Assembly: GCA_015956445.1 (NCBI GenBank)
Contig: WIUZ02000018.1
Coordinates: 620,001-684,000 of the forward strand
DNA from: Thelephora terrestris
Taxonomy: Eukaryota; Basidiomycota; Agaricomycetes; Thelephorales; Thelephoraceae
Length of the DNA: 64,000 nt
Direction of reading: 5' to 3'
Of this stretch, positions 1-64,000 are shown one piece after another. The notes beneath the pieces are model-generated. The model did not search any database and was not told the DNA's origin. It saw only the letters and a list, made by a program, of their open reading frames with translations. Numbering within the stretch: position 1 is the first letter of the stretch; each line of letters opens with the position of its first letter. The position numbers and the translations under genes were made by a program.

Positions 1-440
1 CACCCTTCCTCCCTACAACCTTGGGTTTGGTTTACGACAGGTTGCTTGAAAAAGTTTTCGTACCGCCAATCGCCACCAGCTCTACCCCCGTAAAGCCAAC
101 CGAAACCAGGGGGGCTCAGAGCGTCGCAGGGCCTGCTCCCGCCACACAAACCTCAAGTTCTACCTCCAGCGTTGGCCCAGCCACTCCCGTTCCCCCGCCT
201 TCCACCCAGCAAAGCAAACCTGGGCCCGAACCTGTTCCGCTGGGCGCAGTGTGGTTGGGATGTTCTAAATGCGGTGAACGTGCAAGGTTGCAAGACCTTT
301 ACGAAGGTAGGTGTTGCCCCCGATGTCCAAAAGTCGCGAGAAAGGGGCGGCCCTTCATGCAGTGTCCAGCATGCAATCTCATACTGGTAGCTCCTCGGGA
401 GTATTGCGTCAGGTCTGCCTGCCGAGCCAGATTTGTATAG
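1..440 (+). CDS. C-terminal end of a double-BTB/zinc-module protein (array copy 0, cut by window edge)
   Basis: The reading frame is open to the left edge, so only the last part of the gene is here. It starts in the conserved LGLVYDRLLEKVF stretch, passes through a Ser/Thr/Pro-rich linker, and ends in a cysteine module: CSKC, then CPRC, then CPAC, then C-x4-C just before the stop. This spacing (four cysteine pairs) suggests two zinc sites. The same module closes the three genes downstream; this copy is closest to the one ending at 10,677 (both have the VPLGAVWL lead-in), so the array holds at least two C-terminal subtypes. Function is unknown; zinc binding is inferred from the cysteines alone. 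Confidence 0.75.
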   Translation, partial: PFLPTTLGLVYDRLLEKVFVPPIATSSTPVKPTETRGAQSVAGPAPATQTSSSTSSVGPATPVPPPSTQQSKPGPEPVPLGAVWLGCSKCGERARLQDLYEGRCCPRCPKVARKGRPFMQCPACNLILVAPREYCVRSACRARFV

Positions 441-1201
441 TATATATGAATGTGTAGTGTAGGGCTATGTCATTTACTGATCTATTCTGTCGTGTTTCCT
501 TCCAACTCTATATACTCCTGAAGAAGCGGAGGGGGGTATGGGCCAATCTCTCTACGCTAGGGTTTGGAAGAGATATGGATGGGGACGTTTCTTGCTTCCT
601 TTCCCGTCCGGCGTGTGGAGGTGAATCTCGAGAGACCGCTGGCGCTGCGATCTCCAGTCTTCCGCCATTTTTTGATCGAGGCGTCAGGTCCACAAGACGC
701 GTACGAGATGGTTTTGGAAGATATGTGACAGTGAAATTCTCGCCAACAAGAGCCTCGCTACCACATACTCGTGTGTAAGAAACGGAACAGAGGCAGGCAG
801 ACGGTCAGGTTTCTACGACATGGCAGAAGAGACATCAGAGTGAGCGGATCAAATGCGTGAGAAGCTGCCTGCCGCTACGGCTTCGGTCGTACCCGTGGTC
901 TGCAACGCCCGTTCGCAAAACGCACACACTCTTAGATTCTCCCGCAGTCTTCGGTACCATCTCAGCGCGGATGCGACAATTCCGAGGACGAAACCTATTG
1001 CTGGCTTTGAGATGACACGAACAGTGATCAGCCCAACGGCAAACTGTCACGGGCGTGTTCCTGTGGATATGCGGGCCGGCGAGCGTGAATTGAATACACC
1101 ATAAATCTTAAGTAAGTTAAGACGGAAATTCTGTTGCGGGATATATATGCTGATCTATCTTTCAGGGTCAAGCGGAATCCTACCCCCGAACCTCTACTTC
1201 G
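441..1201. other. Intergenic spacer of the BTB array
   Basis: No convincing gene. The sequence right after the stop (441-530) has a diverged relative after the stop at 10,677, which supports duplication of whole units including 3' flanks. Short open frames here on both strands show no family motif. Confidence 0.6.
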
Positions 1202-3852
1202 ATGGCCCCGCCACACTTTTTGCTGGATGCCCTGAGCGACTCTATCGCTTCTGGGACTTTCATCGATACCAAGTTCTACGCATTCACTCGCAGAGATGCT
1301 CATGGACGTGTTTGTTCCCCGCGAGCGCTGTACGGTAACAGCCGTATCTTGGGCACGGTCCCCTACTTTTCAACTTGTGCGTGACTCCGCCCCACCCAGT
1401 ATCCTATCTATTCACACTACCTTGAAGTGTTCTCAGAGGGATTTTCGAAAGGAAGATTGAGGGACATCAATGATGGATTTCCCTCCGACTCCCACCCCTA
1501 CACCGAGGACTACGACTACTTATCTGACAGTGATCTCGAGGAGGGATCTTCTTGCTTAGGGGAGGACGAGGGGGAACCCCAAGAAGCCGAAGATGACAAC
1601 TCTCACCAGATACTCGAGAATGCGGAGGTCACGCAACCCGCCGTCTCCGATAGTCCGCCGCCAGCCCCATTGATAATAGAGGCTCAGGGCGATAACAGGT
1701 CAATTCCGCTTCTTGTTCGCTGTTTTTCCACGTTCGTCAACTTAGGTCACAGTGCTTCTGATGACCCCCCAAGGATGGGCAAGGTCGCCATCGTCCGCGA
1801 CACAGGAGCCGTTACGTACGTGTAGTGGAGTCTCACGTTTACCAAACCTCACAACTCACTGGCCGATCGCAGCTTTGAAGCATTGCTGTATTTCTTATTC
1901 ACTGACGAGATAAACTTTGCTCCGCTCAGTTCAGACTCCCGTCACGAACTGCCCGCGCAGGCAAGAGTCGGGGATTGGAGTGCAGGGAAACCACCGTCTC
2001 CGTCGGCAAAATCGATTTATAGACTTGCGGACAAGGTAATTGTCATTTCTTTTGTTCTCCCCTCTCTCTCACGGTTTTCAGTACGACATTCCGACCCTCA
2101 AAGAACGAGCTATGGCGCATATTCGTAACAATCTAGACCACTGCGACATTGTGGGGGAGATATTTTCTAGTTTCACCTATTTGTGAGTTACCCCTTGATC
2201 GAATTACAAGCAAATATTTAGTCTTGCTGCGGTAGCTTTCCGGAAATTCTGTCGATGCAAGTTTCGTTTCTCGTTAACAAAATGAATGAGGAATCAAAAG
2301 GGGGCGCTGAAGGCCCCACAAGGACACGGCTTCGGAGTGAAATCGCATCATTATCAAGGTCGGAAACGAGACGGGCAACGGAGGCTCTGGTGATGATTTG
2401 GAATTGTATAAGGGAACCCCTGAAACCGCTCATGACGCAGCCCAAATCCGTTGTCTTGGTGGCACCTACACATCTTCCAAACTGGCATCGCGTACAACTC
2501 GCCCTCCTCAAATCAATAACCACTGGAATTTTCATCGATGTCCAGTTCTATGCGTGCAGTAGAGTTGTCGATGATTTGCCGATGGACCCGAAGCCGTTGT
2601 TCATCTCAAGCATCGTGATCGAGCAATGGGGACCTGCCATCACGACACGTAAGGCGCATGGACCCCTTTACTCCATTCCATCCTGACGTGCAACCAAAGA
2701 GACTGTGGGGACAGCTTGCCTAGTGGATGGACCAATCGATGATTATGAGAACGGGCACGGGAAGCCTCTATCAGAGATCCACACAGACGAGACGGCCCTG
2801 TCAGTTCCCGGTCTACGCTACTTGTTTTGACTCTCATATCCTGCGCAGAACGTACGGGACCGAAACATCTCCCGCTGAAAATCGCGAGGTAGTGTTACTC
2901 ATCTCAGGTGCATGGAAAACGTAAGCGAAGTCCAACCCTGCATGAACCGACGCTGATTTGGCTATAGGTGGCTATCGTTCTTCTCCTACGCCTATGGGAA
3001 TGAGATGGTTTTTTTGCCTCTGCAGACTCCGGCCAATGTTAGTAATTCGGGGGCGCTTGCGTGTTCTCCTCGTTCGGCGTATTCTTTGGCGACAACGGTG
3101 GGTATCTCCCCTAGTAAAAGTCTATGTTGGCTGAGACGGTGAATAGCTTGGATTCGTGGACATAAAGCAGATCGCATCGAAGGACATTCGGTCCAAGCTC
3201 TCGGCTTCCAACATCATACAAGAACTCTTTTCCTCGTTTTCTGTAAGGTGGGCATCCTGCGACTGTGCTTGCTCGCCATTCCTTTCACACATCATCCCCT
3301 TTCAGCCACGAGGCAATCATGGAAATGGAAATCGACTTTCTCCAGAAAAACGTTTTGGAAAAGAATCCCAAGTTACTGACGGACTACATCCGAAGCATGG
3401 CATCTGGAGATTCCCCGTGCTTCCCTACCGTGCTGAGCTTGGTATACGACGGGCTCGTTGGGAAGACGTTCCCAAAGCAGCACACCTTCACTCTTGGCTC
3501 CAATAGCTTTCCTGGGGCTCAGAGTGTCACCACCCCAACTCCCCTCCATACATCAAGTTGGACCTCCGCCGCCGCTTTGCCTTTCACCTTCGACTTAAGC
3601 TCTTCCTTCACCCCCACCGTCGCCGGATCTTCTAGGACTGTAGTCGAACGGCAGGAACTGAAATGTGCCCGGTGTCGTGGGAAGGCGCGGTTAGGGCAAC
3701 TTTACGGTGGTTTGCATTGTCCTTGGTGCTCGGAGGATGGGAAGAACGGCGAAGGAGTGAAGGGACGACCATACATGCGCTGCTGTGGATGCACTCATTT
3801 GCGCACCACACGCACAAAGCGTTGTGTCCCATGTGACGCAAAATTTTTGTAG
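1202..3852 (+). CDS. Double BTB/POZ-like protein with C-terminal zinc module (array copy 1)
   Basis: A multi-exon gene with about nine coding blocks and short introns. The start was chosen by alignment with the copies at 4,621 and 7,934 (all begin M-x3-4-FLLDALxDS). BTB half 1 has the signature start (SGTFIDTKFYAFTRRD, 1,240-1,290), an acidic insert (YDYLSDSDLEEG), then an FEALLYFLFTDEI block and an IYRLADK-Y...LKERAMAHIRNNL block. Half 2 repeats the plan (TGIFIDVQFYACSR at 2,520-2,560; a later YSLATT block near 3,080). The end is a cysteine module (CARC, CPWC, CGC, C-x2-C) at about 3,660-3,850. BTB domains usually dimerise and act as adaptors for CUL3 ligases or transcription factors; I infer only an adaptor-like role. 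Exon edges are approximate. Neighbouring copies lie in the same direction. Confidence 0.8.
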
Positions 3853-4620
3853 CCGGCAGCTTAACGCGAAGCATGTCTTGTCACGTCTCGCAACTTGCAA
3901 GACCAAGATCGGACACGGATTCACGACAGTCGAACAGTGGGCACATCCTTCCGTAAGTATGGAGTTAGGTTTAGCTATAGAATTGTTTGAAGTGTAGGAG
4001 GTGCGATCTATTGCAGATATTGGCAGTGTGATCACTGGGTGATCCCTTCCGCGGTAGTTGCTCTCGGTCGATGCGGTGGGATTTGGTGATAAATGTCTCT
4101 AGATGCGGATGGAGGACACCAAGGGGATTTTTGAAGGTTACTGCCCATGGGTGGCATTTCGTGTATAGGGTAGTACCATGTTATATACTATTGCCCGCTT
4201 GCAGCCAATGGCATACCTTACTTTGTTGAACAAAGTCCCTTATTCGGCTATGCGCTCTGCTCTCCTGCTAGTTGTTCCACATCTTTTGAACCGGCTAATT
4301 TCTCCGGCAGAATAAGAGGCTGACTGGCCACGGGTCGGGATCAACATGAGCGGATAAAACACGTGGGAATAATCTTGTAACTTACCCGGATCACCTCTCT
4401 ACACCTTCTGAAGGCTTTTTGACCCACCTCGACGAGAACGTGAGCGCCGGTGAAAATGTTCTAGGAATAGACGTGAACAGGTCTTTGTCGAAAACTGGAA
4501 ACTGCCATGCATCCGCCTTAGTGGAGGTGCGGGCCGGCGAAGGCCCGTGACGCTGGCCACTCGGACGTCACTCCAGCCACGCTTTTGTACATGAGACGGA
4601 TGATCCCGAACCGACGCGAG
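3853..4620. other. Intergenic spacer of the BTB array
   Basis: No gene recognised. This is the promoter side of the gene starting at 4,621; I could not pick out a convincing TATA box. Confidence 0.5.
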
Positions 4621-7391
4621 ATGAACTCCACGCCACGCTTTTTGCTGGATGCCCTGAGCGATTCTATCAGCTCTGGCATCTTCATTGATACCAAGTTCTA
4701 CGTATTTTCTCGCAGAGAACCGACTTATGGACGTGTCAGCTCTCCGCGAGCGTTATACTGCAACAGCCGTATTTTGGACAAGGTCCCCTACTTTTCAACT
4801 TGTGCGTGACTTTGCCCCACAAAGCGACTTATCTACTCACATTACCCTGAAGTATTCTCAGGAGGATTTTCGGAAGGCCAACTGTGGGACATCAGTGGCG
4901 GATTTCCCACTGACTTCGACCCCTACGTCGAGGACTATGACTACCTCTCTGACAGCGATCTCGAAGATGGCCCTTCTTGCTTGGGGGAGGACGAGGGGGG
5001 GACCCACGGAGATGATGGCGGGAACCCTCAACAGAGACACGAGAATGCGGAGGCCATGCGAACACACCAACCAGTTGTCCCCAACAGTATGCTGCCAGAC
5101 CCATTGTCAGAGGAAACAATTGCGGATCGGGACGATTGCGGGTCAACTCCCTTTCCCGTTGCATATTTCTCTTTCAATTTTGCTGACTCGGGCCACAGTA
5201 CTATTGACGACCCACCAAGAATGGGCAAGGTCGTCGTCATCCGTGATGTAGGAGCCCTCACGTAAGTATGATGTGGTCTCACATCAGCCAGTCCTTGCAA
5301 CTTACTGACCAATCACAGCTTCGAGGCATTGTTGTTTTTCTTGTACACAGACGATATCAGGTTTGCCACATTCAGCTCTGACCCTAGTGGCGAACTGGCG
5401 CACGAGAGGGCCGGGGATTGGAGTACAGGGAAACTACCGTCTCCCTCGGCGAAATCGATATATCGACTCGCGGACAAGGTAGCCAGCCTTCCATTTCTCC
5501 AGCTTCCTCTCTCTCACCGGTTCTTAGTACAATATGTCGACTCTCAAAGAACGGGCTATGACGCACATCCGCAACAATCTAGAACACTGCGACATCGTGG
5601 AAGAAGTATTCTCGAGTTTCACCTCTTTGTGAGTTACCCTTTGCTTGAATGGTAACCTACGTTCAGTCTTGTGGTGTAGCTTTCCGGAGATACTGTCGAT
5701 GCAAGTCTCGTTTCTCATCAACAAAATGAATGAGGAATCCACAAAAGGGGACTCTGAAGGTGCCACAAGGAAACGACTTCGGAAAAAAATAGCGTCCTTA
5801 TCGCAGTCGCAAGTGAGACATGCGACGGACGCTCTGGTGATGATTTGGAATTATACGAGGGAACCCCTTAGGCCACCCACGACAAAGCCCAATCCCACTG
5901 TACCCGTGACACTTACAAATCTTCCACTTCGCGTGCAACTTGCGCTCTTCAAATCAATAGACACCGGCATTTTCATCGATCTCCAGTTCTATGCATACAA
6001 CAAAGTTTCCAACGACGTACCACAGGAGCCGAAGCCGTTATTCATCTCCAGCATCGTGTCAAAAAAATTACTACCGGCCATCACGATGCGTAAGTCAGGT
6101 GGATCCCCACTCCGTTCCATTCTAACATGCGATCAAAGATACGACGGGGATAGGTTCCCGAGCTGCTTGCCTAGTGGGCGGGCCAATCGATGACTATGAA
6201 AGTTGGCAAGGGGGCCCTCCGTCGGAGACACGCCGGGACGAGGCGGTCCTGTCAGTGCCCGTCAACGAAATCAATTGTTGAAACGAGTCTCACATCTTTC
6301 ACAGAAAATACCGGACCGAAGCCAATCCCGCTGAAAGTCGTGAGGTAGTATTACTAGTTTCAGGGGCATGGAAAACGTAGGCAAAGCCCAGCCCTCTGAG
6401 AGAACCGACACTGATGTCTTTTAAGCTGGTTCTCGCTCTTCTCCTATGCCTGTGGGAATGAGATGACTTTTTCGCCCCTTCAGACTGAGGTCAGTATTGG
6501 TAATTCTACGGCGCAGAGATCACAGTCTTGTTCTCCTCGTTCAATGTATTCGTTGGCGGCAATGGTGGGTATCTCCTGTGAAAGATGGGTTTTCACTGAC
6601 GCGCCAAACAGCTTGGAGTCAGGAACCTGAAAGAACTCGCCTCGAACGACATTCAGTCCAAGCTCTCCGCTTCTAACATCATACAAGAACTATTTTCCTC
6701 ATTTTCTGCAAAGTAGGCATTCAATGATTTTGCTTGCTCGTCATCCCTTTCACACATCAGTCCCAGTCACGAAGCGATCACGAAAATGGAAATCGACTTC
6801 CTCCTCGAAAACATTACCAGAAAGAATCCCACGTTGTTAACGGACTATATCCGAGGAGTGGCATCCGGAGAATCCCCGTTTTTCGCTAACACGCTGAGCT
6901 TAGTATATGACGGGCTCGTTGGGGTGTCATTCCCAAAGCAGCATCCCCCTACTTCCGGTCAAAGTGGATTCTCGAGGGGTCAGGGTGTCACCACCCCGAG
7001 TCCCCTCCCACCATCAAGTTGGTCATCAGCTTCATGGGGCACAACCACGGCCTCATCTTCCACCTCAAACGCAAGCCTTTTCGTCACCCCCACCGTCGCC
7101 GGACCTTCAATTACCACCGCTGCCTCATCCTCCATTCCTATCCACAACCCGACATCTGCTTTTTCAAGCACTCCCGTCAGACAGTGGGAACTGAAATGTG
7201 CCCGGTGCAGTGGACACAACCGGTTAGAACAGCTTTACAATGGCATGCACTGTCCTCGGTGCCCGGATACCGGAAAGAACGGTACAGGAGTAAGGGGACG
7301 ACCATACTTGCGGTGTGTGGGATGCGGCCACTTGCGCACAATACGTACAGATCGCTGCACCGGCGCCGGGTGTAACGCAACATTTTTGTAG
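4621..7391 (+). CDS. Double BTB/POZ-like protein with C-terminal zinc module (array copy 2, cleanest copy)
   Basis: Same architecture as the gene at 1,202 and the most readable copy. Coding blocks fall at about 4,621-4,803, 4,856-5,263, 5,321-5,479, 5,528-5,627, 5,680-6,090, then smaller blocks from 6,305 and a last exon from about 6,770. BTB half 1 starts SGIFIDTKFYVFSRR; half 2 starts TGIFIDLQFYAYNKVS. A helix-rich stretch (SKLSASNIIQELFSSFSAK) precedes the last exon, which encodes LSLVYDGLVG, a Ser/Pro-rich linker and the zinc module CARC-x15-CPRC-x18-CVGC, then C-x4-C at the end. Junctions such as LADK to YNMSTLKERA use GT-AG introns of about 50 bp. Known: BTB folds mediate dimerisation and CUL3 or repressor contacts. 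Inferred: two BTB units in one chain would allow intramolecular pairing. Confidence 0.82.
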
Positions 7392-7933
7392 CTGGTAGGT
7401 CAATGCATAGGTCCTACCACCTCTTGCACCTTGTAGGACTAAAATTGGCCACAGACAAGGACAGAACCTTACTGTTTTGCTGTTGTGAATCTAAGTGGAC
7501 ACGTACTTTTTGCTTCAAGAACTGCGGAGGGGTTCGCGGACGTTCCGTAGAGAGCAGAGCAATTGTGAACACAGCCTCTTCCTTGGGCTAGTTAAATTAC
7601 AGAATTATTTGGAGTACTGGAGACGCAGGTTAGGGTCACGGTCTATGGGAGGTTCCTTCGCATTATACTATTTCCCACCTGGTGTGGACGGCGTACTTCG
7701 ACCGCCTTGGTTTTGTCCTTTGCTCTCCCGCTAGCTGTTTCCCGCTTTTTTCTTTCGCCAACTACTCATATTTCCTCCGCAAAGTAAGAGACCGGCTGGC
7801 GGCGGTCCGGCAGCAGCATGAGTGGCTCAAACACGTGTGGCCGCGGCCCGATGTCATTTTACGCGCCGTCAAGCCCAAGTCAAGCCATACCCGAGCCAGG
7901 ACATAATGCGGGTTACGCCGAACCAGCACAACG
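7392..7933. other. Intergenic spacer of the BTB array
   Basis: No gene recognised. Short open frames here are low-complexity or antisense to the neighbouring genes. Confidence 0.5.
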
Positions 7934-10677
7934 ATGGACTCCCTGCCACACTTTTTACTAGATGCCCTGGAAGACTCCGTCACTTCTGGAAGCTTCATCG
8001 ACACCAAGTTCTACGTGTTCTCTCGTAGAGAAGCTTCTGGGTGTGTCGGCTCACCCCAACCGTTGTACTGCAACAGCCGTGTTCTGGACACAATTCCTTA
8101 CTTTTCTGCGTGTGAGTAACAGATTCCTTCGCGACATTGCAGATCAAATAATATGGACCTGAAGTGTTCTCGGAGGGATTCTTGGAAGGACAGATGAGGG
8201 ACATCAATGAGGGATTCCCCTCTGACGCTGTTCCTCATACTGAGGATTATGACTACTTGTCCGATAGTGACCTAGGGGATGAACCTTCCTGCTATGAGGA
8301 TGAGGAGCCTCTTGAAGATGACGGTACTCTCGAAGAGGATGAGCTCGCACCGCCGCAGGGTCCAGATACACGAATCCATCCGAGAACAACACCCGGAGAT
8401 CCACCGCAGCTATTTGGAGAGATGGGCGAGCACGAGGCTAATCACCAGTCAGTCCCGAGTTCCTATTGAACCGTCCATCCATCTCAGCTCACTTTCAACG
8501 TAAACGTTGCAAGGATTCGGTCAGGATGGGGAAAGTTGCTATAATTCGTGACATGGCAGCGGTAACGTACGCAAAATTTGCTGCTAGTTGATCTTCATAC
8601 CTGACTTACCGTAGCTTTGAGGCGATGATCTATTTTTTGTACACCGGCAAGATAACGTTTGCACCGCTCGGCTCAGACCCGCGTTACGAAATTCCGGCCG
8701 AGTCAAGAGCAGGGGATTGGTGTGTTGCGAGATTACCATCTCCATCGGCCAAGTCAATCTACCGACTCGCAGACAAGGTGAAAGCCCTTGTCATGCATGC
8801 GCTCAACTGGCTCATAGGCTCTAGTACGATATACCGACCCTCAAAGAGCAGGCTAAGGCCTACATCTACGATAACGTGATTCACTGCAATATAGTAGACG
8901 AGGTTTTTTCCAGTTTCTCCCTTTCGTGAGTTGTTATTCCCTTGTTGGAGGCGATTAACAGGCATTCATTCTCACGACGACTTAGCTTTCCGGAGATGCT
9001 TTCTGTGCAAGTCCCACGGCTTGTCAGCATGATGAAGGAGGAATCCATGAGGGGTTCCGAGAGCAACACAAGAATCCAGCTTCGGAATAAAATTGCTGCC
9101 TTACCCCAGTCGCGGTTGGCACGTGCGACGGATGCTCTTGCAATGATTTGGGATGGTGTAAAAGGGTCACCCAGTCTGCCTGTGCCAGAACCCAAGTCCA
9201 CTCCTGGCACGGGTGTTGCCCAATTTCCAAAGTGGCAAAGAATGATATTGTTCCTATCCTCACCTCGGCAGAGGATGAAACTCGCCCTCCTCAAGTCGAT
9301 CCCTACGGGAACCTTTGTTGACGTTCAGTTTTACGCATATAATTCAGTCAGCGGTGGCCTTCCGTTGGACCTGAAACCAGTGTTCACCTCAAGCATTGTG
9401 GTCAAAGAATGGGCACCTGCCATCATGACATGTAAGTTAGAAGATTCTTCCCAATCCATTCCACTCTAATGCTTGACAAAGTGACTGTGGGGATAAATTC
9501 CAAAGCTGTGCACCTGATGGATGAACTCACAGATGATTATGAACAATGGGAGGGGCCCACAGTAAATCTGCATAAAGACAAGTTGGTCTTGTGAGTGCAT
9601 CATTTGCGGACCTCCGGTGTAGATTGGGTTCATGTTCTGTTTAGAGAGCATCAGACAGAAGCTTTCCCCACCACTGAAGGTCACGAGGTTTTAGTGTTGA
9701 TGTCAGGGGCATGGATAACGTGGGTTATCTCTAACTATTTGCATGACAAGTCACTGAGTGACCAATGTGTTCTAGGTGGTCATTACTCCTTTCCTACGCT
9801 TACACAAACAAGATGATGTTTGCACCTCTGCAGACTTCTACTTGTCAAGGCAATTCAGTGGACATGACCAATATCCAGCAACATCAACTTTGCTCCCCTC
9901 GTTCAATGTATTCCTTGGCAACTGCAGTGGGTGTTTTCTATGTGTATTCTCCCTGGTCCTGACAGGTTGCAAGCTTGGGATCATAGATATCAGGGACAAA
10001 GTGCTGAAGGACATCCAATCCAAACTTGCCATGTCAAACATAGCACAAGAATTGTTCACTTCATTCACTGCAAAGTAAGTATTGAAAACTGCACTGTTTG
10101 CCCTTGCTCACACCTGGACCCTTTCAGTCATATAGTGGTCATGGATTTAGAGATCCAGTTCCTCCTCAATAACTTTACTGAGAGGAATCCTAGACTGTTG
10201 GTGGAACACATCCAGAGAATGGTGTCTGGAGAAGCATCATTCCTTCCTACAATGCTGAGTTTGGTTTATGACAAGTTGATTGCAAGGGTTTTCATGGGGT
10301 CAACCACCACCAACTCTGGCACCAGAAAACCAACTGAGACAGGGGGTCAGAGTGGTGTAGAGCATGCCCTTGCCACACAAGCATCAAATTTGACCATCGG
10401 CGTTGATATATCCCCTACTCCTGGCCCCCTGCCTTCCACCCAGCAAGCTGAACCTGAACCTGAGCTGGTTCCCTTAGGTGCTGTGTGGTTGACATGTTTC
10501 AAATGTGGTGAACATGCTAGGTTGCGAGACCTTTATGATGGTACACGTTGCCCTCGATGCCCATTAAGAAGCGTCAGAAAGGGTCGTCCATACATGCAGT
10601 GTTCGTCATGCAACCGGATGCGGTTAAAGCCTGGGGGCTATTGCCTTAGAAATGCATGTCAGGCCATATTTGTATAG
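7934..10677 (+). CDS. Double BTB/POZ-like protein with C-terminal zinc module (array copy 3, half decayed)
   Basis: The start (M-DSLPHFLLDALEDS) and BTB half 1 (SGSFIDTKFYVFSRRE; FEAMIYFLYTGKI; SIYRLADK) align with copies 1 and 2. Half 2 starts TGTFVDVQFYAYNSVSG near 9,310. The acidic insert (YDYLSDSDLGDE) is followed by a frame that departs from the other copies around 8,340-8,470, so this copy may not be fully functional. The last exon (about 10,141-10,677) has LSLVYDKLIARVF and a zinc module (CFKC, CPRC, CSSC, C-x4-C) of the copy-0 subtype rather than the copy-1/2 subtype, so it could be a mosaic. From about 9,470 the sequence is visibly poor in CpG and rich in TG/CA compared with copies 0-2, as expected of methylated DNA decaying. 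Confidence 0.7.
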
Positions 10678-10800
10678 CATGTAAACATGTAGCACTGATC
10701 TATATCATTTATCAATCTGTTCTGTACTAAGCCACAGGGTCAGGCTTGATCTTGAGAAGCTGTGAGAATTTCATAAGATGTGTAGGCAGTTGGGTCACAC
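10678..10800. other. 3' flank of BTB copy 3
   Basis: The bases after the stop are a diverged copy of 441-530, showing that the duplicated unit reaches beyond the coding region. Confidence 0.5.
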
Positions 10801-11096
10801 TCATCCATACCAGTGGGTGAGGAATCAAAGGGGGGTGCTGAAGGTTCCACAAGGACACGGCTTTGGACTCAAATCACATCATTATCATGGTTGGAAATGA
10901 GATGTGCAACAGATGCTCTGGTGATGATTTGGAATTGTATCAAGGAACCCCTGAAACTACCCACGACGCAGCCCAAATCTGTTGTCTTGGTGGCACCTAC
11001 ACATCTTCCAAACTGGAATTTTCATCGACACCCAGTTCTATGTGTGCAATAAGGTTGTTGATGATTTGCTGGTGGACCCAAAGCCGTTGTTCATCA
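10801..11096 (+). pseudogene. Decayed BTB-array fragment (copy 4)
   Basis: This stretch repeats 2,287-2,620 of copy 1 (EESKGGAEG, TDALVMIWNC, VALVAPTHLPNW-like blocks) at high identity. An internal deletion of about 40 bp removes the start of BTB half 2, and many CG sites of copy 1 are TG or CA here. Both ends are lost: the left joins copy 3's 3' flank and the right stops against the LTR-like element at 11,110. It cannot encode the full protein. Confidence 0.75.
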
Positions 11097-11109
11097 GTAA
11101 CACTGCATT

Positions 11110-13381
11110 TGTCACGAACACGTGACATGGTGAACAAAATCGCACAAATAATCAAAGACATTGGTCTTATTCGTCGGCCTAGTAATAGTACAAAAAGAAA
11201 CAAGGAAGAAACTAGACAAGGAGGAAGGGATCTATCTTACACACGCAGTCCTGATCTATCGGACAACGATGGGCAAAGTGGAACAGATTATATACTGACT
11301 GAGGACAATAGGTATAGTCCCGAGATACCGGACCTACCCAGCAGTCTCGGCACCCCAGAACATCATGCTCCAAGCCATCGAACATATCCCTCCTCACTGA
11401 ATCTAGCCCTTCACGGACTAGATCGAACCCATACTTCTCCTGCAGACTCGCCACTTCCAACTTCAACCTCATTCGAACCTGATGACTCTTGCTTGAGGGA
11501 CGACACCGTTGTCCAGAACGAGTCATCGGACTCTTGCGCTGCTTCTTCACAGTCCTCTCCACCATCTGAGGAGCAGGACTCCAGGGAGGGGATTGGGGAA
11601 GAGGAACTCCCCGATCCTGGTGGTGTCGGAGGGACAATGGGGGAGTTGGGAGCGGGGTCGGTGCAATAGGCCCCTCGGCACTGGTGCCTGAAATACCGGA
11701 AGAGAGATTCCTGGAATGGTTTCCAATGTTCCAAAGCGAAGTGAGTGAAATCTTCGTTAAGACTATTAACAACAACATACATCACGTCCATCCGACCCTC
11801 CAACTTCCTAATGCGATCTTCCCTCTCCTGTTCCATTGCGTCCCTCAAAGGAGAAATGCCAGGAGCCCAACGACGAGCACGGTTGGGATCTTCATAACCG
11901 GCTTGCTCCCAAAACTGGGGAGGAGCGTTATGGGCCGTCAAGAAGTCCACGGTGACCTTGTTATCTTGGGCAATGTTGGCAGGGGTGTCGTACAAATGTT
12001 GTTCGACGTCGTAGGGGGTGTCGTCCTTGTAGGGGACAGAGACGAAAGGGGTGGCAGAAGCGTTGAGCGACATAGTGTTAAAAGGTTGTTTGTGAGAGGG
12101 GAAGATTGGTTGTTTGGTGAGAGTGGAAAGAGACGATGAGGGGAAAAGGACGAAGGCAAGCCACAACTTAAATACGCCCAGATCAATGGACAACCCAAAA
12201 GGGGTGAAAACAATGCGCCATTATCCATTACTGTCCCAAAAAGGGTAGACGAACCCTTGACCCTAATCATGACCCATCAAATCCTGAGAAATCCCCATCA
12301 CCCTTCTATTGCTACCACGAAACACGAGAAATCCCCATCGATCATGAGAAATCCCCATCACTCTTCTATTGCTACCATGAAACACGAGAAATCCCTATCG
12401 ATCATGGGAAATCCCCATTGTACTCCTAATGACTCATCCGCTATTGTCCCACTGTTCCGCACTCACTATTAGTCGTTCTAAGTCCCACTTCTCTGACTCA
12501 CCTGACCTACCCTAAAGTACACACAGACCATGTTGATCCCTGTTTGGCTCCTTGTAGAATTATGACTCCTGTAGAGGATTGGGTATATAAGGAAGAGCGT
12601 TCGCTCCTTTCTTTTCCCCATTCTCAATCTCTTCTGTACTTCTCTACCCATAACCTCAATAAACAAAGTAAGCTGAGGAATTCTCCTCACACCTTACTCT
12701 TTCTGACTCATTCAAGCAGGAATTCTCCTGCTAGTGTATGTTCAGTGCTCCTAACCCATTCCCCTCTACTAGTCCCATCCAACGTCCAAGCATACCCAAC
12801 GCCAGAAGATCTATCTGGGAGTATAAGCTCATCAGAAGTCTTCAAGTAAACTGAACCACCGGTTTACTCACTCATTTCCCTTACTATCACCCCTTTGCAG
12901 CCCTCAACGCCGGAGTTACTACTCCTCCGTTCCTCTTAGGAGCCGATCATCAGTTCCTTTGGAACTCAGACTTCACTGAGAGCGTCCTAGCGACTGTTTA
13001 CTTCAGTATAAGCCCAGCTTTCTACTTCCCCAGTCCTCGCACCCATCTTACCACTAACGTCCATACTCATTCTCCTGCTATCATTGTCCTGTGGTGGGAA
13101 ATCCCAACTGAATTACCCTATTCGGTTATAGAATATCTCGTCAACTTTGATCACCTCAGCAATCAAGACTTCAAACCGTTCGTCCAACAACTGAGTCAAT
13201 TTTGCCAAGACTATCACTCACCCGTTCACCCCTATCAAACCGAGTCACCACTCGCCCTTGATATCCCTCCACCCCTCGCTCCCACACCTGGAACCCCCTT
13301 CAAAGTCCAACCCGACACTCCTCGTCTGTCCGCTAATCCTCTAGCGCCCCTTAAACAGTAAGCAGGCCCCCAACCCTGACA
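11110..13381 (-). mobile_element. LTR-like element, family 1, copy 1 (carries a divergent gene pair)
   Basis: A 2.27-kb element whose plus-strand ends read TGTCACGAACACG and CAACCCTGACA, matching the termini of the copy at 19,837-22,148. It holds two divergent open frames: one on the minus strand (12,072 to about 11,212) and one on the plus strand (from 12,740), with tandem GAAATCCCC motifs between them. Flanks are GCATT and CGCGT, so no target duplication survives; the right flank is the inside of another LTR (13,382-13,521), suggesting a rearrangement or an insertion into that LTR. Reading frames are partly degraded with a few breaks. Family unknown to me; the TG...CA ends point to LTR kin. 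Confidence 0.65.
12280..12425. repeat. Tandem GAAATCCCCATC motif array in the divergent promoter (family 1, copy 1)
   Basis: About five copies of a GAAATCCC(C/T)AT core, alternating with short spacers that include a second direct repeat (ATTGCTACCA). It lies between the two divergent open frames. The same array in the opposite direction is found in the two other copies (14,335-14,405 and 20,795-20,945), so it belongs to the element. A promoter or binding-site role is inferred from position only. Confidence 0.7.
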
Positions 13382-13521
13382 CGCGTGTCATACCAATCAA
13401 TCGGATCACTGATGTGATACCGTCCCTTCGGGTCGCTTGTCCAGCGCTCTCCGGCATTGGCTCTCGCTCTAAGCGGTGGAGCCGGTTGACCCGTTTCCAG
13501 GCATAGACCTCCAGTTCAACA
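13382..13521 (-). mobile_element. Truncated LTR (same family as 14,723-15,076)
   Basis: The reverse complement matches the first ~140 bp of the solo LTR at 14,723 (TGTTGAAC start, then CGGGTCAACC). The rest is missing; it is wedged between two family 1 elements. A broken fossil. Confidence 0.65.
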
Positions 13522-15860
13522 GGATTAGTGGGGTAAGGAGTATTGGGTCTTAGTTTGATGAAGGGGGTTCCAGAGTAGATGGTAGAGACGGAGGTATGTT
13601 GAGGGCGAGAGGAGATTCAAATTGGTAGGATGAATGGGATAGTTGTAATCCCTGCAGAATTCAAGGAGGTGTTGAGTGAATGGTTCAAAGTCTTGGTCAC
13701 TGAGTCGTTCAAAACTGTGGAGGTAATCTATAACAGCCCAAGGAAGATGAGTTGGAATATCCCACCAAAGAACAGTGATAGCACACTATCAGTAAGATCA
13801 AACTTCCACAAGAATTGGTGGTCTGCTCTGGGCAAAAAGGGGGGAGTGATAACTCCGGTGTTGAGGGCAGCGAAGGGACAGTAATAGGGGTGGTGTGCTA
13901 ATAAACCACTGGTTCTATTACCCTGAAGTCTCCTGATTAGACCTTCAAGTGTTGGGGATAGGAGGCTGCTAGTAGAAGGAAAAGGATTTGGGGCACTGAA
14001 CATATGCTAGCAGGAGAATTTCTGCTTTGAATGAATCAGTAAGAGTAAGGTGTGAGGAGAATTCCTCAGCTTACTTTATGTATTGAGCAGTTGGTAGGGG
14101 AATACAGAAGAGATTGAGAATGGGGAAGGAAAAGCGCAAACGCTCCTCCTTATATACCCAATCCTCTACATGCTTAGTAATCATACAATGAGTCAAACAT
14201 GAGTCGACATGGTCTATGCATAGTTTAGGGCAGGATCAATGAGTCAGGAGAGTGAGACTTAAGATGACTGATGGTAAAACAAATAGGGGAACAATAGGGG
14301 ATGAGTCAACAAGAATACAGTGGGAATTTCTCAGGTTTCATGGTAGTAATAGAAGCACAATGGGGATTTCCCATGATTGATGGGAATTTCTCATGATTGA
14401 TGGGATCGAGATTGGAGCTGAGGGTTTGTTTGTCCTTTTTGGGACATCAATGAATAATGGTATATTGTCTTACCCCTTTCGGCATCCCATTGTTTCAAAG
14501 GTATATAGCTTGTGGGGTTTCTTGGTCATTCTCCCCATTGTCTCTTTTCCCTTCTCACAATCACACCACCACTCTTCTCCTCTTTATAAACAACCTTTTC
14601 AACATCAACACTACTCCTTTTGACGCCGTTACCCCTTACAACATCAATACTCGTTCTGACATTGCCAACCATCTCTACGACACTCCTGCTACCATCGCTC
14701 ATGACAACAAAGTCCCTCAAGATGTTGAACCAGAGGTCTGTGCCCAGTAACGGGTCAACCAGCTCCACCGCTTTGAGCAAGAGCCGATGCCAGAGAGTGC
14801 TGAATAAGCGACCCAAAGGGACAGTGTCACATCAGTGACCCAATCGATCGGTATGATGCGCGCGTGCCTTAAGCTGCCGCACGGACCCTGCATCAGTCAC
14901 ACTGCATAGCTGTGACACCAATAGAGTAGATAGATATATATACCCCACATGTGTAGATAAATCAATCAATCGCTTCTCTCTCTCTCAACCCCACTTGCAC
15001 TCTTATATCTTCTCCTCTCAGGTAAGGACTAGAGTATGCCATGTAGTAGTATAGAATATACTCTACCTGCTCAACACAAGACTTCCTTTGCCAACATGAG
15101 GCCCCTTTCCAAGTTTGGGATCAAGCTGGACATGTCATCCCTCTTCTGGATACCATGGAACGTAACAGGGAGGAGAGAAATATTAGGTTGGAGAAACAAA
15201 TGAATCTTATGTGTGTTATGTTTGGGAGTTTCAACAAGGACTTCATGCATTTTTGTGACGAACATTGGAAACCCTTTCAGGCGGCTATCCGAAAGCACTG
15301 CATCTGCAGACTGTGTCTCCCCACAGATCAGTCCCAGTCATCCCTCTGACTCCACCAGGATCAGGGGGTCCCTCTTCCTCTATCCCCCCCTTGGAATCCT
15401 GCCCCAGTTCTTCAGATGGTGGAGAAGACCTTGAAGAAGAGCCGCAAGAGTCCGATGACTCGTTCTGTACAGCGGTGTTGCCTGTTGAACAAGGCTTGCC
15501 AAGTGCGGATGTGGTTGAAGTTGGAGGTAGCGAGTCTTCAGGACAAGTATGGATTCAATCTAGTGAGTGAAGGGCTAGAGGAAGTGAGGAGAGAGATGAA
15601 TGAGGGGTTGCAGCATGATGTACTAGGGTGTCGAGACTGCTTGGTAGACCTGACACCCGGACAGTATTCTTACTGTCCTCAGGGTGTGTATAATCCTTTC
15701 CATTTCTCTGATTGTTGCCCTCTTTCTCAGTCATGTGCTTGCGAAGTAGATCCTTTCCTTCTTGTTTAGTTCATTTAATTTGTCTTGTACTACTACTGCA
15801 AATGATACAAATTTCTTGGATGACCTGTGTGATTTTCCTCAAAATGTTACGCATTGAACT
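13522..15860 (+). mobile_element. LTR-like element, family 1, copy 2 (interrupted by a solo LTR)
   Basis: Sequence alignable to the copy at 19,837-22,148 in the same direction: minus-strand frame beginning at 14,003 (MFSAPNPFPSTS), GGGGATTTC motifs at 14,335-14,405, and plus-strand frames down to 15,769 ending in DPFLLV. The left end is lost at the junction with the LTR fragment, the right end near 15,860 is worn, and a 354-bp solo LTR sits inside. This is the most degraded of the three copies, with several breaks, and is inverted relative to copy 1. Confidence 0.6.
14723..15076 (+). mobile_element. Solo LTR (copia-like), 354 bp
   Basis: Starts TGTTGAAC and ends GCTCAACA, flanked on both sides by CAAGA (14,718-14,722 and 15,077-15,081), a perfect 5-bp target duplication. 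A TATATATA box lies at about 14,935. It is inserted in the plus-strand gene of family 1 copy 2. Related pieces are at 13,382-13,521 and 58,118-58,290. Assignment to copia is a guess from the short LTR and its ends. Confidence 0.85.
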
Positions 15861-15898
15861 AGCCACTAGGCCTTTGGAGTCCGAAAAGGCGAAGATGG

Positions 15899-16190
15899 CA
15901 GTCAGAAGGTTTGGTCCTTGGTTCAGAGGTGCGAGCCTCTAGGGAATCTGCGGGAAACAAACGAAGGGTGAGAGGGAAAGTCAGGAAGTGAATGGAAGAA
16001 CAAGGCAGAAGAGAACAGGAGAGCCAAAGAATGAAACTATGAATAGCCAACTAAGAGGGATGTCGGGAAACGTTGGGACAACAGAGGCCATAAGCAGGAA
16101 ACCAGTGGGACACAAGAGACCAGAGGAATGATGAGAGCAAGGGCGAGACAACGAGGGAACCAAAGGGAGGACTGTAGCAACGCTGCTAGG

Positions 16191-16241
<51 letters not shown>

Positions 16242-16756
16242 GAGAGAGAGGGAATGCTACTGATTGATTGCTTGGTCTATCAAATACAGGAGTCTATATA
16301 TATGATGCTGGGGACTCTGAGAACAAACCAAACATGATGTCAAAAGACCTAATGACACGTCTATGACATAGGGAAGGCAAGGGATCAAAGGAAATGATGA
16401 GGGAGAGGAATGTGGTTGGAAAATGAACCAGAGGGAGGTCTAGAGTCGAGAGCGGCACAATAAATTGAGACGTGATCGGGACGCAGCGAATGGAGGTAGG
16501 AAAATGAAAAACCAAAGATACAAGACATGGTAGAGGATTGGGAAATGGTCAGAACACGATCAGGACTGATCAGGACATGATTGGGACGTGGAGAAAACAT
16601 GAGGGGAACAAAGTCCAAGGGAAACTGTCTACTAAGGAATGCGCAGGTCACAGGTCGCAAGTCTAAGGTTGTGGGTCGAGAGGGAAAACATTGGGAAGTC
16701 ACGAGAGGAGATAGGGAAAGAGGGAAGTGTGGCAAAGTGAAGGGACAGGCGAGTCC
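15899..16756 (-). mobile_element. LTR-like segment, family 3 (minus), outermost layer of the heap
   Basis: The reverse complement aligns with 24,334-25,257 over several hundred bases, including a shared stretch around the TATA region (on plus: TCTATATATATGAT near 16,293) and the end near 15,899-15,930 (GGTTTGGTCCTTGG). It looks like the promoter/U5 side of a larger element whose other parts continue beyond the LTR inserted at 16,757. Limits are approximate and the left target duplication was not found. Confidence 0.5.
16194..16250. repeat. (AG)n microsatellite
   Basis: A nearly perfect AG dinucleotide run of about 55 bp, broken once near its right end. It lies inside the family 3 LTR-like segment. 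Confidence 0.95.
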
Positions 16757-16773
16757 TGTCAGGGCCACTCTAC

Positions 16774-19195
16774 TGTGATGATTTCGCCGTTTACCCCCTT
16801 TCATTTCCTTTATTTAACGCCTCATCACCACTAAGTCAGTTGGTGCCCTGCCCTAAACACGGCGGTAAACTGTTTATTATGCAGTATGCCCTATGCTTAA
16901 CGACTCAAAAGTCCAATACGTGGAACGTGCTACTAGTCAAGATACCCCAGAAGACCCGAGGTATAATACGTGAACATGTACCGGCGGACCTTCATACGAA
17001 GATCCCCCCTACCTGGCCCTCCGTTGCCCCTGGACGACTAGTAGATATTCAGGCTACCGACAACAAGGGATGTATTAACAAGCGTCGCGCGCTGACCTCT
17101 CGCAGAAGTCAACCGGCTTATTAATCTGACCCTTGGATTGGACTTACGAAAATCATTATGCTTTACGACTCATGGATCACACGCAATAGACAAAATAGAA
17201 AGAAGATTCATTGGAAGCCAACAGTACAAAAGAGTTATCTAATCAATATCTCTTCGGATCCTTTGTACTACTTCCAATGCCAATCTCACCAACTCCTCAT
17301 TCAACCAGTTCTGCTCCCAGATCTCGTTCGGGTCCACGTCCGACAAGTCATCGTAATCTGGAAGCTCCGTATCAGAGTTTGGTTCACTATCGGGAACGAA
17401 CTCGGCGTATGGATCATACTCCAGAGCAGGCCATTGACGGCGACTACCCCAAGGAGTAGACACGAACTCAGGACGAGGAGTATCCCTACGGACAACTCCC
17501 ACGTTCTGATAGAATTCGTCGCTCCCAATCTCAATGACCTCATCGTCGATGGGAACCAACCTGTTCTCGTGACGGACCAACAAACGAGCGGGCGGCGACT
17601 CAGCCCGGTTAGGGATGATCGGCAACCCGGCCCGATAAGGAACCTCCAACTCCTCTTCTTCAACTCGGACCTCCGGATCATTGCACCTCCTCTGGAGATC
17701 CCGGACTTCTCCGGTCAACTCAGAGACACGACGAGTAAGGCGAACCTAAAACAGATAGGGTTAGAAGACATCAAAAACCTTCAACCCCTACCCGTTACCT
17801 TATCGTCCTCTAATTCTCCGGTCTTAGTAACCAGAGCCCGGACCAAGTCCTTGAGAGTAGTCACCTCTCCCTAAAAAGAAAGTTTGAGTTAGAAAGGTCA
17901 ATTACTCCTGACCCAAACTTTCTTACCTTCAACAAATCGATGTCGGCGCCCTGCCGAACAACGCTATCTTCCTGTCCATGAATAACTCCCTGCATATCCT
18001 CCTTCCAATTCTCCAAAGCTTCTATCTCCTCACGACGACCATCAATACGCTCGTTGACATGAGCCACTTCGTCCATCAACATGGACCCAACGTTCCCCGT
18101 ATGGAGAACGCTGGCCTCCAACACGGAGTTGAAGGTCTCGTTGGCCTCAGTCACGAACTCAACACCCCTATTGAGGAGTTCGTTCGCATATGGGTTTGTC
18201 TCGATACGCGCCAACTTGCGCCGAGACACCCTACGAGCAGCTTGGAGAAAGTCCCTGAAACCTAAAAGGAGTTAGCTTGGTTTCCTAAAACCAGAATACG
18301 CAAGCAGAGCCCCCACCTAAATCAGAGAACCCCTCATTAGGGTCGGCGGTGGCGGTCCGGTCCATAACAGCTCCCAAAGTAGGATAAGGGCGGGATGGAT
18401 CACGACGGGCATGGGAGAAGCAGTCGATGTTGTAGTTGTTCTCCTGAACAGGAGAGTAAGAGGAAGAGCGACGGGTGGGATTGCGAGTAGAGGCACGAGG
18501 CATGTTGGCTGTGTAACAAAGGTGGGTTTGTTGGAAGACCAGTCATCCAACCCCCTTTGATTATATACCAAATGCCACGCCCCTTCCACGACTCAGGAGT
18601 TGAGTCATCATTTCTATTGTTTACTGCGCATGACCCACATGACATCATATGCCCCTATTTCTTAGTCATATGCTCCCCTTTTGCCATTGGCTGTTAGTCA
18701 GTCATACCCACATTCCTTCCGAACATTCCCAGGCTACGTCATGCTTTGTAACTGCTTTGTAATGCTCTCAAATTGCTATTGGCTGCCACACTTTCGTTTA
18801 TCAGCTGATAATTTGTAGCATTAGTCACCACGTAACGCACAGACCATGCAGTGCTGTGCACGGACCATGTTTGTCTGTGTTTGTATCTTTAGAGTAGTTA
18901 CATGTCACTGTCACGTCACAAATCTAAGTAGTATATATACTCAGAGTAGTTTAGCCTGTACTCCTTAGATTTGTTATCATCAGACTCTCCGTGACCTCTA
19001 TTGCTGTGTGCTTAGAGCAAGAGTGTTTGAAGACCCTTGTCTCCTTCTTTCTCCCCCTCTCCAATCTAGTCTGTGAAGAGACTTCCGATATCCCTGGGTT
19101 TGCAACAGGGTTATAACTGTGTGTTTGACCCCTGAGTGTGATAGGTTTGGATAGCAAGAGTGCTATTGAACTGTAGAGGTCGCGTCGGCCTGACA
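16774..19195 (+). mobile_element. LTR-like element, family 2, copy A (2.4 kb, carries an antisense coiled-coil gene)
   Basis: Ends TGTGATGATTTCGCC and GTCGGCCTGACA, flanked by TCTAC on both sides (16,769-16,773; 19,196-19,200). Ends and TSD length fit an LTR. A TATATATAC box at 18,931-18,940, about 260 bp before the right end, would be the sense promoter; the region upstream (U3-like) is unusually long and holds an intron-bearing gene in antisense (18,503 to 17,239). There is no second LTR or internal retrotransposon domain here, so it is a solo copy. Its ends look whole. A second copy is at 30,528-32,876. Confidence 0.8.
17239..18503 (-). CDS. Coiled-coil/acidic protein gene carried antisense in family 2, copy A
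   Basis: Coding segments lie at about 18,503-18,320, 18,229-17,930 and 17,730-17,239, with intron-like gaps. The first segment is basic and Ser/Arg-rich (MPRASTRNPTRRSSSYSP). The second is a helical heptad-rich stretch (NERIDGRREEIEALENWKED). The last has an acidic tail (TELPDYDDLSDVDPNEIW) before a short amphipathic end. A TATA-like box for this strand is at 18,561-18,568, about 60 bp upstream of the ATG. The same gene, at the same place and strand, is in copy B. No known domain recognised; I cannot say whether it serves the element or is captured host sequence. Confidence 0.55.
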
Positions 19196-19873
19196 TCTAC
19201 CCCAACAACTACCAGTGCACTGAGCCGACTCCGCAGAGTACTCACTAGTCTGACTAGTTGTGAGAGGATGGTCACACCTCTATTCTTCCGGTAGGTTGTC
19301 TGGGGTCACTACAAGTAAAGTCAAAATCCTAAAGGGAAATCCAACCTAAACTTTGCTTTGCTAGGTTTATACAACAAGGGTTTATCCCTACGACAGGATT
19401 GATGACTCCACCAGGTGTTTTACTGGATGTTCAAGGTATTCTATGTTGAGAACACTCGGGTTCAATAATTATGAGGCACAGTCAAAGAGCAGAGCAGGAG
19501 GGAGAGCAGATGGGGTTGTCTTGTGCTCAAACAGAAAACTCTGACTTGACCTTAACTGCAACTGGGCTGAGAAGGGCAGAGGATTTCCTGAGATAACAAA
19601 ACTAAGGTACTACGATACAGCCACAGTTTCTATATATACTACTAGAGTGGCCATGACATCAGTAACCCTAATATACCCTTATCAAGAAAGAACAAAGGGA
19701 GATAAGGAGTGTGAGAACGCTAAGTAAGGGAAGTGAACAAGTGTGATGTGTGGGAGAATAAAGGACAAAGGGCCTTACTAGTGTGTGAAGGAAAACATAA
19801 GAGAGCAATAGTCCACATGAAATATAGGGGGGAAAGTGTCAGGGTTGTGGGCCTGCTTACTGTTTGTGGGGCG

Positions 19874-20482
19874 CTAGAGGATTAGCGGAGGGGTGAGGGG
19901 TGTCGGGTCTAGTTTTGAAGGGGGTTCCGGGTGTGGAAACGAGGGGAGGAGGAATATCGAGAGAGAGAGAGGTGACTCTGTCTGATAAGGGTGCACGGGT
20001 GAGTGGTAGTCTTGGCAGAACTGACTGAGTTGCTGCACGAAAGGTTCGAAGTCCTGGTCGCTAAGGCGTTCGAAGTTGACGAGATATTCTATAACCGAAT
20101 AAGGTAGTTCAGTTGGGATCTCCCACCAAAGAACGATGATAGCAGGAGAATGGGTATGGATATTAGTGGTGAGGTGAACACGTGGGGAGGGAAAGTAAAA
20201 GGCTGGGCTGATACTGAAGTAGACAGTCGCAAGGACGCTCTCAGTAAGATCTGAATTCCAAAGAAATTGATGATCGGCTCCTAGGAGAAAAGGGGGAGTA
20301 GTGACTCTGGCGTCGAGAGCTGCAAAGGGGCGGTAGTAAGGGAAATGGGTGAGTAAGCCGGTGGTTCGGTTTACTTGAAGACTTCTGATGAGTTTATACT
20401 CCCAGATAGATCTCCTAGCGTCAGGGACGACTGGTTGCTGAACTGGACTTGTAGAGGGGAAGGGGTTGGGGGCACTGAACAT
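19874..20482 (-). CDS. Family 1 minus-strand gene (202 aa), unknown function
   Basis: An intact 202-codon frame starting MFSAPNPFPSTSP, with conserved blocks FAALDARVTTPPFLLGADHQ and FYFPSPRVHL and a Pro-rich tail. Relatives are recognisable in copy 1 (from 12,740, plus) and copy 2 (from 14,003, minus). A TATATAAGGA-type box sits upstream (about 20,625-20,632 on plus as TTATATACC). No catalytic motif, signal peptide or membrane segment seen, and no match to a known retroelement protein. Confidence 0.6.
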   Translation of the reverse strand: MFSAPNPFPSTSPVQQPVVPDARRSIWEYKLIRSLQVNRTTGLLTHFPYYRPFAALDARVTTPPFLLGADHQFLWNSDLTESVLATVYFSISPAFYFPSPRVHLTTNIHTHSPAIIVLWWEIPTELPYSVIEYLVNFERLSDQDFEPFVQQLSQFCQDYHSPVHPYQTESPLSLSIFLLPSFPHPEPPSKLDPTPLTPPLIL

Positions 20483-20794
20483 ACACTGGCAGGAGGATTC
20501 CTGCTGAAATGAGTCAGAAAGGGTAAGACGTGAGGAGAATTCCTCAGCTTACTTGTATTCAGGTTGTGGGTAGAGAAGTACAGAAGAGATTGAGAATGGG
20601 GAAAAGAAAGGAGCGAACGCTCTTCCTTATATACCCAATCCTCTACAGGAGTCATTATTTTACAACGAGTCAAACAGGAGTCAACATGGTCTGTGCGTAG
20701 TTTAGGGTAGGTTGGACGAGTCAGGGGAGTGGGACTTTGGAACGACAAATGATAAAATGAAATAAGGGGACAATAGTAACGGAGTCATTAGGAG

Positions 20795-20945
20795 CATAAT
20801 GGGGATTTCTCATGATCGATGGTGGTAATAGAAGACTGATGGGGATTTCTTCATGATCGGTGGGGATTTCTCTCGTTTCACAGGGGCAGTAAAGGGCGGA
20901 TGGGGATTTCCCGTGATCGATGGGGATTTCTCCGAATTGATGGGA
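20795..20945. repeat. Tandem GGGGATTTC motif array in the divergent promoter (family 1, copy 3)
   Basis: Five GGGGATTTC cores, most followed by (C/T)(A/G)TGATCGATGG, spaced 20-35 bp apart between the two divergent genes. Conserved in position in the other two copies. Confidence 0.75.
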
Positions 20946-21139
20946 TCGCAATTGGGGTTGAGGGTTCGTTTATCCTAATGAGGACGTTTAATGGATAATG
21001 GGTTATTGTTTTCCCCTTTTGGACTTCTTAGAGTCAGGATGTATTTAAGTCAAGGGGATTAATGATTGTTCTCTCCATTGTTTCCCTTCTTCTCCCATAA
21101 TCACCAGCACCACTCTCCTCTCCAAACACTGTTACTACT

Positions 21140-22043
21140 ATGTCTGCCTTCGTTGCCAACAACGCCGTGCTCAGTGCTGCTGCCACCCCCTTTACTCCGT
21201 CCTTTGAGACGAATGCCCCCTACGACGTGGAGCAACATTTATATGACTCCCCTGCCAACATCGCCCATGACAACCAGGTCGCCATCAGCTTCCTCACCGC
21301 TCACAACGCCCCTGCCGAATTCTGGGAACAGGCTGGGTACGAGGATCCCCGGCTTGCTAGGCCTCAGATTGAGGCTAAACATCCCGGAGCCGTCCTTTTG
21401 TTGGATGCCATGGAGAGGGAACGAGAGGATCGAATTGCGAAGTTGGAGAAGCGTGTGGACCTCATGTACGTCATCATGAACAGCTTGAATGATGACTTCT
21501 CTCATTTTGCTTTGGAACATTGGGGACCTTTCCAGGCATCTCTCTTCCGATATTTCGGACACCAGTGTCACGGGGCTTATTGCACCGACCCCCCTTGCAA
21601 GTCCCCAGTCGTCCCTTCGCCACCGCCAGGATCAGGGCGTTACTCTCCCTCCATCCCCTCCCTGGAGTCCTGCCCCAGTTCGCCAGATGGTGGAGAGGTC
21701 CCAGAAGAAGAAGAACCGCAAGAATCCGATGACTCGTTCTGGTCAACGCTGTCGTCCCTCCGACAAGTCACGTCAGGTTCGGATGAAGTTGAAGGTGGAA
21801 GTGGTGGGTCTCCAAGACCGCTATGGGTTCGCATTAGTGAGCGTGGCCTTGTCGGACGTGAAGCGAGAGATGCATGATAGTTTGTATCATGATGTGTTGG
21901 GATGTCGGGAGTGTTGGGTGGATCCGGTAACACGAGCGTATTCCTACTGTCCTCAGAGTGTGCATAATCCGCACCACTTCGCTCATCGTTGCCCGTTTGC
22001 TCAGGACTGTGCTTGCGACGTAGATCCTTTTGTCTTGGTCTAG
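21140..22043 (+). CDS. Family 1 plus-strand gene region: two overlapping conserved frames
   Basis: Frame one (21,140-21,877) begins MSAFVANNAVLSAAATPF, with conserved blocks YDVEQHLYDSPANIAHDN and FWEQAGYEDP, then a helical stretch and a Pro/Ser-rich, acidic end. Frame two (21,489-22,043) overlaps it and ends in a cysteine-rich block: HDVLGCRECW, YCPQSV, HFAHRCP, then C-x-C before DPFVLV at the stop. Both frames are recognisable at the same offset in copies 1 and 2, so both seem to have been under constraint. Whether and how they are expressed together cannot be told from sequence. No known family recognised. Confidence 0.55.
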
Positions 22044-22161
22044 ATTTGTGACTGTTACGAGTTCCCGTTGTACTTCTATTAGTTTGAATAAGACCAATGT
22101 CTTTGATGATCTGTGCAATCTTGGTTACCATGTCACGCGTTCGTGACAGAAAGATAACACA

Positions 22162-22863
22162 AGTCCTAAAAAAAATAGGGGCATATGGTCATGAAAGTTC
22201 GTACCTGGGACCACACCCAAGGGTCAGGTGAGCAACATCTCTTTGCCTTGGGAATTCAAGCGGACTTGGGATAGGAACTCTAGACATCCCTTGTTGTCGG
22301 TAGGCAGTGACAGCATCACGGACTAGTGGCAACCTCAATGTATGTCCAAACATGGGGAGGTAGGCCTAGACCCATGGGACATGAGGGATTACATGCTTCA
22401 CCAGTGTTTTGTGCTAACGGCTACTTCCACATTTGCTTGGCTAACCAAAAGGATTCTAGAGGCAATCCTTCTGAGTAGCATTGATTCCTTTCTTTGGTTA
22501 GGAAGACTGTGATGTGATGTTCCATGTGTGTGGTTCAGGGTCCAGGGTTTGTTGTTATCATGATGTCATAAATGAGTCATCAGGGTTGTAAAGTGGGTCG
22601 TCAAGGTCATGAGACCTATTGCTAGTGCGCATGCATTCTAGGCGTTTCGGAACAAAGTTCTTCCAAGGCCGAGGTGTCAGCTTGATGTAGTAAGCCAATG
22701 ATGATAGTACAGAGGTGGAAGTTGATGTGACCCGGACCAATGAGGTTTGTTGAGGGAGGTCATGTGAAGGATCACCACTCTTGGCTATAAGAAGGACATC
22801 TTCTTATTGCCATCCTTAAGCAGTTCTCCTCAATTTCTTACCCAACCAACTGCTACACCAACA
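22162..22863. other. Upstream region of an older coding unit, outer layer of the heap
   Basis: No gene. Just right of the LTR insertion the sequence (CATATG, AAAATAGGGGCATATG) resembles the 18,640 region of family 2, suggesting the outer layer is another element of the same general design. A CTATAAG box at 22,785 lies 80 bp before the ATG at 22,864. Confidence 0.4.
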
Positions 22864-23204
22864 ATGCCTTTGTCCTTCCAGTCTTCACAATTGACTTCGT
22901 TGTCGTCTAGTACTAGTCTGCCTGTCGTCTAACAGGGGTTCGGTGCTGGGTCTCCAGTGCCTCAAGTGGACCTTTCTATTATGGGAAAGATGCTTGGGAA
23001 TTGCTGCTTTGAGTCATTCCACAGATCCAAGATCTTGTTTTCTACAGGGTCTCGTCCTGCCTTCTTGTGGGGTGGTAGCAATGGTCATTCAGATGGAATC
23101 TATCTGTCTTTCTCCCAGGTGGGGAAGTTTGACGCTGATTGATTTGCAACGTGCTAACCTCTCTGACAGTTGACCAATCGGTTCCACAAGAAGGATGAAG
23201 TGGA
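22864..23204 (+). pseudogene. First piece of an older coiled-coil coding unit split by later insertions
   Basis: Coding-like sequence starts MPLSFQSSQLTSLSSSTS at 22,864 and runs with intron-like gaps to the CACTA insertion at 23,205. Further pieces of what seems the same unit lie at 29,065-29,615 and 30,123-30,457. The layout (CTATAAG box, Ser-rich start, coiled coil later) resembles the genes carried by family 2 and by the element at 33,541, so it is treated as a fossil of the same kind. Interrupted by at least four elements. Confidence 0.45.
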
Positions 23205-23801
23205 CACTGTGGGAAAGGAATGTACTGATTGTTCGCGATTTTGCCAGTACATTGGCGTGTCCTGATCAATCCTACCTGTACTTTGAGTATGTCGCAAAAA
23301 TCTGGCGTCAATTATAATCAATTATAATCGAAGAGAAGCGAAAAATGATTATAATTGGATTTTAATCGAATTATAATGTATTTTAATCCGTTTTAAACCG
23401 GTTTTTAATTTATTTTAATCGATATTTTATTCTCTTTAATTATAATCCACGTGGAATTTTTGGGACATAGTACCTTAGATAATGTAGATATATACTGATT
23501 TTGAGGCACTTCTATCAGTCGCTTTCGGTGCAATTTAAGTCCAAAAAAAAGGCAACTTCAGTACGACGAGGACTCACAGTCACGCGTGAAGTTGCTGACA
23601 TATCAATATGGTCGGAGACACTTTTGGGTACTTTGGAACAGCAACATACCCACTTACGAACCTTAACGCAGATCAGTATGTAGTTTATCATTGATATTGA
23701 ACACTTCGGCGTTGAATATACAACGGACGTTGAGTGACGAGCCAAAAATTGTCTATATTGGAAATAGGGTATGATTATGGGACACTATGAAATATGACTA
23801 G

Positions 23802-25580
23802 CTACTCGTTGTCCTCCAAGTCAGAGTCAGAGTCATCAGAAACATTTGCTGCCATGCTACCAGTGGAGATAGGCATGGTGTTGATGGCAGGCACGTTCGA
23901 CTGGGTGATCGCAGGATCTTCCCTGGCCTTTTGAGCCTTGCGTTTCTCCTGTGTGTGACTGTTCTGGAGGTAAATTTTTGCCATTTCGGCCATTGCCCAA
24001 TTGAATTCAAACTTTCTTCAAAACAGGATACTTCTCGGCAGCCTAGATAGGAATCAAGTTTGAGTGCTGTGTTGAATTCCATGGTGATAAGAGAACACAA
24101 ACAACAGTAAAAATCTTGTGGACCTCATCACCGGGTTGGTTCTTCCATGAAATACTCTTGTCGAGGCACAACATGTTCACAAGCAAATGAATGAACACCT
24201 GTAGATATGATGTGGGTAAGCGAATGGAGTGTGAAAATACAGAACTCACTTGAATCTGTTTGCAGACTTTCTTGTCAACGTGCATTTCGTTGGCAAGGTT
24301 GAAGTTACCATGGCCGCTGGTGCCACATTGACATGCCTCCATTCTCTGGAGTACTCGTCGGCAACATTCCCTGCGTCCCTTTCCCTCGGGATGCTTTGCG
24401 ACGTTTCGCGATGTTTCTATACTCTCTATACCTCCCTACCCCCCCCCCTATGCATCCCTATACTTCCCTACATACCTGTATATCTCCCTACTCCCTTCCC
24501 TATACTAACCTACTCGTCCCGATGCTTCGCAACCTTCCCGATGTTTTGGTATCCTCTCTATCTCTCGCTACCCCCCCCCGGCCTCCCTATATCCCTCACA
24601 ACACTACACCATTCACGACTCCTCCCTATATCTTCTCCCGACTTCCCTATACCTTCGCGATATCTCCCTACACCATTCCCCTCGATCTCTCGATCCCTAT
24701 GCTTGATCATTCCCTTTTTGGTTCATTTCTCAACCACATCTCTTTCCTTGGTCGTTCCCTTTGATCCCTCGCCCTCCCTATGTCATAGACTCGTCATTAG
24801 GTCTTTTGACATCATTTGGTTTGTTCCCTCTTGCTTCCTACATTCTCAGAGCCTCCTAGATTAGTATATAAGCCTCTGTATTCGATAGACTCAGCAGAGA
24901 CCAATCCAGGGGACTGATTCCCATGTTTTCCTCTCCCTATCGTTCTCGTTGTCATACCTGCGTCCCTGCGCTCTCGTCGTCATCTCTAGCGTCCTGTCGT
25001 CATCCCGAAGATCCCGACCTCCCGAAGTTCTCGTCATCGTCCCGAAGTTTTCCCTCGTCGTTCCTTTGTCTGTTTAATTGATTCCCTTCTGTTATCTTTA
25101 GTTATCTTTAGTTCCCTCTTGATATCCACGTCTCCCTACACGTCCCGATGTTCCCGATGTTCCCGATGTTCCCGACGTTTCACTACATTTTTCTACAGTT
25201 CCCTACGTGTCCTCACGGAGCTAGGAGGCATCGTACCAAGGACCACCTTCATCGACGTTGACAGGGCACCCCATCTTCTCCCCAGCGGACCTTAGCCCAC
25301 ATAGCCCCTGTTCAACGTGGCTTTGGAATGAGGGCCGTAGTGGCAGGTGGTAACGTGCCTTGGGTTTCTTGAGCGGCTGCAAGTGCAGCTCGCACTTCTC
25401 TCAGCATGGCCTTTCGCTGTTCTGTCAAATTGGGGGATTGAATTGAAAGTTAATCAACAGCATCACCGCAGCATTAGTGGCGGACACGTGCCATCACTCA
25501 CTGTTCTTTCTGTGTAGGTGGGTAATACAGGCTTCCTTGGCATTTGCAAGCTCAAGAAGCTGAGCCTTGGTCATGTTCAT
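23802..25580 (-). pseudogene. CACTA accessory gene, split by an LTR-like insertion
   Basis: The minus-strand coding starts MNMTKAQLLELANAKEACIT (25,580), has a short intron, then EQRKAMLREVRAALAAAQE and ALIPKPR. After the inserted element it resumes with GTSGHGNFNLANEMHVDKK (24,315), then an exon with KSISWKNQPGDEVHKIF, and ends FNWAMAEMAKIYLQN followed by an acidic DDSDSDLEDNE tail (23,802). The IP-(K/R)-PR ... GT-G--FNLQ-EM pattern followed by a W-E-F-W--E-I--YL block is a widespread basidiomycete protein type often seen near these transposases; its function is unknown to me. The insertion of about 0.92 kb destroys continuity. A helper or regulatory role in transposition is inference. Confidence 0.65.
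24334..25257 (+). mobile_element. LTR-like repeat, family 3, inserted in the CACTA accessory gene
   Basis: About 920 bp starting TGCCTCC, with TTGACA on each side (24,328-24,333; 25,258-25,263) as a possible target duplication. Contains a pyrimidine-rich region with many CCCTA-like words (24,420-24,690), a block shared with 16,290-16,440 on the other strand, a TATATAAGCC box at 24,867, and four tandem GATGTTCCC units near 25,150. The right end is not a clean CA, so limits and class are provisional. Confidence 0.6.
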
Positions 25581-25754
25581 TAACGGGGTTTGCTTCCAGA
25601 GGTGAGAATTTCCGGTTGTCTGCACCATTGGGAGTTGGTCAACGGAAGAAGAGAACAGAGAAGGAACGGCAAATTTATGGCAAGGGTACTAGCCGAGACA
25701 CTAAGCCGGCCCACAGCAGAATTTGATATTTCACCTTCTCTCTGTCGCCCAACC

Positions 25755-28700
25755 ATGGCCTGTGCACCCGCTCCTAGCAAGGTCACAAAACGACGATGCA
25801 TTTGCGGCTGCCGAACAACCAATGTCAGGACCATGAACAAACATATGAAACAACACTCACAAAAGCTCAACATTAAAATGACAAAACTCACGAGTCTGAC
25901 GGCCGTCTTCCATTTGAAAACACGGGTATCTTCAGGCAGCACTCAACTTCCTGCAATGGACGTAGATGAGGAAACTCCTCCCGCGGATAATCAGGGCGAT
26001 GACTCGAGCACCGTTTTTGATGGACCCTCCCTGCAATGCAACAGCAATGAACCCGAGGACAGTGATTGTGACAGCAATGGTGTGGGTGAGGGGATGTCAG
26101 TTGATTCAGATCCTGGGGACGAGTTTGAAGATGATGAAAGTGTCAACAACCAAGGCGATGAGGACGGAAGGAGACAAGGGGTGCTGAATTTTGAATTGAG
26201 CGCAGCAGAAGCAGGTGGCGTCCCCCACCAACACAAAATTCCAACGCAAATCTAACAGGATTGTTCGTCTTGTAGGAAGGACTTCCCTAAACGCTGCGGA
26301 GCTCAAGAACATCCGGGCATTCAATTATTTCATGATCCAAGGCACAACAAGAGAGGCTTACAAGGCACTTCGCTCCGCCTTCCCGGAGCTTGAGGACATC
26401 AGCTCAATCTACCTCACCCAGAAGACCATGGCCAAGCTCTCAGGGCTGAGCCCAAAATATGTTGACTGTTGTGTCAACTCATGTTGCTGTTATACTGGAA
26501 AGTACGAGACGTTAGATCGTTGCCCATTCCCTGATTGCAACAAACCTCGACTCGACGAAAGCGGACGGCCAAGGAAGGTATTCCAGTACCTGCCAATCAT
26601 ACCTCGCCTCATGGCACTCTTCCGTGATAAGGCTACAGCTGAAAAAATGAGCTACTGGCACACCTACTGCGAAGGAAGGGACACGGAGAAGGTTACTGAT
26701 GTTTTTGACGGCGCGATGTATCGCGAACTCTGCGAACGAGAAGTTACTGTGAACAGCAAGAAACTTCCCCATCGGTACTTCTCGGATCCCAGGGATATTG
26801 CACTCGGGCTATCTCTCAACAGGTTCGCTCCATTCAAACACCGAAGTAATTCGGCTTGGCCAGTCATCCTATTCAACTATAATCTCCCCCCTGACCTCCA
26901 GACTCACCTCGACCATATCCTTTGCTATGGAGTCATCCCTGGTCCTAAATCTGTAAAGGATGTCAACTCCTTCCTCATTCCCCTCTACGACGAACTGGCG
27001 CAACTATCAGAAGGTGTAGAAGGGGCCCTCAATTTGATGGCACAGGAGTGGTTTGTGTTGCATGCCTACCTCATCTTGTTATTCGGCGACATCCTGGCAG
27101 TATCAAAGTTGTTGATGATGAAGGGTCATAATGGCTTTTCCCCTTGCCATTATTGCAAGATAAAGGGGACGCGAAACCCTGGGGAAAAGGTGAACTACGT
27201 CCCTCTTCACCGTGAAGAAGGAGCGTATGACCCGCACTTGTTACGCTACCGGCATCATCGCCGATTCATCAGACAGGCAAAAAAGGTTCTCATGGCTGAG
27301 ACAGTCATTGAATCAGATTGATTGTCACAAAAATATGGGATTAAAGGCTTACCCGGCCTTTTCCTCCTCGGCTCGGTTGGATTCCCCGCCTCCTTCCCCT
27401 TTGACTTCATGCACCTGATTTTTGAGAACCTTGTTCCAAACCTCATTCGCCATTACACCGGAGACTTCAAGGGCCTCAATACTGGGGTTGAATCCTACAA
27501 ACTCCCAAAGAGTGTGTGGGAAGCGATTGGAAGTGCTGCGGCTCAGTCCGGGGACACGATTCCATCAGACTTTGGCACTCATATGCCTAACATTCTCACA
27601 GAACGATCAAACATGACCGCTGAAACGTGGTCGTTTTGGATCGTGTATCTTGGCCCAATTCTCTTGCGAGATCACTTCTTGAAGCCCATTTACTATGAAC
27701 ACTTTTTGAAGCTCTCACACCTGGTCCGCCTCTGTATGTCATATGAGATGAAGCGGTCCGACATCACGCTGATTTGAACTGGGTTTATTGAATGGGTCCA
27801 AACATATGAACAGTAGGTGTTGTTTCATCCATTTCTCTATACTTCCTGACTTAAAATGCGGCCACAGGATATTCTATCAGTACAATCCATCATGGCTGTC
27901 AACATGCCCCTTTTCAATTCATGCACTTCTCCACATCGCTGACGGAATTGAATCCGCTGGGCCTGTTTGGTGTTATTGGGCGTTCGCAATGGAACACTTC
28001 TGCGGCGCGGTTGGACAGCACGTCAAGAACCGGCGAAACCCATACGCAAGCCTTGATAGAAGGGTGCGGGACATTGCCCAACTTCAGATGGTTAAGCTAA
28101 AGTATGGGTTAACAGCCGAGCTCTCACTTAAACACTCGGTTGTTGACATCAGGGGTGGGGGACTGACATTTGAGGATGGACCCTGTAAGTTTACTATTTA
28201 AAACCCATGGAGTAGAACTTACTAAGGGCAATGTCCAAAATTCTGATTATGTCCTATTGCCCCCCAAGAGGAAGCTCGAGATCGACAGCTGGCTGCACAA
28301 GAAACTTGCCGCCGCATTAGTTACCAGATACAGCCCCGACGACCCGCAGATGAAGATTTCAATGACGACTGCATCAAAGTACGTCCCTGCAAGTGTTCAG
28401 CAGTGGGGCCAAGCACAGATCAGCAGTGGTGGCGATTATTTCAAGTGCCGAGCATTGTTGAAAGGCCAGAGGCATGCTCGTGATTGCACATATATCAAGG
28501 TGAGCACGTCTCGACCCTTTTTTCTTTTTCACATATCCCTAATTGGTTACAATACCTCAAGTATGAAGCCGAGGTTGATTTTTTCGAACGCCAAGTCAAC
28601 AGGGTGCTGGTGATGGTGAAGAAAGTTTTCTTCACTGAACTCCACCGCATCATTTGTGTCAACATACCCGCGAACCGAGAGCTTCACTTGGGCGAACATG

Positions 28701-28885
28701 AGCAATTGTACCTGGCTTTGGTGAAGACTTGCAAGGCTGAACAGGATGAATATGGGTTCTGGAGATATTTGAGTCTCGGTGGTTTTGAGTTTATTGATTT
28801 TTCAACAATCAGATGCACAGTCGGGCGCATTTATGACCGGAACGCATGGTATATTGTTGATAGAAGTAGTGAGATGCTACGCTAG
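25755..28885 (+). pseudogene. tnp2-type (CACTA) transposase gene with in-frame stops
   Basis: Start chosen at MACAPAPSKVTKRRCICGCR, the usual Cys-rich N-terminus of this family. An acidic linker follows, then an intron (about 26,217-26,274). The body has CPFPDCNKPR, the core KGHNGFSPCHYCKIKG (27,120-27,170) and YVPL. Then FPFDFMHLIFENLVPNLI (27,394-27,447), WSFWIVYLGPILLR, and, after a second intron near 27,812-27,865, CPFSIHALLHIADGI and WAFAMEHFCG. The C-terminal part runs to 28,885. These blocks match the Transposase_21/DUF4218 type found in basidiomycete CACTA elements; cut-and-paste transposition through a DDE nuclease is known for the superfamily. Frame-preserving stops at 27,319 (TGA) and 27,775 (TGA) break the protein. 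Without them it would be near 900 aa. Confidence 0.85.
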
Positions 28886-29064
28886 CGACAGTTGTTTGCA
28901 ATACATTCCGTTCAGTACCTACAGCGAGTACCTGCAGTATTAATATATATGTACTGATTCTCCAGTGAAAGCGAGTACTAGTCGATCAATAACAAAAATT
29001 CGAGTTCATACACAATGGTACTGATATGCACTGGCGATCATGCGTGCGAGTTCCCACAGTGGGA

Positions 29065-29615
29065 CCCCTCCAAAAGCTTCTACATTCAATGGATGGTGGG
29101 TTTGAACATTGATGACATCTTGAACAGCCAGGCCTTGGCCATCGATAAGCATTTGGATGAGGAGGTGCAACCTTTGATGAAGACGTTCAACAAACAGAAC
29201 TTGTTTTGTCTCTTGAAGCTTGGGGCCCAAGATCCAGTGACCTACGACAAGAACATGGATGCTTCAACTCAATTGAATTGATTTGCAGTGGTGTGTGTGG
29301 AGCGCTTGTGGGAAGAGTTGCAAGTGGAACGAACCAGGGTACGTGTTGTCATGTGTTGCTCCGATTGAGGAGCTAACATGACAATGTGTTTTTAGGCTGA
29401 TTGTTTGGAGCAACAGCACAATGAGTTGAGCAAGCAGCTCTATGAGTACGTTGGCCGCAAGGAAGTACAGTTCGCCGCATTGAAAGAGGCCCACGAGAAG
29501 TCCATCAAGGGCATGAAGTCGTTTGACAACATTGTGGACGGATGCTTGGAAGGGTTGGAGTGTCAGCTCAACCATCATCACAAGGACATTAAAAACTTGT
29601 TGGTTGACAATGATG
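29065..29615 (+). pseudogene. Second piece of the older coiled-coil coding unit
   Basis: Right after the CACTA insertion, coding-like sequence resumes (SKSFYIQWMVGLNIDDIL) and continues after an intron-like gap with EELQVER and a heptad-rich stretch (CLEQQHNELSKQLYEYV; 29,400-29,460). CpG is scarce. It is cut at 29,616 by a MITE. Confidence 0.5.
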
Positions 29616-29618
29616 ATT

Positions 29619-30119
29619 CACTGGGGGCAAGGGGACCTGGAAACAAGTGATTACATGCTGAAAACATTGTGAGACCAGGTGCACTTTTCTCACAATGTTA
29701 CCACCAATTACAGATAGGAAACATTTCAAATGTTCTCTTGACATGTGACCAATTTTTTTCCACTGGTAACAATCAAAATGGTCCCAAAGAATGTTACTGC
29801 AATTTTTCTCACACGTGGGCAAAATGATACTGCGTTGTTATGGACATGTTCTTTTATTATTTGAGAAACAATTGAAATGTTCTCTGGTATTTGGGATACA
29901 TTTAAGATGTTCCCACTGGGCGCATCATAAAACATTTTGGAGAACATTTTCTGGGAACATTCTGAATGTTGTCAGCTTAAACATTTGGACTCCAGGTCAA
30001 GGGAACATTTGAGATGTTTCTCATCTGTAGTCGGTGGAAAAATAGTGAGAAAAGTGCACCTGGTCTCACAATGTTTTCAGCATGTAAGCACTTGTTTCCA
30101 GGTCCCCTTGCCCCCAGTG
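29619..30119. mobile_element. CACTG-ended MITE (501 bp)
   Basis: Terminal inverted repeats of about 75 bp with one mismatch, starting CACTGGGGGCAAGGGGACCT. ATT flanks both sides (29,616-29,618; 30,120-30,122), a 3-bp target duplication. No coding capacity. The middle has repeated GAACATTT/AAATGTTC words. The ends fit the CACTA superfamily and resemble those of the next MITE. Confidence 0.9.
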
Positions 30120-30122
30120 ATT

Positions 30123-30457
30123 GGAACAATAAGGTGAACATGTTGCGCATCCTGCATGATACATTGGGCAAAAAGGTGGCTGGGATGAAGGAGTGCCGAT
30201 AGGAGTGCCAGACCGACCAGTCCTCTGGAGTATGCCTCTGATGGTTTGTCCACCTACTTCATTCCATTGGTTGAGAACGCGTCACCAATCCCAGTTCCAG
30301 AACCAATGCCTGCCGCTGACAACTCTCTCCCCGTATTGTCCTTGGAGAAATTTGAAAAGGAGAACATCAAGCAAGTGTCCAAGCTTGTGCCTATTGAGAG
30401 ACTTCCGGAGGATGCAAGCGGGGAATGCTTCGACTATTGTTGCAAAAAGGCCGCAGC
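30123..30457 (+). pseudogene. Third piece of the older coiled-coil coding unit
   Basis: Coding-like blocks NMLRILHDTLGKKVAGMKE, then TYFIPLVENASPIPVPEP and KENIKQVSKLVPIERLPED, cut by the MITE at 30,461. A short remainder lies between 33,469 and 33,540. Confidence 0.45.
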
Positions 30458-30527
30458 AGACACTGGGGGAAAGGGGGTACTTACCCAGTGGGTACATTGT
30501 GAGTTCATTGTGGGTTTTGAAACAATT

Positions 30528-32876
30528 TGTGATGATTTCGCCGTCTACCCCATTTTTATTTCCTTTATTCTTTGTCTCATCACCACTAAGTCAGTTGGTG
30601 CCCTGCCCTAAACACGGCGGTAAACTGTTTATTATGCAATATGCCCTATGTTTAATGATTCAAAGTCCAATACGTAGAACATGTTGCTAGTTAAAATACC
30701 CCAGAAGACCCAGGGTATAATACGTGAACATGTACCGGCGGATCCTCTCACGAAGATCCCCCCTACTTGGCCCTCCATTGCCTCCTGAAGACTAGCAAAG
30801 ATTCAGGCTACTGACAACAAGGGATGTATTAATAAGTGTCGTGTGTTGACTGCTCACAGAAGTCAACTGGCTTATTGATCTGACCCTTGGATTGGATTTA
30901 TGAAAACTGTTATGCTTAACAACTCATGGATCACGCACAAAAGACAAGAAAGAAGATCGATTCCGGGAGCCATCATACAAGAGGATTATCTAATCAACAT
31001 CCCTACGAATCCTCTGAACGATCTCCAAGGTGTTCCTCACCAACTCCTCGTTCACCCAATTCTGCTCCCTGATCTCGTTCGGGTCCATGTCTGACAGGTC
31101 CTCGTAATCTGGAAGCTCCGTATCAGAGTTCGGTTCTGAATTTGGAACAAACTCAGCGTGCGGATCAAACTTCAAAACCGATCCAAGATATCAAGATTCA
31201 GGAGGTGGAGTATCCCTACGGACAACTCTGACATTCCTGTAAAACTCCTCACAAATCTCAATGACCTCGTCATTGATCGGAATCAATCAACCTTCAACCA
31301 GGATCATGAACCGAGCAGGCGGAGACTCGGCCCGCTTCAGAATCATCGGCTCCTCTTCCTCAACTCAAACCTCCTCTCCCTGGCACCTCCTCTGGAGATC
31401 ACGGACTTCTCCAGTCAACTCCGAGACACAATGGGTAAGTCGAACCTAAAAGGGAAGGAGTTAGAACATTCACAAAAGGTTCTAGCTCCACCCAATACCC
31501 TGTCGTCCTCCAATCTTCCAGTCTGATCAATCAGACTCTGGACCAAGTCCTTCAAAGTGATCACCTCCCCTGAAAAGAAAACTTGGGTTAGAGATTAAAC
31601 CATCTCCCGACCCAAGCTTTCTTACCTTCAACCAATCAATGGCCATCCCCTGCTGTTCCTGTTCATCCTCGGTCTTCAACGTCCACTCTTGAAATCCGAG
31701 ACAATCCTTCTTGAGTTTCTCAATCTCTTTGTGGCAACCATCAACTCGCTCATTGACACGAGCAATCTCATCCATCAACATGACACCAACATTGCTCATA
31801 TGAACAACGCTGGTGTCCAAGACTGAGTTGAAGGTTCTGTTCACCCCGGTGACAAAATCAATGCCACAACCCAAGAGTTCGGACGCATAAGGAGTAGTCT
31901 CTATACACGCCAACTTGCACCAAGACACTCTCCAAGAAGCCTGGATAAAATCCCTGAATCCTAAAAGGAGTTAGTTCACTTTCCTAAATTGGAATGCACA
32001 ACCAGATCCCCCACCTATGTCAGTAAACCGTTCAGTAGGGTCAGCGGTGGCGGAACGGTCCAGAACATTCCCTAAAGTAGGATAAGGACGGGAACGATCA
32101 CCACAAGTGTGGGTGAAATGGTCAATGTTGAAGTTATTCTCCTGAACAGGAGAAGGGTTGGAAGAACAACGAGAGGGAATACAAGTTCGAGTACAAGGCA
32201 TGTTGGCTGTGTGTAACAAACGATGGTTTGTTGGAAGACCCAGTCATCCAACCCCCTTTGGTTATATACCAAATGCCACAACCCTTCCACGACTCAGGAG
32301 CTGAGTCATCTTTTCTATTGTTTGCTGTGCATGACCCACATGACATCATATGCCCCTATCCTTAGTCATATGCTCCCCTTTTGCTATTGGCTGTTACTCA
32401 GCTAACCCACATTCATTTCCGTTGTCTTTGTCATGCTCTCAATCGCTATTTGCTGTTATTGTTTTGCATGAGTCATCATGACTCATTTGTATTACTAAGA
32501 GTCTTAGTCACCCTGCGCACAGACCAGGCTGTGCTGCACACGGACCTTGTATGACTCTGGTTGTATATTAGTGTAGTCACTAGTCACAAGTCACGTCACA
32601 AATCTAGGTAGTATATATACCCAAGGTAGTTTAGCTTGTACTTCCCTAGATTTGTTATCATCAGACTCTCTGTGACCTCTACTGCTATGTGCTAAGAGCA
32701 AGAGTATCTGGAGACCCTTGTCTCCTTCCTTCTCCTTCTCTCCAATCTAGTCTGTGAAGAGACTTCCAATATCCCTGGGTTTGCATCAAGGGTATAACTG
32801 TGTGTTTAACCCTTCATTGTGATAGGTTTGAATACCAAGAGTGGTATCAAACTGTGGAGGTCGCATCGGCCTGACA
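30528..32876 (+). mobile_element. LTR-like element, family 2, copy B
   Basis: Ends TGTGATGATTTCGCC and TCGGCCTGACA, flanked by CAATT on both sides (30,523-30,527; 32,877-32,881). Collinear with copy A (16,774-19,195), including the TATATATAC box (32,611-32,620) and the antisense gene (32,201 to 30,990). It has lost more CpG sites than copy A and shows small length differences, so it looks older or more heavily methylated; ends look whole. Confidence 0.82.
30990..32201 (-). CDS. Coiled-coil/acidic protein gene carried antisense in family 2, copy B
   Basis: Same gene as at 17,239-18,503: basic start MPCTRTCIPSRCSSNPSPVQ, coiled-coil segment near 31,928-31,620, and acidic end (TELPDYEDLSDMDPNEI). 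A TATA-like box for this strand is at 32,261-32,268. Coding segments are diverged from copy A and partly degraded. Function unknown. Confidence 0.5.
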
Positions 32877-33540
32877 CAATTCACCCAGTTGTTACCCACC
32901 AGGTACTTTCTGAGTACTTTTTGAAAGATACCCATCAATTTGCCTGGATTTTACCCACTGGGTACATGGTGGGTACTTTTACAAAGTGTCCATCACAAAC
33001 CTGAGCCACTCATTGAGAGTTCTTTCATAAAGTACCCACTGATCTGATGACAATGTACTCAACCAGACACTCAGTAGGTTCTTTGGGAGTTTGTGATGAA
33101 ACTGAGCCATAGTGATTTCTTTGTGAGTTCTTTGAAAAAAGCCCACTGGGTAAATTGTGATCAGATTGGTGGGTACTTTATGAAAGAACTCTCAATGAGT
33201 GGCTCAGGTTTGTGATGGGCACATTGGAAAGTAAATTGTGAAAGAACCCAGGGATTTTGCTCAAAAAATACCCACTGGGTTCCTGAGTGGGTACTTTTAC
33301 AAAGTACCCACCATGTACCCAGTGGGTCAAATGCAGGCGAATTGATGAGCATCTTTCAAAGAGTACCCAAAAAGTACCTGGTGGGTAAAGACTGGGTGAA
33401 TTGTTTCAAAACTCACAATGCACTCACCATGTACCCACTGGGTAAGTATTCCCTTGCTCCCAGTGAGACTCGTGTTCCCAAGGCTTAAGCAGTTCCACGA
33501 GCTCCTCAGGATCAAACTGGGACACTAGGGTTGATGTTCC

Positions 33541-36421
33541 TGTCAGGGCCACTCTTTGCCCTTCAGGTACCAGTGCTGTTGGTGAGTCGCAACTCCAACC
33601 AACAAGAAACAATGGGGCAAAGGGGGAACGACTTCCCTATATCCACCCAAAGTCTATGTGGTCCAAAACTCGATGGACGAGTGTTCTCCAGTAGGTTGTC
33701 CGAATTCACAGCAGGAGTGCCGAGCCTCTATCCAATAAATCCCTATCTTCTTCTGAGGGCAGATATAAGAGCCTGAGGATGGCGCCTCAAACTGATGCTT
33801 GATCAAGAGAGCGACGAGGAACTCCTTTTCGTAAGCGCGTTCGCCGATTCTTGATGCAAGGCCGAGAGAGAGAGGAGAGCGAACGTGTTCCAAGAGGTAC
33901 TTGATAAGCTCTTCAGTGGCCTACAGCAATTACACTGATGCTGCAAGGAGAAGAGGACTTCCCGAGATATCAAAGATGGGGAATCCTCAGCTACTCTACT
34001 GGTACCTATATAGGAGAGTGACCGGGACAGAGATAACCCTATCTAATAATAACTCGGAGCAAAGAAGGGCCGAGAGTAAGCCAGAACAGTAAGCGGCCTG
34101 AAACATAGAATAGAAATGTTAAAGGAATGACTAGGGGGTCAGGGTTCATGAGAGAATAAGAAAGGGGTCATGACGTCATGTGGGAAAGGAATGACAAAGA
34201 ACAATATCACATGTGAAGACTGACCAATAGAGGGACGACGCGTCAGCTCGTCCGATCGGAACAACAAAAGACCAAGTGGGGCTCGAATGTCAGGACGAAT
34301 GTATGGGGGGTCTGGACCGGTGAAACGATGGACCGATCCAATGGCGAATAGGGCGCGAGCGCTTTTGCTGGTCGGATAAAGCGTAGCGCGAACTGGCCGT
34401 TGGATCCATCAAACTCCCTTCTTCCCAAACCAACAATCCCACCAACCAACTACTCATCCATCATGCCCATGATCTCCAACCGTGTCTTCCGTGCTGAGAA
34501 CAGCACCGCTACCATCGAGTCCGCGGATCCTCGGTCCATGCAGAACAAGGGATATTTCCTGCCGAACGCCAATGTGGCGTACCCTAGTTATCGCGAGGTG
34601 CAACATCACGTGTCGCCGTTTGCTGGCAACAACTGACATCGCATTCGTAGATCTTCGTGGCTGCCGACAAGGTGGATGCTCGACAACTGGAGGTGATGAT
34701 AGCCAAGCCTCCCAGCTACCTGACCATGGACGACGAGTTGTGGTATCACAACTTGATCGATCACAAGCTGCAAGAGTCGATGCGGGGGGTAACGTTCGAC
34801 ACTGAGCTGCGCATGCTGTGGGAGACTCCGGTGGCGTCTGCGCTGTGGGGTCTTCTGCGAATGGGGATCTACGACCTAGGGAATGGCGAAGGAAGATGGC
34901 CTGGAGCTACTCACTCCCAACACTACACCGCCGCTGTTGGTCACTGTCTTTGGTTCCTTTTGAGGACGGAACAGAAAGCGGTGAGTCGGTCTGTGCATCC
35001 CACTTGTGGGATAACACTGATTGGCTTTGTAGAACGAGCGGCTGAAACGCGAGGTGAAAGAAGCGAAGGACGATGCTCGCAGGATGTACTCGGAGGCGTT
35101 GGACACCAAGAAGACACTCCTCCTTATGAACGATACTCTTCATGTGACATTCGAGAGTGAGATGCTGGCGATGCAGGAGGAGCACAACCAACTGGTCGAG
35201 TCGTTGAAGGAACGGGATGACACCATAAAACGGGACCTGATTGAGGTCGACCGACGGCTCAACCGTCACAGAAGGGCCCTGAATGAGTTGGACACCAAGG
35301 TTGGTGTGTCTTCCCCTGGTCTTTTTATCCGAGGGAACTCATTCCGCTTCTAGGTTGATACGTTGGACGATGCCTTGCCGTTGCTGGGCGCTCGGGTCGA
35401 GTCCATGAGTGAGCGACTATGCCACTGTTGTACTTGTTCGGTGGCAGCGGTTCAGGACGAGTCCGAGGACAAGTCAATTCCGGACAGGATGGCTTCCCCA
35501 ATAGGTTGGGATGCCGGTTGACATATTTGACCTGTCTACTGACATCCTTCTTAGCTTCTGACGGTTCGTACCGTACGCCTGCGCACACAGATGGCGGGGA
35601 GGAGGTCGTTCATGAGACGTCCGAGGAGACAGCTGTGAACCCGGTTAGCAGTTCTCCTGAGTTGGAATACGCGGGGGAGAATGAGGTGGCCGTTCTGGTT
35701 CCACCTCCTTCGATCTCTCCGGTGCGTGGACAACGTTCCATTCGTGCCCGTCGATGGGTTCCTTATAACGGTGCTCGTCATCCAGCCCATTGCATGTGTC
35801 CCAGTAATCCCAATGTCGTCCGCCAGGGTGGAGACATCGAGTCCACCGTCCTATTCCGACGCGACGATGTTACAGTGTCGCCTGGATCGCGGCGAGCTAA
35901 TCCCAGTGGAGTCCGTCGACGTGAACGGATTGACGAACCTTACGCTCTTGTCGGTCCAGCGTGCAGCGGAGGCTGTGCGCTTGGTGACTCAGCTGACCGA
36001 GAGAGTGGAGGGTTGGTCAGTCCAGAGGACTCAGGATCAGACTATGGTTGATTCAGCGAGGAGCCGCCTTCGCGCCGAAGTTCAGCTAGCCGTAGCTCAT
36101 CGTCTGGAGGAAGCTCAGGTCGTCGAGATGGTCGACGAGGAAGCCATCGAGAGTGCCTCGGAGGGGACGGAGGAGGAGGTTGCCAGTGCTGAGGAGTACT
36201 GGCAGACTAGGTCTTGATGATCCGTTGGCCATTCGTCTAGTGTCTTTGTCGCGGGTTCGCCCGCTTGTAATATCATCTGTGCCTTTGTCTGTGTCTCTTC
36301 ATGACGTGTGAGTCGTGATAAGGGGAAGAGATAAGATAATAAAGGGGTATAGGTAAGGAAAGTGATCGAAAGTTGGGTGTGAAAATGGTTCAAAAAGAAG
36401 TTAAAATTCAGCACGCTGACA
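33541..36421 (-). mobile_element. LTR-like element, family 4 (2.9 kb, carries an antisense coiled-coil gene)
   Basis: Ends TGTCAGGGCCACTC and CACGCTGACA, flanked by GTTCC on both sides (33,536-33,540; 36,422-36,426). A CCTATATAGG box near 34,005 reads toward the left end, so the element points left and the gene at 34,462-36,217 (+) is antisense to it, in the U3-like part. This is the same plan as family 2, with little DNA similarity. The left ~450 bp resembles the ~660-bp LTR of 16,757-22,161. Looks whole at both ends and relatively young (CpG-rich). Confidence 0.8.
34462..36217 (+). CDS. Coiled-coil protein gene carried antisense in family 4
   Basis: Coding blocks: from the ATG at 34,462 (MPMISNRVFRAENSTATIES) to about 34,609; 34,651-34,980 (KPPSYLTMDDELWYHNLIDH); 35,030-35,301, strongly coiled-coil (ERLKREVKEAKDDARRMYSE); then Ser/Pro-rich and charged segments to about 36,217. 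Gaps between blocks have GT and AG ends and 45-60 bp length, typical of introns in this genome. Downstream two frames overlap (35,540-36,051 and 35,681-36,217); the second is helical (AAEAVRLVTQLTERVEGW) and acidic. No known domain. Similar in plan to the family 2 gene, which suggests a common role. Confidence 0.55.
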
Positions 36422-36426
36422 GTTCC

Positions 36427-36712
36427 GAGCAGCTGGGAAAACTCGATAGCATTCCTTATCTTGGGTCGTGTATGAATTGGATACTCGGCCACAAGTGGTG
36501 GGTGCTGCATACATTTGTCCCCATGGTCACTCTGGTCAAAATCCAACAGAGAAGAGGAGGGCTGGGAAAGAGGAGGACAGAGCAAGGAACAAGGAGAAGA
36601 GGGTCGGAAACAGATTGGAGGAGATGGGGGACATTGGGACATCTGCAGGGGAGTTAAACGTCCAAGGGTTTCTTCCTGCATTCCTTCATCCTCCTACATA
36701 GATTACATAGAT
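36427..36712. other. Flank of the family 4 element, no gene seen
   Basis: Purine-rich unique-looking sequence that would continue the older layer left of 33,541. Nothing identifiable. Confidence 0.4.
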
Positions 36713-36982
36713 TCAGAACATGATATATGCGGGGGCTGATAAGATTAAAGTGAGCATACGTACAAGATCTGATTGCATCATTTCATTATCATTATCATCT
36801 TGCGTATCCTCCTCTTCTGGATATCTATTCACGTCAAGATCCATCAGAGGAGGAGATGCGACGCCGGGGGACTGCCTGTTACCAAGATGCAAGTGTGCGG
36901 CCATCTTTTCTAAATGCTGAAATAAAGTGGCTGGAGCCACCAACTTTCTTCCATCACATTTATCACACTGACACCATGGCAT
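36713..36982 (-). pseudogene. N-terminal fragment of a tnp2-type transposase-like protein
   Basis: Begins MPWCQCDKCDGRKLVAPATL, a Cys-rich start with the pattern C-x-C-x2-C seen at the N-termini of basidiomycete tnp2-type transposon proteins, then an acidic stretch (YPEEEDTQDDNDNEMM). No transposase core follows. Likely a relic exon. Confidence 0.45.
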
Positions 36983-37074
36983 ACTTATCCTAGGTCCGAC
37001 AAATTGTCAATCTTATGAGGACAACACGAGGGACGATGGAATTATGTGGGAGTACCAACAGTCTCTTGGACTTA

Positions 37075-37485
37075 CAGCTGTTTGCGTTTCGATAGGCCTA
37101 TTCCTACAAAATTAGGCCCCGCTTTTTTGTTCACGTTTTGATGGTATTGGGGCCGGCACCCCGGCATCATGGCACCTGCCGGTTTTCACATCGGTCTGCA
37201 GCAGGTCATAAATTCGTCTCTTTCACTCTGTTTTTGGTAGTTAGGGTGGTCAGTAGCTAGTGATTAATGCCAGGCAAGTACTGGAATCTTTCTGGGACGG
37301 GTACGAAAACGGGAGCAAGTGATGATGTAAGGCCTGAACCAGCGTCGTGTGATTGGACCGGCATCGCACGTCTACCCCCGGCATCTGCGTCATGCCAGGA
37401 TGCCGAGCCCCAATACCATCAAAACGTGAACGAAAAAGCGGGGCCTAATTTTGTAGGAATAGGCCTATCGAAACGCAACCAGCTG
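37075..37485. mobile_element. Tc1/mariner-like MITE (411 bp)
   Basis: Inverted repeats of about 90 bp with few mismatches, starting CAGCTG(T/G)TTGCGTTTCG and bordered by TA on both sides (37,073-37,074; 37,486-37,487). No coding capacity. TA duplication points to the Tc1/mariner/pogo superfamily. The high identity between the arms suggests recent insertion. Confidence 0.88.
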
Positions 37486-37721
37486 TAGAAGTTTTTTTTA
37501 GGTTGTGTCACTCCGGAAATATGAGAATATTCGTGATTTTTAAAAAATACTATGTGAAAATACATGTTGAATACGACAAAATAGTGCTCAAATCGCTGGA
37601 CGTTTCTGAGGATCGCGAGGAGTCAATACCATCGACCAGGATCTCTGTGGTGGTAAATGAATTTCTTACCGGGCCTCACTAACCGGCCGAAACCAATTAC
37701 CGAGATCCGAAGCGCCAGACC

Positions 37722-38006
37722 TCACAGGGAGCCACAGAGAACCAGGGCAGCAATTTCCCATGACAGATGATCAACAACGGGTGCTGGTTCACCATTCACC
37801 GCTGTTGGGACCATCGGCGTCCATTTCCTCTGTTTAGCACCATCCGCAAGACCAAATCTGACACTGTCAGATTCATTATTGTTTAGGGCTTCGTTGCCAA
37901 AAATCTCGACAACAGTTCGCTGGCTTATCTCGCGTTGGCCGCACATCGTTAGATATGTCGAATTCCGAGCAAGCTGTTCTTCTACATTGGTGGAAATACT
38001 TTCCAT
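37722..38006 (-). CDS. Small hypothetical open frame (94 codons)
   Basis: Starts MESISTNVEEQLARNSTYLT. It has a plausible protein composition but no motif I recognise, and it lies just downstream of the DUF4246 gene on the same strand. Could be a remnant exon. Low confidence that it is a gene. Confidence 0.2.
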   Translation of the reverse strand: MESISTNVEEQLARNSTYLTMCGQREISQRTVVEIFGNEALNNNESDSVRFGLADGAKQRKWTPMVPTAVNGEPAPVVDHLSWEIAALVLCGSL

Positions 38007-38151
38007 GATTCATCAACCCCCGCTTGCACAGCGCACACCTCCATCGACAGTTTCAATGTTCACTGTGAAACGCGATCATGAAAACGTGCCTGAGCGGGTA
38101 AAAGTTTGGGACCTACCACATGTTGAATTCCTAAACCACCGCATGGAAGGG

Positions 38152-40224
38152 TCAGCCAATGGTCAACGCAAGACAAATGCGGGTACGGACATATCCAAAG
38201 TAATCTTGATCGTTCTCCTCCACGAATACAGTCCTCTCAGCCATCAACTCCTCCCTGTACTCCTCCGCCTCCGAACGAGACATCGTCCCATCGGTCTCCT
38301 TCGAGATCATCGTGAGGATCTCGAGAGGGAGCTTCGCAAGCGCAGAATTTGCATTCGCCCTGTGCATGGCCTCGGTCACCCACTCGCGCTGTTGGGGTGG
38401 TACATTCGTGGCGGAAGGAATCGTCTGGGTCGGATCGACCAAGAAAAAGACCAGGATTTTTCTGTGACCGGGTTTGGTGGGATCCTCCAAGCGGAATGGT
38501 TGAACCTGATGTTGATACAGGTTCGGGAATGCAACGCATCTGTGCGTTTTTGTGACCACGTCGCCGACATCTTGAACCAAGGGTAAATCCCTGATATTCA
38601 TTCCCTTCAGCTCACCGGATGACTTTGGTAAACGTAGACACGCGGAACCTACCGCTCCATATCGTAAAGGACCCTCATGCACTTTGAATCGTCTTGCTCG
38701 TGGGCATGGGGCTCTGATGTTGCCCTCCTGAACGCAAGTCTACTCTCGCTGATGTTCTCCGAATCGTAATACTGAAAAGCTGTTGGACACAAAACTACCG
38801 GTTCTCACGGCGAAGACTCACATAGATGAAACTAGAAACGATGTTCTCGTTCATCATACCTTAAAGAGAATATAAGCTGGAAGCATTCCACGGCAGGAAA
38901 TTGTCGATACATACCTTCAACGTGCCACTTGCCCCCAGGATATTCAGGCTTTTCAGGGGTAAGAACAATGTTCGCGAGCTTGACGATGACTTGAATCATT
39001 CGGTCATTCAAAGAGATACGATCTCCCATGACCCCTAGATCTCCATCATAGTGCTCCCTGGCATTAGGCGTCTTGAAGCTGTGCTTGTCCAGCCATGCTT
39101 CCTGATCCTCTTCGCATTCCTCTTCGCTCGACGAACCGGGGTATGGAACACCGTCCTCCCAGATGCAATCAGCGGTCTCCTCATTGCCAGATCCGCGACC
39201 ACCGGATGTGGCGATTCTCATCGGGAGAAGTGGCCTGATCGTGTCAGACAATACGCGTTCGAACATCGGGAGCGCACGTTGTAAGATTTCTGGAATGACA
39301 GAGCAAAGTTCTTTATGCTGAGTTGGATGGACGTTGTTGATGTACGGAGATGCGAGGGTGGCTTTCCCATCACCGTCGATGAGGAAATCGGAGGGCAGCC
39401 ACTGGAACCTCTCGGATGTGAACATTGGATCACAGAATTCGGGAGCCTCTACAGCTATGAGGCTAACAGAACCTGGATTCTTACTCATCGTGCGCTCGTA
39501 GACGATCGGATATAGAGACGGGTGGACGAGGTTGAGGACGAGACCATCGGAACCTGGGTGCCAGTCCTTTTGGGAGTCGGGAACGCTCTCTAGGGGAGCC
39601 ACCGCCGCGAGCAATTTCTCCCGCAAGGAACTCGGGATGAGTTCGTCGGATTTCCAGACGCGCTCTGCTGGGCCGACCTAGAATCACATACGATATCAGT
39701 TCAGCAATTGTGAAGTCGCAAGCTGACTCGTGCCTCTATCCCAGTTTCTGATTCGCGTAAATCTGCGTATCCTTGAAGCTCTTCGAGTACGTAGTTGACC
39801 TCGGGATGTTAGTTTCGGAATGGTGGCAGTGAATCTAAGGCGAGAAGCGAAAAATACCATGCCTGGGGTCAATTTCCACTCCGGATTGGCATCGTCTCCC
39901 GCTTGTTGCAAAGCTTCTTCTCTCCACTTCTCGACAATACTCTCATCTTCCATCTTCTCCCACCAGTTAGGTTTCTCTCTGAGACGGTTGGAGAGAGCAC
40001 ACATCCGTAGCTCAAGGATCTGATGAAACATTTGGACTTGTCGTGGTGCGGGAAGAGGGGTCATTCATGCTCACGGTCCTGGGATGTTCTTTTCCTTGCC
40101 GTGGGCCCATATCGCATTCAGTTTCCTGGAATGGATGGTTGAAGCCATCTTCAGGAAGTTGAAGACGCGGGGGGCCTCTGACAGCTGGAGTCGTCCGTCC
40201 GGCAGTTTGTTTCGTTCTCGCCAT
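38152..40224 (-). CDS. DUF4246 family protein (putative 2-oxoglutarate/Fe(II) oxygenase-like)
   Basis: Seven exons: 40,224-40,075; 40,019-39,858; 39,799-39,728; 39,677-38,915; 38,859-38,822; 38,771-38,653; 38,590-38,152. They sum to 1,743 nt, a clean 580-aa frame with GT-AG introns. Family blocks in order: ELRMCALSNRLREKPNWW, WKLTPGM-VNYVLEELQGYA, KDWHPGSDG, RFQWLPSDF, VIVKLANIVLTPEKPEYPGG then KWHVEG-MMNENIV, and FPNLYQHQVQPFRLEDPTKP then GHRKILVFFLVDP. The H-x-E of WHVEG, a distal HQV histidine and the GHRKIL arginine look like an Fe(II)/2OG oxygenase site; this is inference, since the family is formally uncharacterised. The N-terminus reads MARTKQTA, matching histone H3 residues 1-7 after Met removal. 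No signal peptide. Gene looks intact. Confidence 0.9.
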
Positions 40225-41997
40225 GGTAGAGGATGCGGTACCGGTCAACCCACGTCTTCTGTTCTTATATATTGGAATAACGTGGCATCAGCGCTCCTGC
40301 ATCACTTTGCATAACGTAAGCATTGGCAATTTTGCTGATTTGGGAGTTGCCGATGTGGCGAGTTAACTCGGACGAGTGGTCGTGCGAAGAAACGCAGGAA
40401 CCGTAACTCGATCTCGGAGTTCCGGAAGAAACCGCTGGCTGTGAACTTCGGCCTGGCAGTAACGGGCACAGGTCGCCATTCCGCCCTACATAAACTCTGG
40501 GCTTGGGGACTCGAGGCTAGAGTCTTCCGCTATCTTACCCATTTGGTGCGGACGGGGGGAATGCCGTAACTGCATGACTCAGGCTGTAAGTCTCTCAGTC
40601 TGGTTGACCCTCGAGTCACGGTGGGTGGGTGATATGTGTCAGAGCGTAGACAGGGGCAACTCTCCGGATCCCAGGTAGGCCCCCGCATACGGACAGTTGA
40701 CTGACCAACATCGGTACTCAGCATTCAGGATGTCAGTCGACTTGTGAATAGACTCATACTCCGTATATCCGAAGAGAGGCCGGGAAATGATCCCCACTAT
40801 CACAACGCGCACGGGGATCCCAATATACTTCACTACAGCACTAGTACCCATGAGTCAATCTCGAACAAGGCCAATGGCAATCCATGCGAAAGCTGACTCC
40901 AGGACGCGTGAAATCGCTGTCGCCCAACCAGAAGCATCGCGGTACCTCTCGCACGCTTCGACCTTTCCTCACACGCCGTGGGGGTTCGGTCTCTGACCAG
41001 CGTAGTGAGGGGTCCAAATTGTGCCGCCCAGCAAGTCTCGTTCACCTTCACTTAGAGTGCAGTGATCCGACAATGTATTGAAACAGCAGCGCCACAATCG
41101 TTCAGAACATCCTCCCCGCTCTGACTTTGAAGCTGGATTCCAGACTTCCACAATTCCCTTGCCTGAGACTATTCTACTCACCGTTTAGTCACCTACAGAC
41201 AGTTGGTCGTGCGTTCACATTATGTTTAGCCACTGCAGTCCAGGTCGCCGCTTGTCAATTCTTATTCCCCCCCCCCCCCTGTTTCACGAGATGTCCGCAA
41301 GAAGGATAGTTTTCATATTCATCTGGTATAACCATGGCATGTAGTATCCGTGTTTATACACGGTGATTAACGGGAGATAGAAAAAAGCGGCGAGCGGAGT
41401 CCTGGGGGCCTAGTATAACTCAAGCAGTGCCAAATGTGCTTAAAGACTTGGCTTTTACGCGTCGCGTTTTGAAATTGGTGCACCAACAAAAGATTGCCTA
41501 CGCACCACTGAGATCGTCAGCCCATCGAAAACGGAGGAGACGGTGCACTGCCCAGCGGTGACTCACATTTAAGATCCTTCTAAAAATGTTTCCAGGAATG
41601 GGGTCAACTTCCTCAATTTCGGAATCCAGCTCCGTCAAGGACGTTCGTTTGTGACCTGTTTGTAAAACGGACTCTACGTCTTCTATCCCTTGACGCTTTA
41701 TGATGTATTTTATGTACTTTGTTCATAATCGTTCGCGTGTATATCATTCGATGTAATTGCGCGACAACTTGATCTGCCAGGCTCATAAGTCATGAATGAT
41801 GAGCTTCGTTATTGGCCGTGGACGCGTTCTGGTCCTCTGGTACTTGTTGAATAGAATCTCGGGGTGAGATTGTCATCGTGCGTCATCGGAATGTCGAGCG
41901 CCAAACATGAACATACAAGGCCTGTTTCTCTGGGACCGGCCCTGACCGCAAGCCTCCCCTTTTTTTGGCCACCACCTGCAACAGCATCTGCTTCGCC
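40225..41997. other. Intergenic region with no recognised gene
   Basis: About 1.8 kb between divergently placed genes. Contains a run of about twelve Cs at 41,267-41,280. Several short frames on both strands lack motifs. Holds the promoters of the DUF4246 gene (left) and the P-loop gene (right); TTATATATTGG at 40,265-40,275 could be a TATA element for the former (about 40 bp upstream of its ATG). Confidence 0.5.
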
Positions 41998-43602
41998 ATG
42001 CAATTTCAAAGTTTACGTCCCTACGGATCAGGTGAAGCAACCTTAAGACGCTGGGATGACTCAGGTAAGTGTATTGGCGCTTATCTGCCTCGTGTACGCG
42101 CCGAACACCTCTTTCAGATCGGAATTGGGCCTGGCCGGATCGTGACAGGAGAACGTGGAAAATCGCGAGCGACGGGTACCAGCTATTCTATCAGCAATGG
42201 CTCGCTCAATCCTCCCGCTCCAAATTATTCAAAACGGCCCCCTACGAGTTGTCGCTCGGAGCAGACGAGCACGGCACACCCCTCCTTCCTTTTCACGCTT
42301 CCGACACATCTCAGGGCAAGATTCTCGTCACCAAGTCGTACGAAGACACTTTCATACGCATATTAAATCTTCGCGAGAGTGATTTGGGGCAGGCCAGAGG
42401 AGTGGTGTTCACTGGACAGCCTGGCACCGGTGAGTCTTTATCGCCAGATCTCCACCCCTGTCTGGCAGCTCACCGGACGCATCTGCTTCCCAGGAAAGAC
42501 AACCTTCCTCAAGTACATGCTCGTGTGGCTCCTCTCGGCTCGCCAGGTCGTGCTCCTGTACGAGAAGTCTGGGATCTATCTTTTCTACCTCGGACAGGTT
42601 TACTTCTCGGCGGCACGCAACTTCAATTATCTTCCTGAACACAGAATGAAGTGTTTTTGCCCTGTATGGGCATTGATCGATGCGGACCTTGAGGCCCAGG
42701 AACCGCCTATTCGAGCTCATTCAAATATTTGGCCGATCCAGGCATCTCCTCCAGACCCCATTCGATGGAAGTTGTGGGTGAAGCAAAACCATGCGTCTAT
42801 ATTAGGGATGCCCAAGTGGAATACGGAGGAATTGGCGAAAGGGTACGCCGTTCACTTGTCTCTTTCTGCGGCCATGTCTTTCGATAGAGGTTCGTCGCTG
42901 ACTATCCTTTGCGTTTGCTAAAGCCTACGCCTTTGTCCCGAATACGACAACTTTCGACACCGACTGGCAGAGTCCCTCCCGCTCGTTGATGGGTCATCGC
43001 CCATTGCCACCGGTGATGAGAATATCGACGCTACCCTGCAGCTTCTCCGGGAGGAGAGGGGGGAGGAGGAGGAGGAGGAGGAGGAGGAGGAGGAGGAGGA
43101 GGAGGAGGAGGAGGAGGAGGAGGACTGCGGCGAGTCGAGCGACGGCGCCAGGTCGTTAGCCACGGACCAGGTTGTAAACACGGTCGGCGAAACAGGTCAG
43201 TCCGGGGCTGCGGCAGACCAGGTGGACGCCGCGTTCGAGATCTTGGTGCAAAATGCCACCGGAGAGTTCGGCTTCGCCCCCCGCGATGTGTACCGCGGGG
43301 TCTTCCAACTTCCCGCAACGAGGATGGAGCACAAGGCCTATGTGGACGATTTCACTTGTGAACAGTACAAGCGCTTCATCGACGGGTTCTCTACGGACCA
43401 TCCATTCTACAATCTCCCACCTCACGTGATCGAGGTGTACCCCTACCCACCTCCAACCGGGGCTGCAATCAAGGACGATAGTTGGGCGGTTGACTTCAAA
43501 TCCTTTCGGATCGGGAAGGCAATGGTGATGAAGATGATCACTGTGGATGAGAAACTGCTTTTAGAGATGTACCATCACTGCCGCAGGACCCCGGGCCTGT
43601 GA
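41998..43602 (+). CDS. P-loop NTPase of the basidiomycete Crinkler/RHS-like type with a poly-Glu tract
   Basis: Four exons (41,998-42,064; 42,118-42,429; 42,494-42,889; 42,971-43,602) give a 468-aa frame. Start at MQFQSLRPYG, followed by the family's LRRWD block. The Walker A motif GQPGTGKTT is split by intron 2 and followed by FLKYMLVWLLSARQVVLLY and a YLFYLGQVY block; WPIQASPPDPIRWKLWVKQN and GMPKWNTEEL follow. A run of about 21 Glu (GAG repeat) separates this from a C-terminal segment (FEILVQNATGEFGFAPRDVY). Known: such NTPase cores occur in Crinkler and RHS-like proteins, usually with an effector domain at one end. I could not identify an effector domain here, and whether the 3' end is complete is unclear. 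The acceptor of intron 3 is the least certain. Confidence 0.65.
43062..43123. repeat. (GAG)n trinucleotide repeat, coding for poly-Glu
   Basis: About 20 tandem GAG units in frame with the P-loop gene, giving the acidic run. Pure repeats of this length are prone to length change. Confidence 0.95.
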
Positions 43603-44756
43603 ACTCTTTCTTTGGCGGGATGGTCCTTCGAGGCGATCGAGTCGTTCATCGCGTGCTCTCTCCCGGCTGGCAATCAGACGGAGCCACGCCCACGGACCTA
43701 TCTGCACGGCCTCTACCGACAGAAAATCTCTTTTTCATCGCTCCTCCTCCTACATTGACGGTATGACGCTTGACAAGGACATGTACAGCGTCACAACCAC
43801 AGCCACTGACCCCCTGTTTGCAACTTTGGTTGTTCACGATTTCTTGATGTAGCGTTCTCTCGATGTAATCCTTGCTTGTACAATGTAACAATGATATGAT
43901 GGCCCGTTTACTGTCACGCCACCACCAAGGTTTTGACTATATGATTTAGGCCCTTCGGGCGAGGACGCTTTGGGTCTTGGAAGCCAACTGGGCAAAGGTA
44001 AAAGAAGCGCCTCACGAAAAGAACTCGACACGGTCATCGTTCATTCGACGGGGCTTCCTCATCTTTCAACGTCTCACCATTATCCCCTTTCTCCTCTCTC
44101 AAACCCACAAAGCGTTGGCCATTCTGTTCTAGCCTCTTGGGAGCCGGTCCCTCACGGTGGAGTTCATACGAACGCGAAAACCGGCTGCGAACAGTCTGGG
44201 TCGAGGATATGTACACCAGCGAAGGTTTTGCCTGAAGTATGACCTCGGAGGGGGGGGGGGATCCTCACGCTTCCTCGCCGAGGTTTCAAGACAACTCTTA
44301 CTCTTCTTCGTGTTCCGTTCGAAGCCTCCGGAATCTGGATGTTGATATGAGTGGTTTTACCCCGCTTGTGCCTCTCGACATTTGAACGAGGGGAAGATAG
44401 GGAGAAGATGACCACTCTCCGAACTCCCCGATTTCCTCACATTCAAACGTTTCAAATCCCAACGATCACAGGTCTCGTATAGGTCCCACCGCCCCGTTCT
44501 CGAGGATCGTGACGCTCACCTTCGAGTTCTTGGCTTGGGGGGATTGGGACTCTGGTGGGAATTCCGCTGCACCTCTCGTTCATACCAAGCGATTCGTTCG
44601 AGCAATTCGATCTGCGGATACACGAAAAGATACCAGAGATGTTGAAAAGCGGAACTGTTCTGTACAAAAGGGACACACAAGTCGAGAACGTGTGCGAACG
44701 GGTCTGCGAACTGCAGAAGTAGATGACAGGAGGGACATTATACGACGTAGCTTAAA
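43603..44756. other. Region between P-loop gene and F-box gene
   Basis: 43,610-43,780 keeps some coding character on the plus strand next to the P-loop gene. From 43,800 to 44,756 I see no gene; a G-run lies at 44,250-44,258. Confidence 0.4.
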
Positions 44757-46040
44757 TCAACTCTGAGAAAGGTGGTCATACTCTTCTCCCAGACAAGTCG
44801 GCTCGTGATCGCAAAAGCAACCGCCGTTGCGGCGATTTTCCAGAAGGCTTCGTTCGTATTCGACACGCAACTCCCCCGATCGGTGAAAACGGGGTAGAAG
44901 CTCTGGGAGCCACTTTTTGCCGAAAGGTATGCACATTCCGTCACACACTGTCCCGAGAACAAGGGTCAGCTTCTTGTCCTTGATACCGATAGTGACCTCC
45001 GCCAACTTGGAAAGGATGGCATCGAGGTTTTTCCACGCCTGGGTGAGGCGATCACGGGACCCCTTGCAGATCCACTGGTAGACGCAGCTCGTTGTTAACC
45101 TGATAGGCTCCAAGCGGGTGTGTTGTAGCGGGTCGAGGGGGGCTAGGATGCTGGCGGTGGTCGTCACGAGGCATAAGAACGCGCGCTCCATATCCAAAGT
45201 CAGCTCCGTTAGGTTGAAACAGCCTCCCAGATTGAACGGTGGGTCTTCAAATGGCTTCCGGGCCCCCATAACTGTACAGCTTCAAGGTTAGTGGCGATCT
45301 CCTTTTCTGGCTGGGCATCCTAGACGTACTAACGATGATGTGCGCTGTAAGAGACGATAGCGACGCTGCGTTAGCTTCGATTAAGGCGTTCGCAGTGCGG
45401 GTCATGGCCGGGGTTGATTTGCAGTCGAAGTCAAGCCCGCGGCATCTTATCGGGAATTGCGCGACGATGCCCATCGCACTGGTCAGGGCTCCCGAACAGC
45501 CCGTTGAAATTGCAACTTCGAGGTCAGTGGAGTGTGGTGTGGACAAGCGAGAGACGATGAGAGAGTTAAAGCCCATATACGGAAGAGAGAACAGGATTTG
45601 AGTGTCACTGTTTTCAGCGTGGTGGAAAGTGCGCTGATGAATTCTATGAGATACTCTCGCGAACCGCAAAGGTTGAGTGTGATCTCGAGGCATACTATTG
45701 GAGCAGTGTGGAACAGTGGAGAGACACCCTTGAGGAGGGGTTGGAAATAATCTCCGCGCGGCGGCCACATCTTCAAGGTTGTGACATATGGCATGACGGT
45801 TTCCGGGGGAATAGAGAACAGGCCAGGATCACTGACTCTGATCTCAACCTCGTTGAATAAGTGTGTCCTAGAGCGACCAGTCCAGTTTTTGGAGACCAGT
45901 GCGCAGGCATGAAGCGCCTCGCGTGCCACACCGATGGGATCGTCCGGGGATTTTTTGTGATCAGAGCCCCGGTGGTCTTCGCCAAGTTCGTCGATGATTT
46001 TGTCGACGAGCTCCTGCGGTAGCGGTCTGGATGAGAGCAT
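44757..46040 (-). CDS. F-box protein with LRR-like C-terminal region
   Basis: Start MLSSRPLPQELVDKIIDELG, an F-box: LPQELVDKII ... LHACALVSKNWTGRSRTHLF. Exon 1 runs 46,040-45,581; a GT-AG intron follows to 45,516; exon 2 (45,515-about 45,334) encodes ISTGCSGALTSAMGIV; the last exon (to 44,757) has NLTELTLDMERAFL and ends CDHEPTCLGEEYDHLSQS. Length about 400 aa, normal for Agaricomycete F-box proteins, which present substrates to SCF ubiquitin ligases through SKP1. The junction between exons 2 and 3 is not resolved. F-box genes are a hugely expanded family in these fungi and the substrate cannot be guessed. Confidence 0.75.
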
Positions 46041-46827
46041 GGATTGCGACTAGGGCGAATGCGATTGCGAGATGGTGGAGGAAGGAAGGAGCGAGTGTCC
46101 CGTACTCAGGGGTCAGCATCTGTGCACTTTCAGCCGATGACTCGACGGCTGTCCCCTAGCAATCGTCCCCTTCCAAATCGCGTCCTCCTCGCCTCTAAAT
46201 TCGAGGCTGGATTCCAGCCTAAGGCTCAACGGACCGGAATGTCTCGTCTGCGCCAACGTGTGTTAGGGACCACGTTAATGTTTTCACAGTGGAGGTAGCG
46301 TCATCTGTTCTTCATGAAAAAATGGCGAAGGGGAGGACAAGAACGGTGGAACAGGAATGGCAGGACTGGTTTAGGCAGCAGTGATCGAGTTGGAGTTGAC
46401 CTTACTCCTCCAAACTTGAGCTTGAATTCCATGCCGACGATAATTGGCGTCAATCACGGTATTCCGCTTGGAACTACGTTTCAAACGATTCTTCCCTCAC
46501 TTCCACTAACAAATAATGTTCACGAGGCGGAGAAAAGGTGTGTGGCTCTCGCGCTTGTCGCTTGTATTGAGGTACTAAAGTCATGAAGCATGAGGCTCGA
46601 AGCGTTGATGACATTGGTGCGCTGAGGATTCGAGGAGGCATACAGTACCAATCCTCTCGTCTTCTCTGTTCGCCGCCCATCATCCACCACGCACCATGCA
46701 TCAATTGGACTCTGTGCTTATAATTCACTCCCTCACTTCGAGGTCAAGGGTCTTTCTTCCATCGTTCTCACCCCCTTACACCCACCCTTCGCCGAAATCT
46801 CTCGTTCTGGTCTACACGTTTGTGCCA
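46041..46827. other. Intergenic, no gene recognised
   Basis: Promoter side of the F-box gene. Short frames without motifs. Confidence 0.4.
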
Positions 46828-47065
46828 TGTCTGACGATTCGCAACAGACCCCAACGCCCCACAGATACCATCGCTGTTGTACGATGCGGAGAAGGATAAC
46901 TTTGCTGGAATTATCATCGCCTCGATGTTCTATGGTGGGTCCATCCATGCGTGAGTCTACCCATACTCATCTCGTTTGTTCGATCTGCCACTCTTAGGGA
47001 TCGTCATCATCCTGTTCTTTCAATTGATATGCTGTAATCATTCCAATCATCGGGGGATTGATTCG
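46828..47065 (+). pseudogene. Possible 5' remnant of a multi-pass membrane protein
   Basis: Coding blocks IPSLLYDAEKDNFAGIIIAS (about 46,860-46,920), then, after a 60-bp GT-AG intron, GIVIILFFQLICC (47,000-47,040), together one hydrophobic segment like the first helix of basidiomycete 7-TM proteins. No start codon is in frame with the first block, and no later helices follow before the pheromone gene, so it seems broken. Identification is tentative. Confidence 0.35.
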
Positions 47066-47170
47066 GCTAATCCACTCCAGCCACCCCTGCATCCAGCGTC
47101 TCGTCTAGCTTTTTGCCCTGAGGCTTTCGCACTGAACTCCGGGTATGCCGAAGAATTCGTAGTCCCAACA

Positions 47171-47178
47171 CATATAAG
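47171..47178 (+). promoter_or_regulatory. TATA-like box of the first pheromone gene
   Basis: CATATAAG, 73 bp before the ATG, in a segment conserved with the second gene (TATATATAAG at 48,841). Confidence 0.6.
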
Positions 47179-47250
47179 TTGAAGGGGAACGGAGGAAGGC
47201 TGCTCAACAAACTCTTCTACACAATTATCCTCAACGCAATTCAAATCGAA

Positions 47251-47391
47251 ATGGACTCCTTCTTCTCTACCGTGAACTCCTTCTTCACCACCATCGACGC
47301 CCTTGTCAGCTCCTCCACCGAGCACCAGGATGTTCCTGTTGAATTCGACAGCGGCAACGGAACCAGCGGCAGCGGCTGTGTAATTGCTTGA
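47251..47391 (+). CDS. Mating-pheromone precursor (CaaX), gene 1
   Basis: A 46-aa frame without intron, MDSFFSTVNSFFTTIDALVS ... GSGCVIA. The C-terminal CVIA is a CaaX box (farnesylation of Cys43, removal of VIA, methylation). The MDSF start and small size are typical of basidiomycete B-locus pheromone precursors. These are cut after a charged pair; here Glu24-His25 is the only candidate, giving a mature peptide QDVPVEFDSGNGTSGSGC of 18 residues. The mature peptide would be secreted by an ABC (Ste6-type) exporter and sensed by a STE3-type receptor on a mate. A sister gene lies 1.5 kb downstream. Small enough to be missed by automatic annotation. Confidence 0.92.
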   Translation: MDSFFSTVNSFFTTIDALVSSSTEHQDVPVEFDSGNGTSGSGCVIA

Positions 47392-47560
47392 ACTCACTCC
47401 ACACCACCACCACATCTGGTGAGCCCAATGCCTGCCTCGGGTGACATTTTTCCTGGCGCTGACCACTGTCTGCTAGAAATCGATACTACAAGTCCCACTG
47501 CGAACTTGTTGCGATAATTTTATTTGCCTTGATAAAGTCGATCCGTCCCGTGTCGTTTAC

Positions 47561-48764
47561 TTGTGTTCGTGCCTCTTCTTTTCGTACCTTTTCTACAGAG
47601 AAACCCGCGCATCCTGCCGTGTCCGTTCGATCGATCTTAGTTGCAGTTAGATCTTTTCACATACTTCAGTGTTTACTTTCCCTTCTCGCGCACTGAGGCT
47701 GGCAGTATCCCCTTCTCTCCTCAAAAATAACAACCGTATCTGTGCTATGTATTTACCTCTCGAACACGTTCCCGATCAACCCCGGTGGCCCCGCCCCTAT
47801 GGACGGTCTTCCTTCACCCGGCCCGAGAGCCTTCGTAGCCGTTCTCACAGTTCATCTCACCTTCCCTTCGAATTGGGCAGAAAACCACGGGTCGACAAAT
47901 CAGTTGCTCGATGACCCTTCTGCTGAAAGCCTAACGGCGCCTTCCGCTCGTCCCAAAAATTCTATTCGGAACACTGTCCGCGAGAGTCTGGATACGCGAG
48001 CGGTAAAACCGACTGCCGCCGAGCTACAGGACCAGTTGATCTTCCCAACCTTTTCCCTTTCATGGACCCTCTCCACCGTCGGTCACTCTCGAAACCCATA
48101 CAATATCTTTCAAAGATAAACCAAACGCTATGTCTGGCTCGCAGGGGCGGTTCGTTGGAGGTCAGAGGGAGGTCAACATCACTCCTAAGGCCGCCGTTCG
48201 TCGTTCCATCCACCACAAGCGAGACCAGAGTGCGAGTCTGTGTCATCCCCGGCACAAAATCCGCATCGCCGCAGAACCTGGGAACAAGGTAATCTACTTA
48301 CTCATCACCCGGCCACTTTGCGGGGATGGGAATGTTTCGGGAATCCAGGGGGTCGCTGGGATTTGTTTTTGGTCCTCCCGTACAACACTCAGGAGAAAAC
48401 ATTCATAGCGCGGGACCACAGTTCCCGCCCAACCGCGAAGCCCTGGTGGTCGTCCCCAACGTTCTCCTTCAACACAAGATCCCCGGTTGCCGTTCTCACA
48501 GTTCGCTCAGTTCTCCATGTACTACGTGGGAATCGGCAATGCGTAGAAAGCTAGACAACAAGTAACAACCTCGTGGGTCCCGTCCCTAGAATTCTAACGC
48601 GCTCAAACATGATTGCCGCCCAGGGTATGCCAGTCAATTGGTCAGGACACTTTGATGAGTTTCGATACAATGAGTAGCGGGAATCCTTCTGATGATTGGC
48701 ACCGGCCTCGGCAAGACCTGCATTGATCGACCTAACTACCCACCCCGCCATCCCTGCATACGAC
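47561..48764. other. Spacer between the two pheromone genes
   Basis: Several medium-length overlapping frames (for example 47,742-48,119 and 48,240-48,554) but none with family motifs; they look like decayed sequence. A tract ending GCCGTTCTCACAGTTC appears twice (near 47,840 and 48,490), suggesting an internal duplication. Confidence 0.35.
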
Positions 48765-48840
48765 TGCTCAGCTAGCTTTCTGTATCAGTGGGTCTTTCGC
48801 ACTCAACTCCGAATATGCCGAAGAATTCGTAGTCCCAACA

Positions 48841-48850
48841 TATATATAAG
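48841..48850 (+). promoter_or_regulatory. TATA-like box of the second pheromone gene
   Basis: TATATATAAG, about 77 bp upstream of the ATG; same spacing as in gene 1. Confidence 0.6.
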
Positions 48851-48926
48851 TTGAAGGAGAACGGAGGAAAGTCGCCCAACAAACTTTCCCACTCTAGTGA
48901 CTCTCCCCAACGAAATCTCAATCGAA

Positions 48927-49070
48927 ATGGACTCCTTCTTCTCTACCGTGGACTCCTTCTTCACCACCATCGACGCCCTTGTCAGCTCCTCTACCGAGCA
49001 CCAGGATGTCCCCGTTGAATTCGACGGTGGCGGCGGCAGCGGCGGAACCAGCGGCTGCGTGGTTGCTTGA
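48927..49070 (+). CDS. Mating-pheromone precursor (CaaX), gene 2
   Basis: A 47-aa paralog of the gene at 47,251: identical in its first 33 residues except Asp9 for Asn9, with the same Glu24-His25 processing pair and a CVVA CaaX box. The predicted mature peptide is QDVPVEFDGGGGSGGTSGC (19 residues), differing from the first in its Gly/Ser tail near the farnesylated Cys, the part that most affects receptor choice in other species. Promoter and 3' flank are duplicated as well, so both genes are probably expressed the same way. Confidence 0.92.
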   Translation: MDSFFSTVDSFFTTIDALVSSSTEHQDVPVEFDGGGGSGGTSGCVVA

Positions 49071-49239
49071 GCTCATTCCACACCACCACCACCACCACAT
49101 CTGGTGAGCCTAAAAACTCTCTTGAGCGACTTTTCCTCTGGTTCTGACCGCGGTCTACTAGAAACCGGTGCTACAAGCCTCACTGTGAACTTGTAGTATT
49201 CTTATTTTTTCCTGTTAAAGCCGATCCGACCCGTTCGTC

Positions 49240-49880
49240 TACTTTTGTTCGCGCCTTGTTTTATTATTATTATCGTTCCTACGAGAAACCTGCGCATCTT
49301 GTCGTGTTCGTTTGGTATAAGTTGTGTCTAGATTTCTCGATGTGTCTCGATGTTTGCCTCCCCTTCTTGCGCACTGAGGTTGCGATCTTCTTTTTCTTTC
49401 TCGCATTATATCTGTAACAACTCTCGAACGAACGGTTCCGTATACTTGTCCTCTCGGGAGGTACAATATAGTGCTCGTTTATACTTTTCTCTAAATGAGT
49501 TCGATACACTCGGTAACTCGTGAGATGAAACTGAACTCGCATTCGGCGAAAGGTCCTAGCAACTTCGAGTACGGGAACTGTCGTATGATCGTTCTTGCTT
49601 AAGGAACGAGTTTTAACGTGCATGTTCAGGGGGTGAAGTAAGCTGCTTGCGTGACTCCCTCGCCCCCTTCTTATCAATCCAATGGTCGTTTCACCCCTCC
49701 TAAATGCACGCTTGTGTTTACGAGGTTCTGGCCAGCCGTCGAATTCAGCTAGACACGCTCCACACAAGAACAGCTTGGTGGGACGGTTGGTGAACGATGA
49801 GATGACCGACGAATGACAGCACAGAAAACAATTGGAAAACCACACGGTTTTCATCCGTAGTAGAACTGTATAGCGCACCC
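49240..49880. other. Intergenic, no gene recognised
   Basis: A long minus-strand open frame (49,878-49,279) is rich in Arg, Lys, Ser and Thr with no domain; I regard it as chance. Confidence 0.35.
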
Positions 49881-49881
49881 C

Positions 49882-50261
49882 TCAGTTCAGCAGGTCGAAC
49901 GAAAGGGAGATAGCAAGTCCACCCGGCGGGGGACCTAGATGGAGTAGAATCTTTCCAACGAGTAATGCAGAATCGAAATTTATGGGGATGGAGACAAAGG
50001 TACGCCCATCGCCCATATACGACGGCAAGGAAACCGATACCACATGGCACGAGGCGAGGATTGCGTAGTCTCCGTTCTTGAGCTGTTGTTGGAATATTGA
50101 ATAGCAAACAGTAATGGCCAAGTCACTGAGTTTGGGCAAACAATGATACACCGATTCTCTCCCATGAACGGCAATCTTGCAACGTGTGAGACAACGCGCC
50201 CAGCATGACGTTCTCTTCCATTGAGCATGACAATCGTGCGGTCTTGGATGAAGGAGTCCAC
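49882..50261 (-). pseudogene. Coding remnant, possibly of a 7-TM protein
   Basis: The minus-strand segment KLSDLAITVCYSIFQQQLKN (about 50,140-50,080) has the D-x-I-T pattern that opens the last helices of basidiomycete DUF6534-type 7-TM proteins. The flank 49,890-49,935 is repeated in worn form at 51,775-51,825, so a larger piece was duplicated. No complete frame. Tentative. Confidence 0.3.
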
Positions 50262-50874
50262 TATTGGAGGGATTGAGCGGTGACTCGATGAGATTCAGTT
50301 ACAGAGCGGAAGGGTCTGCAAACTTGAGACACTTGGAAGCAGATGGAAGCGGACGACCTACCACTTAGTTCCATCACCGCCGGGAATGTACCAACTTAGT
50401 CCCTAAGCACACGTGTAGGCAGATGAAATGCACCAGTTCATTGTGTTGGATGTGGTGAAATGTCCCAAACGCGAGATGTGACGAGTCATAAGCGCTTAAG
50501 CAAGCAGGACGAGAATGAGCAAAGTGAGGCAGCGCGAAACGAAAGCGTGGAAGTCGAGAGAGAGCAATGAAAGTCCGATCGGTGCTGGGAGTTTGCCAAA
50601 TTGCTGGCTCGAATCGCGTTCAGCCTCCCTCTGGGGTTTCCAAAAGCAAGCGATTCACACGAGCCCCCAGAAGGGCTCAAATTAAGACCAGTTCCAACCG
50701 TCGTTATCTATTATGACGCGGACAATACATAAAAGGGAGTCGTAACGAATCATCAAGTTCTCGTAGAAAAACAGCTGCTCAAGAGGTGAAAACGAAGGAA
50801 TCAACTACGAGCTAGAAAAATGGAACGGCGGTCAGCACTCGATCGCGGGTAAAGGAAGGAGAACGTACTCGGAA

Positions 50875-51548
50875 TCAGTAGTGGGGAAGTCCAGGGACGG
50901 AATCCGGGGTAGAGTACTTGTTGGAGTAGTAGTTCCCAATGTTGGTACCCCACTCCTCCCAGGTCTCAGGCTCGGGAGAGGGCTCGCGCTTGAATTGAGG
51001 GAGTCCAGGAACATCGGACGGAGACCCGTACTGGTTGGCGTAGTAGTTTCCGATGTTGGTACCCCATTCCTCCCAAGTCTCGGGTGAACGCTTGAATTGA
51101 GGGAGTCCAGGAACATCGGATGGGGATCCATACTAGTTAGCGTAGTAGTTTCCAATGTTGGTACCCCACTCCTCCCAGGTTTCGGGTTCGCGCTTGGTCG
51201 CGAGAGCGTTGAAAAAGTCGTCTATGGCGCTGGGTACTTTCACGGTGGGCTTTTTCACCTCGGTCGAGAGAGTAGGCTCGCGCTTGTTGTTCAACCAAGG
51301 GCGTGGAAGACCAGAGACCTGGTCGGGAGATCCGTACTTGTTGGCATAGTAGTTCCCGACGTTCGTGCCCCATTCAGACCAAGCTATGGAAGAAACCAAG
51401 GTCAGATCGTGATGCGATAGAGCGGAGAATGATCGAGGGGAAACTCACATTCAGGCTGAGGAGCGGGAGAACGGGCGACGGGGACAACCAAAGCGCTGGC
51501 AGAGATGGCACCGACGGCGAGGGTGGAGAGAGCGACTTTGGAGAACAT
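50875..51548 (-). CDS. Secreted repeat-peptide precursor with KR (Kex2) sites, alpha-factor-like design; one in-frame TAG
   Basis: Exon 1 (51,548-51,449) encodes a signal peptide, MFSKVALSTLAVGAISASAL; a 65-bp GT-AG intron follows; exon 2 runs 51,383-50,875. It has four repeats: SWSEWGTNVGNYYAN, then WEEWGTNIGNYYAN twice, then WEEWGTNIGNYYSN. Each is followed by a (Y-x-x-P-D-x-V)-(P/S)-GLP block ending in an aromatic residue (PW, QF, QF, HY). Repeats are separated by KR plus Glu-Pro/Ser-Pro spacers (REPET, RSPET, REPSPEPET), as expected for Kex2 cleavage and trimming by an X-Pro dipeptidyl peptidase. A TAG at 51,135-51,133 replaces the CAG/AAG found at the same place in other repeats, so translation would stop after 116 aa unless it is read through; the rest stays in frame to the TGA at 50,875. 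Function is inferred to be a secreted peptide signal or Kex2-processed repeat protein; not a known lipopeptide pheromone. Confidence 0.85.
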
Positions 51549-51671
51549 GATGATAGAAATCGTCGTAAGAAAGAACAGATAACAACGGCACCAGGCCTGG
51601 AGTTGGAGAGGTAGGAGAAGGAACTGGGGGGAGTTGCACAGCGGCTGAGGAATTCAGGGAGGGCCCATCCA

Positions 51672-51690
51672 ATGTTTTATATGCCCTCGG
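51672..51690 (-). promoter_or_regulatory. TATA box of the repeat-peptide gene
   Basis: On the minus strand GGCATATAAAACATT, about 130 bp before the ATG at 51,548. It is the only good TATA match in the upstream region. Confidence 0.6.
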
Positions 51691-51699
51691 CAACCGCTG

Positions 51700-52020
51700 A
51701 GTGGAATTCAACCCTGTGCCACACACCGCATCAAGGCCAAGCACGTCCGGAATCAGAAGCCCCCATCCATCTGCGATCAATTCGGAACGAAAGGGAAATA
51801 GCAAATCCTTCGGTAGGGGACGACCTAGGGGCGCGCCCAGGGGGTCATGCAAGCAGCTGTAGGCAAACCGACTTCTCGATATCATAGTGATCATCGGTCC
51901 AACCCTCCAACAGCCTTCCCCGTGCTTGGAAACCGAGATGTATATTTCACTCTCCGAGACCGAACTCATGGTCACCGACCCTGCCGCTAGGATATGCGAA
52001 CGGACATCAATCATAATCAT
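51700..52020 (-). other. Upstream region with a worn duplicate of 49,890-49,935
   Basis: Contains GAACGAAAGGGAAATAGCAA (51,784), nearly the same as near 49,897. Any coding content is degraded. Confidence 0.35.
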
Positions 52021-52044
52021 CTCCCGAGAGTGCCATCTGCAGGG

Positions 52045-52600
52045 TCAAGTTTGATAGAGTAGATTCTGGTTACTGAGGAGTGACGGAGCCCCAAAACTCG
52101 TCTGGATGGAAACCAAGGTGTCGAAGGAAGGGAGGATTTGAACCTGGCGATACTCTATCGCGGGAAGGACCGGAATACCACGCTTCTCCCCATCGCCCAC
52201 ACAACACGACAAAAGAGACCTGGCACAGTAAGAGACGGCTAAGGCGCTCATAAAAACAGCCGTCGCCGTACCCCAGATGGAACGGTTGGACATCTGCGTC
52301 GTAACAAGCCAGGCGCATTTCTTCCTCATCAGGCCGCTGTTGAGATCCCGGATGGCATGCGCTAGCGACCCGCCAATGAGAGTATGTAAGAGATGATGCG
52401 CCTTCCACGAGCGACGACCTTGCAAGGGGTATGTAGCCGAGGAGCACCGCGTGAGAGTAGCCAAAAGGGGTACTCGGATCGGGAGGGAACAATTTGACCG
52501 AAGCAAGGCTCACCGTCGAACGTCGCGCATCTTGTTCACTCCCCATCTTTCCACCCCTCGTGTTCAACACCGGACCTTGTCTCATCTCACCACCCGTCAT
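52045..52600 (-). pseudogene. Coding remnant with one clear hydrophobic helix
   Basis: Two overlapping minus-strand frames. One holds LVTTQMSNRSIWGTATAVFM followed by SALAVSYCARSLL, a plausible membrane helix with the W-G-x-A-x-A spacing seen in basidiomycete 7-TM proteins. No start or splice model gives a complete protein. Might be the rest of the 7-TM fragments at 46.8 and 50.1 kb. Confidence 0.3.
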
Positions 52601-53222
52601 TGCTTCTTCAGGGAAAAATCCTACAGATACATGGTCAATTCGCCCCTGCGGTTCATCGATATTTATCGTGGTTCGTAGTCCCTAAGGCTTGACAGGCCCG
52701 ACGCCCCATTTCGATTGCGCCGACTTCGATGGCTGCTAGGTCACCGTTTGACTCGGCATGTACTTAAGCAGCAAAAAGAGAGATGCGGAAGAGACTGCCC
52801 TCAATCTGTTCAAGATCAAGAACGCGTATGTTCCTTACCCCGGCTTCTCACAGTACGCGCTTCCGGCCCATCCTCCTTATGCGTACACACAGTCTCTCAC
52901 CGGTACCGACTGCGTAACATTGACAAAGCCGGCCTTTGGGTGTGACCGGGCGACTCGGATGATCTCACTGTTGCTCCGTCACGCCGGATCATCAATGACG
53001 GTAATTAAAAAGGCCTCCAACATGACGCTGATTGCAGTCTAAGCCCGGTCAGCTTGGACTAATCCTCTGTCACCGGGGGTACCTCAAGTCTCTGACCAAC
53101 CCCCACTTCCAGAGAGAATCGCCTCGTACCTTCTAGTCACTCGTGCCTCGCCACGTCACACCATCTTCTGATCTCCACCGCCACTCCGCCCTACCCCCTT
53201 GCGACTTCACGCTCAAGCAAAC
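52601..53222. other. Intergenic; one unassigned small frame
   Basis: A 94-codon plus-strand frame (52,758-53,042) starting MYLSSKKRDAEETALNLFKI has no motif I know. It may be chance or a remnant. Confidence 0.25.
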
Positions 53223-53297
53223 ATGGTCATTTCCGTACGGTCCGGCCCCTCCCATCTTCCAAAGTTCGATTCCCAACGCGTCCTGTGAGTCCCTTGC

Positions 53298-54998
53298 GTG
53301 ACTCATTCTCATTCGCTCGGGGCACCACCTAATTACCCGCTGACAGCTCACGCCATCCAAAATCTCGAGGCACGAATCCAGCACGACGGAAAGCAGGCAA
53401 CTCGCCTGAAGCGGCTCAGAAACTCCCTCCTCAACGTTTCGGTGTACCTCCCTCCTGAGACCCTTGGTCATATCTTTTGGTGGAACGTCGTCTCTGGAGT
53501 GAGTTCCACTGGCAGGATCTCAAGGAACACATTCAACTTTCTTCTCGTGTGCCGTTATTGGTTTGATGTGGCAACCTCGACCCCTTCCCTGTGGGCATTC
53601 GGGGGAACATCCCTCCGTGAATGTGTAGCATTTCATCGCTACTCGGGCGCCGTTCCTCTATACCTCAACCTCGTCGACGTAAACTCAGACCGCGAGATCA
53701 GGGATGCCAGCGGCGTACTCCAAGATTGCAATGTCCAGGAAAGGATCCGCCATCTTCACGTCAACACCTCTCCCAGAACACTTGCAAAAATTCTTTCCCT
53801 CATGTCCACACCACAACCGTCCTCGTCTCACTCCCAAATCCAATCCCTCCTGCTAATGGTCGAGGGGCCGTGGAACACCGAACGTCCCGAGGAATTGCCG
53901 GACGTGACCAACTTTCTCGATTCCCGCTCTCTCCCCGAACTTCGGTTTCTCCGCCTTCGTGGTTGCGATGTGGGATGGGAATCTCTCATCCGCAGGACCT
54001 CGGAGTTGACCCACCTCTTCATTCACGCTCGCGATAGATCCACGCGTCCGACTGTCCTAGAACTCGCCTCCTTGTTGGCTAGGAACAGCGCCCTCGAGGA
54101 AATCAACCTCTCACTTGAGATTTCTTCGACTTCCCAGGATTCCTTCCCAATTTCCATCTTACTCCCTCACCTTCGCCGTTTATTGGTTCACGGGAACGCC
54201 GCTGGCCACGCCCAGCTGCTCAACCTTCTCAGATTTTCGAATAAGCTCAAGCAAGTCAAGACCGATCTCCTCCTCGACGGGATCGTAACGGATGTCGCCG
54301 CAGCTCTCACGCCATTTCTACCCGACCTCTTCCTCACGTGTCAACCGAGTGACCTTGCCATACACATTGTATATGCTCTGGTGGGTCTGAGCATAAACCT
54401 TACTCGACCCGGTGAGCGGGGTGACCCAGAAGATTTCCTGATGCTCAGGATTTCGTCCCTCGACATGGGGTTCTGGGATGTCGCTCCCACTCTGCCGGAA
54501 GAGGTTGCCAAGCGGCTGCCTACCGCATACATAACGGGTCTGAGCATCAGGAGGTACTCCGGGTTGTTTAGGCAGGATTTCCGGCGCCTGTTTCAGATGG
54601 TTAGCGCCGTCCAGGAATTTCGTGTCACCGACTCCGCCATCAATGACATCGTTCAAGTTCTTGCCTCTACACCGTCCACCGAGGAAGGAGGTGAACCCAC
54701 CCCCCTCCCGCGCCTTCACACCTTCCGTCTAAAGGACATCAATTTCGCGTCGACCTCACACGTCCATCCACCTCGGTCATCTCCTAGAGCAGAGGTACCG
54801 AGACGGCTTACCGTTGGGGAAACTCTCGATGGCATATTGTCCGCATATCGGTTGGGACGTGTGTTCGGGGTTTGGGGGGTACCTCGGAGACCACTTTTGT
54901 TGGGATCGACAACGGGTCTGTGGGACTTGCAATACCAGGTGGAGCGATTTGGACTAGGTTGGGATTTTTGGCTTCTGGTTTTGGTTTTTCGACGGTAG
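53298..54998 (+). CDS. F-box/LRR-like protein
   Basis: A long open frame (about 566 codons). After a helical lead (IQNLEARIQHDGKQATRLKR) comes the F-box LPPETLGHIFWWNVV with the second half FLLVCRYWFDVATSTPSLWA, a classic Agaricomycete arrangement. LRR-like strands follow (LPELRFLRLRGCDVGWESLI; LPHLRRLLVHGNA; LPRLHTFRLKDINF). The first ~16 codons may be intron rather than coding: GTGAGT at 53,285 and CTGACAG before 53,347 form a good intron, which would put the true start upstream (an ATG at 53,223 is close but out of phase). Known role of F-box proteins: substrate receptors of SCF ligases. The C-terminus (LWDLQYQVERFGLGWDFWLL) is usual for the type. Appears intact. Confidence 0.85.
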   Translation: MTHSHSLGAPPNYPLTAHAIQNLEARIQHDGKQATRLKRLRNSLLNVSVYLPPETLGHIFWWNVVSGVSSTGRISRNTFNFLLVCRYWFDVATSTPSLWAFGGTSLRECVAFHRYSGAVPLYLNLVDVNSDREIRDASGVLQDCNVQERIRHLHVNTSPRTLAKILSLMSTPQPSSSHSQIQSLLLMVEGPWNTERPEELPDVTNFLDSRSLPELRFLRLRGCDVGWESLIRRTSELTHLFIHARDRSTRPTVLELASLLARNSALEEINLSLEISSTSQDSFPISILLPHLRRLLVHGNAAGHAQLLNLLRFSNKLKQVKTDLLLDGIVTDVAAALTPFLPDLFLTCQPSDLAIHIVYALVGLSINLTRPGERGDPEDFLMLRISSLDMGFWDVAPTLPEEVAKRLPTAYITGLSIRRYSGLFRQDFRRLFQMVSAVQEFRVTDSAINDIVQVLASTPSTEEGGEPTPLPRLHTFRLKDINFASTSHVHPPRSSPRAEVPRRLTVGETLDGILSAYRLGRVFGVWGVPRRPLLLGSTTGLWDLQYQVERFGLGWDFWLLVLVFRR

Positions 54999-56255
54999 CG
55001 AGCGCGGGAATCGCTTTTCTGTTTGCGAAGAGGTACGGGAGTCGGGAGAGGCATTTATATCTCAATCTGACATTACTCTCCAGATGATATCACGACGTTT
55101 GACTGGGATCACCTGACTTTCGAAGGTGCGCGACTCATCAAGTTTCTCTTGCCGATATACCCCACGTTTCTGCTCTCCATTGTTGCTAGCGAGTGCTTTC
55201 TTGGCTTTGTACAGGTCTTCTGTTGGCGTTGTGTACTACCTTACACCTACTAATTCATAAAATGTTTATTCCTGGCTCTTCCAACACGACTTCACGGGAT
55301 CCCCGCCCCGACAGTGGCAAGACCCACCCGCTTATTCGACCACCGTCCTCACACAGGCTTCTTTGGGTTTGGGTCTCCCTCATGTTGTGCCTTACCATGG
55401 AGCCTCATCTTCATTTCTGGATATCACCACACTCTGAAATGTTTCTGGCAACCGGCATGACCTCGATACCGGTGTCGCACGGTCAATCATATGCAAGGCT
55501 AAAAGCCTCCAGAAACTTCGGAAAGGTCCTCCCACACCACCGCAGGCTGTCCAGGGAGCTCAACCACATTTTGCAATCGAGGGCAAGGGAAAGGAGGGTG
55601 AACCGGAGAGTCCTGCCAAGGGTGTTTCAAGGAAGTCCTCTTTCTGGCGTCGCATTCAGCACCAGAGAAATCACTCCCTCCCACCCCAAACCCACCGGCT
55701 GATGGAAAGGGCCTTGTCCAAAAGACTGCGATCCCCATGGGAGAAGATCCCACATTGCCGTCTCGCGCTCCCTCCCTCTCCGCCCTTCCCTTTCCACGTC
55801 ACATTACCCAAGCCACATCTTCCCTTTCACAATTTGAAAAAAAAAAAAATACGCGAGGGTTTTTGGTTTTTTTTCAAATCGCATTCTGATATTGAACTTA
55901 ATTTCGTAATGTACGGTTCCATTCGCTATCAAGCCAAATACCTCACGCACCTGTATGAAGTTGGGCTCCATGGCATCAATGAGGGGGTGAACTTGGCCGC
56001 CGGTGGTGTGATCAACTTCTTGAAGGTCTTGCAGAAGTAACCTGAGGACAACGGCTCTCTGGAGATGCATTCCTCAGTGGCGCGGTTGAAACGAGTACGA
56101 TCTAAGTGCCTTGTGAGGTTAGTGTAGGGTCCCAGTTATGACAGAGTAGCTGCCATGACCGACACAGGGGGAACTGCGCACAATGGTACAACAGCCCATC
56201 CTAATCTGGACTTGTGTTTATACCGCTTTTCCTACCTCTCCCCCACTCCCCAACC
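54999..56255. other. Region with coding remnants, no gene called
   Basis: Around 55,260-55,700 three frames compete; the +2-type reading with KAKSLQKLRKGPPTPPQ looks protein-like but has no motif. 55,910-56,040 encodes a short MYGSIRYQAKYLTHLYEVGL frame with no identity. A T/A-rich block sits at 55,837-55,885. Confidence 0.3.
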
Positions 56256-58024
56256 ATGTTAATCCACAACCTTGCTGAATGCGTCCCTGTCCAAGAGGAT
56301 GCCATTGAAGAAGTTTCCTGCATGCTTGATCCCAACGCACCGGTGTGCAATGCATGGAACGCTGTCAGAGAACCCCTATGGGGCAAAGGCCTAGAGAATC
56401 TGGAGAGTACGGAGCCTGTTGAGCGGGACGACGCACCTATCCAGGACTTCCCTGAGCTTCCCTCCCCCCGGTCTGTCCTAAAGGTCCCTCAACCTGCACT
56501 CTCGCTCTGGCTACTACCCAATGATCGAATCTTGGACCGGTCCACCTACCATGCGGCTGAGGAGTCAATCGTGTCAAACGCCATTCGTCACTCTGACGTT
56601 TTTGTGGCCAGTGGAACGCCTGGAATCGGTCCGTTCCTCTCTCATTTCATTGTTTGATGAATCTAATCTTCAGTTAGGGAAGTCTTTCTTTCTCCTTTGG
56701 CTCCTGTTGCGCCGCCTTGCACTTGGGCTTCCGACGGTATTACAATACAATGAATCTTGCGCTTTCCTCTTCAACAAAGACGGTCTTTCTGCATTTACAC
56801 ACCTGTGCAACCCTGATGTTTACAGCGCCTTGAACTTAAGCAGGCACAAAGATGGTACTGGTCGGATTTGGGCCCTGATCGACACCAACCCAAAACTTCC
56901 TCGTCCTGCTGGTATCTTCAGGTGTAATTCACCCTTCTTTATTGTCAATGCGGTTTCTCCACACTCCCTTCATGATGACTCTAACCACCCCAATCATTCT
57001 GGTTGGCTCAGCAAATTGAATTCCAAGACGTTTTACATGGAACCCTGGTCTTTCCCAGAAATCCTCCAAGCGTGCGTAAATTCAACTCAACAGTCAAGCG
57101 CTCAAAGGTTGCAATGCTCATGTTCGCTTTTTCTACAGCCGCCCATTCCTTGGCAGAGGTGGCCTCACAGAGGAGCAACTCTGGTACATGTACAGCGAGT
57201 ATGGTGCATCTCCTAGGACCTTGGTCCAATATGCCACTAGACCACAAGAATATGCAACGCGTCTCAATGAAGAGGTCAACCGAATTCCTACCAACGGCTT
57301 GCGAGCTCTTACATTAGTCTCAAAATCCCATGCCCCTTCACACTGCATCGTCACCATACATCCACTCCCAGGCGACCCTCTTGACTATCGAGTAGGGTTT
57401 GCTTCTCGGCATGTGTTTGAGATGGTTTGGGAGAGGTACATTCATAATAAGATCGAAGATATCAAGCACTTCTACGATCTATTCAGCCCCACCTCGATCA
57501 CCGCCGCTGCAGCAGGGTGGATCTTTGAACTCCGGATGCATCAACTCCTTCCAACGAAGCAGACCATTAAACTGTCCGCCATTTCTGGCCACTCTGCACA
57601 AAGGAACTTCCGCTTTGACCTCTACAATCAATCAAACGATCCAACTGTCCTTGATTTGCCTGCATCAGACACACAAGAGCTCAACGACGAAATAGCCAAA
57701 CTTGAGGAAAATTGCTACTACCGCCCAAAATCCACCAATTATCCTGCAATCGATTCATTACTCCTCATTCAAAGTCAACAATCGCACATCCTCCTAATGT
57801 TCCAGTTCACTCGAGCCCAGAAATCACACGATGCAAACCTGCGTGTTTTGCAGAGTCTTGACAGGTTGCAACTCCCTCCAGGAACCAAGAGGTATTATAT
57901 CGCAGTCACCCCTGATGACATTACGCTGACAATAGTGGTCCCTCCGCAGTATTTCCAGAAGGGAGGAGTGTTCGATGTATTTCACTTTCCAGTTACAACC
58001 AAGTATTTGTTCTCGGGTAAATAA
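56256..58024 (+). CDS. Crinkler/RHS-like protein: P-loop NTPase plus PD-(D/E)XK-type nuclease-like C-terminus
   Basis: Three exons (56,256-56,628; 56,678-57,071; 57,139-58,024) give 550 aa. Start MLIHNLAECVPVQEDAIEEV. Walker A GTPGIGKSFFLLWLLLRR is split by intron 1 (around residue 125), as in the gene at 41,998. A middle region has RIWALIDTNPKLP (Walker B-like) and SEYGASPRTLVQYA. The C-terminus has YYRPKSTNYPAIDSLLLI followed by LLMFQFTRAQKSH: an aspartate, then a Q-x-T on the next strand, the arrangement of restriction-endonuclease-fold domains in Crinkler/RHS-type effectors. Known: these families combine a regulatory NTPase with a nuclease and are thought to act in conflict or as effectors. 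In this fungus the role is inferred. The gene looks whole; no secretion signal is evident. Confidence 0.72.
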
Positions 58025-58117
58025 TTAGGCCAGACCATCCGTTCAAGATCAAGATATCATCGTACTACAAAGTTGAGAAGCAATGTCATTCCGCAATGCA
58101 CTTTTCAACGCCCCAGT

Positions 58118-58290
58118 TGTTGAGCAGGTAGAGTATATTCTATACTACTACATGGCGTACTCTAGTTCTTACCTGAGAGGGGAAGATATAGTAGTGCAAG
58201 TGGGAGAGAGAGAGAGAGAAGCGATTGATTGATCTATGGACACATGAGGGGTATATATACTATCTACTCTAACGTTACCGGCGCCAGGGG
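58118..58290 (-). mobile_element. LTR fragment (family of 14,723-15,076)
   Basis: The reverse complement matches the TATA/R-U5 half of the solo LTR, from the TATATATA box to the CTGCTCAA end. The other half is missing, so it is broken. Confidence 0.7.
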
Positions 58291-58786
58291 CGCCAATCCC
58301 CGACTCCCTTTGTTATTTAGGATTTTTCTTAGTTTAGTACCAGAAGAAGCCCTTGGTTGTTCATCCACACGAAAATCAGACAATCCATATTTTTTATTAG
58401 CTGGAGAAACGGGACGACACTCCTAATGGTCGATCGGTCTTGTGACAGTCCCTCCACCTCTTTCACCTGCCGCCGTGTTGACAACACTGATTCCTCGACT
58501 CCTGCCTCCAGTTCCACCCATTTTGAGGTCTTAGGGTATGCTATGGAGCAAGTCTCGGTCGGAATTTTGCCAGGAGGGGTAGCTTTGTATCCAGGAGGAC
58601 GAGCAACGATTTCAGGCCCACCACTTCAACAATAGACGCGTTGGCCGGGTTGGGACCAGGTGGTGTCGCTGGGGTTTGGAGTAGTTGGAGCCCATGGATG
58701 GGTGAAGGCAGGCTCGCTCTCCATAATCAAAGTGGGTCAGAGGCTGACCAGGATTTACACACAGACTTCAAGTTTGTACAGAATTC
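58291..58786. other. Host flank of the Helitron, no gene recognised
   Basis: A plus-strand frame (58,357-58,635) has Ser/Thr-rich and Gly-rich stretches but no family motif. Confidence 0.35.
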
Positions 58787-58800
58787 TTAGGGCCTCGGCA

Positions 58801-58831
58801 AAAACATCGACCCGTCGCGGGTCGATGTTTT
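58801..58831 (-). other. Helitron 3' terminal hairpin
   Basis: Arms AAAACATCGACCCG and CGGGTCGATGTTTT, perfect over 14 bp around a TCG loop, 10 nt from CTAA on the minus strand. In Helitrons this structure terminates the transposed strand. Confidence 0.7.
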
Positions 58832-59090
58832 CCTTCCGCGTGGCCACTGCCGAGTCAAGCCCGTCTTGCCTGTTTGGCCCCCCGGCCTGTAAGTCTAGGA
58901 GCTTACAGTTACGATGGCATTGAATGGGTGCCGTGTACACATCATTTTTTATTTACTTTAGCTCTTGGTTGTTTATTTGTGCTGCTGTTTCGCGTTCGCT
59001 CCATGTCTGAATAACCACGCTCTTTGTTACAGCACAATACAAACACAAACATTCACCAAATACAGGGCTGGATTGGACACTAAACTGACC

Positions 59091-59240
59091 AAACACTGAA
59101 CCGACTGAACACTGAACCGACTGAACACTGAACCGACTGAACACTGAACCGACTGAACACTGAACCGACTGAACACTGAACCGACTGAACACTGAACCGA
59201 CTGAACACTGAACCGACTGAACACTGAACCGACCGAACAC
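59091..59240. repeat. 16-bp minisatellite
   Basis: About nine tandem units of ACTGAACCGACTGAAC, nearly perfect, with worn units at both ends (59,081 and 59,241-59,270). It lies between the Helitron hairpin and its companion gene; the open frames crossing it are repeat artefacts. Confidence 0.95.
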
Positions 59241-59284
59241 GACACCATCTGAACACTAAACACTAAAGAAACTGAGTGCTAAAT

Positions 59285-60621
59285 TTAAAGCTCCTCGTCA
59301 TCGGAAGGGGGAAGGCGTTTGGAAGGACCAGGATCGTAATAGGACCGCTTGGATGGGCCGGGGACCGCAGAGCCAGAAGGTCGCTTTTTGGGACCAGTGT
59401 CCCAAGAAACCATTGTATCTCCAACGACTTGGATGCGGTCGAAGATGAACAAGTAAGGGCGGTTGATGGTAGCCTTGTCGGCAATGTTATACCTTTTACA
59501 AAAGTCAGCGTGAGAGTGTGAAGCGACTATGAAAGGAGGGATGAGACTTACATCTTCATCGAGCCACGGATTGCGATAACGGTGCCCTCGGGGATGGAGG
59601 TCTTGTACTGGGATGGGTGGACACGACGTCCATTGGCTTCAAAGACTGGCGGAACAACCATCTCGTAGCGGCGATAGGCGTTGTTTGCCTTCAAACCCCG
59701 GTAGCGGCCGAGTGGGTCCGGGATGTCGCTGAAGAGGACACGTGGGTCCCCTTCGTCATCATCAGGGGAAGACGGGGTGCTGTCTGATGCAACGGGTGAA
59801 CACAACATAAGATGGTTGGGAGATGTTGCACGTACTGGGGTTCAACGACAAACGACCTGCAGAAGTAGTCAGTTAGCCTCGGTTCTAATTCAGTCAAGGG
59901 CCCAATAAATACGCACCCCTCTGACCCCTCACGCGAAGCACACCAGGCTGCCTCGCTCCCCTGAACTGTGGGAAGAGGGCCGAGCTGAGGATCGGGACAA
60001 CGTAGAACCTAAGGTTCTTCTCTTGCTTGATGAACGGCTTGACAGAGAGAACTGGCTTGACAGTGCTATCATCTTCATTGTTGGCAGCGGCTGGGTGCGC
60101 GTTAGATGGTGGAGAGCTGGGGGGGGAATAAGAAGAACAAACTGAGTTCCATGCGCTGATCAGCAGCCTCCTGGATGCTGAGAAAGAATTCGAATGCGGC
60201 TTGGTTGTGTTCGAAGAACTTGTCGGGGAGCAAAGCGTCCTCGGGTAGATCTTTGTTGGCAAACCTAACGGCAAACCCAACTTTTGCTTTTGCCATCTCA
60301 CTTGCGACAATGTCCGGCATCTGAAAGTAAGGCGTCAGTGATGGGAGATTGAAGGCAGAAAACATAACGTGCCCATTCATCACCAGGGAGGCTGAAGTAA
60401 GCACCCGACTTATCACCGATGATGTCGTAGGCAACCTTGCCAACGAATGTGACCGAGGCTTCTGTCTCCCTGTTGGGCATAAACCAGACGAAGCCCTGCG
60501 AAGTCCTCTGAGGGTTCCTCGCAAGGTCTATCTCTCCGAAGTCAGCGCGGTCGGTGCCGGGGACAAAGTGGATGGTAGCGGGGTCGTCAAGAATGGCAAG
60601 CAGATTGTTTTGGAACGACAT
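59285..60621 (-). CDS. Helitron companion protein, unknown (possibly ssDNA-binding)
   Basis: A multi-exon minus-strand gene starting MSFQNNLLAILDDPATIHFV. Blocks in order: GFVWFMPNRETEASVTFVGK; PDIVASEMAKAKVGFAVRFA and AAFEFFLSIQEAADQ (60,310-60,160); KPFIKQEKNLRFYVVPILSS (about 60,030); then RYEMVVPPVFEANGRRVHPS and YKTSIPEGTVIAIRGSMKM (59,680-59,550); RPYLFIFDRIQVVGD; and a basic/acidic tail (GPSKRLPPSDDEEL). The later half (P-E-GT-V-I-R-GSM ... IFDRIQVV) has the strand pattern of an OB-fold, and Helitrons often carry RPA-like proteins; this is inference. Five exons with about 50-bp introns; the first intron is not resolved in phase. Lies 150 bp downstream of the helicase gene on the same strand. 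Confidence 0.55.
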
Positions 60622-60770
60622 GGCAAGGTTGGAATATCAGGCAGAAAAGTTCTGAGAGCGAAAAAGACAAGGAGGGAAGTCCGTCGGGATAGAGGGGATA
60701 TCCTTTAGGCGGTTAAATACGCTCCAGTGTCTCAGGAGGCTGCAACACCTTGGAGTTCCCGAGGGTTGTT

Positions 60771-63700
60771 TCAAGATAGTGGAGTGGGGCCGCAGATCGA
60801 ATAGAGTGCGATATGGATCTGGGAATTGGAATATTCCCGAAGCGTTGCCAGATTCACAGATCTGAGCCATTCGGGACGGCCGCCACGGGCAAGACCATCG
60901 TAGCCCCAACAGGAGCCATCTTCATTGGCCCACGCCCCGACAAAATGGTTACCGTTATAGTACACGGTACCAAACAACCGATATTTTATGAAGCCCGCCT
61001 CACCTCTGAGTTCAAGTGTCTCTGAGATTTCAGGTTGAGGGTGGACATTGGGGGGGATGCGTATGAACAACCACGGAGACGGCATCAAGAGGACTACGGA
61101 CGATGTGCGAGTGCCCTGACACCGGTTGCATTGAGAGGTCAATCCTCGTCTGATCTTCGCAGCAATTTGCAAATCCACAAAGAGCTGGATCGATGCCTCG
61201 GTCAGTCCATATTCAAAGTCTACGGTCCTAGCTGCATTTGTCCAAGCTGACTGCTCACACACACCGGGCACCCAAAAAGCATCTCGTTTCTCGGTACAGC
61301 CGTTGTTGCAGACAAATACCTGTGATAGGGTCTGACTCCAGCACGAGTTGATTTCAAATGCTTCAAACACCCGCAAAATGCTTGTATGTTCTTGGCCGGG
61401 TTTCGGGAACATCCTGGGGTCATATGTGGACAGAGTTGACCGAAGGTCATCCCTGCACTTTGAAAAGCACGATGGGTCACGTATGTTTGCAGGAATCATC
61501 AGGTAATCAAACATTTCACTCACGAGTTTAAACCAAGGACCGGAATTCACAAAAGCCTGTCTCATCGAGTGTGAGGAATCCTTGTACAATGAGAAGAGGA
61601 GCATGAAAAACGTGTCATATGCGCAAGAATTTGCCAACCACACACAGCCAGCGATGGGCACATCTGCATCGTCACCCATGTGATCATCTGTCATGTGATT
61701 GGAATCTAGACCCGGCAGTGAACGGCGGCAGCTCGTTTGGGGCAGAGTGGGGCTTAGGATCGGTCTGGATCCCAGGTCTGGGTCGGCGGATGTATCAGTT
61801 TCGGTCTCTGGATCTAACGGTGGCAAGATCTGACCGATTTCAAACCCATAACGGAGTTTGGTGTTATGTTCCAATCGTTCCAGTCGGCGGCACTCCTGTC
61901 TCAAGTTGCTGCTCACGGGCTTGTTGAGATGCTCAAGTGTGATTGTATCTGTGATGAAAAGACCATCACGTGTTTGGGCTCTCGACGCGGAAACATATGC
62001 AGCAAACCCGCCTTCGCTGAGATCAATCAGTACTTGTGGCAGTGTTTTCCCCTGGGCTGCATGTCCTGTAATCGCAAATGCGGGTTGGAGGTTCAACTGG
62101 GACCTCGATACGTGGACATTTCGTTTGCTACCCATGCCGTCACTCAGAATAGTGGTAAATTTCCAAGTTGTCGGTGTGAGAGGAAAGCAGTGCAGCGGGA
62201 GACCTGGAATTTGCACAGAGCTGTCGGGAAATTCGACAATGATGCATTTTGCCACTGAGTAATTGTTTGCACATGGCTCAGTGAATATCTTTCTTACCAC
62301 AGCTTGAGAACCGTTGGTAATTCCAAGCTCGGTCGAGATATTGCGATTCCTTAGGATAACAGGCATGCCTACATAAAGTGGTATGAGCCCGGGTAATGCA
62401 CCTTCGGAGGAAAAATCCGCAAGATTCAGGCCAAGGAGGCGCTTCCGTTCATCGAGAGCAGGTTCCATCCCGTCAACCATGTCATGTGCGGCACAATAGA
62501 TCAGTTCCCCGGTGCATGAGGATTTTGCTTTGCTGTTATTCAATAGCTCACGTATGAAGTTGGTGCCCACAAGCATTGTGGCCGTTCGGCGTTCGCCACC
62601 CATATTTAAACCGTGTGGGTGCCTCGTGGATTTGACAACTCGCTCGTTGAACAGTTCGACATCGCCAAGGTGACACTCTCTGATTCGAAGCCTCCCCACC
62701 GCCGCTGCAAACTCCGGATCCCCTTTCATTCTCTGTTGCTTGTCTAAGGCAATCACAGTGTTGACTGACTTCCATGCAAGCCGCCCAAGGCGTTTCTCAA
62801 TGTCGGAACTGCTCTGGGGCGCCTTGGATTGTATCGGTGTGTACAGTGGTTTGCTGCCGACCGGTGGGTACTGATAGAAATCACCTGCAAAAATGATGTT
62901 AATTCCCCCAAACCACTCGTTCTCGTTTTCTTTCGCATATCGAAGCGCGTGGTCTATTTGGGCAAGGAGTTGGGCTCCGATAAGCGAAACCTCATCAACG
63001 AACAACCACAGGACATTCCGCCACTCGTCACGGATTAAGGTGCGGTTCTTTACACTAATCCCCACAGTGTAATCCTCGTTGCTTTCCCCGGCTTTTCGGT
63101 TCCCGCGACCATGTGGCTTCAGTGCAATCGAAAGACCAAGTCCTTTGTGGACAGTCATCCCACCAATCTGCTTTGCGGATGTACCAGTTGGACCCAGAAA
63201 TCGAATGAGGTGCTGTGAGTTGTGCAATCTCATCAATTCCTGAAGTGCTCTTACTGCGTGTGTCTTTCCCGTTCCACCCGGTCCAGTCATCAGCATCCGC
63301 AACGGTTCTCTGCCATCATCGACTTTCAAAACATTCTGCTCGATGAACTTCTGTGCAATGATATCGTACACCATCTTCTGTTTCCCATTGAGACCGAAAT
63401 TTTCAGCAACCGAGCGGACAGTTTCAGCCACTGAAGAGGATGCGGCGTTTTGTTTAGTCGCCTCTGTTGCAGGAATGGGCGCTCGTGAAACCGATGGCTG
63501 CTCAAACGGGGGATGAGATGTGAGTGATTCAGTCTCACGGATGTCTGCTTGTTCACTTATGTTGCTCGCGTTTCTGCGTCTCGCCATCGTCACACTCTCC
63601 TGTTGCTTGATTGCGACTGTCCACTCTTTAAGCTGTGACGTGGTTGGTTCTGGGCAAACAAACTCATCCGTCATAGAGGCGTCACAGGCTTGAGTCTGCA

Positions 63701-64000
63701 CTTGCGGTCGACCACTCGTCTGTATCCAATCGCATTGTCTCATCAAGTCAACAAGTGCCTCTCCTCGGATATCGCGAGCCTTGTTTCGCTTTGCGCCTTC
63801 CAAGTCGATCGCGGTTTCGAACTCTGCTTCAATTGTTCCGTGGAGGGCTCTCGTCATTGCCCGTGATTCCCGTGACTTCTCTGCACGTTTTCGCATCCGT
63901 TCGGCATCGCGTTCATCCTGACACTCATGGATTGCTTCCCAGTTGTTCAAGATCTGTTGGTGCCTCTCCGTGAACCGTGTACTCTCGAAAACTTGATCGG
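60771..64000 (-). CDS. Helitron PIF1-type helicase fused to a USP-like cysteine-peptidase domain (5' part outside)
   Basis: The frame is open from the window edge (RHQQILNNWEAIHECQDERD near 63,960) to the stop at 60,771, about 1,075 codons without intron. Helicase motifs: Walker A MLMTGPGGTGKTHAVRAL (about 63,280-63,225), GPTGTSAKQIGGMTVHKGLG, Walker B WLFVDEVSLIGAQLLAQIDH, GDFYQYPPVG, and the late motif AITGHAAQGKTLPQVLIDLS with YVSASRAQ. After a linker comes a separate domain (about 61,700-60,800): VWLANSCAYDTFFMLLFSLY (Cys box), paired cysteines CNNGC and CNRCQG like the USP zinc fingers, and YYNGNHFVGAWANEDGSCWG then YDGLARGG (His/Asp box). All three catalytic positions seem present. Known: helicase motifs are those of Helitrons; OTU or ULP peptidases occur in some. 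A USP-type fusion is less familiar to me. Likely intact in this window. Confidence 0.88.
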   Translation of the reverse strand, partial: DQVFESTRFTERHQQILNNWEAIHECQDERDAERMRKRAEKSRESRAMTRALHGTIEAEFETAIDLEGAKRNKARDIRGEALVDLMRQCDWIQTSGRPQVQTQACDASMTDEFVCPEPTTSQLKEWTVAIKQQESVTMARRRNASNISEQADIRETESLTSHPPFEQPSVSRAPIPATEATKQNAASSSVAETVRSVAENFGLNGKQKMVYDIIAQKFIEQNVLKVDDGREPLRMLMTGPGGTGKTHAVRALQELMRLHNSQHLIRFLGPTGTSAKQIGGMTVHKGLGLSIALKPHGRGNRKAGESNEDYTVGISVKNRTLIRDEWRNVLWLFVDEVSLIGAQLLAQIDHALRYAKENENEWFGGINIIFAGDFYQYPPVGSKPLYTPIQSKAPQSSSDIEKRLGRLAWKSVNTVIALDKQQRMKGDPEFAAAVGRLRIRECHLGDVELFNERVVKSTRHPHGLNMGGERRTATMLVGTNFIRELLNNSKAKSSCTGELIYCAAHDMVDGMEPALDERKRLLGLNLADFSSEGALPGLIPLYVGMPVILRNRNISTELGITNGSQAVVRKIFTEPCANNYSVAKCIIVEFPDSSVQIPGLPLHCFPLTPTTWKFTTILSDGMGSKRNVHVSRSQLNLQPAFAITGHAAQGKTLPQVLIDLSEGGFAAYVSASRAQTRDGLFITDTITLEHLNKPVSSNLRQECRRLERLEHNTKLRYGFEIGQILPPLDPETETDTSADPDLGSRPILSPTLPQTSCRRSLPGLDSNHMTDDHMGDDADVPIAGCVWLANSCAYDTFFMLLFSLYKDSSHSMRQAFVNSGPWFKLVSEMFDYLMIPANIRDPSCFSKCRDDLRSTLSTYDPRMFPKPGQEHTSILRVFEAFEINSCWSQTLSQVFVCNNGCTEKRDAFWVPGVCEQSAWTNAARTVDFEYGLTEASIQLFVDLQIAAKIRRGLTSQCNRCQGTRTSSVVLLMPSPWLFIRIPPNVHPQPEISETLELRGEAGFIKYRLFGTVYYNGNHFVGAWANEDGSCWGYDGLARGGRPEWLRSVNLATLREYSNSQIHIALYSICGPTPLS

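Follow-up and report, generated by a model that had tools for sequence, protein, structure and literature searches.

The long insertions in the window (the whole 64,000-nucleotide stretch of Thelephora terrestris DNA that was analysed) are best explained, with a probability of about 0.85, as LTRs from Ty3/gypsy retrotransposons, 2.3-3.3 kb in length, that carry an antisense, multi-intron gene, gene A, in their U3 part. Full-length elements demonstrate this arrangement in family 4 and in a fifth family, and we infer it for families 1 and 2. Solo LTRs are usually taken as non-coding remnants; here, most of the full-length LTR or LTR-like copies that were read retain an intact, selected gene.

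LTR units and their full-length elements

The fifth family is a Ty3/gypsy chromovirus with paired LTRs, an outer duplication and gag-pol. Its copy on C12 has two 3,324-bp LTRs that differ by 1 mismatch and are bounded by the target-site duplication (TSD) CCATC. A 1322-aa ORF contains reverse transcriptase (RT), RNase H, integrase, SH3_Tf2-1 and chromodomain matches, and a 681-aa ORF contains a zinc knuckle. The full-length family 4 element (C12:1325805-1337501) has paired 2,934-bp LTRs with 2 mismatches and an outer TSD of GTTTT, and the family 4 unit of the window matches both of these LTRs in pieces at 85-88% identity. The covered part of its internal region, less than half, includes an integrase match in a 1301-aa open frame, at 31.4 bits against a Pfam cut-off of 32.6. 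The 3' LTR begins 945 bp after this match, the corresponding distance in the fifth family being 939 bp, and the two families have a primer-side motif in common. Ten LTR-primer junctions were found, eight of the fifth family and two of family 4, with none in the control. Thus, the same-direction pairs flanking a gypsy-type internal region that the preliminary description predicted exist for family 4, with its sub-cut-off integrase match, and for the fifth family, whereas none was found for families 1 and 2 at the positions covered by a partial search.

That description had listed six insertions in three families, all with TG...CA ends. Five are complete with intact ends, but the copy placed at 13,522 is a decayed family 1 fragment without them, and the fifth family was not listed. 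The exact 5-bp duplications reported for four of the six are all present (Table 1). The fifth-family LTR in the window is a remnant with 80-86% identity to the 3,324-bp LTR of the C12 chromovirus, interrupted where copies of families 1 and 2 have inserted.

Table 1. Positions in the window of the LTR units and of the genes that they contain
Feature	Position	Strand	Remarks
Family 1 LTR-like unit	11110-13381	+	Complete, without TSD; 76% identity over whole length to copy L002
Family 1 copy, degenerate and interrupted (earlier '13,522')	13678-15769	-	Pieces of 73-80% identity; without TG...CA ends
Family 2 LTR-like unit	16774-19195	+	TSD TCTAC; sits in fifth-family LTR
Family 1 LTR-like unit	19837-22148	-	TSD GAAAG; sits in fifth-family LTR
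Family 2 LTR-like unit	30528-32876	+	TSD CAATT
Family 4 solo LTR	33541-36421	-	LTR-sense on minus strand; TSD GTTCC; intact ends
Fifth-family LTR remnant	16757-22823	-	Pieces 22823-22589, 22304-22152 and 19830-19196, plus 16773-16757 by eye
Gene A, family 4	34463-36051	+	Antisense to LTR; exons 34463-34597, 34651-34980, 35033-35299, 35354-35504, 35555-36051
Gene A, family 2	17239-18503	-	Several exons, approximate model; antisense to promoter of unit
Gene A, family 1	21140-22040	+	Antisense to LTR; two overlapping reading frames
Gene B, family 1	19874-20479	-	LTR-sense, intronless, about 200 aa

Each family is present in hundreds of copies in the 40.6-Mb genome. Among the matches listed, with 40 of 317-402 first-pass candidates scored for each family, alignment ran from first to last base in 32 of 55 for family 1, 21 of 52 for family 2 and 20 of 64 for family 4, so the unit ends of these families are real. 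A TSD survey began with 40 retrieved loci and, after the exclusion of 10 incomplete copies, comprised 9 full-length copies of family 1 and 21 of family 2, two of them window copies. Exact 5-bp TSDs flank 26 of them, each expected by chance in about 1/1024 copies; one further copy has a single mismatch, judged by eye, and three have no duplication. The further solo copies that the preliminary description had called for are present, and a lone TG...CA unit with an exact 5-bp duplication is seen in these 26 copies and in the family 4 unit of the window. None of the outcomes named beforehand as damaging to the solo-LTR reading was seen, whether other duplication lengths, terminal inverted repeats with a transposase, or a lack of copies elsewhere. 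This reading, proposed for cargo-bearing units of all three families, is borne out by the paired LTRs seen in family 4 and in the fifth family, but for families 1 and 2 no full-length element was found in the part of the genome searched.

Genes inside the LTRs

In the full-length elements of family 4 and the fifth family, each of the two LTRs contains gene A. In the window copy of family 4, its five exons, with splice sites placed by hand, join to a 459-aa frame without a stop, and dN/dS against the C12 element is 0.09, 0.05, 0.03 and 0.23 in exons 1, 2, 3 and 5, respectively. Gene A is under purifying selection and is homologous between family 4 and the fifth family (28% identity over 418 columns, E 1.6e-25), with exon borders in the same column in two of the three compared. 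Thus, not all of the families are unrelated to one another. The claim that the units contain divergent or intron-bearing genes holds, both for the five exons of family 4 and for the divergent ORFs on the two strands of family 1.

Families 1 and 2 are built like the family 4 and fifth-family LTRs, with an antisense multi-exon gene, and TATA-like sites occupy matching positions in families 1, 2 and 4. Near the 3' end of the fifth-family LTR no regular TATA box was matched, and a TATA-like site there was recognized by eye only. Over the genes of families 1 and 2, dN/dS ranges from 0.04 to 0.20: it is 0.20 and 0.17 in two exons of family 2 gene A (22 copies) and 0.07 in exon 1 of family 1 gene A. 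The region of frame overlap in the latter gene differs by 2-5% at each codon position. Gene B of family 1 has a dN of 0.015 and a dS of 0.366 (9 copies) and is strictly open in eight of the nine, the exception being the window copy at 19837-22148, whose frame is shifted near the gene end. A clear coding signal was not found in the LTR-sense ORF of family 4.

The genes might instead be spurious ORFs, or host genes that single LTRs picked up by chance. The gene products and exons scanned gave no Pfam family match, as that explanation would have it, and structure prediction returned low confidence (mean pLDDT 32 for gene B and 47 for exon 2 of gene A). However, the copies show codon-position bias and low dN/dS, and the homology between two of the families extends to two exon borders at the same place, which makes this explanation the least probable of all those weighed here. 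LTR-borne genes of this kind may pass for host genes in annotation.

In the proposed model, gene A would occupy the U3 part of the LTR, with several short introns, and would be read opposite to the genomic RNA, whilst synthesis of the genomic RNA, driven by a TATA-like site farther along, would proceed out through the LTR 3' end. The antisense orientation of gene A relative to that RNA would keep the splice signals of the gene from being read during RNA-based copying, so that its introns would persist through each cycle. Antisense placement may thus be a simple way for a retrotransposon to retain introns. A full-length element has two copies of gene A, one per LTR, and LTR-LTR recombination would delete gag-pol, the remaining solo LTR still containing gene A in full. 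The transcription and splicing of gene A, the solo-LTR route and the membership of families 1 and 2 are what we infer here. The product of gene A most likely has an accessory or regulatory role in the element, and the gene runs in the same direction as the antisense ORFs of plant gypsy elements.

Mobility of families 1 and 2

Several searches for a full-length element of family 1 or 2 gave no candidate. The flanks of the 40 loci match one another at many places because copies are nested in one another and in fifth-family LTRs; no common internal region emerged from this comparison, and gypsy or copia protein matches were found at four of the loci searched. For families 1 and 2, searches with the primer-side and polypurine motifs taken from the proven elements produced no more than chance matches. 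Same-strand family 1 neighbours form 13 pairs, one of which is a single copy broken in two; three whole gaps (two on C7, one on C12) and the junctions of two further pairs (C13 and C1) contained no retrotransposon, and a recurring 7.6-kb spacing proved to be chance. The C12 gap holds Helitron-type coding sequence, recognized by eye. Comparison of the 3' flanks of 13 other gypsy/copia copies gave a single family match, that of L056 to family 4, and none to family 1 or 2.

These results would fit a rival reading that nevertheless seems unlikely, in which families 1 and 2 have ceased to be LTRs of a complete retrotransposon and are now separately mobile units with LTR ends, mobilized in trans by related gypsy machinery and kept together by their own selected genes. 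The gene-bearing LTR would then be a self-contained element of 2.3-2.4 kb that moves as one unit, has a 5-bp TSD, uses the integrase of gypsy relatives with similar ends and can dispense with a flanked gag-pol copy. The spread of the copies also favours it. They are young, since 26 of 30 have exact duplications, yet for most of them the nearest sampled neighbour is distant (dS 0.15-0.44 in family 1, 0.05-0.66 in family 2), which implies many recently active lineages; closer neighbours may, however, be among the copies outside the sample. The missing partner also weighs less than it might. The 144 integrase matches show no recurring distance to the 126 positions of family 1 or the 111 distinct positions of family 2, but these are 126 of 318 family 1 end sites and about half of 217 family 2 end sites, and the same test was blank for 24 positions of family 4, whose full-length element is proven. 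We know of no mechanism for the copying of a lone LTR, which counts against such units and leaves self-standing LTRs a doubtful interpretation. Whether an LTR can become mobile alone is now testable.

It is far less probable still that the insertions are DNA transposons (Ginger-like, or hAT with 5-bp duplications) with very short inverted ends and passenger genes. The unit ends, TGTCA...TGACA, would suit such elements, and intron-bearing integrase genes do exist in the genome outside long retroelement frames. The ends nevertheless share only about 5 bp, and no transposase domain was seen in the gene products scanned. A Ginger-like mobilizer was sought among four short integrase matches (92-aa frames); the two places read lie in copies of one repeat, about 6 kb long and 99.4% identical, whose shared borders lack TGTCA ends. 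It was the sole intron-bearing integrase repeat read, and it showed no link to the families. The fungal DNA transposon groups described in the available part of PMC12730594 have different duplication lengths or termini. In the two families with paired near-identical LTRs and outer duplications, namely family 4 and the fifth, the DNA-transposon reading is refuted.

Comparison with known systems

As long gene-bearing LTRs of gypsy elements, the preferred reading, these units can be compared with several known systems. The fifth family resembles fungal chromoviruses (chromodomain Ty3/gypsy elements, e.g. Tcn1-like) in its zinc-knuckle gag, RT, RNase H, integrase, chromodomain and 5-bp duplication. 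The difference lies in the LTRs, which are usually much shorter in fungi and here, at 2.9-3.3 kb across family 4 and the fifth family, contain a protein gene.

In MMTV, sag is an LTR gene in the sense direction, and most of the HBZ coding sequence of HTLV-1 lies outside the LTR. These and the present case have in common a protein whose gene lies in an LTR or is read antisense from one; in contrast, gene A is a multi-intron antisense gene wholly within the LTR. An antisense promoter in the 3' LTR is described for HTLV (PMC7264820, in part). No published equivalent, in the sense of intron-bearing genes within fungal LTRs, was found in the literature searched, including the available parts of PMC12730594, PMC9674265 and PMC7264820.

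The closest parallel in orientation is provided by the additional antisense ORFs of plant Ty3/gypsy elements, namely Grande gene23, RIRE2, Retand and PvRetro13 (PMC7264820, as far as its available part describes them). These too are conserved protein ORFs, antisense to gag-pol, that flank the 3' LTR on its pol-facing side; the one in Grande has its own promoter. They lie, however, between pol and the 3' LTR, one per element. Gene A does not follow this arrangement, being inside the LTR, present twice in a full-length element, retained in solo LTRs and divided by several introns. Another gypsy group in the genome has a single antisense gene downstream of pol. Set beside the groups with the gene inside the LTR, it suggests a testable route of LTR growth.

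Paired LTRs around gypsy-type interiors

The preliminary description read the gene-bearing insertions of the window as solo LTRs and named same-direction pairs of copies flanking a gypsy-type interior as support. Such a pair is present in the fifth family, the LTR family split by insertions in the window. Its intact gypsy element on contig C12 has two LTRs of 3,324 bp that differ at one base, and CCATC on both sides. A zinc knuckle and, below threshold, a gag match lie in a 681-aa ORF, and a 1322-aa ORF carries protease, reverse transcriptase, RNase H, integrase, SH3_Tf2-1 and chromodomain; 939 bp lie between the integrase domain and the 3' LTR.

The expected arrangement probably extends to family 4, with an integrase match that falls short of the cut-off. 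In a second C12 element, known from both LTRs, flanks and integrase match, this match scores 31.4 bits (cut-off 32.6) and lies in an open frame of 1301 aa; a family 4 LTR starts the 3' flank of the element 945 bp past the integrase domain. Both LTRs are 2,934 bp long with 2 mismatches, the target duplication is GTTTT and the purine-rich AGAAGGAGGATCC precedes the 3' LTR. The family 4 unit of the window is a solo LTR, since it has 85–88% identity, in pieces, to these LTRs and a target duplication of its own, GTTCC. An LTR end followed by the shared primer-side motif ACCAGCCGGTA occurs at 10 genome sites, eight of the fifth family and two of family 4 (control 0), and by position all 10 have an integrase match 3.8–4.8 kb downstream. 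Two fifth-family primer junctions on C23 lie 9,310 bp apart, as would be expected of a tandem with a shared middle LTR.

Features of the window (coordinates without contig) and of other contigs
Location	Strand	Feature	Remarks
22823–16757		Fifth-family LTR	80–86% identity to C12 LTR; last 17 bases by eye; interrupted by the next two insertions
19837–22148	−	Family 1 insertion	
16774–19195	+	Family 2 insertion	
30528–32876	+	Family 2 unit	
~30461–33465		Repeat pair (67 bp, 90%)	Encloses family 2 unit 30528–32876
33541–36421	−	Family 4 unit	
25584–30440		Transposase_21-type transposase gene, then coiled-coil-looking ORF set	Coiled-coil character judged by eye; ORF set weakly similar to family 4 gene A (E 4e-4)
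29618–30120		~185-bp inverted repeats	Bound a short insert in this ORF set
13388–14856		Decayed family 1 segment	Between inverted repeats of 134 bp with 84% identity; possibly a further mobile element
1206–3561, 4628–7022, 10240–10677		Diverged direct repeats (73–75%)	ORFs end in cysteine-rich motif; possibly members of a local gene family
C23:1032749–1047143		Fifth-family junction pair	Junctions at 1032749 and 1042059
C7:755700–765000		Loci L047 and L054	Gypsy group with downstream antisense gene
C60:748140–749940; C8:121165–122965		Loci L051 and L052	Another gypsy group; extra sense ORFs of ~200 and ~110 aa after pol
C34:2449000–2457000; C58:480500–488000		Loci L043 and L044	Shared ~6-kb repeat, 99.4% identical; integrase-like gene, seemingly with introns, outside any retroelement frame

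Antisense genes and their selection

Gene A, intron-bearing and antisense to the LTR, has five exons in the family 4 unit of the window and encodes 459 aa with no stop, opposite to genomic RNA. The fifth-family LTR encodes a homologue (28% identity over 418 columns, E 1.6e-25); two of the three exon borders compared share a column of the whole-protein alignment and the first is offset. Family 2 has a multi-exon gene on the antisense strand, and family 1 combines an antisense gene A with gene B, which is LTR-sense, intronless and 207 aa long. TATA-like sites of families 1, 2 and 4 point out of the LTR 3' end; a comparable site in the fifth-family LTR was recognised by eye only.

The copies compared are those most similar to the window's, with decayed copies under-represented, and among nine of family 1 gene B has dN 0.015 and dS 0.366, whilst dN/dS for gene A is 0.07 in exon 1 and 0.11 in the tail. 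Gene B is strictly open, frame shifts counted, in all but the window's own copy (8/9), and two frames of gene A are strictly open in 8/9 and 9/9. Over 22 rows of family 2, dN/dS is 0.20 for exon 2 and 0.17 for exon 4, with ratios above 1 in the shifted frames of both; 19 rows keep exon 2 strictly open, and 19 have a single stop in exon 4, taken as the terminal one. Stretch 60–500 of family 2 has only ~5% divergence. Between the window copy of family 4 and the C12 element of that family, the frames of exons 1, 2, 3 and 5 have no stops, and the dN/dS value pairs are 0.044/0.473, 0.046/0.876, 0.035/1.141 and 0.073/0.312, respectively.

Two overlapping frames at 1648–2030 of the family 1 unit show 2–5% divergence at every codon position, the pattern that double coding would give; outside the overlap, third positions of the gene A tail are 29% divergent (dN 0.056, dS 0.844). 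Two frames are likewise open at 2099–2508 of the family 4 unit, where dS is below that of exons 2 and 3. A coding signal sought in the LTR-sense ORF of family 4 found no support.

Origin of families 1 and 2

The genome searched comprises 40.6 Mb in 60 contigs, and the window is C10:620001–684000. Its short introns, the Transposase_21-type transposase and the chromovirus are consistent with a fungal, probably basidiomycete, source. End motifs (three or fewer mismatches) occur at 318 sites for family 1 and 217 for family 2, with none in the backwards-read controls. A first look gave 402 candidates for family 1, 317 for family 2 and 318 for family 4; 40 per family were scored, and the genomic copies among these scored matches have sharp ends. 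Fetching 40 loci and setting aside 10 truncated ones left 30 copies of families 1 and 2; 26 have an exact 5-bp duplication, one has a duplication with one mismatch and three have none.

An LTR origin of both families is likely, because they agree with the proven LTRs in the sequence of their ends, the length of the duplication, the position of the promoter and the antisense direction of the gene with introns. Full-length copies may have been missed or lost. Alternatively, though less probably, the units might move as such. For the positions known, family 1 or 2 copies around gag-pol were not found, and two same-strand family 1 pairs enclose no retrotransposon. Neither a first set of copies of families 1, 2 and 4 nor a later set of 126 positions for family 1 and 111 distinct ones for family 2 showed integrase matches at a recurring distance. 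The silence of this position test carries little weight, since it recovered no family 4 element, though it did recover two of the fifth family. The primer-motif search gave no match carrying family 1 or 2 ends, and the polypurine-motif search for these families gave three matches against one in the control, which is chance level. Copies of both families are young by their duplications, yet mostly distant from their nearest sampled neighbours.

Persistence of the antisense genes and comparison with plant elements

Introns antisense to genomic RNA escape splicing from that RNA and so persist through retrotransposition, during which U3 sequence is copied into both LTRs. Paired LTRs, antisense exons and selection are observed, as is gag-pol in the fifth family; recombination between LTRs would leave solo LTRs that still code, and gene A is probably an accessory or regulatory protein.

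In the gypsy group of L047 and L054, an antisense gene, multi-exon by eye, lies downstream of pol and resembles none of the other genes at E 1. The DNA of this stretch has 17 genome matches (16 candidates, all scored); 10 lie on the same strand 1.3–2.4 kb downstream of an integrase match, and none of the 17 forms a pair around one. The gene is internal, with one copy per element. One plausible proposal is that an outward shift of the LTR border took in such a downstream gene.

No description of intron-bearing antisense genes inside fungal LTRs was found in the open-licence literature. A review describes additional ORFs in plant elements, some of them antisense between pol and the 3' LTR (PMC7264820). 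Plant Retand-type elements have an internal antisense gene, as does the L047/L054 group.
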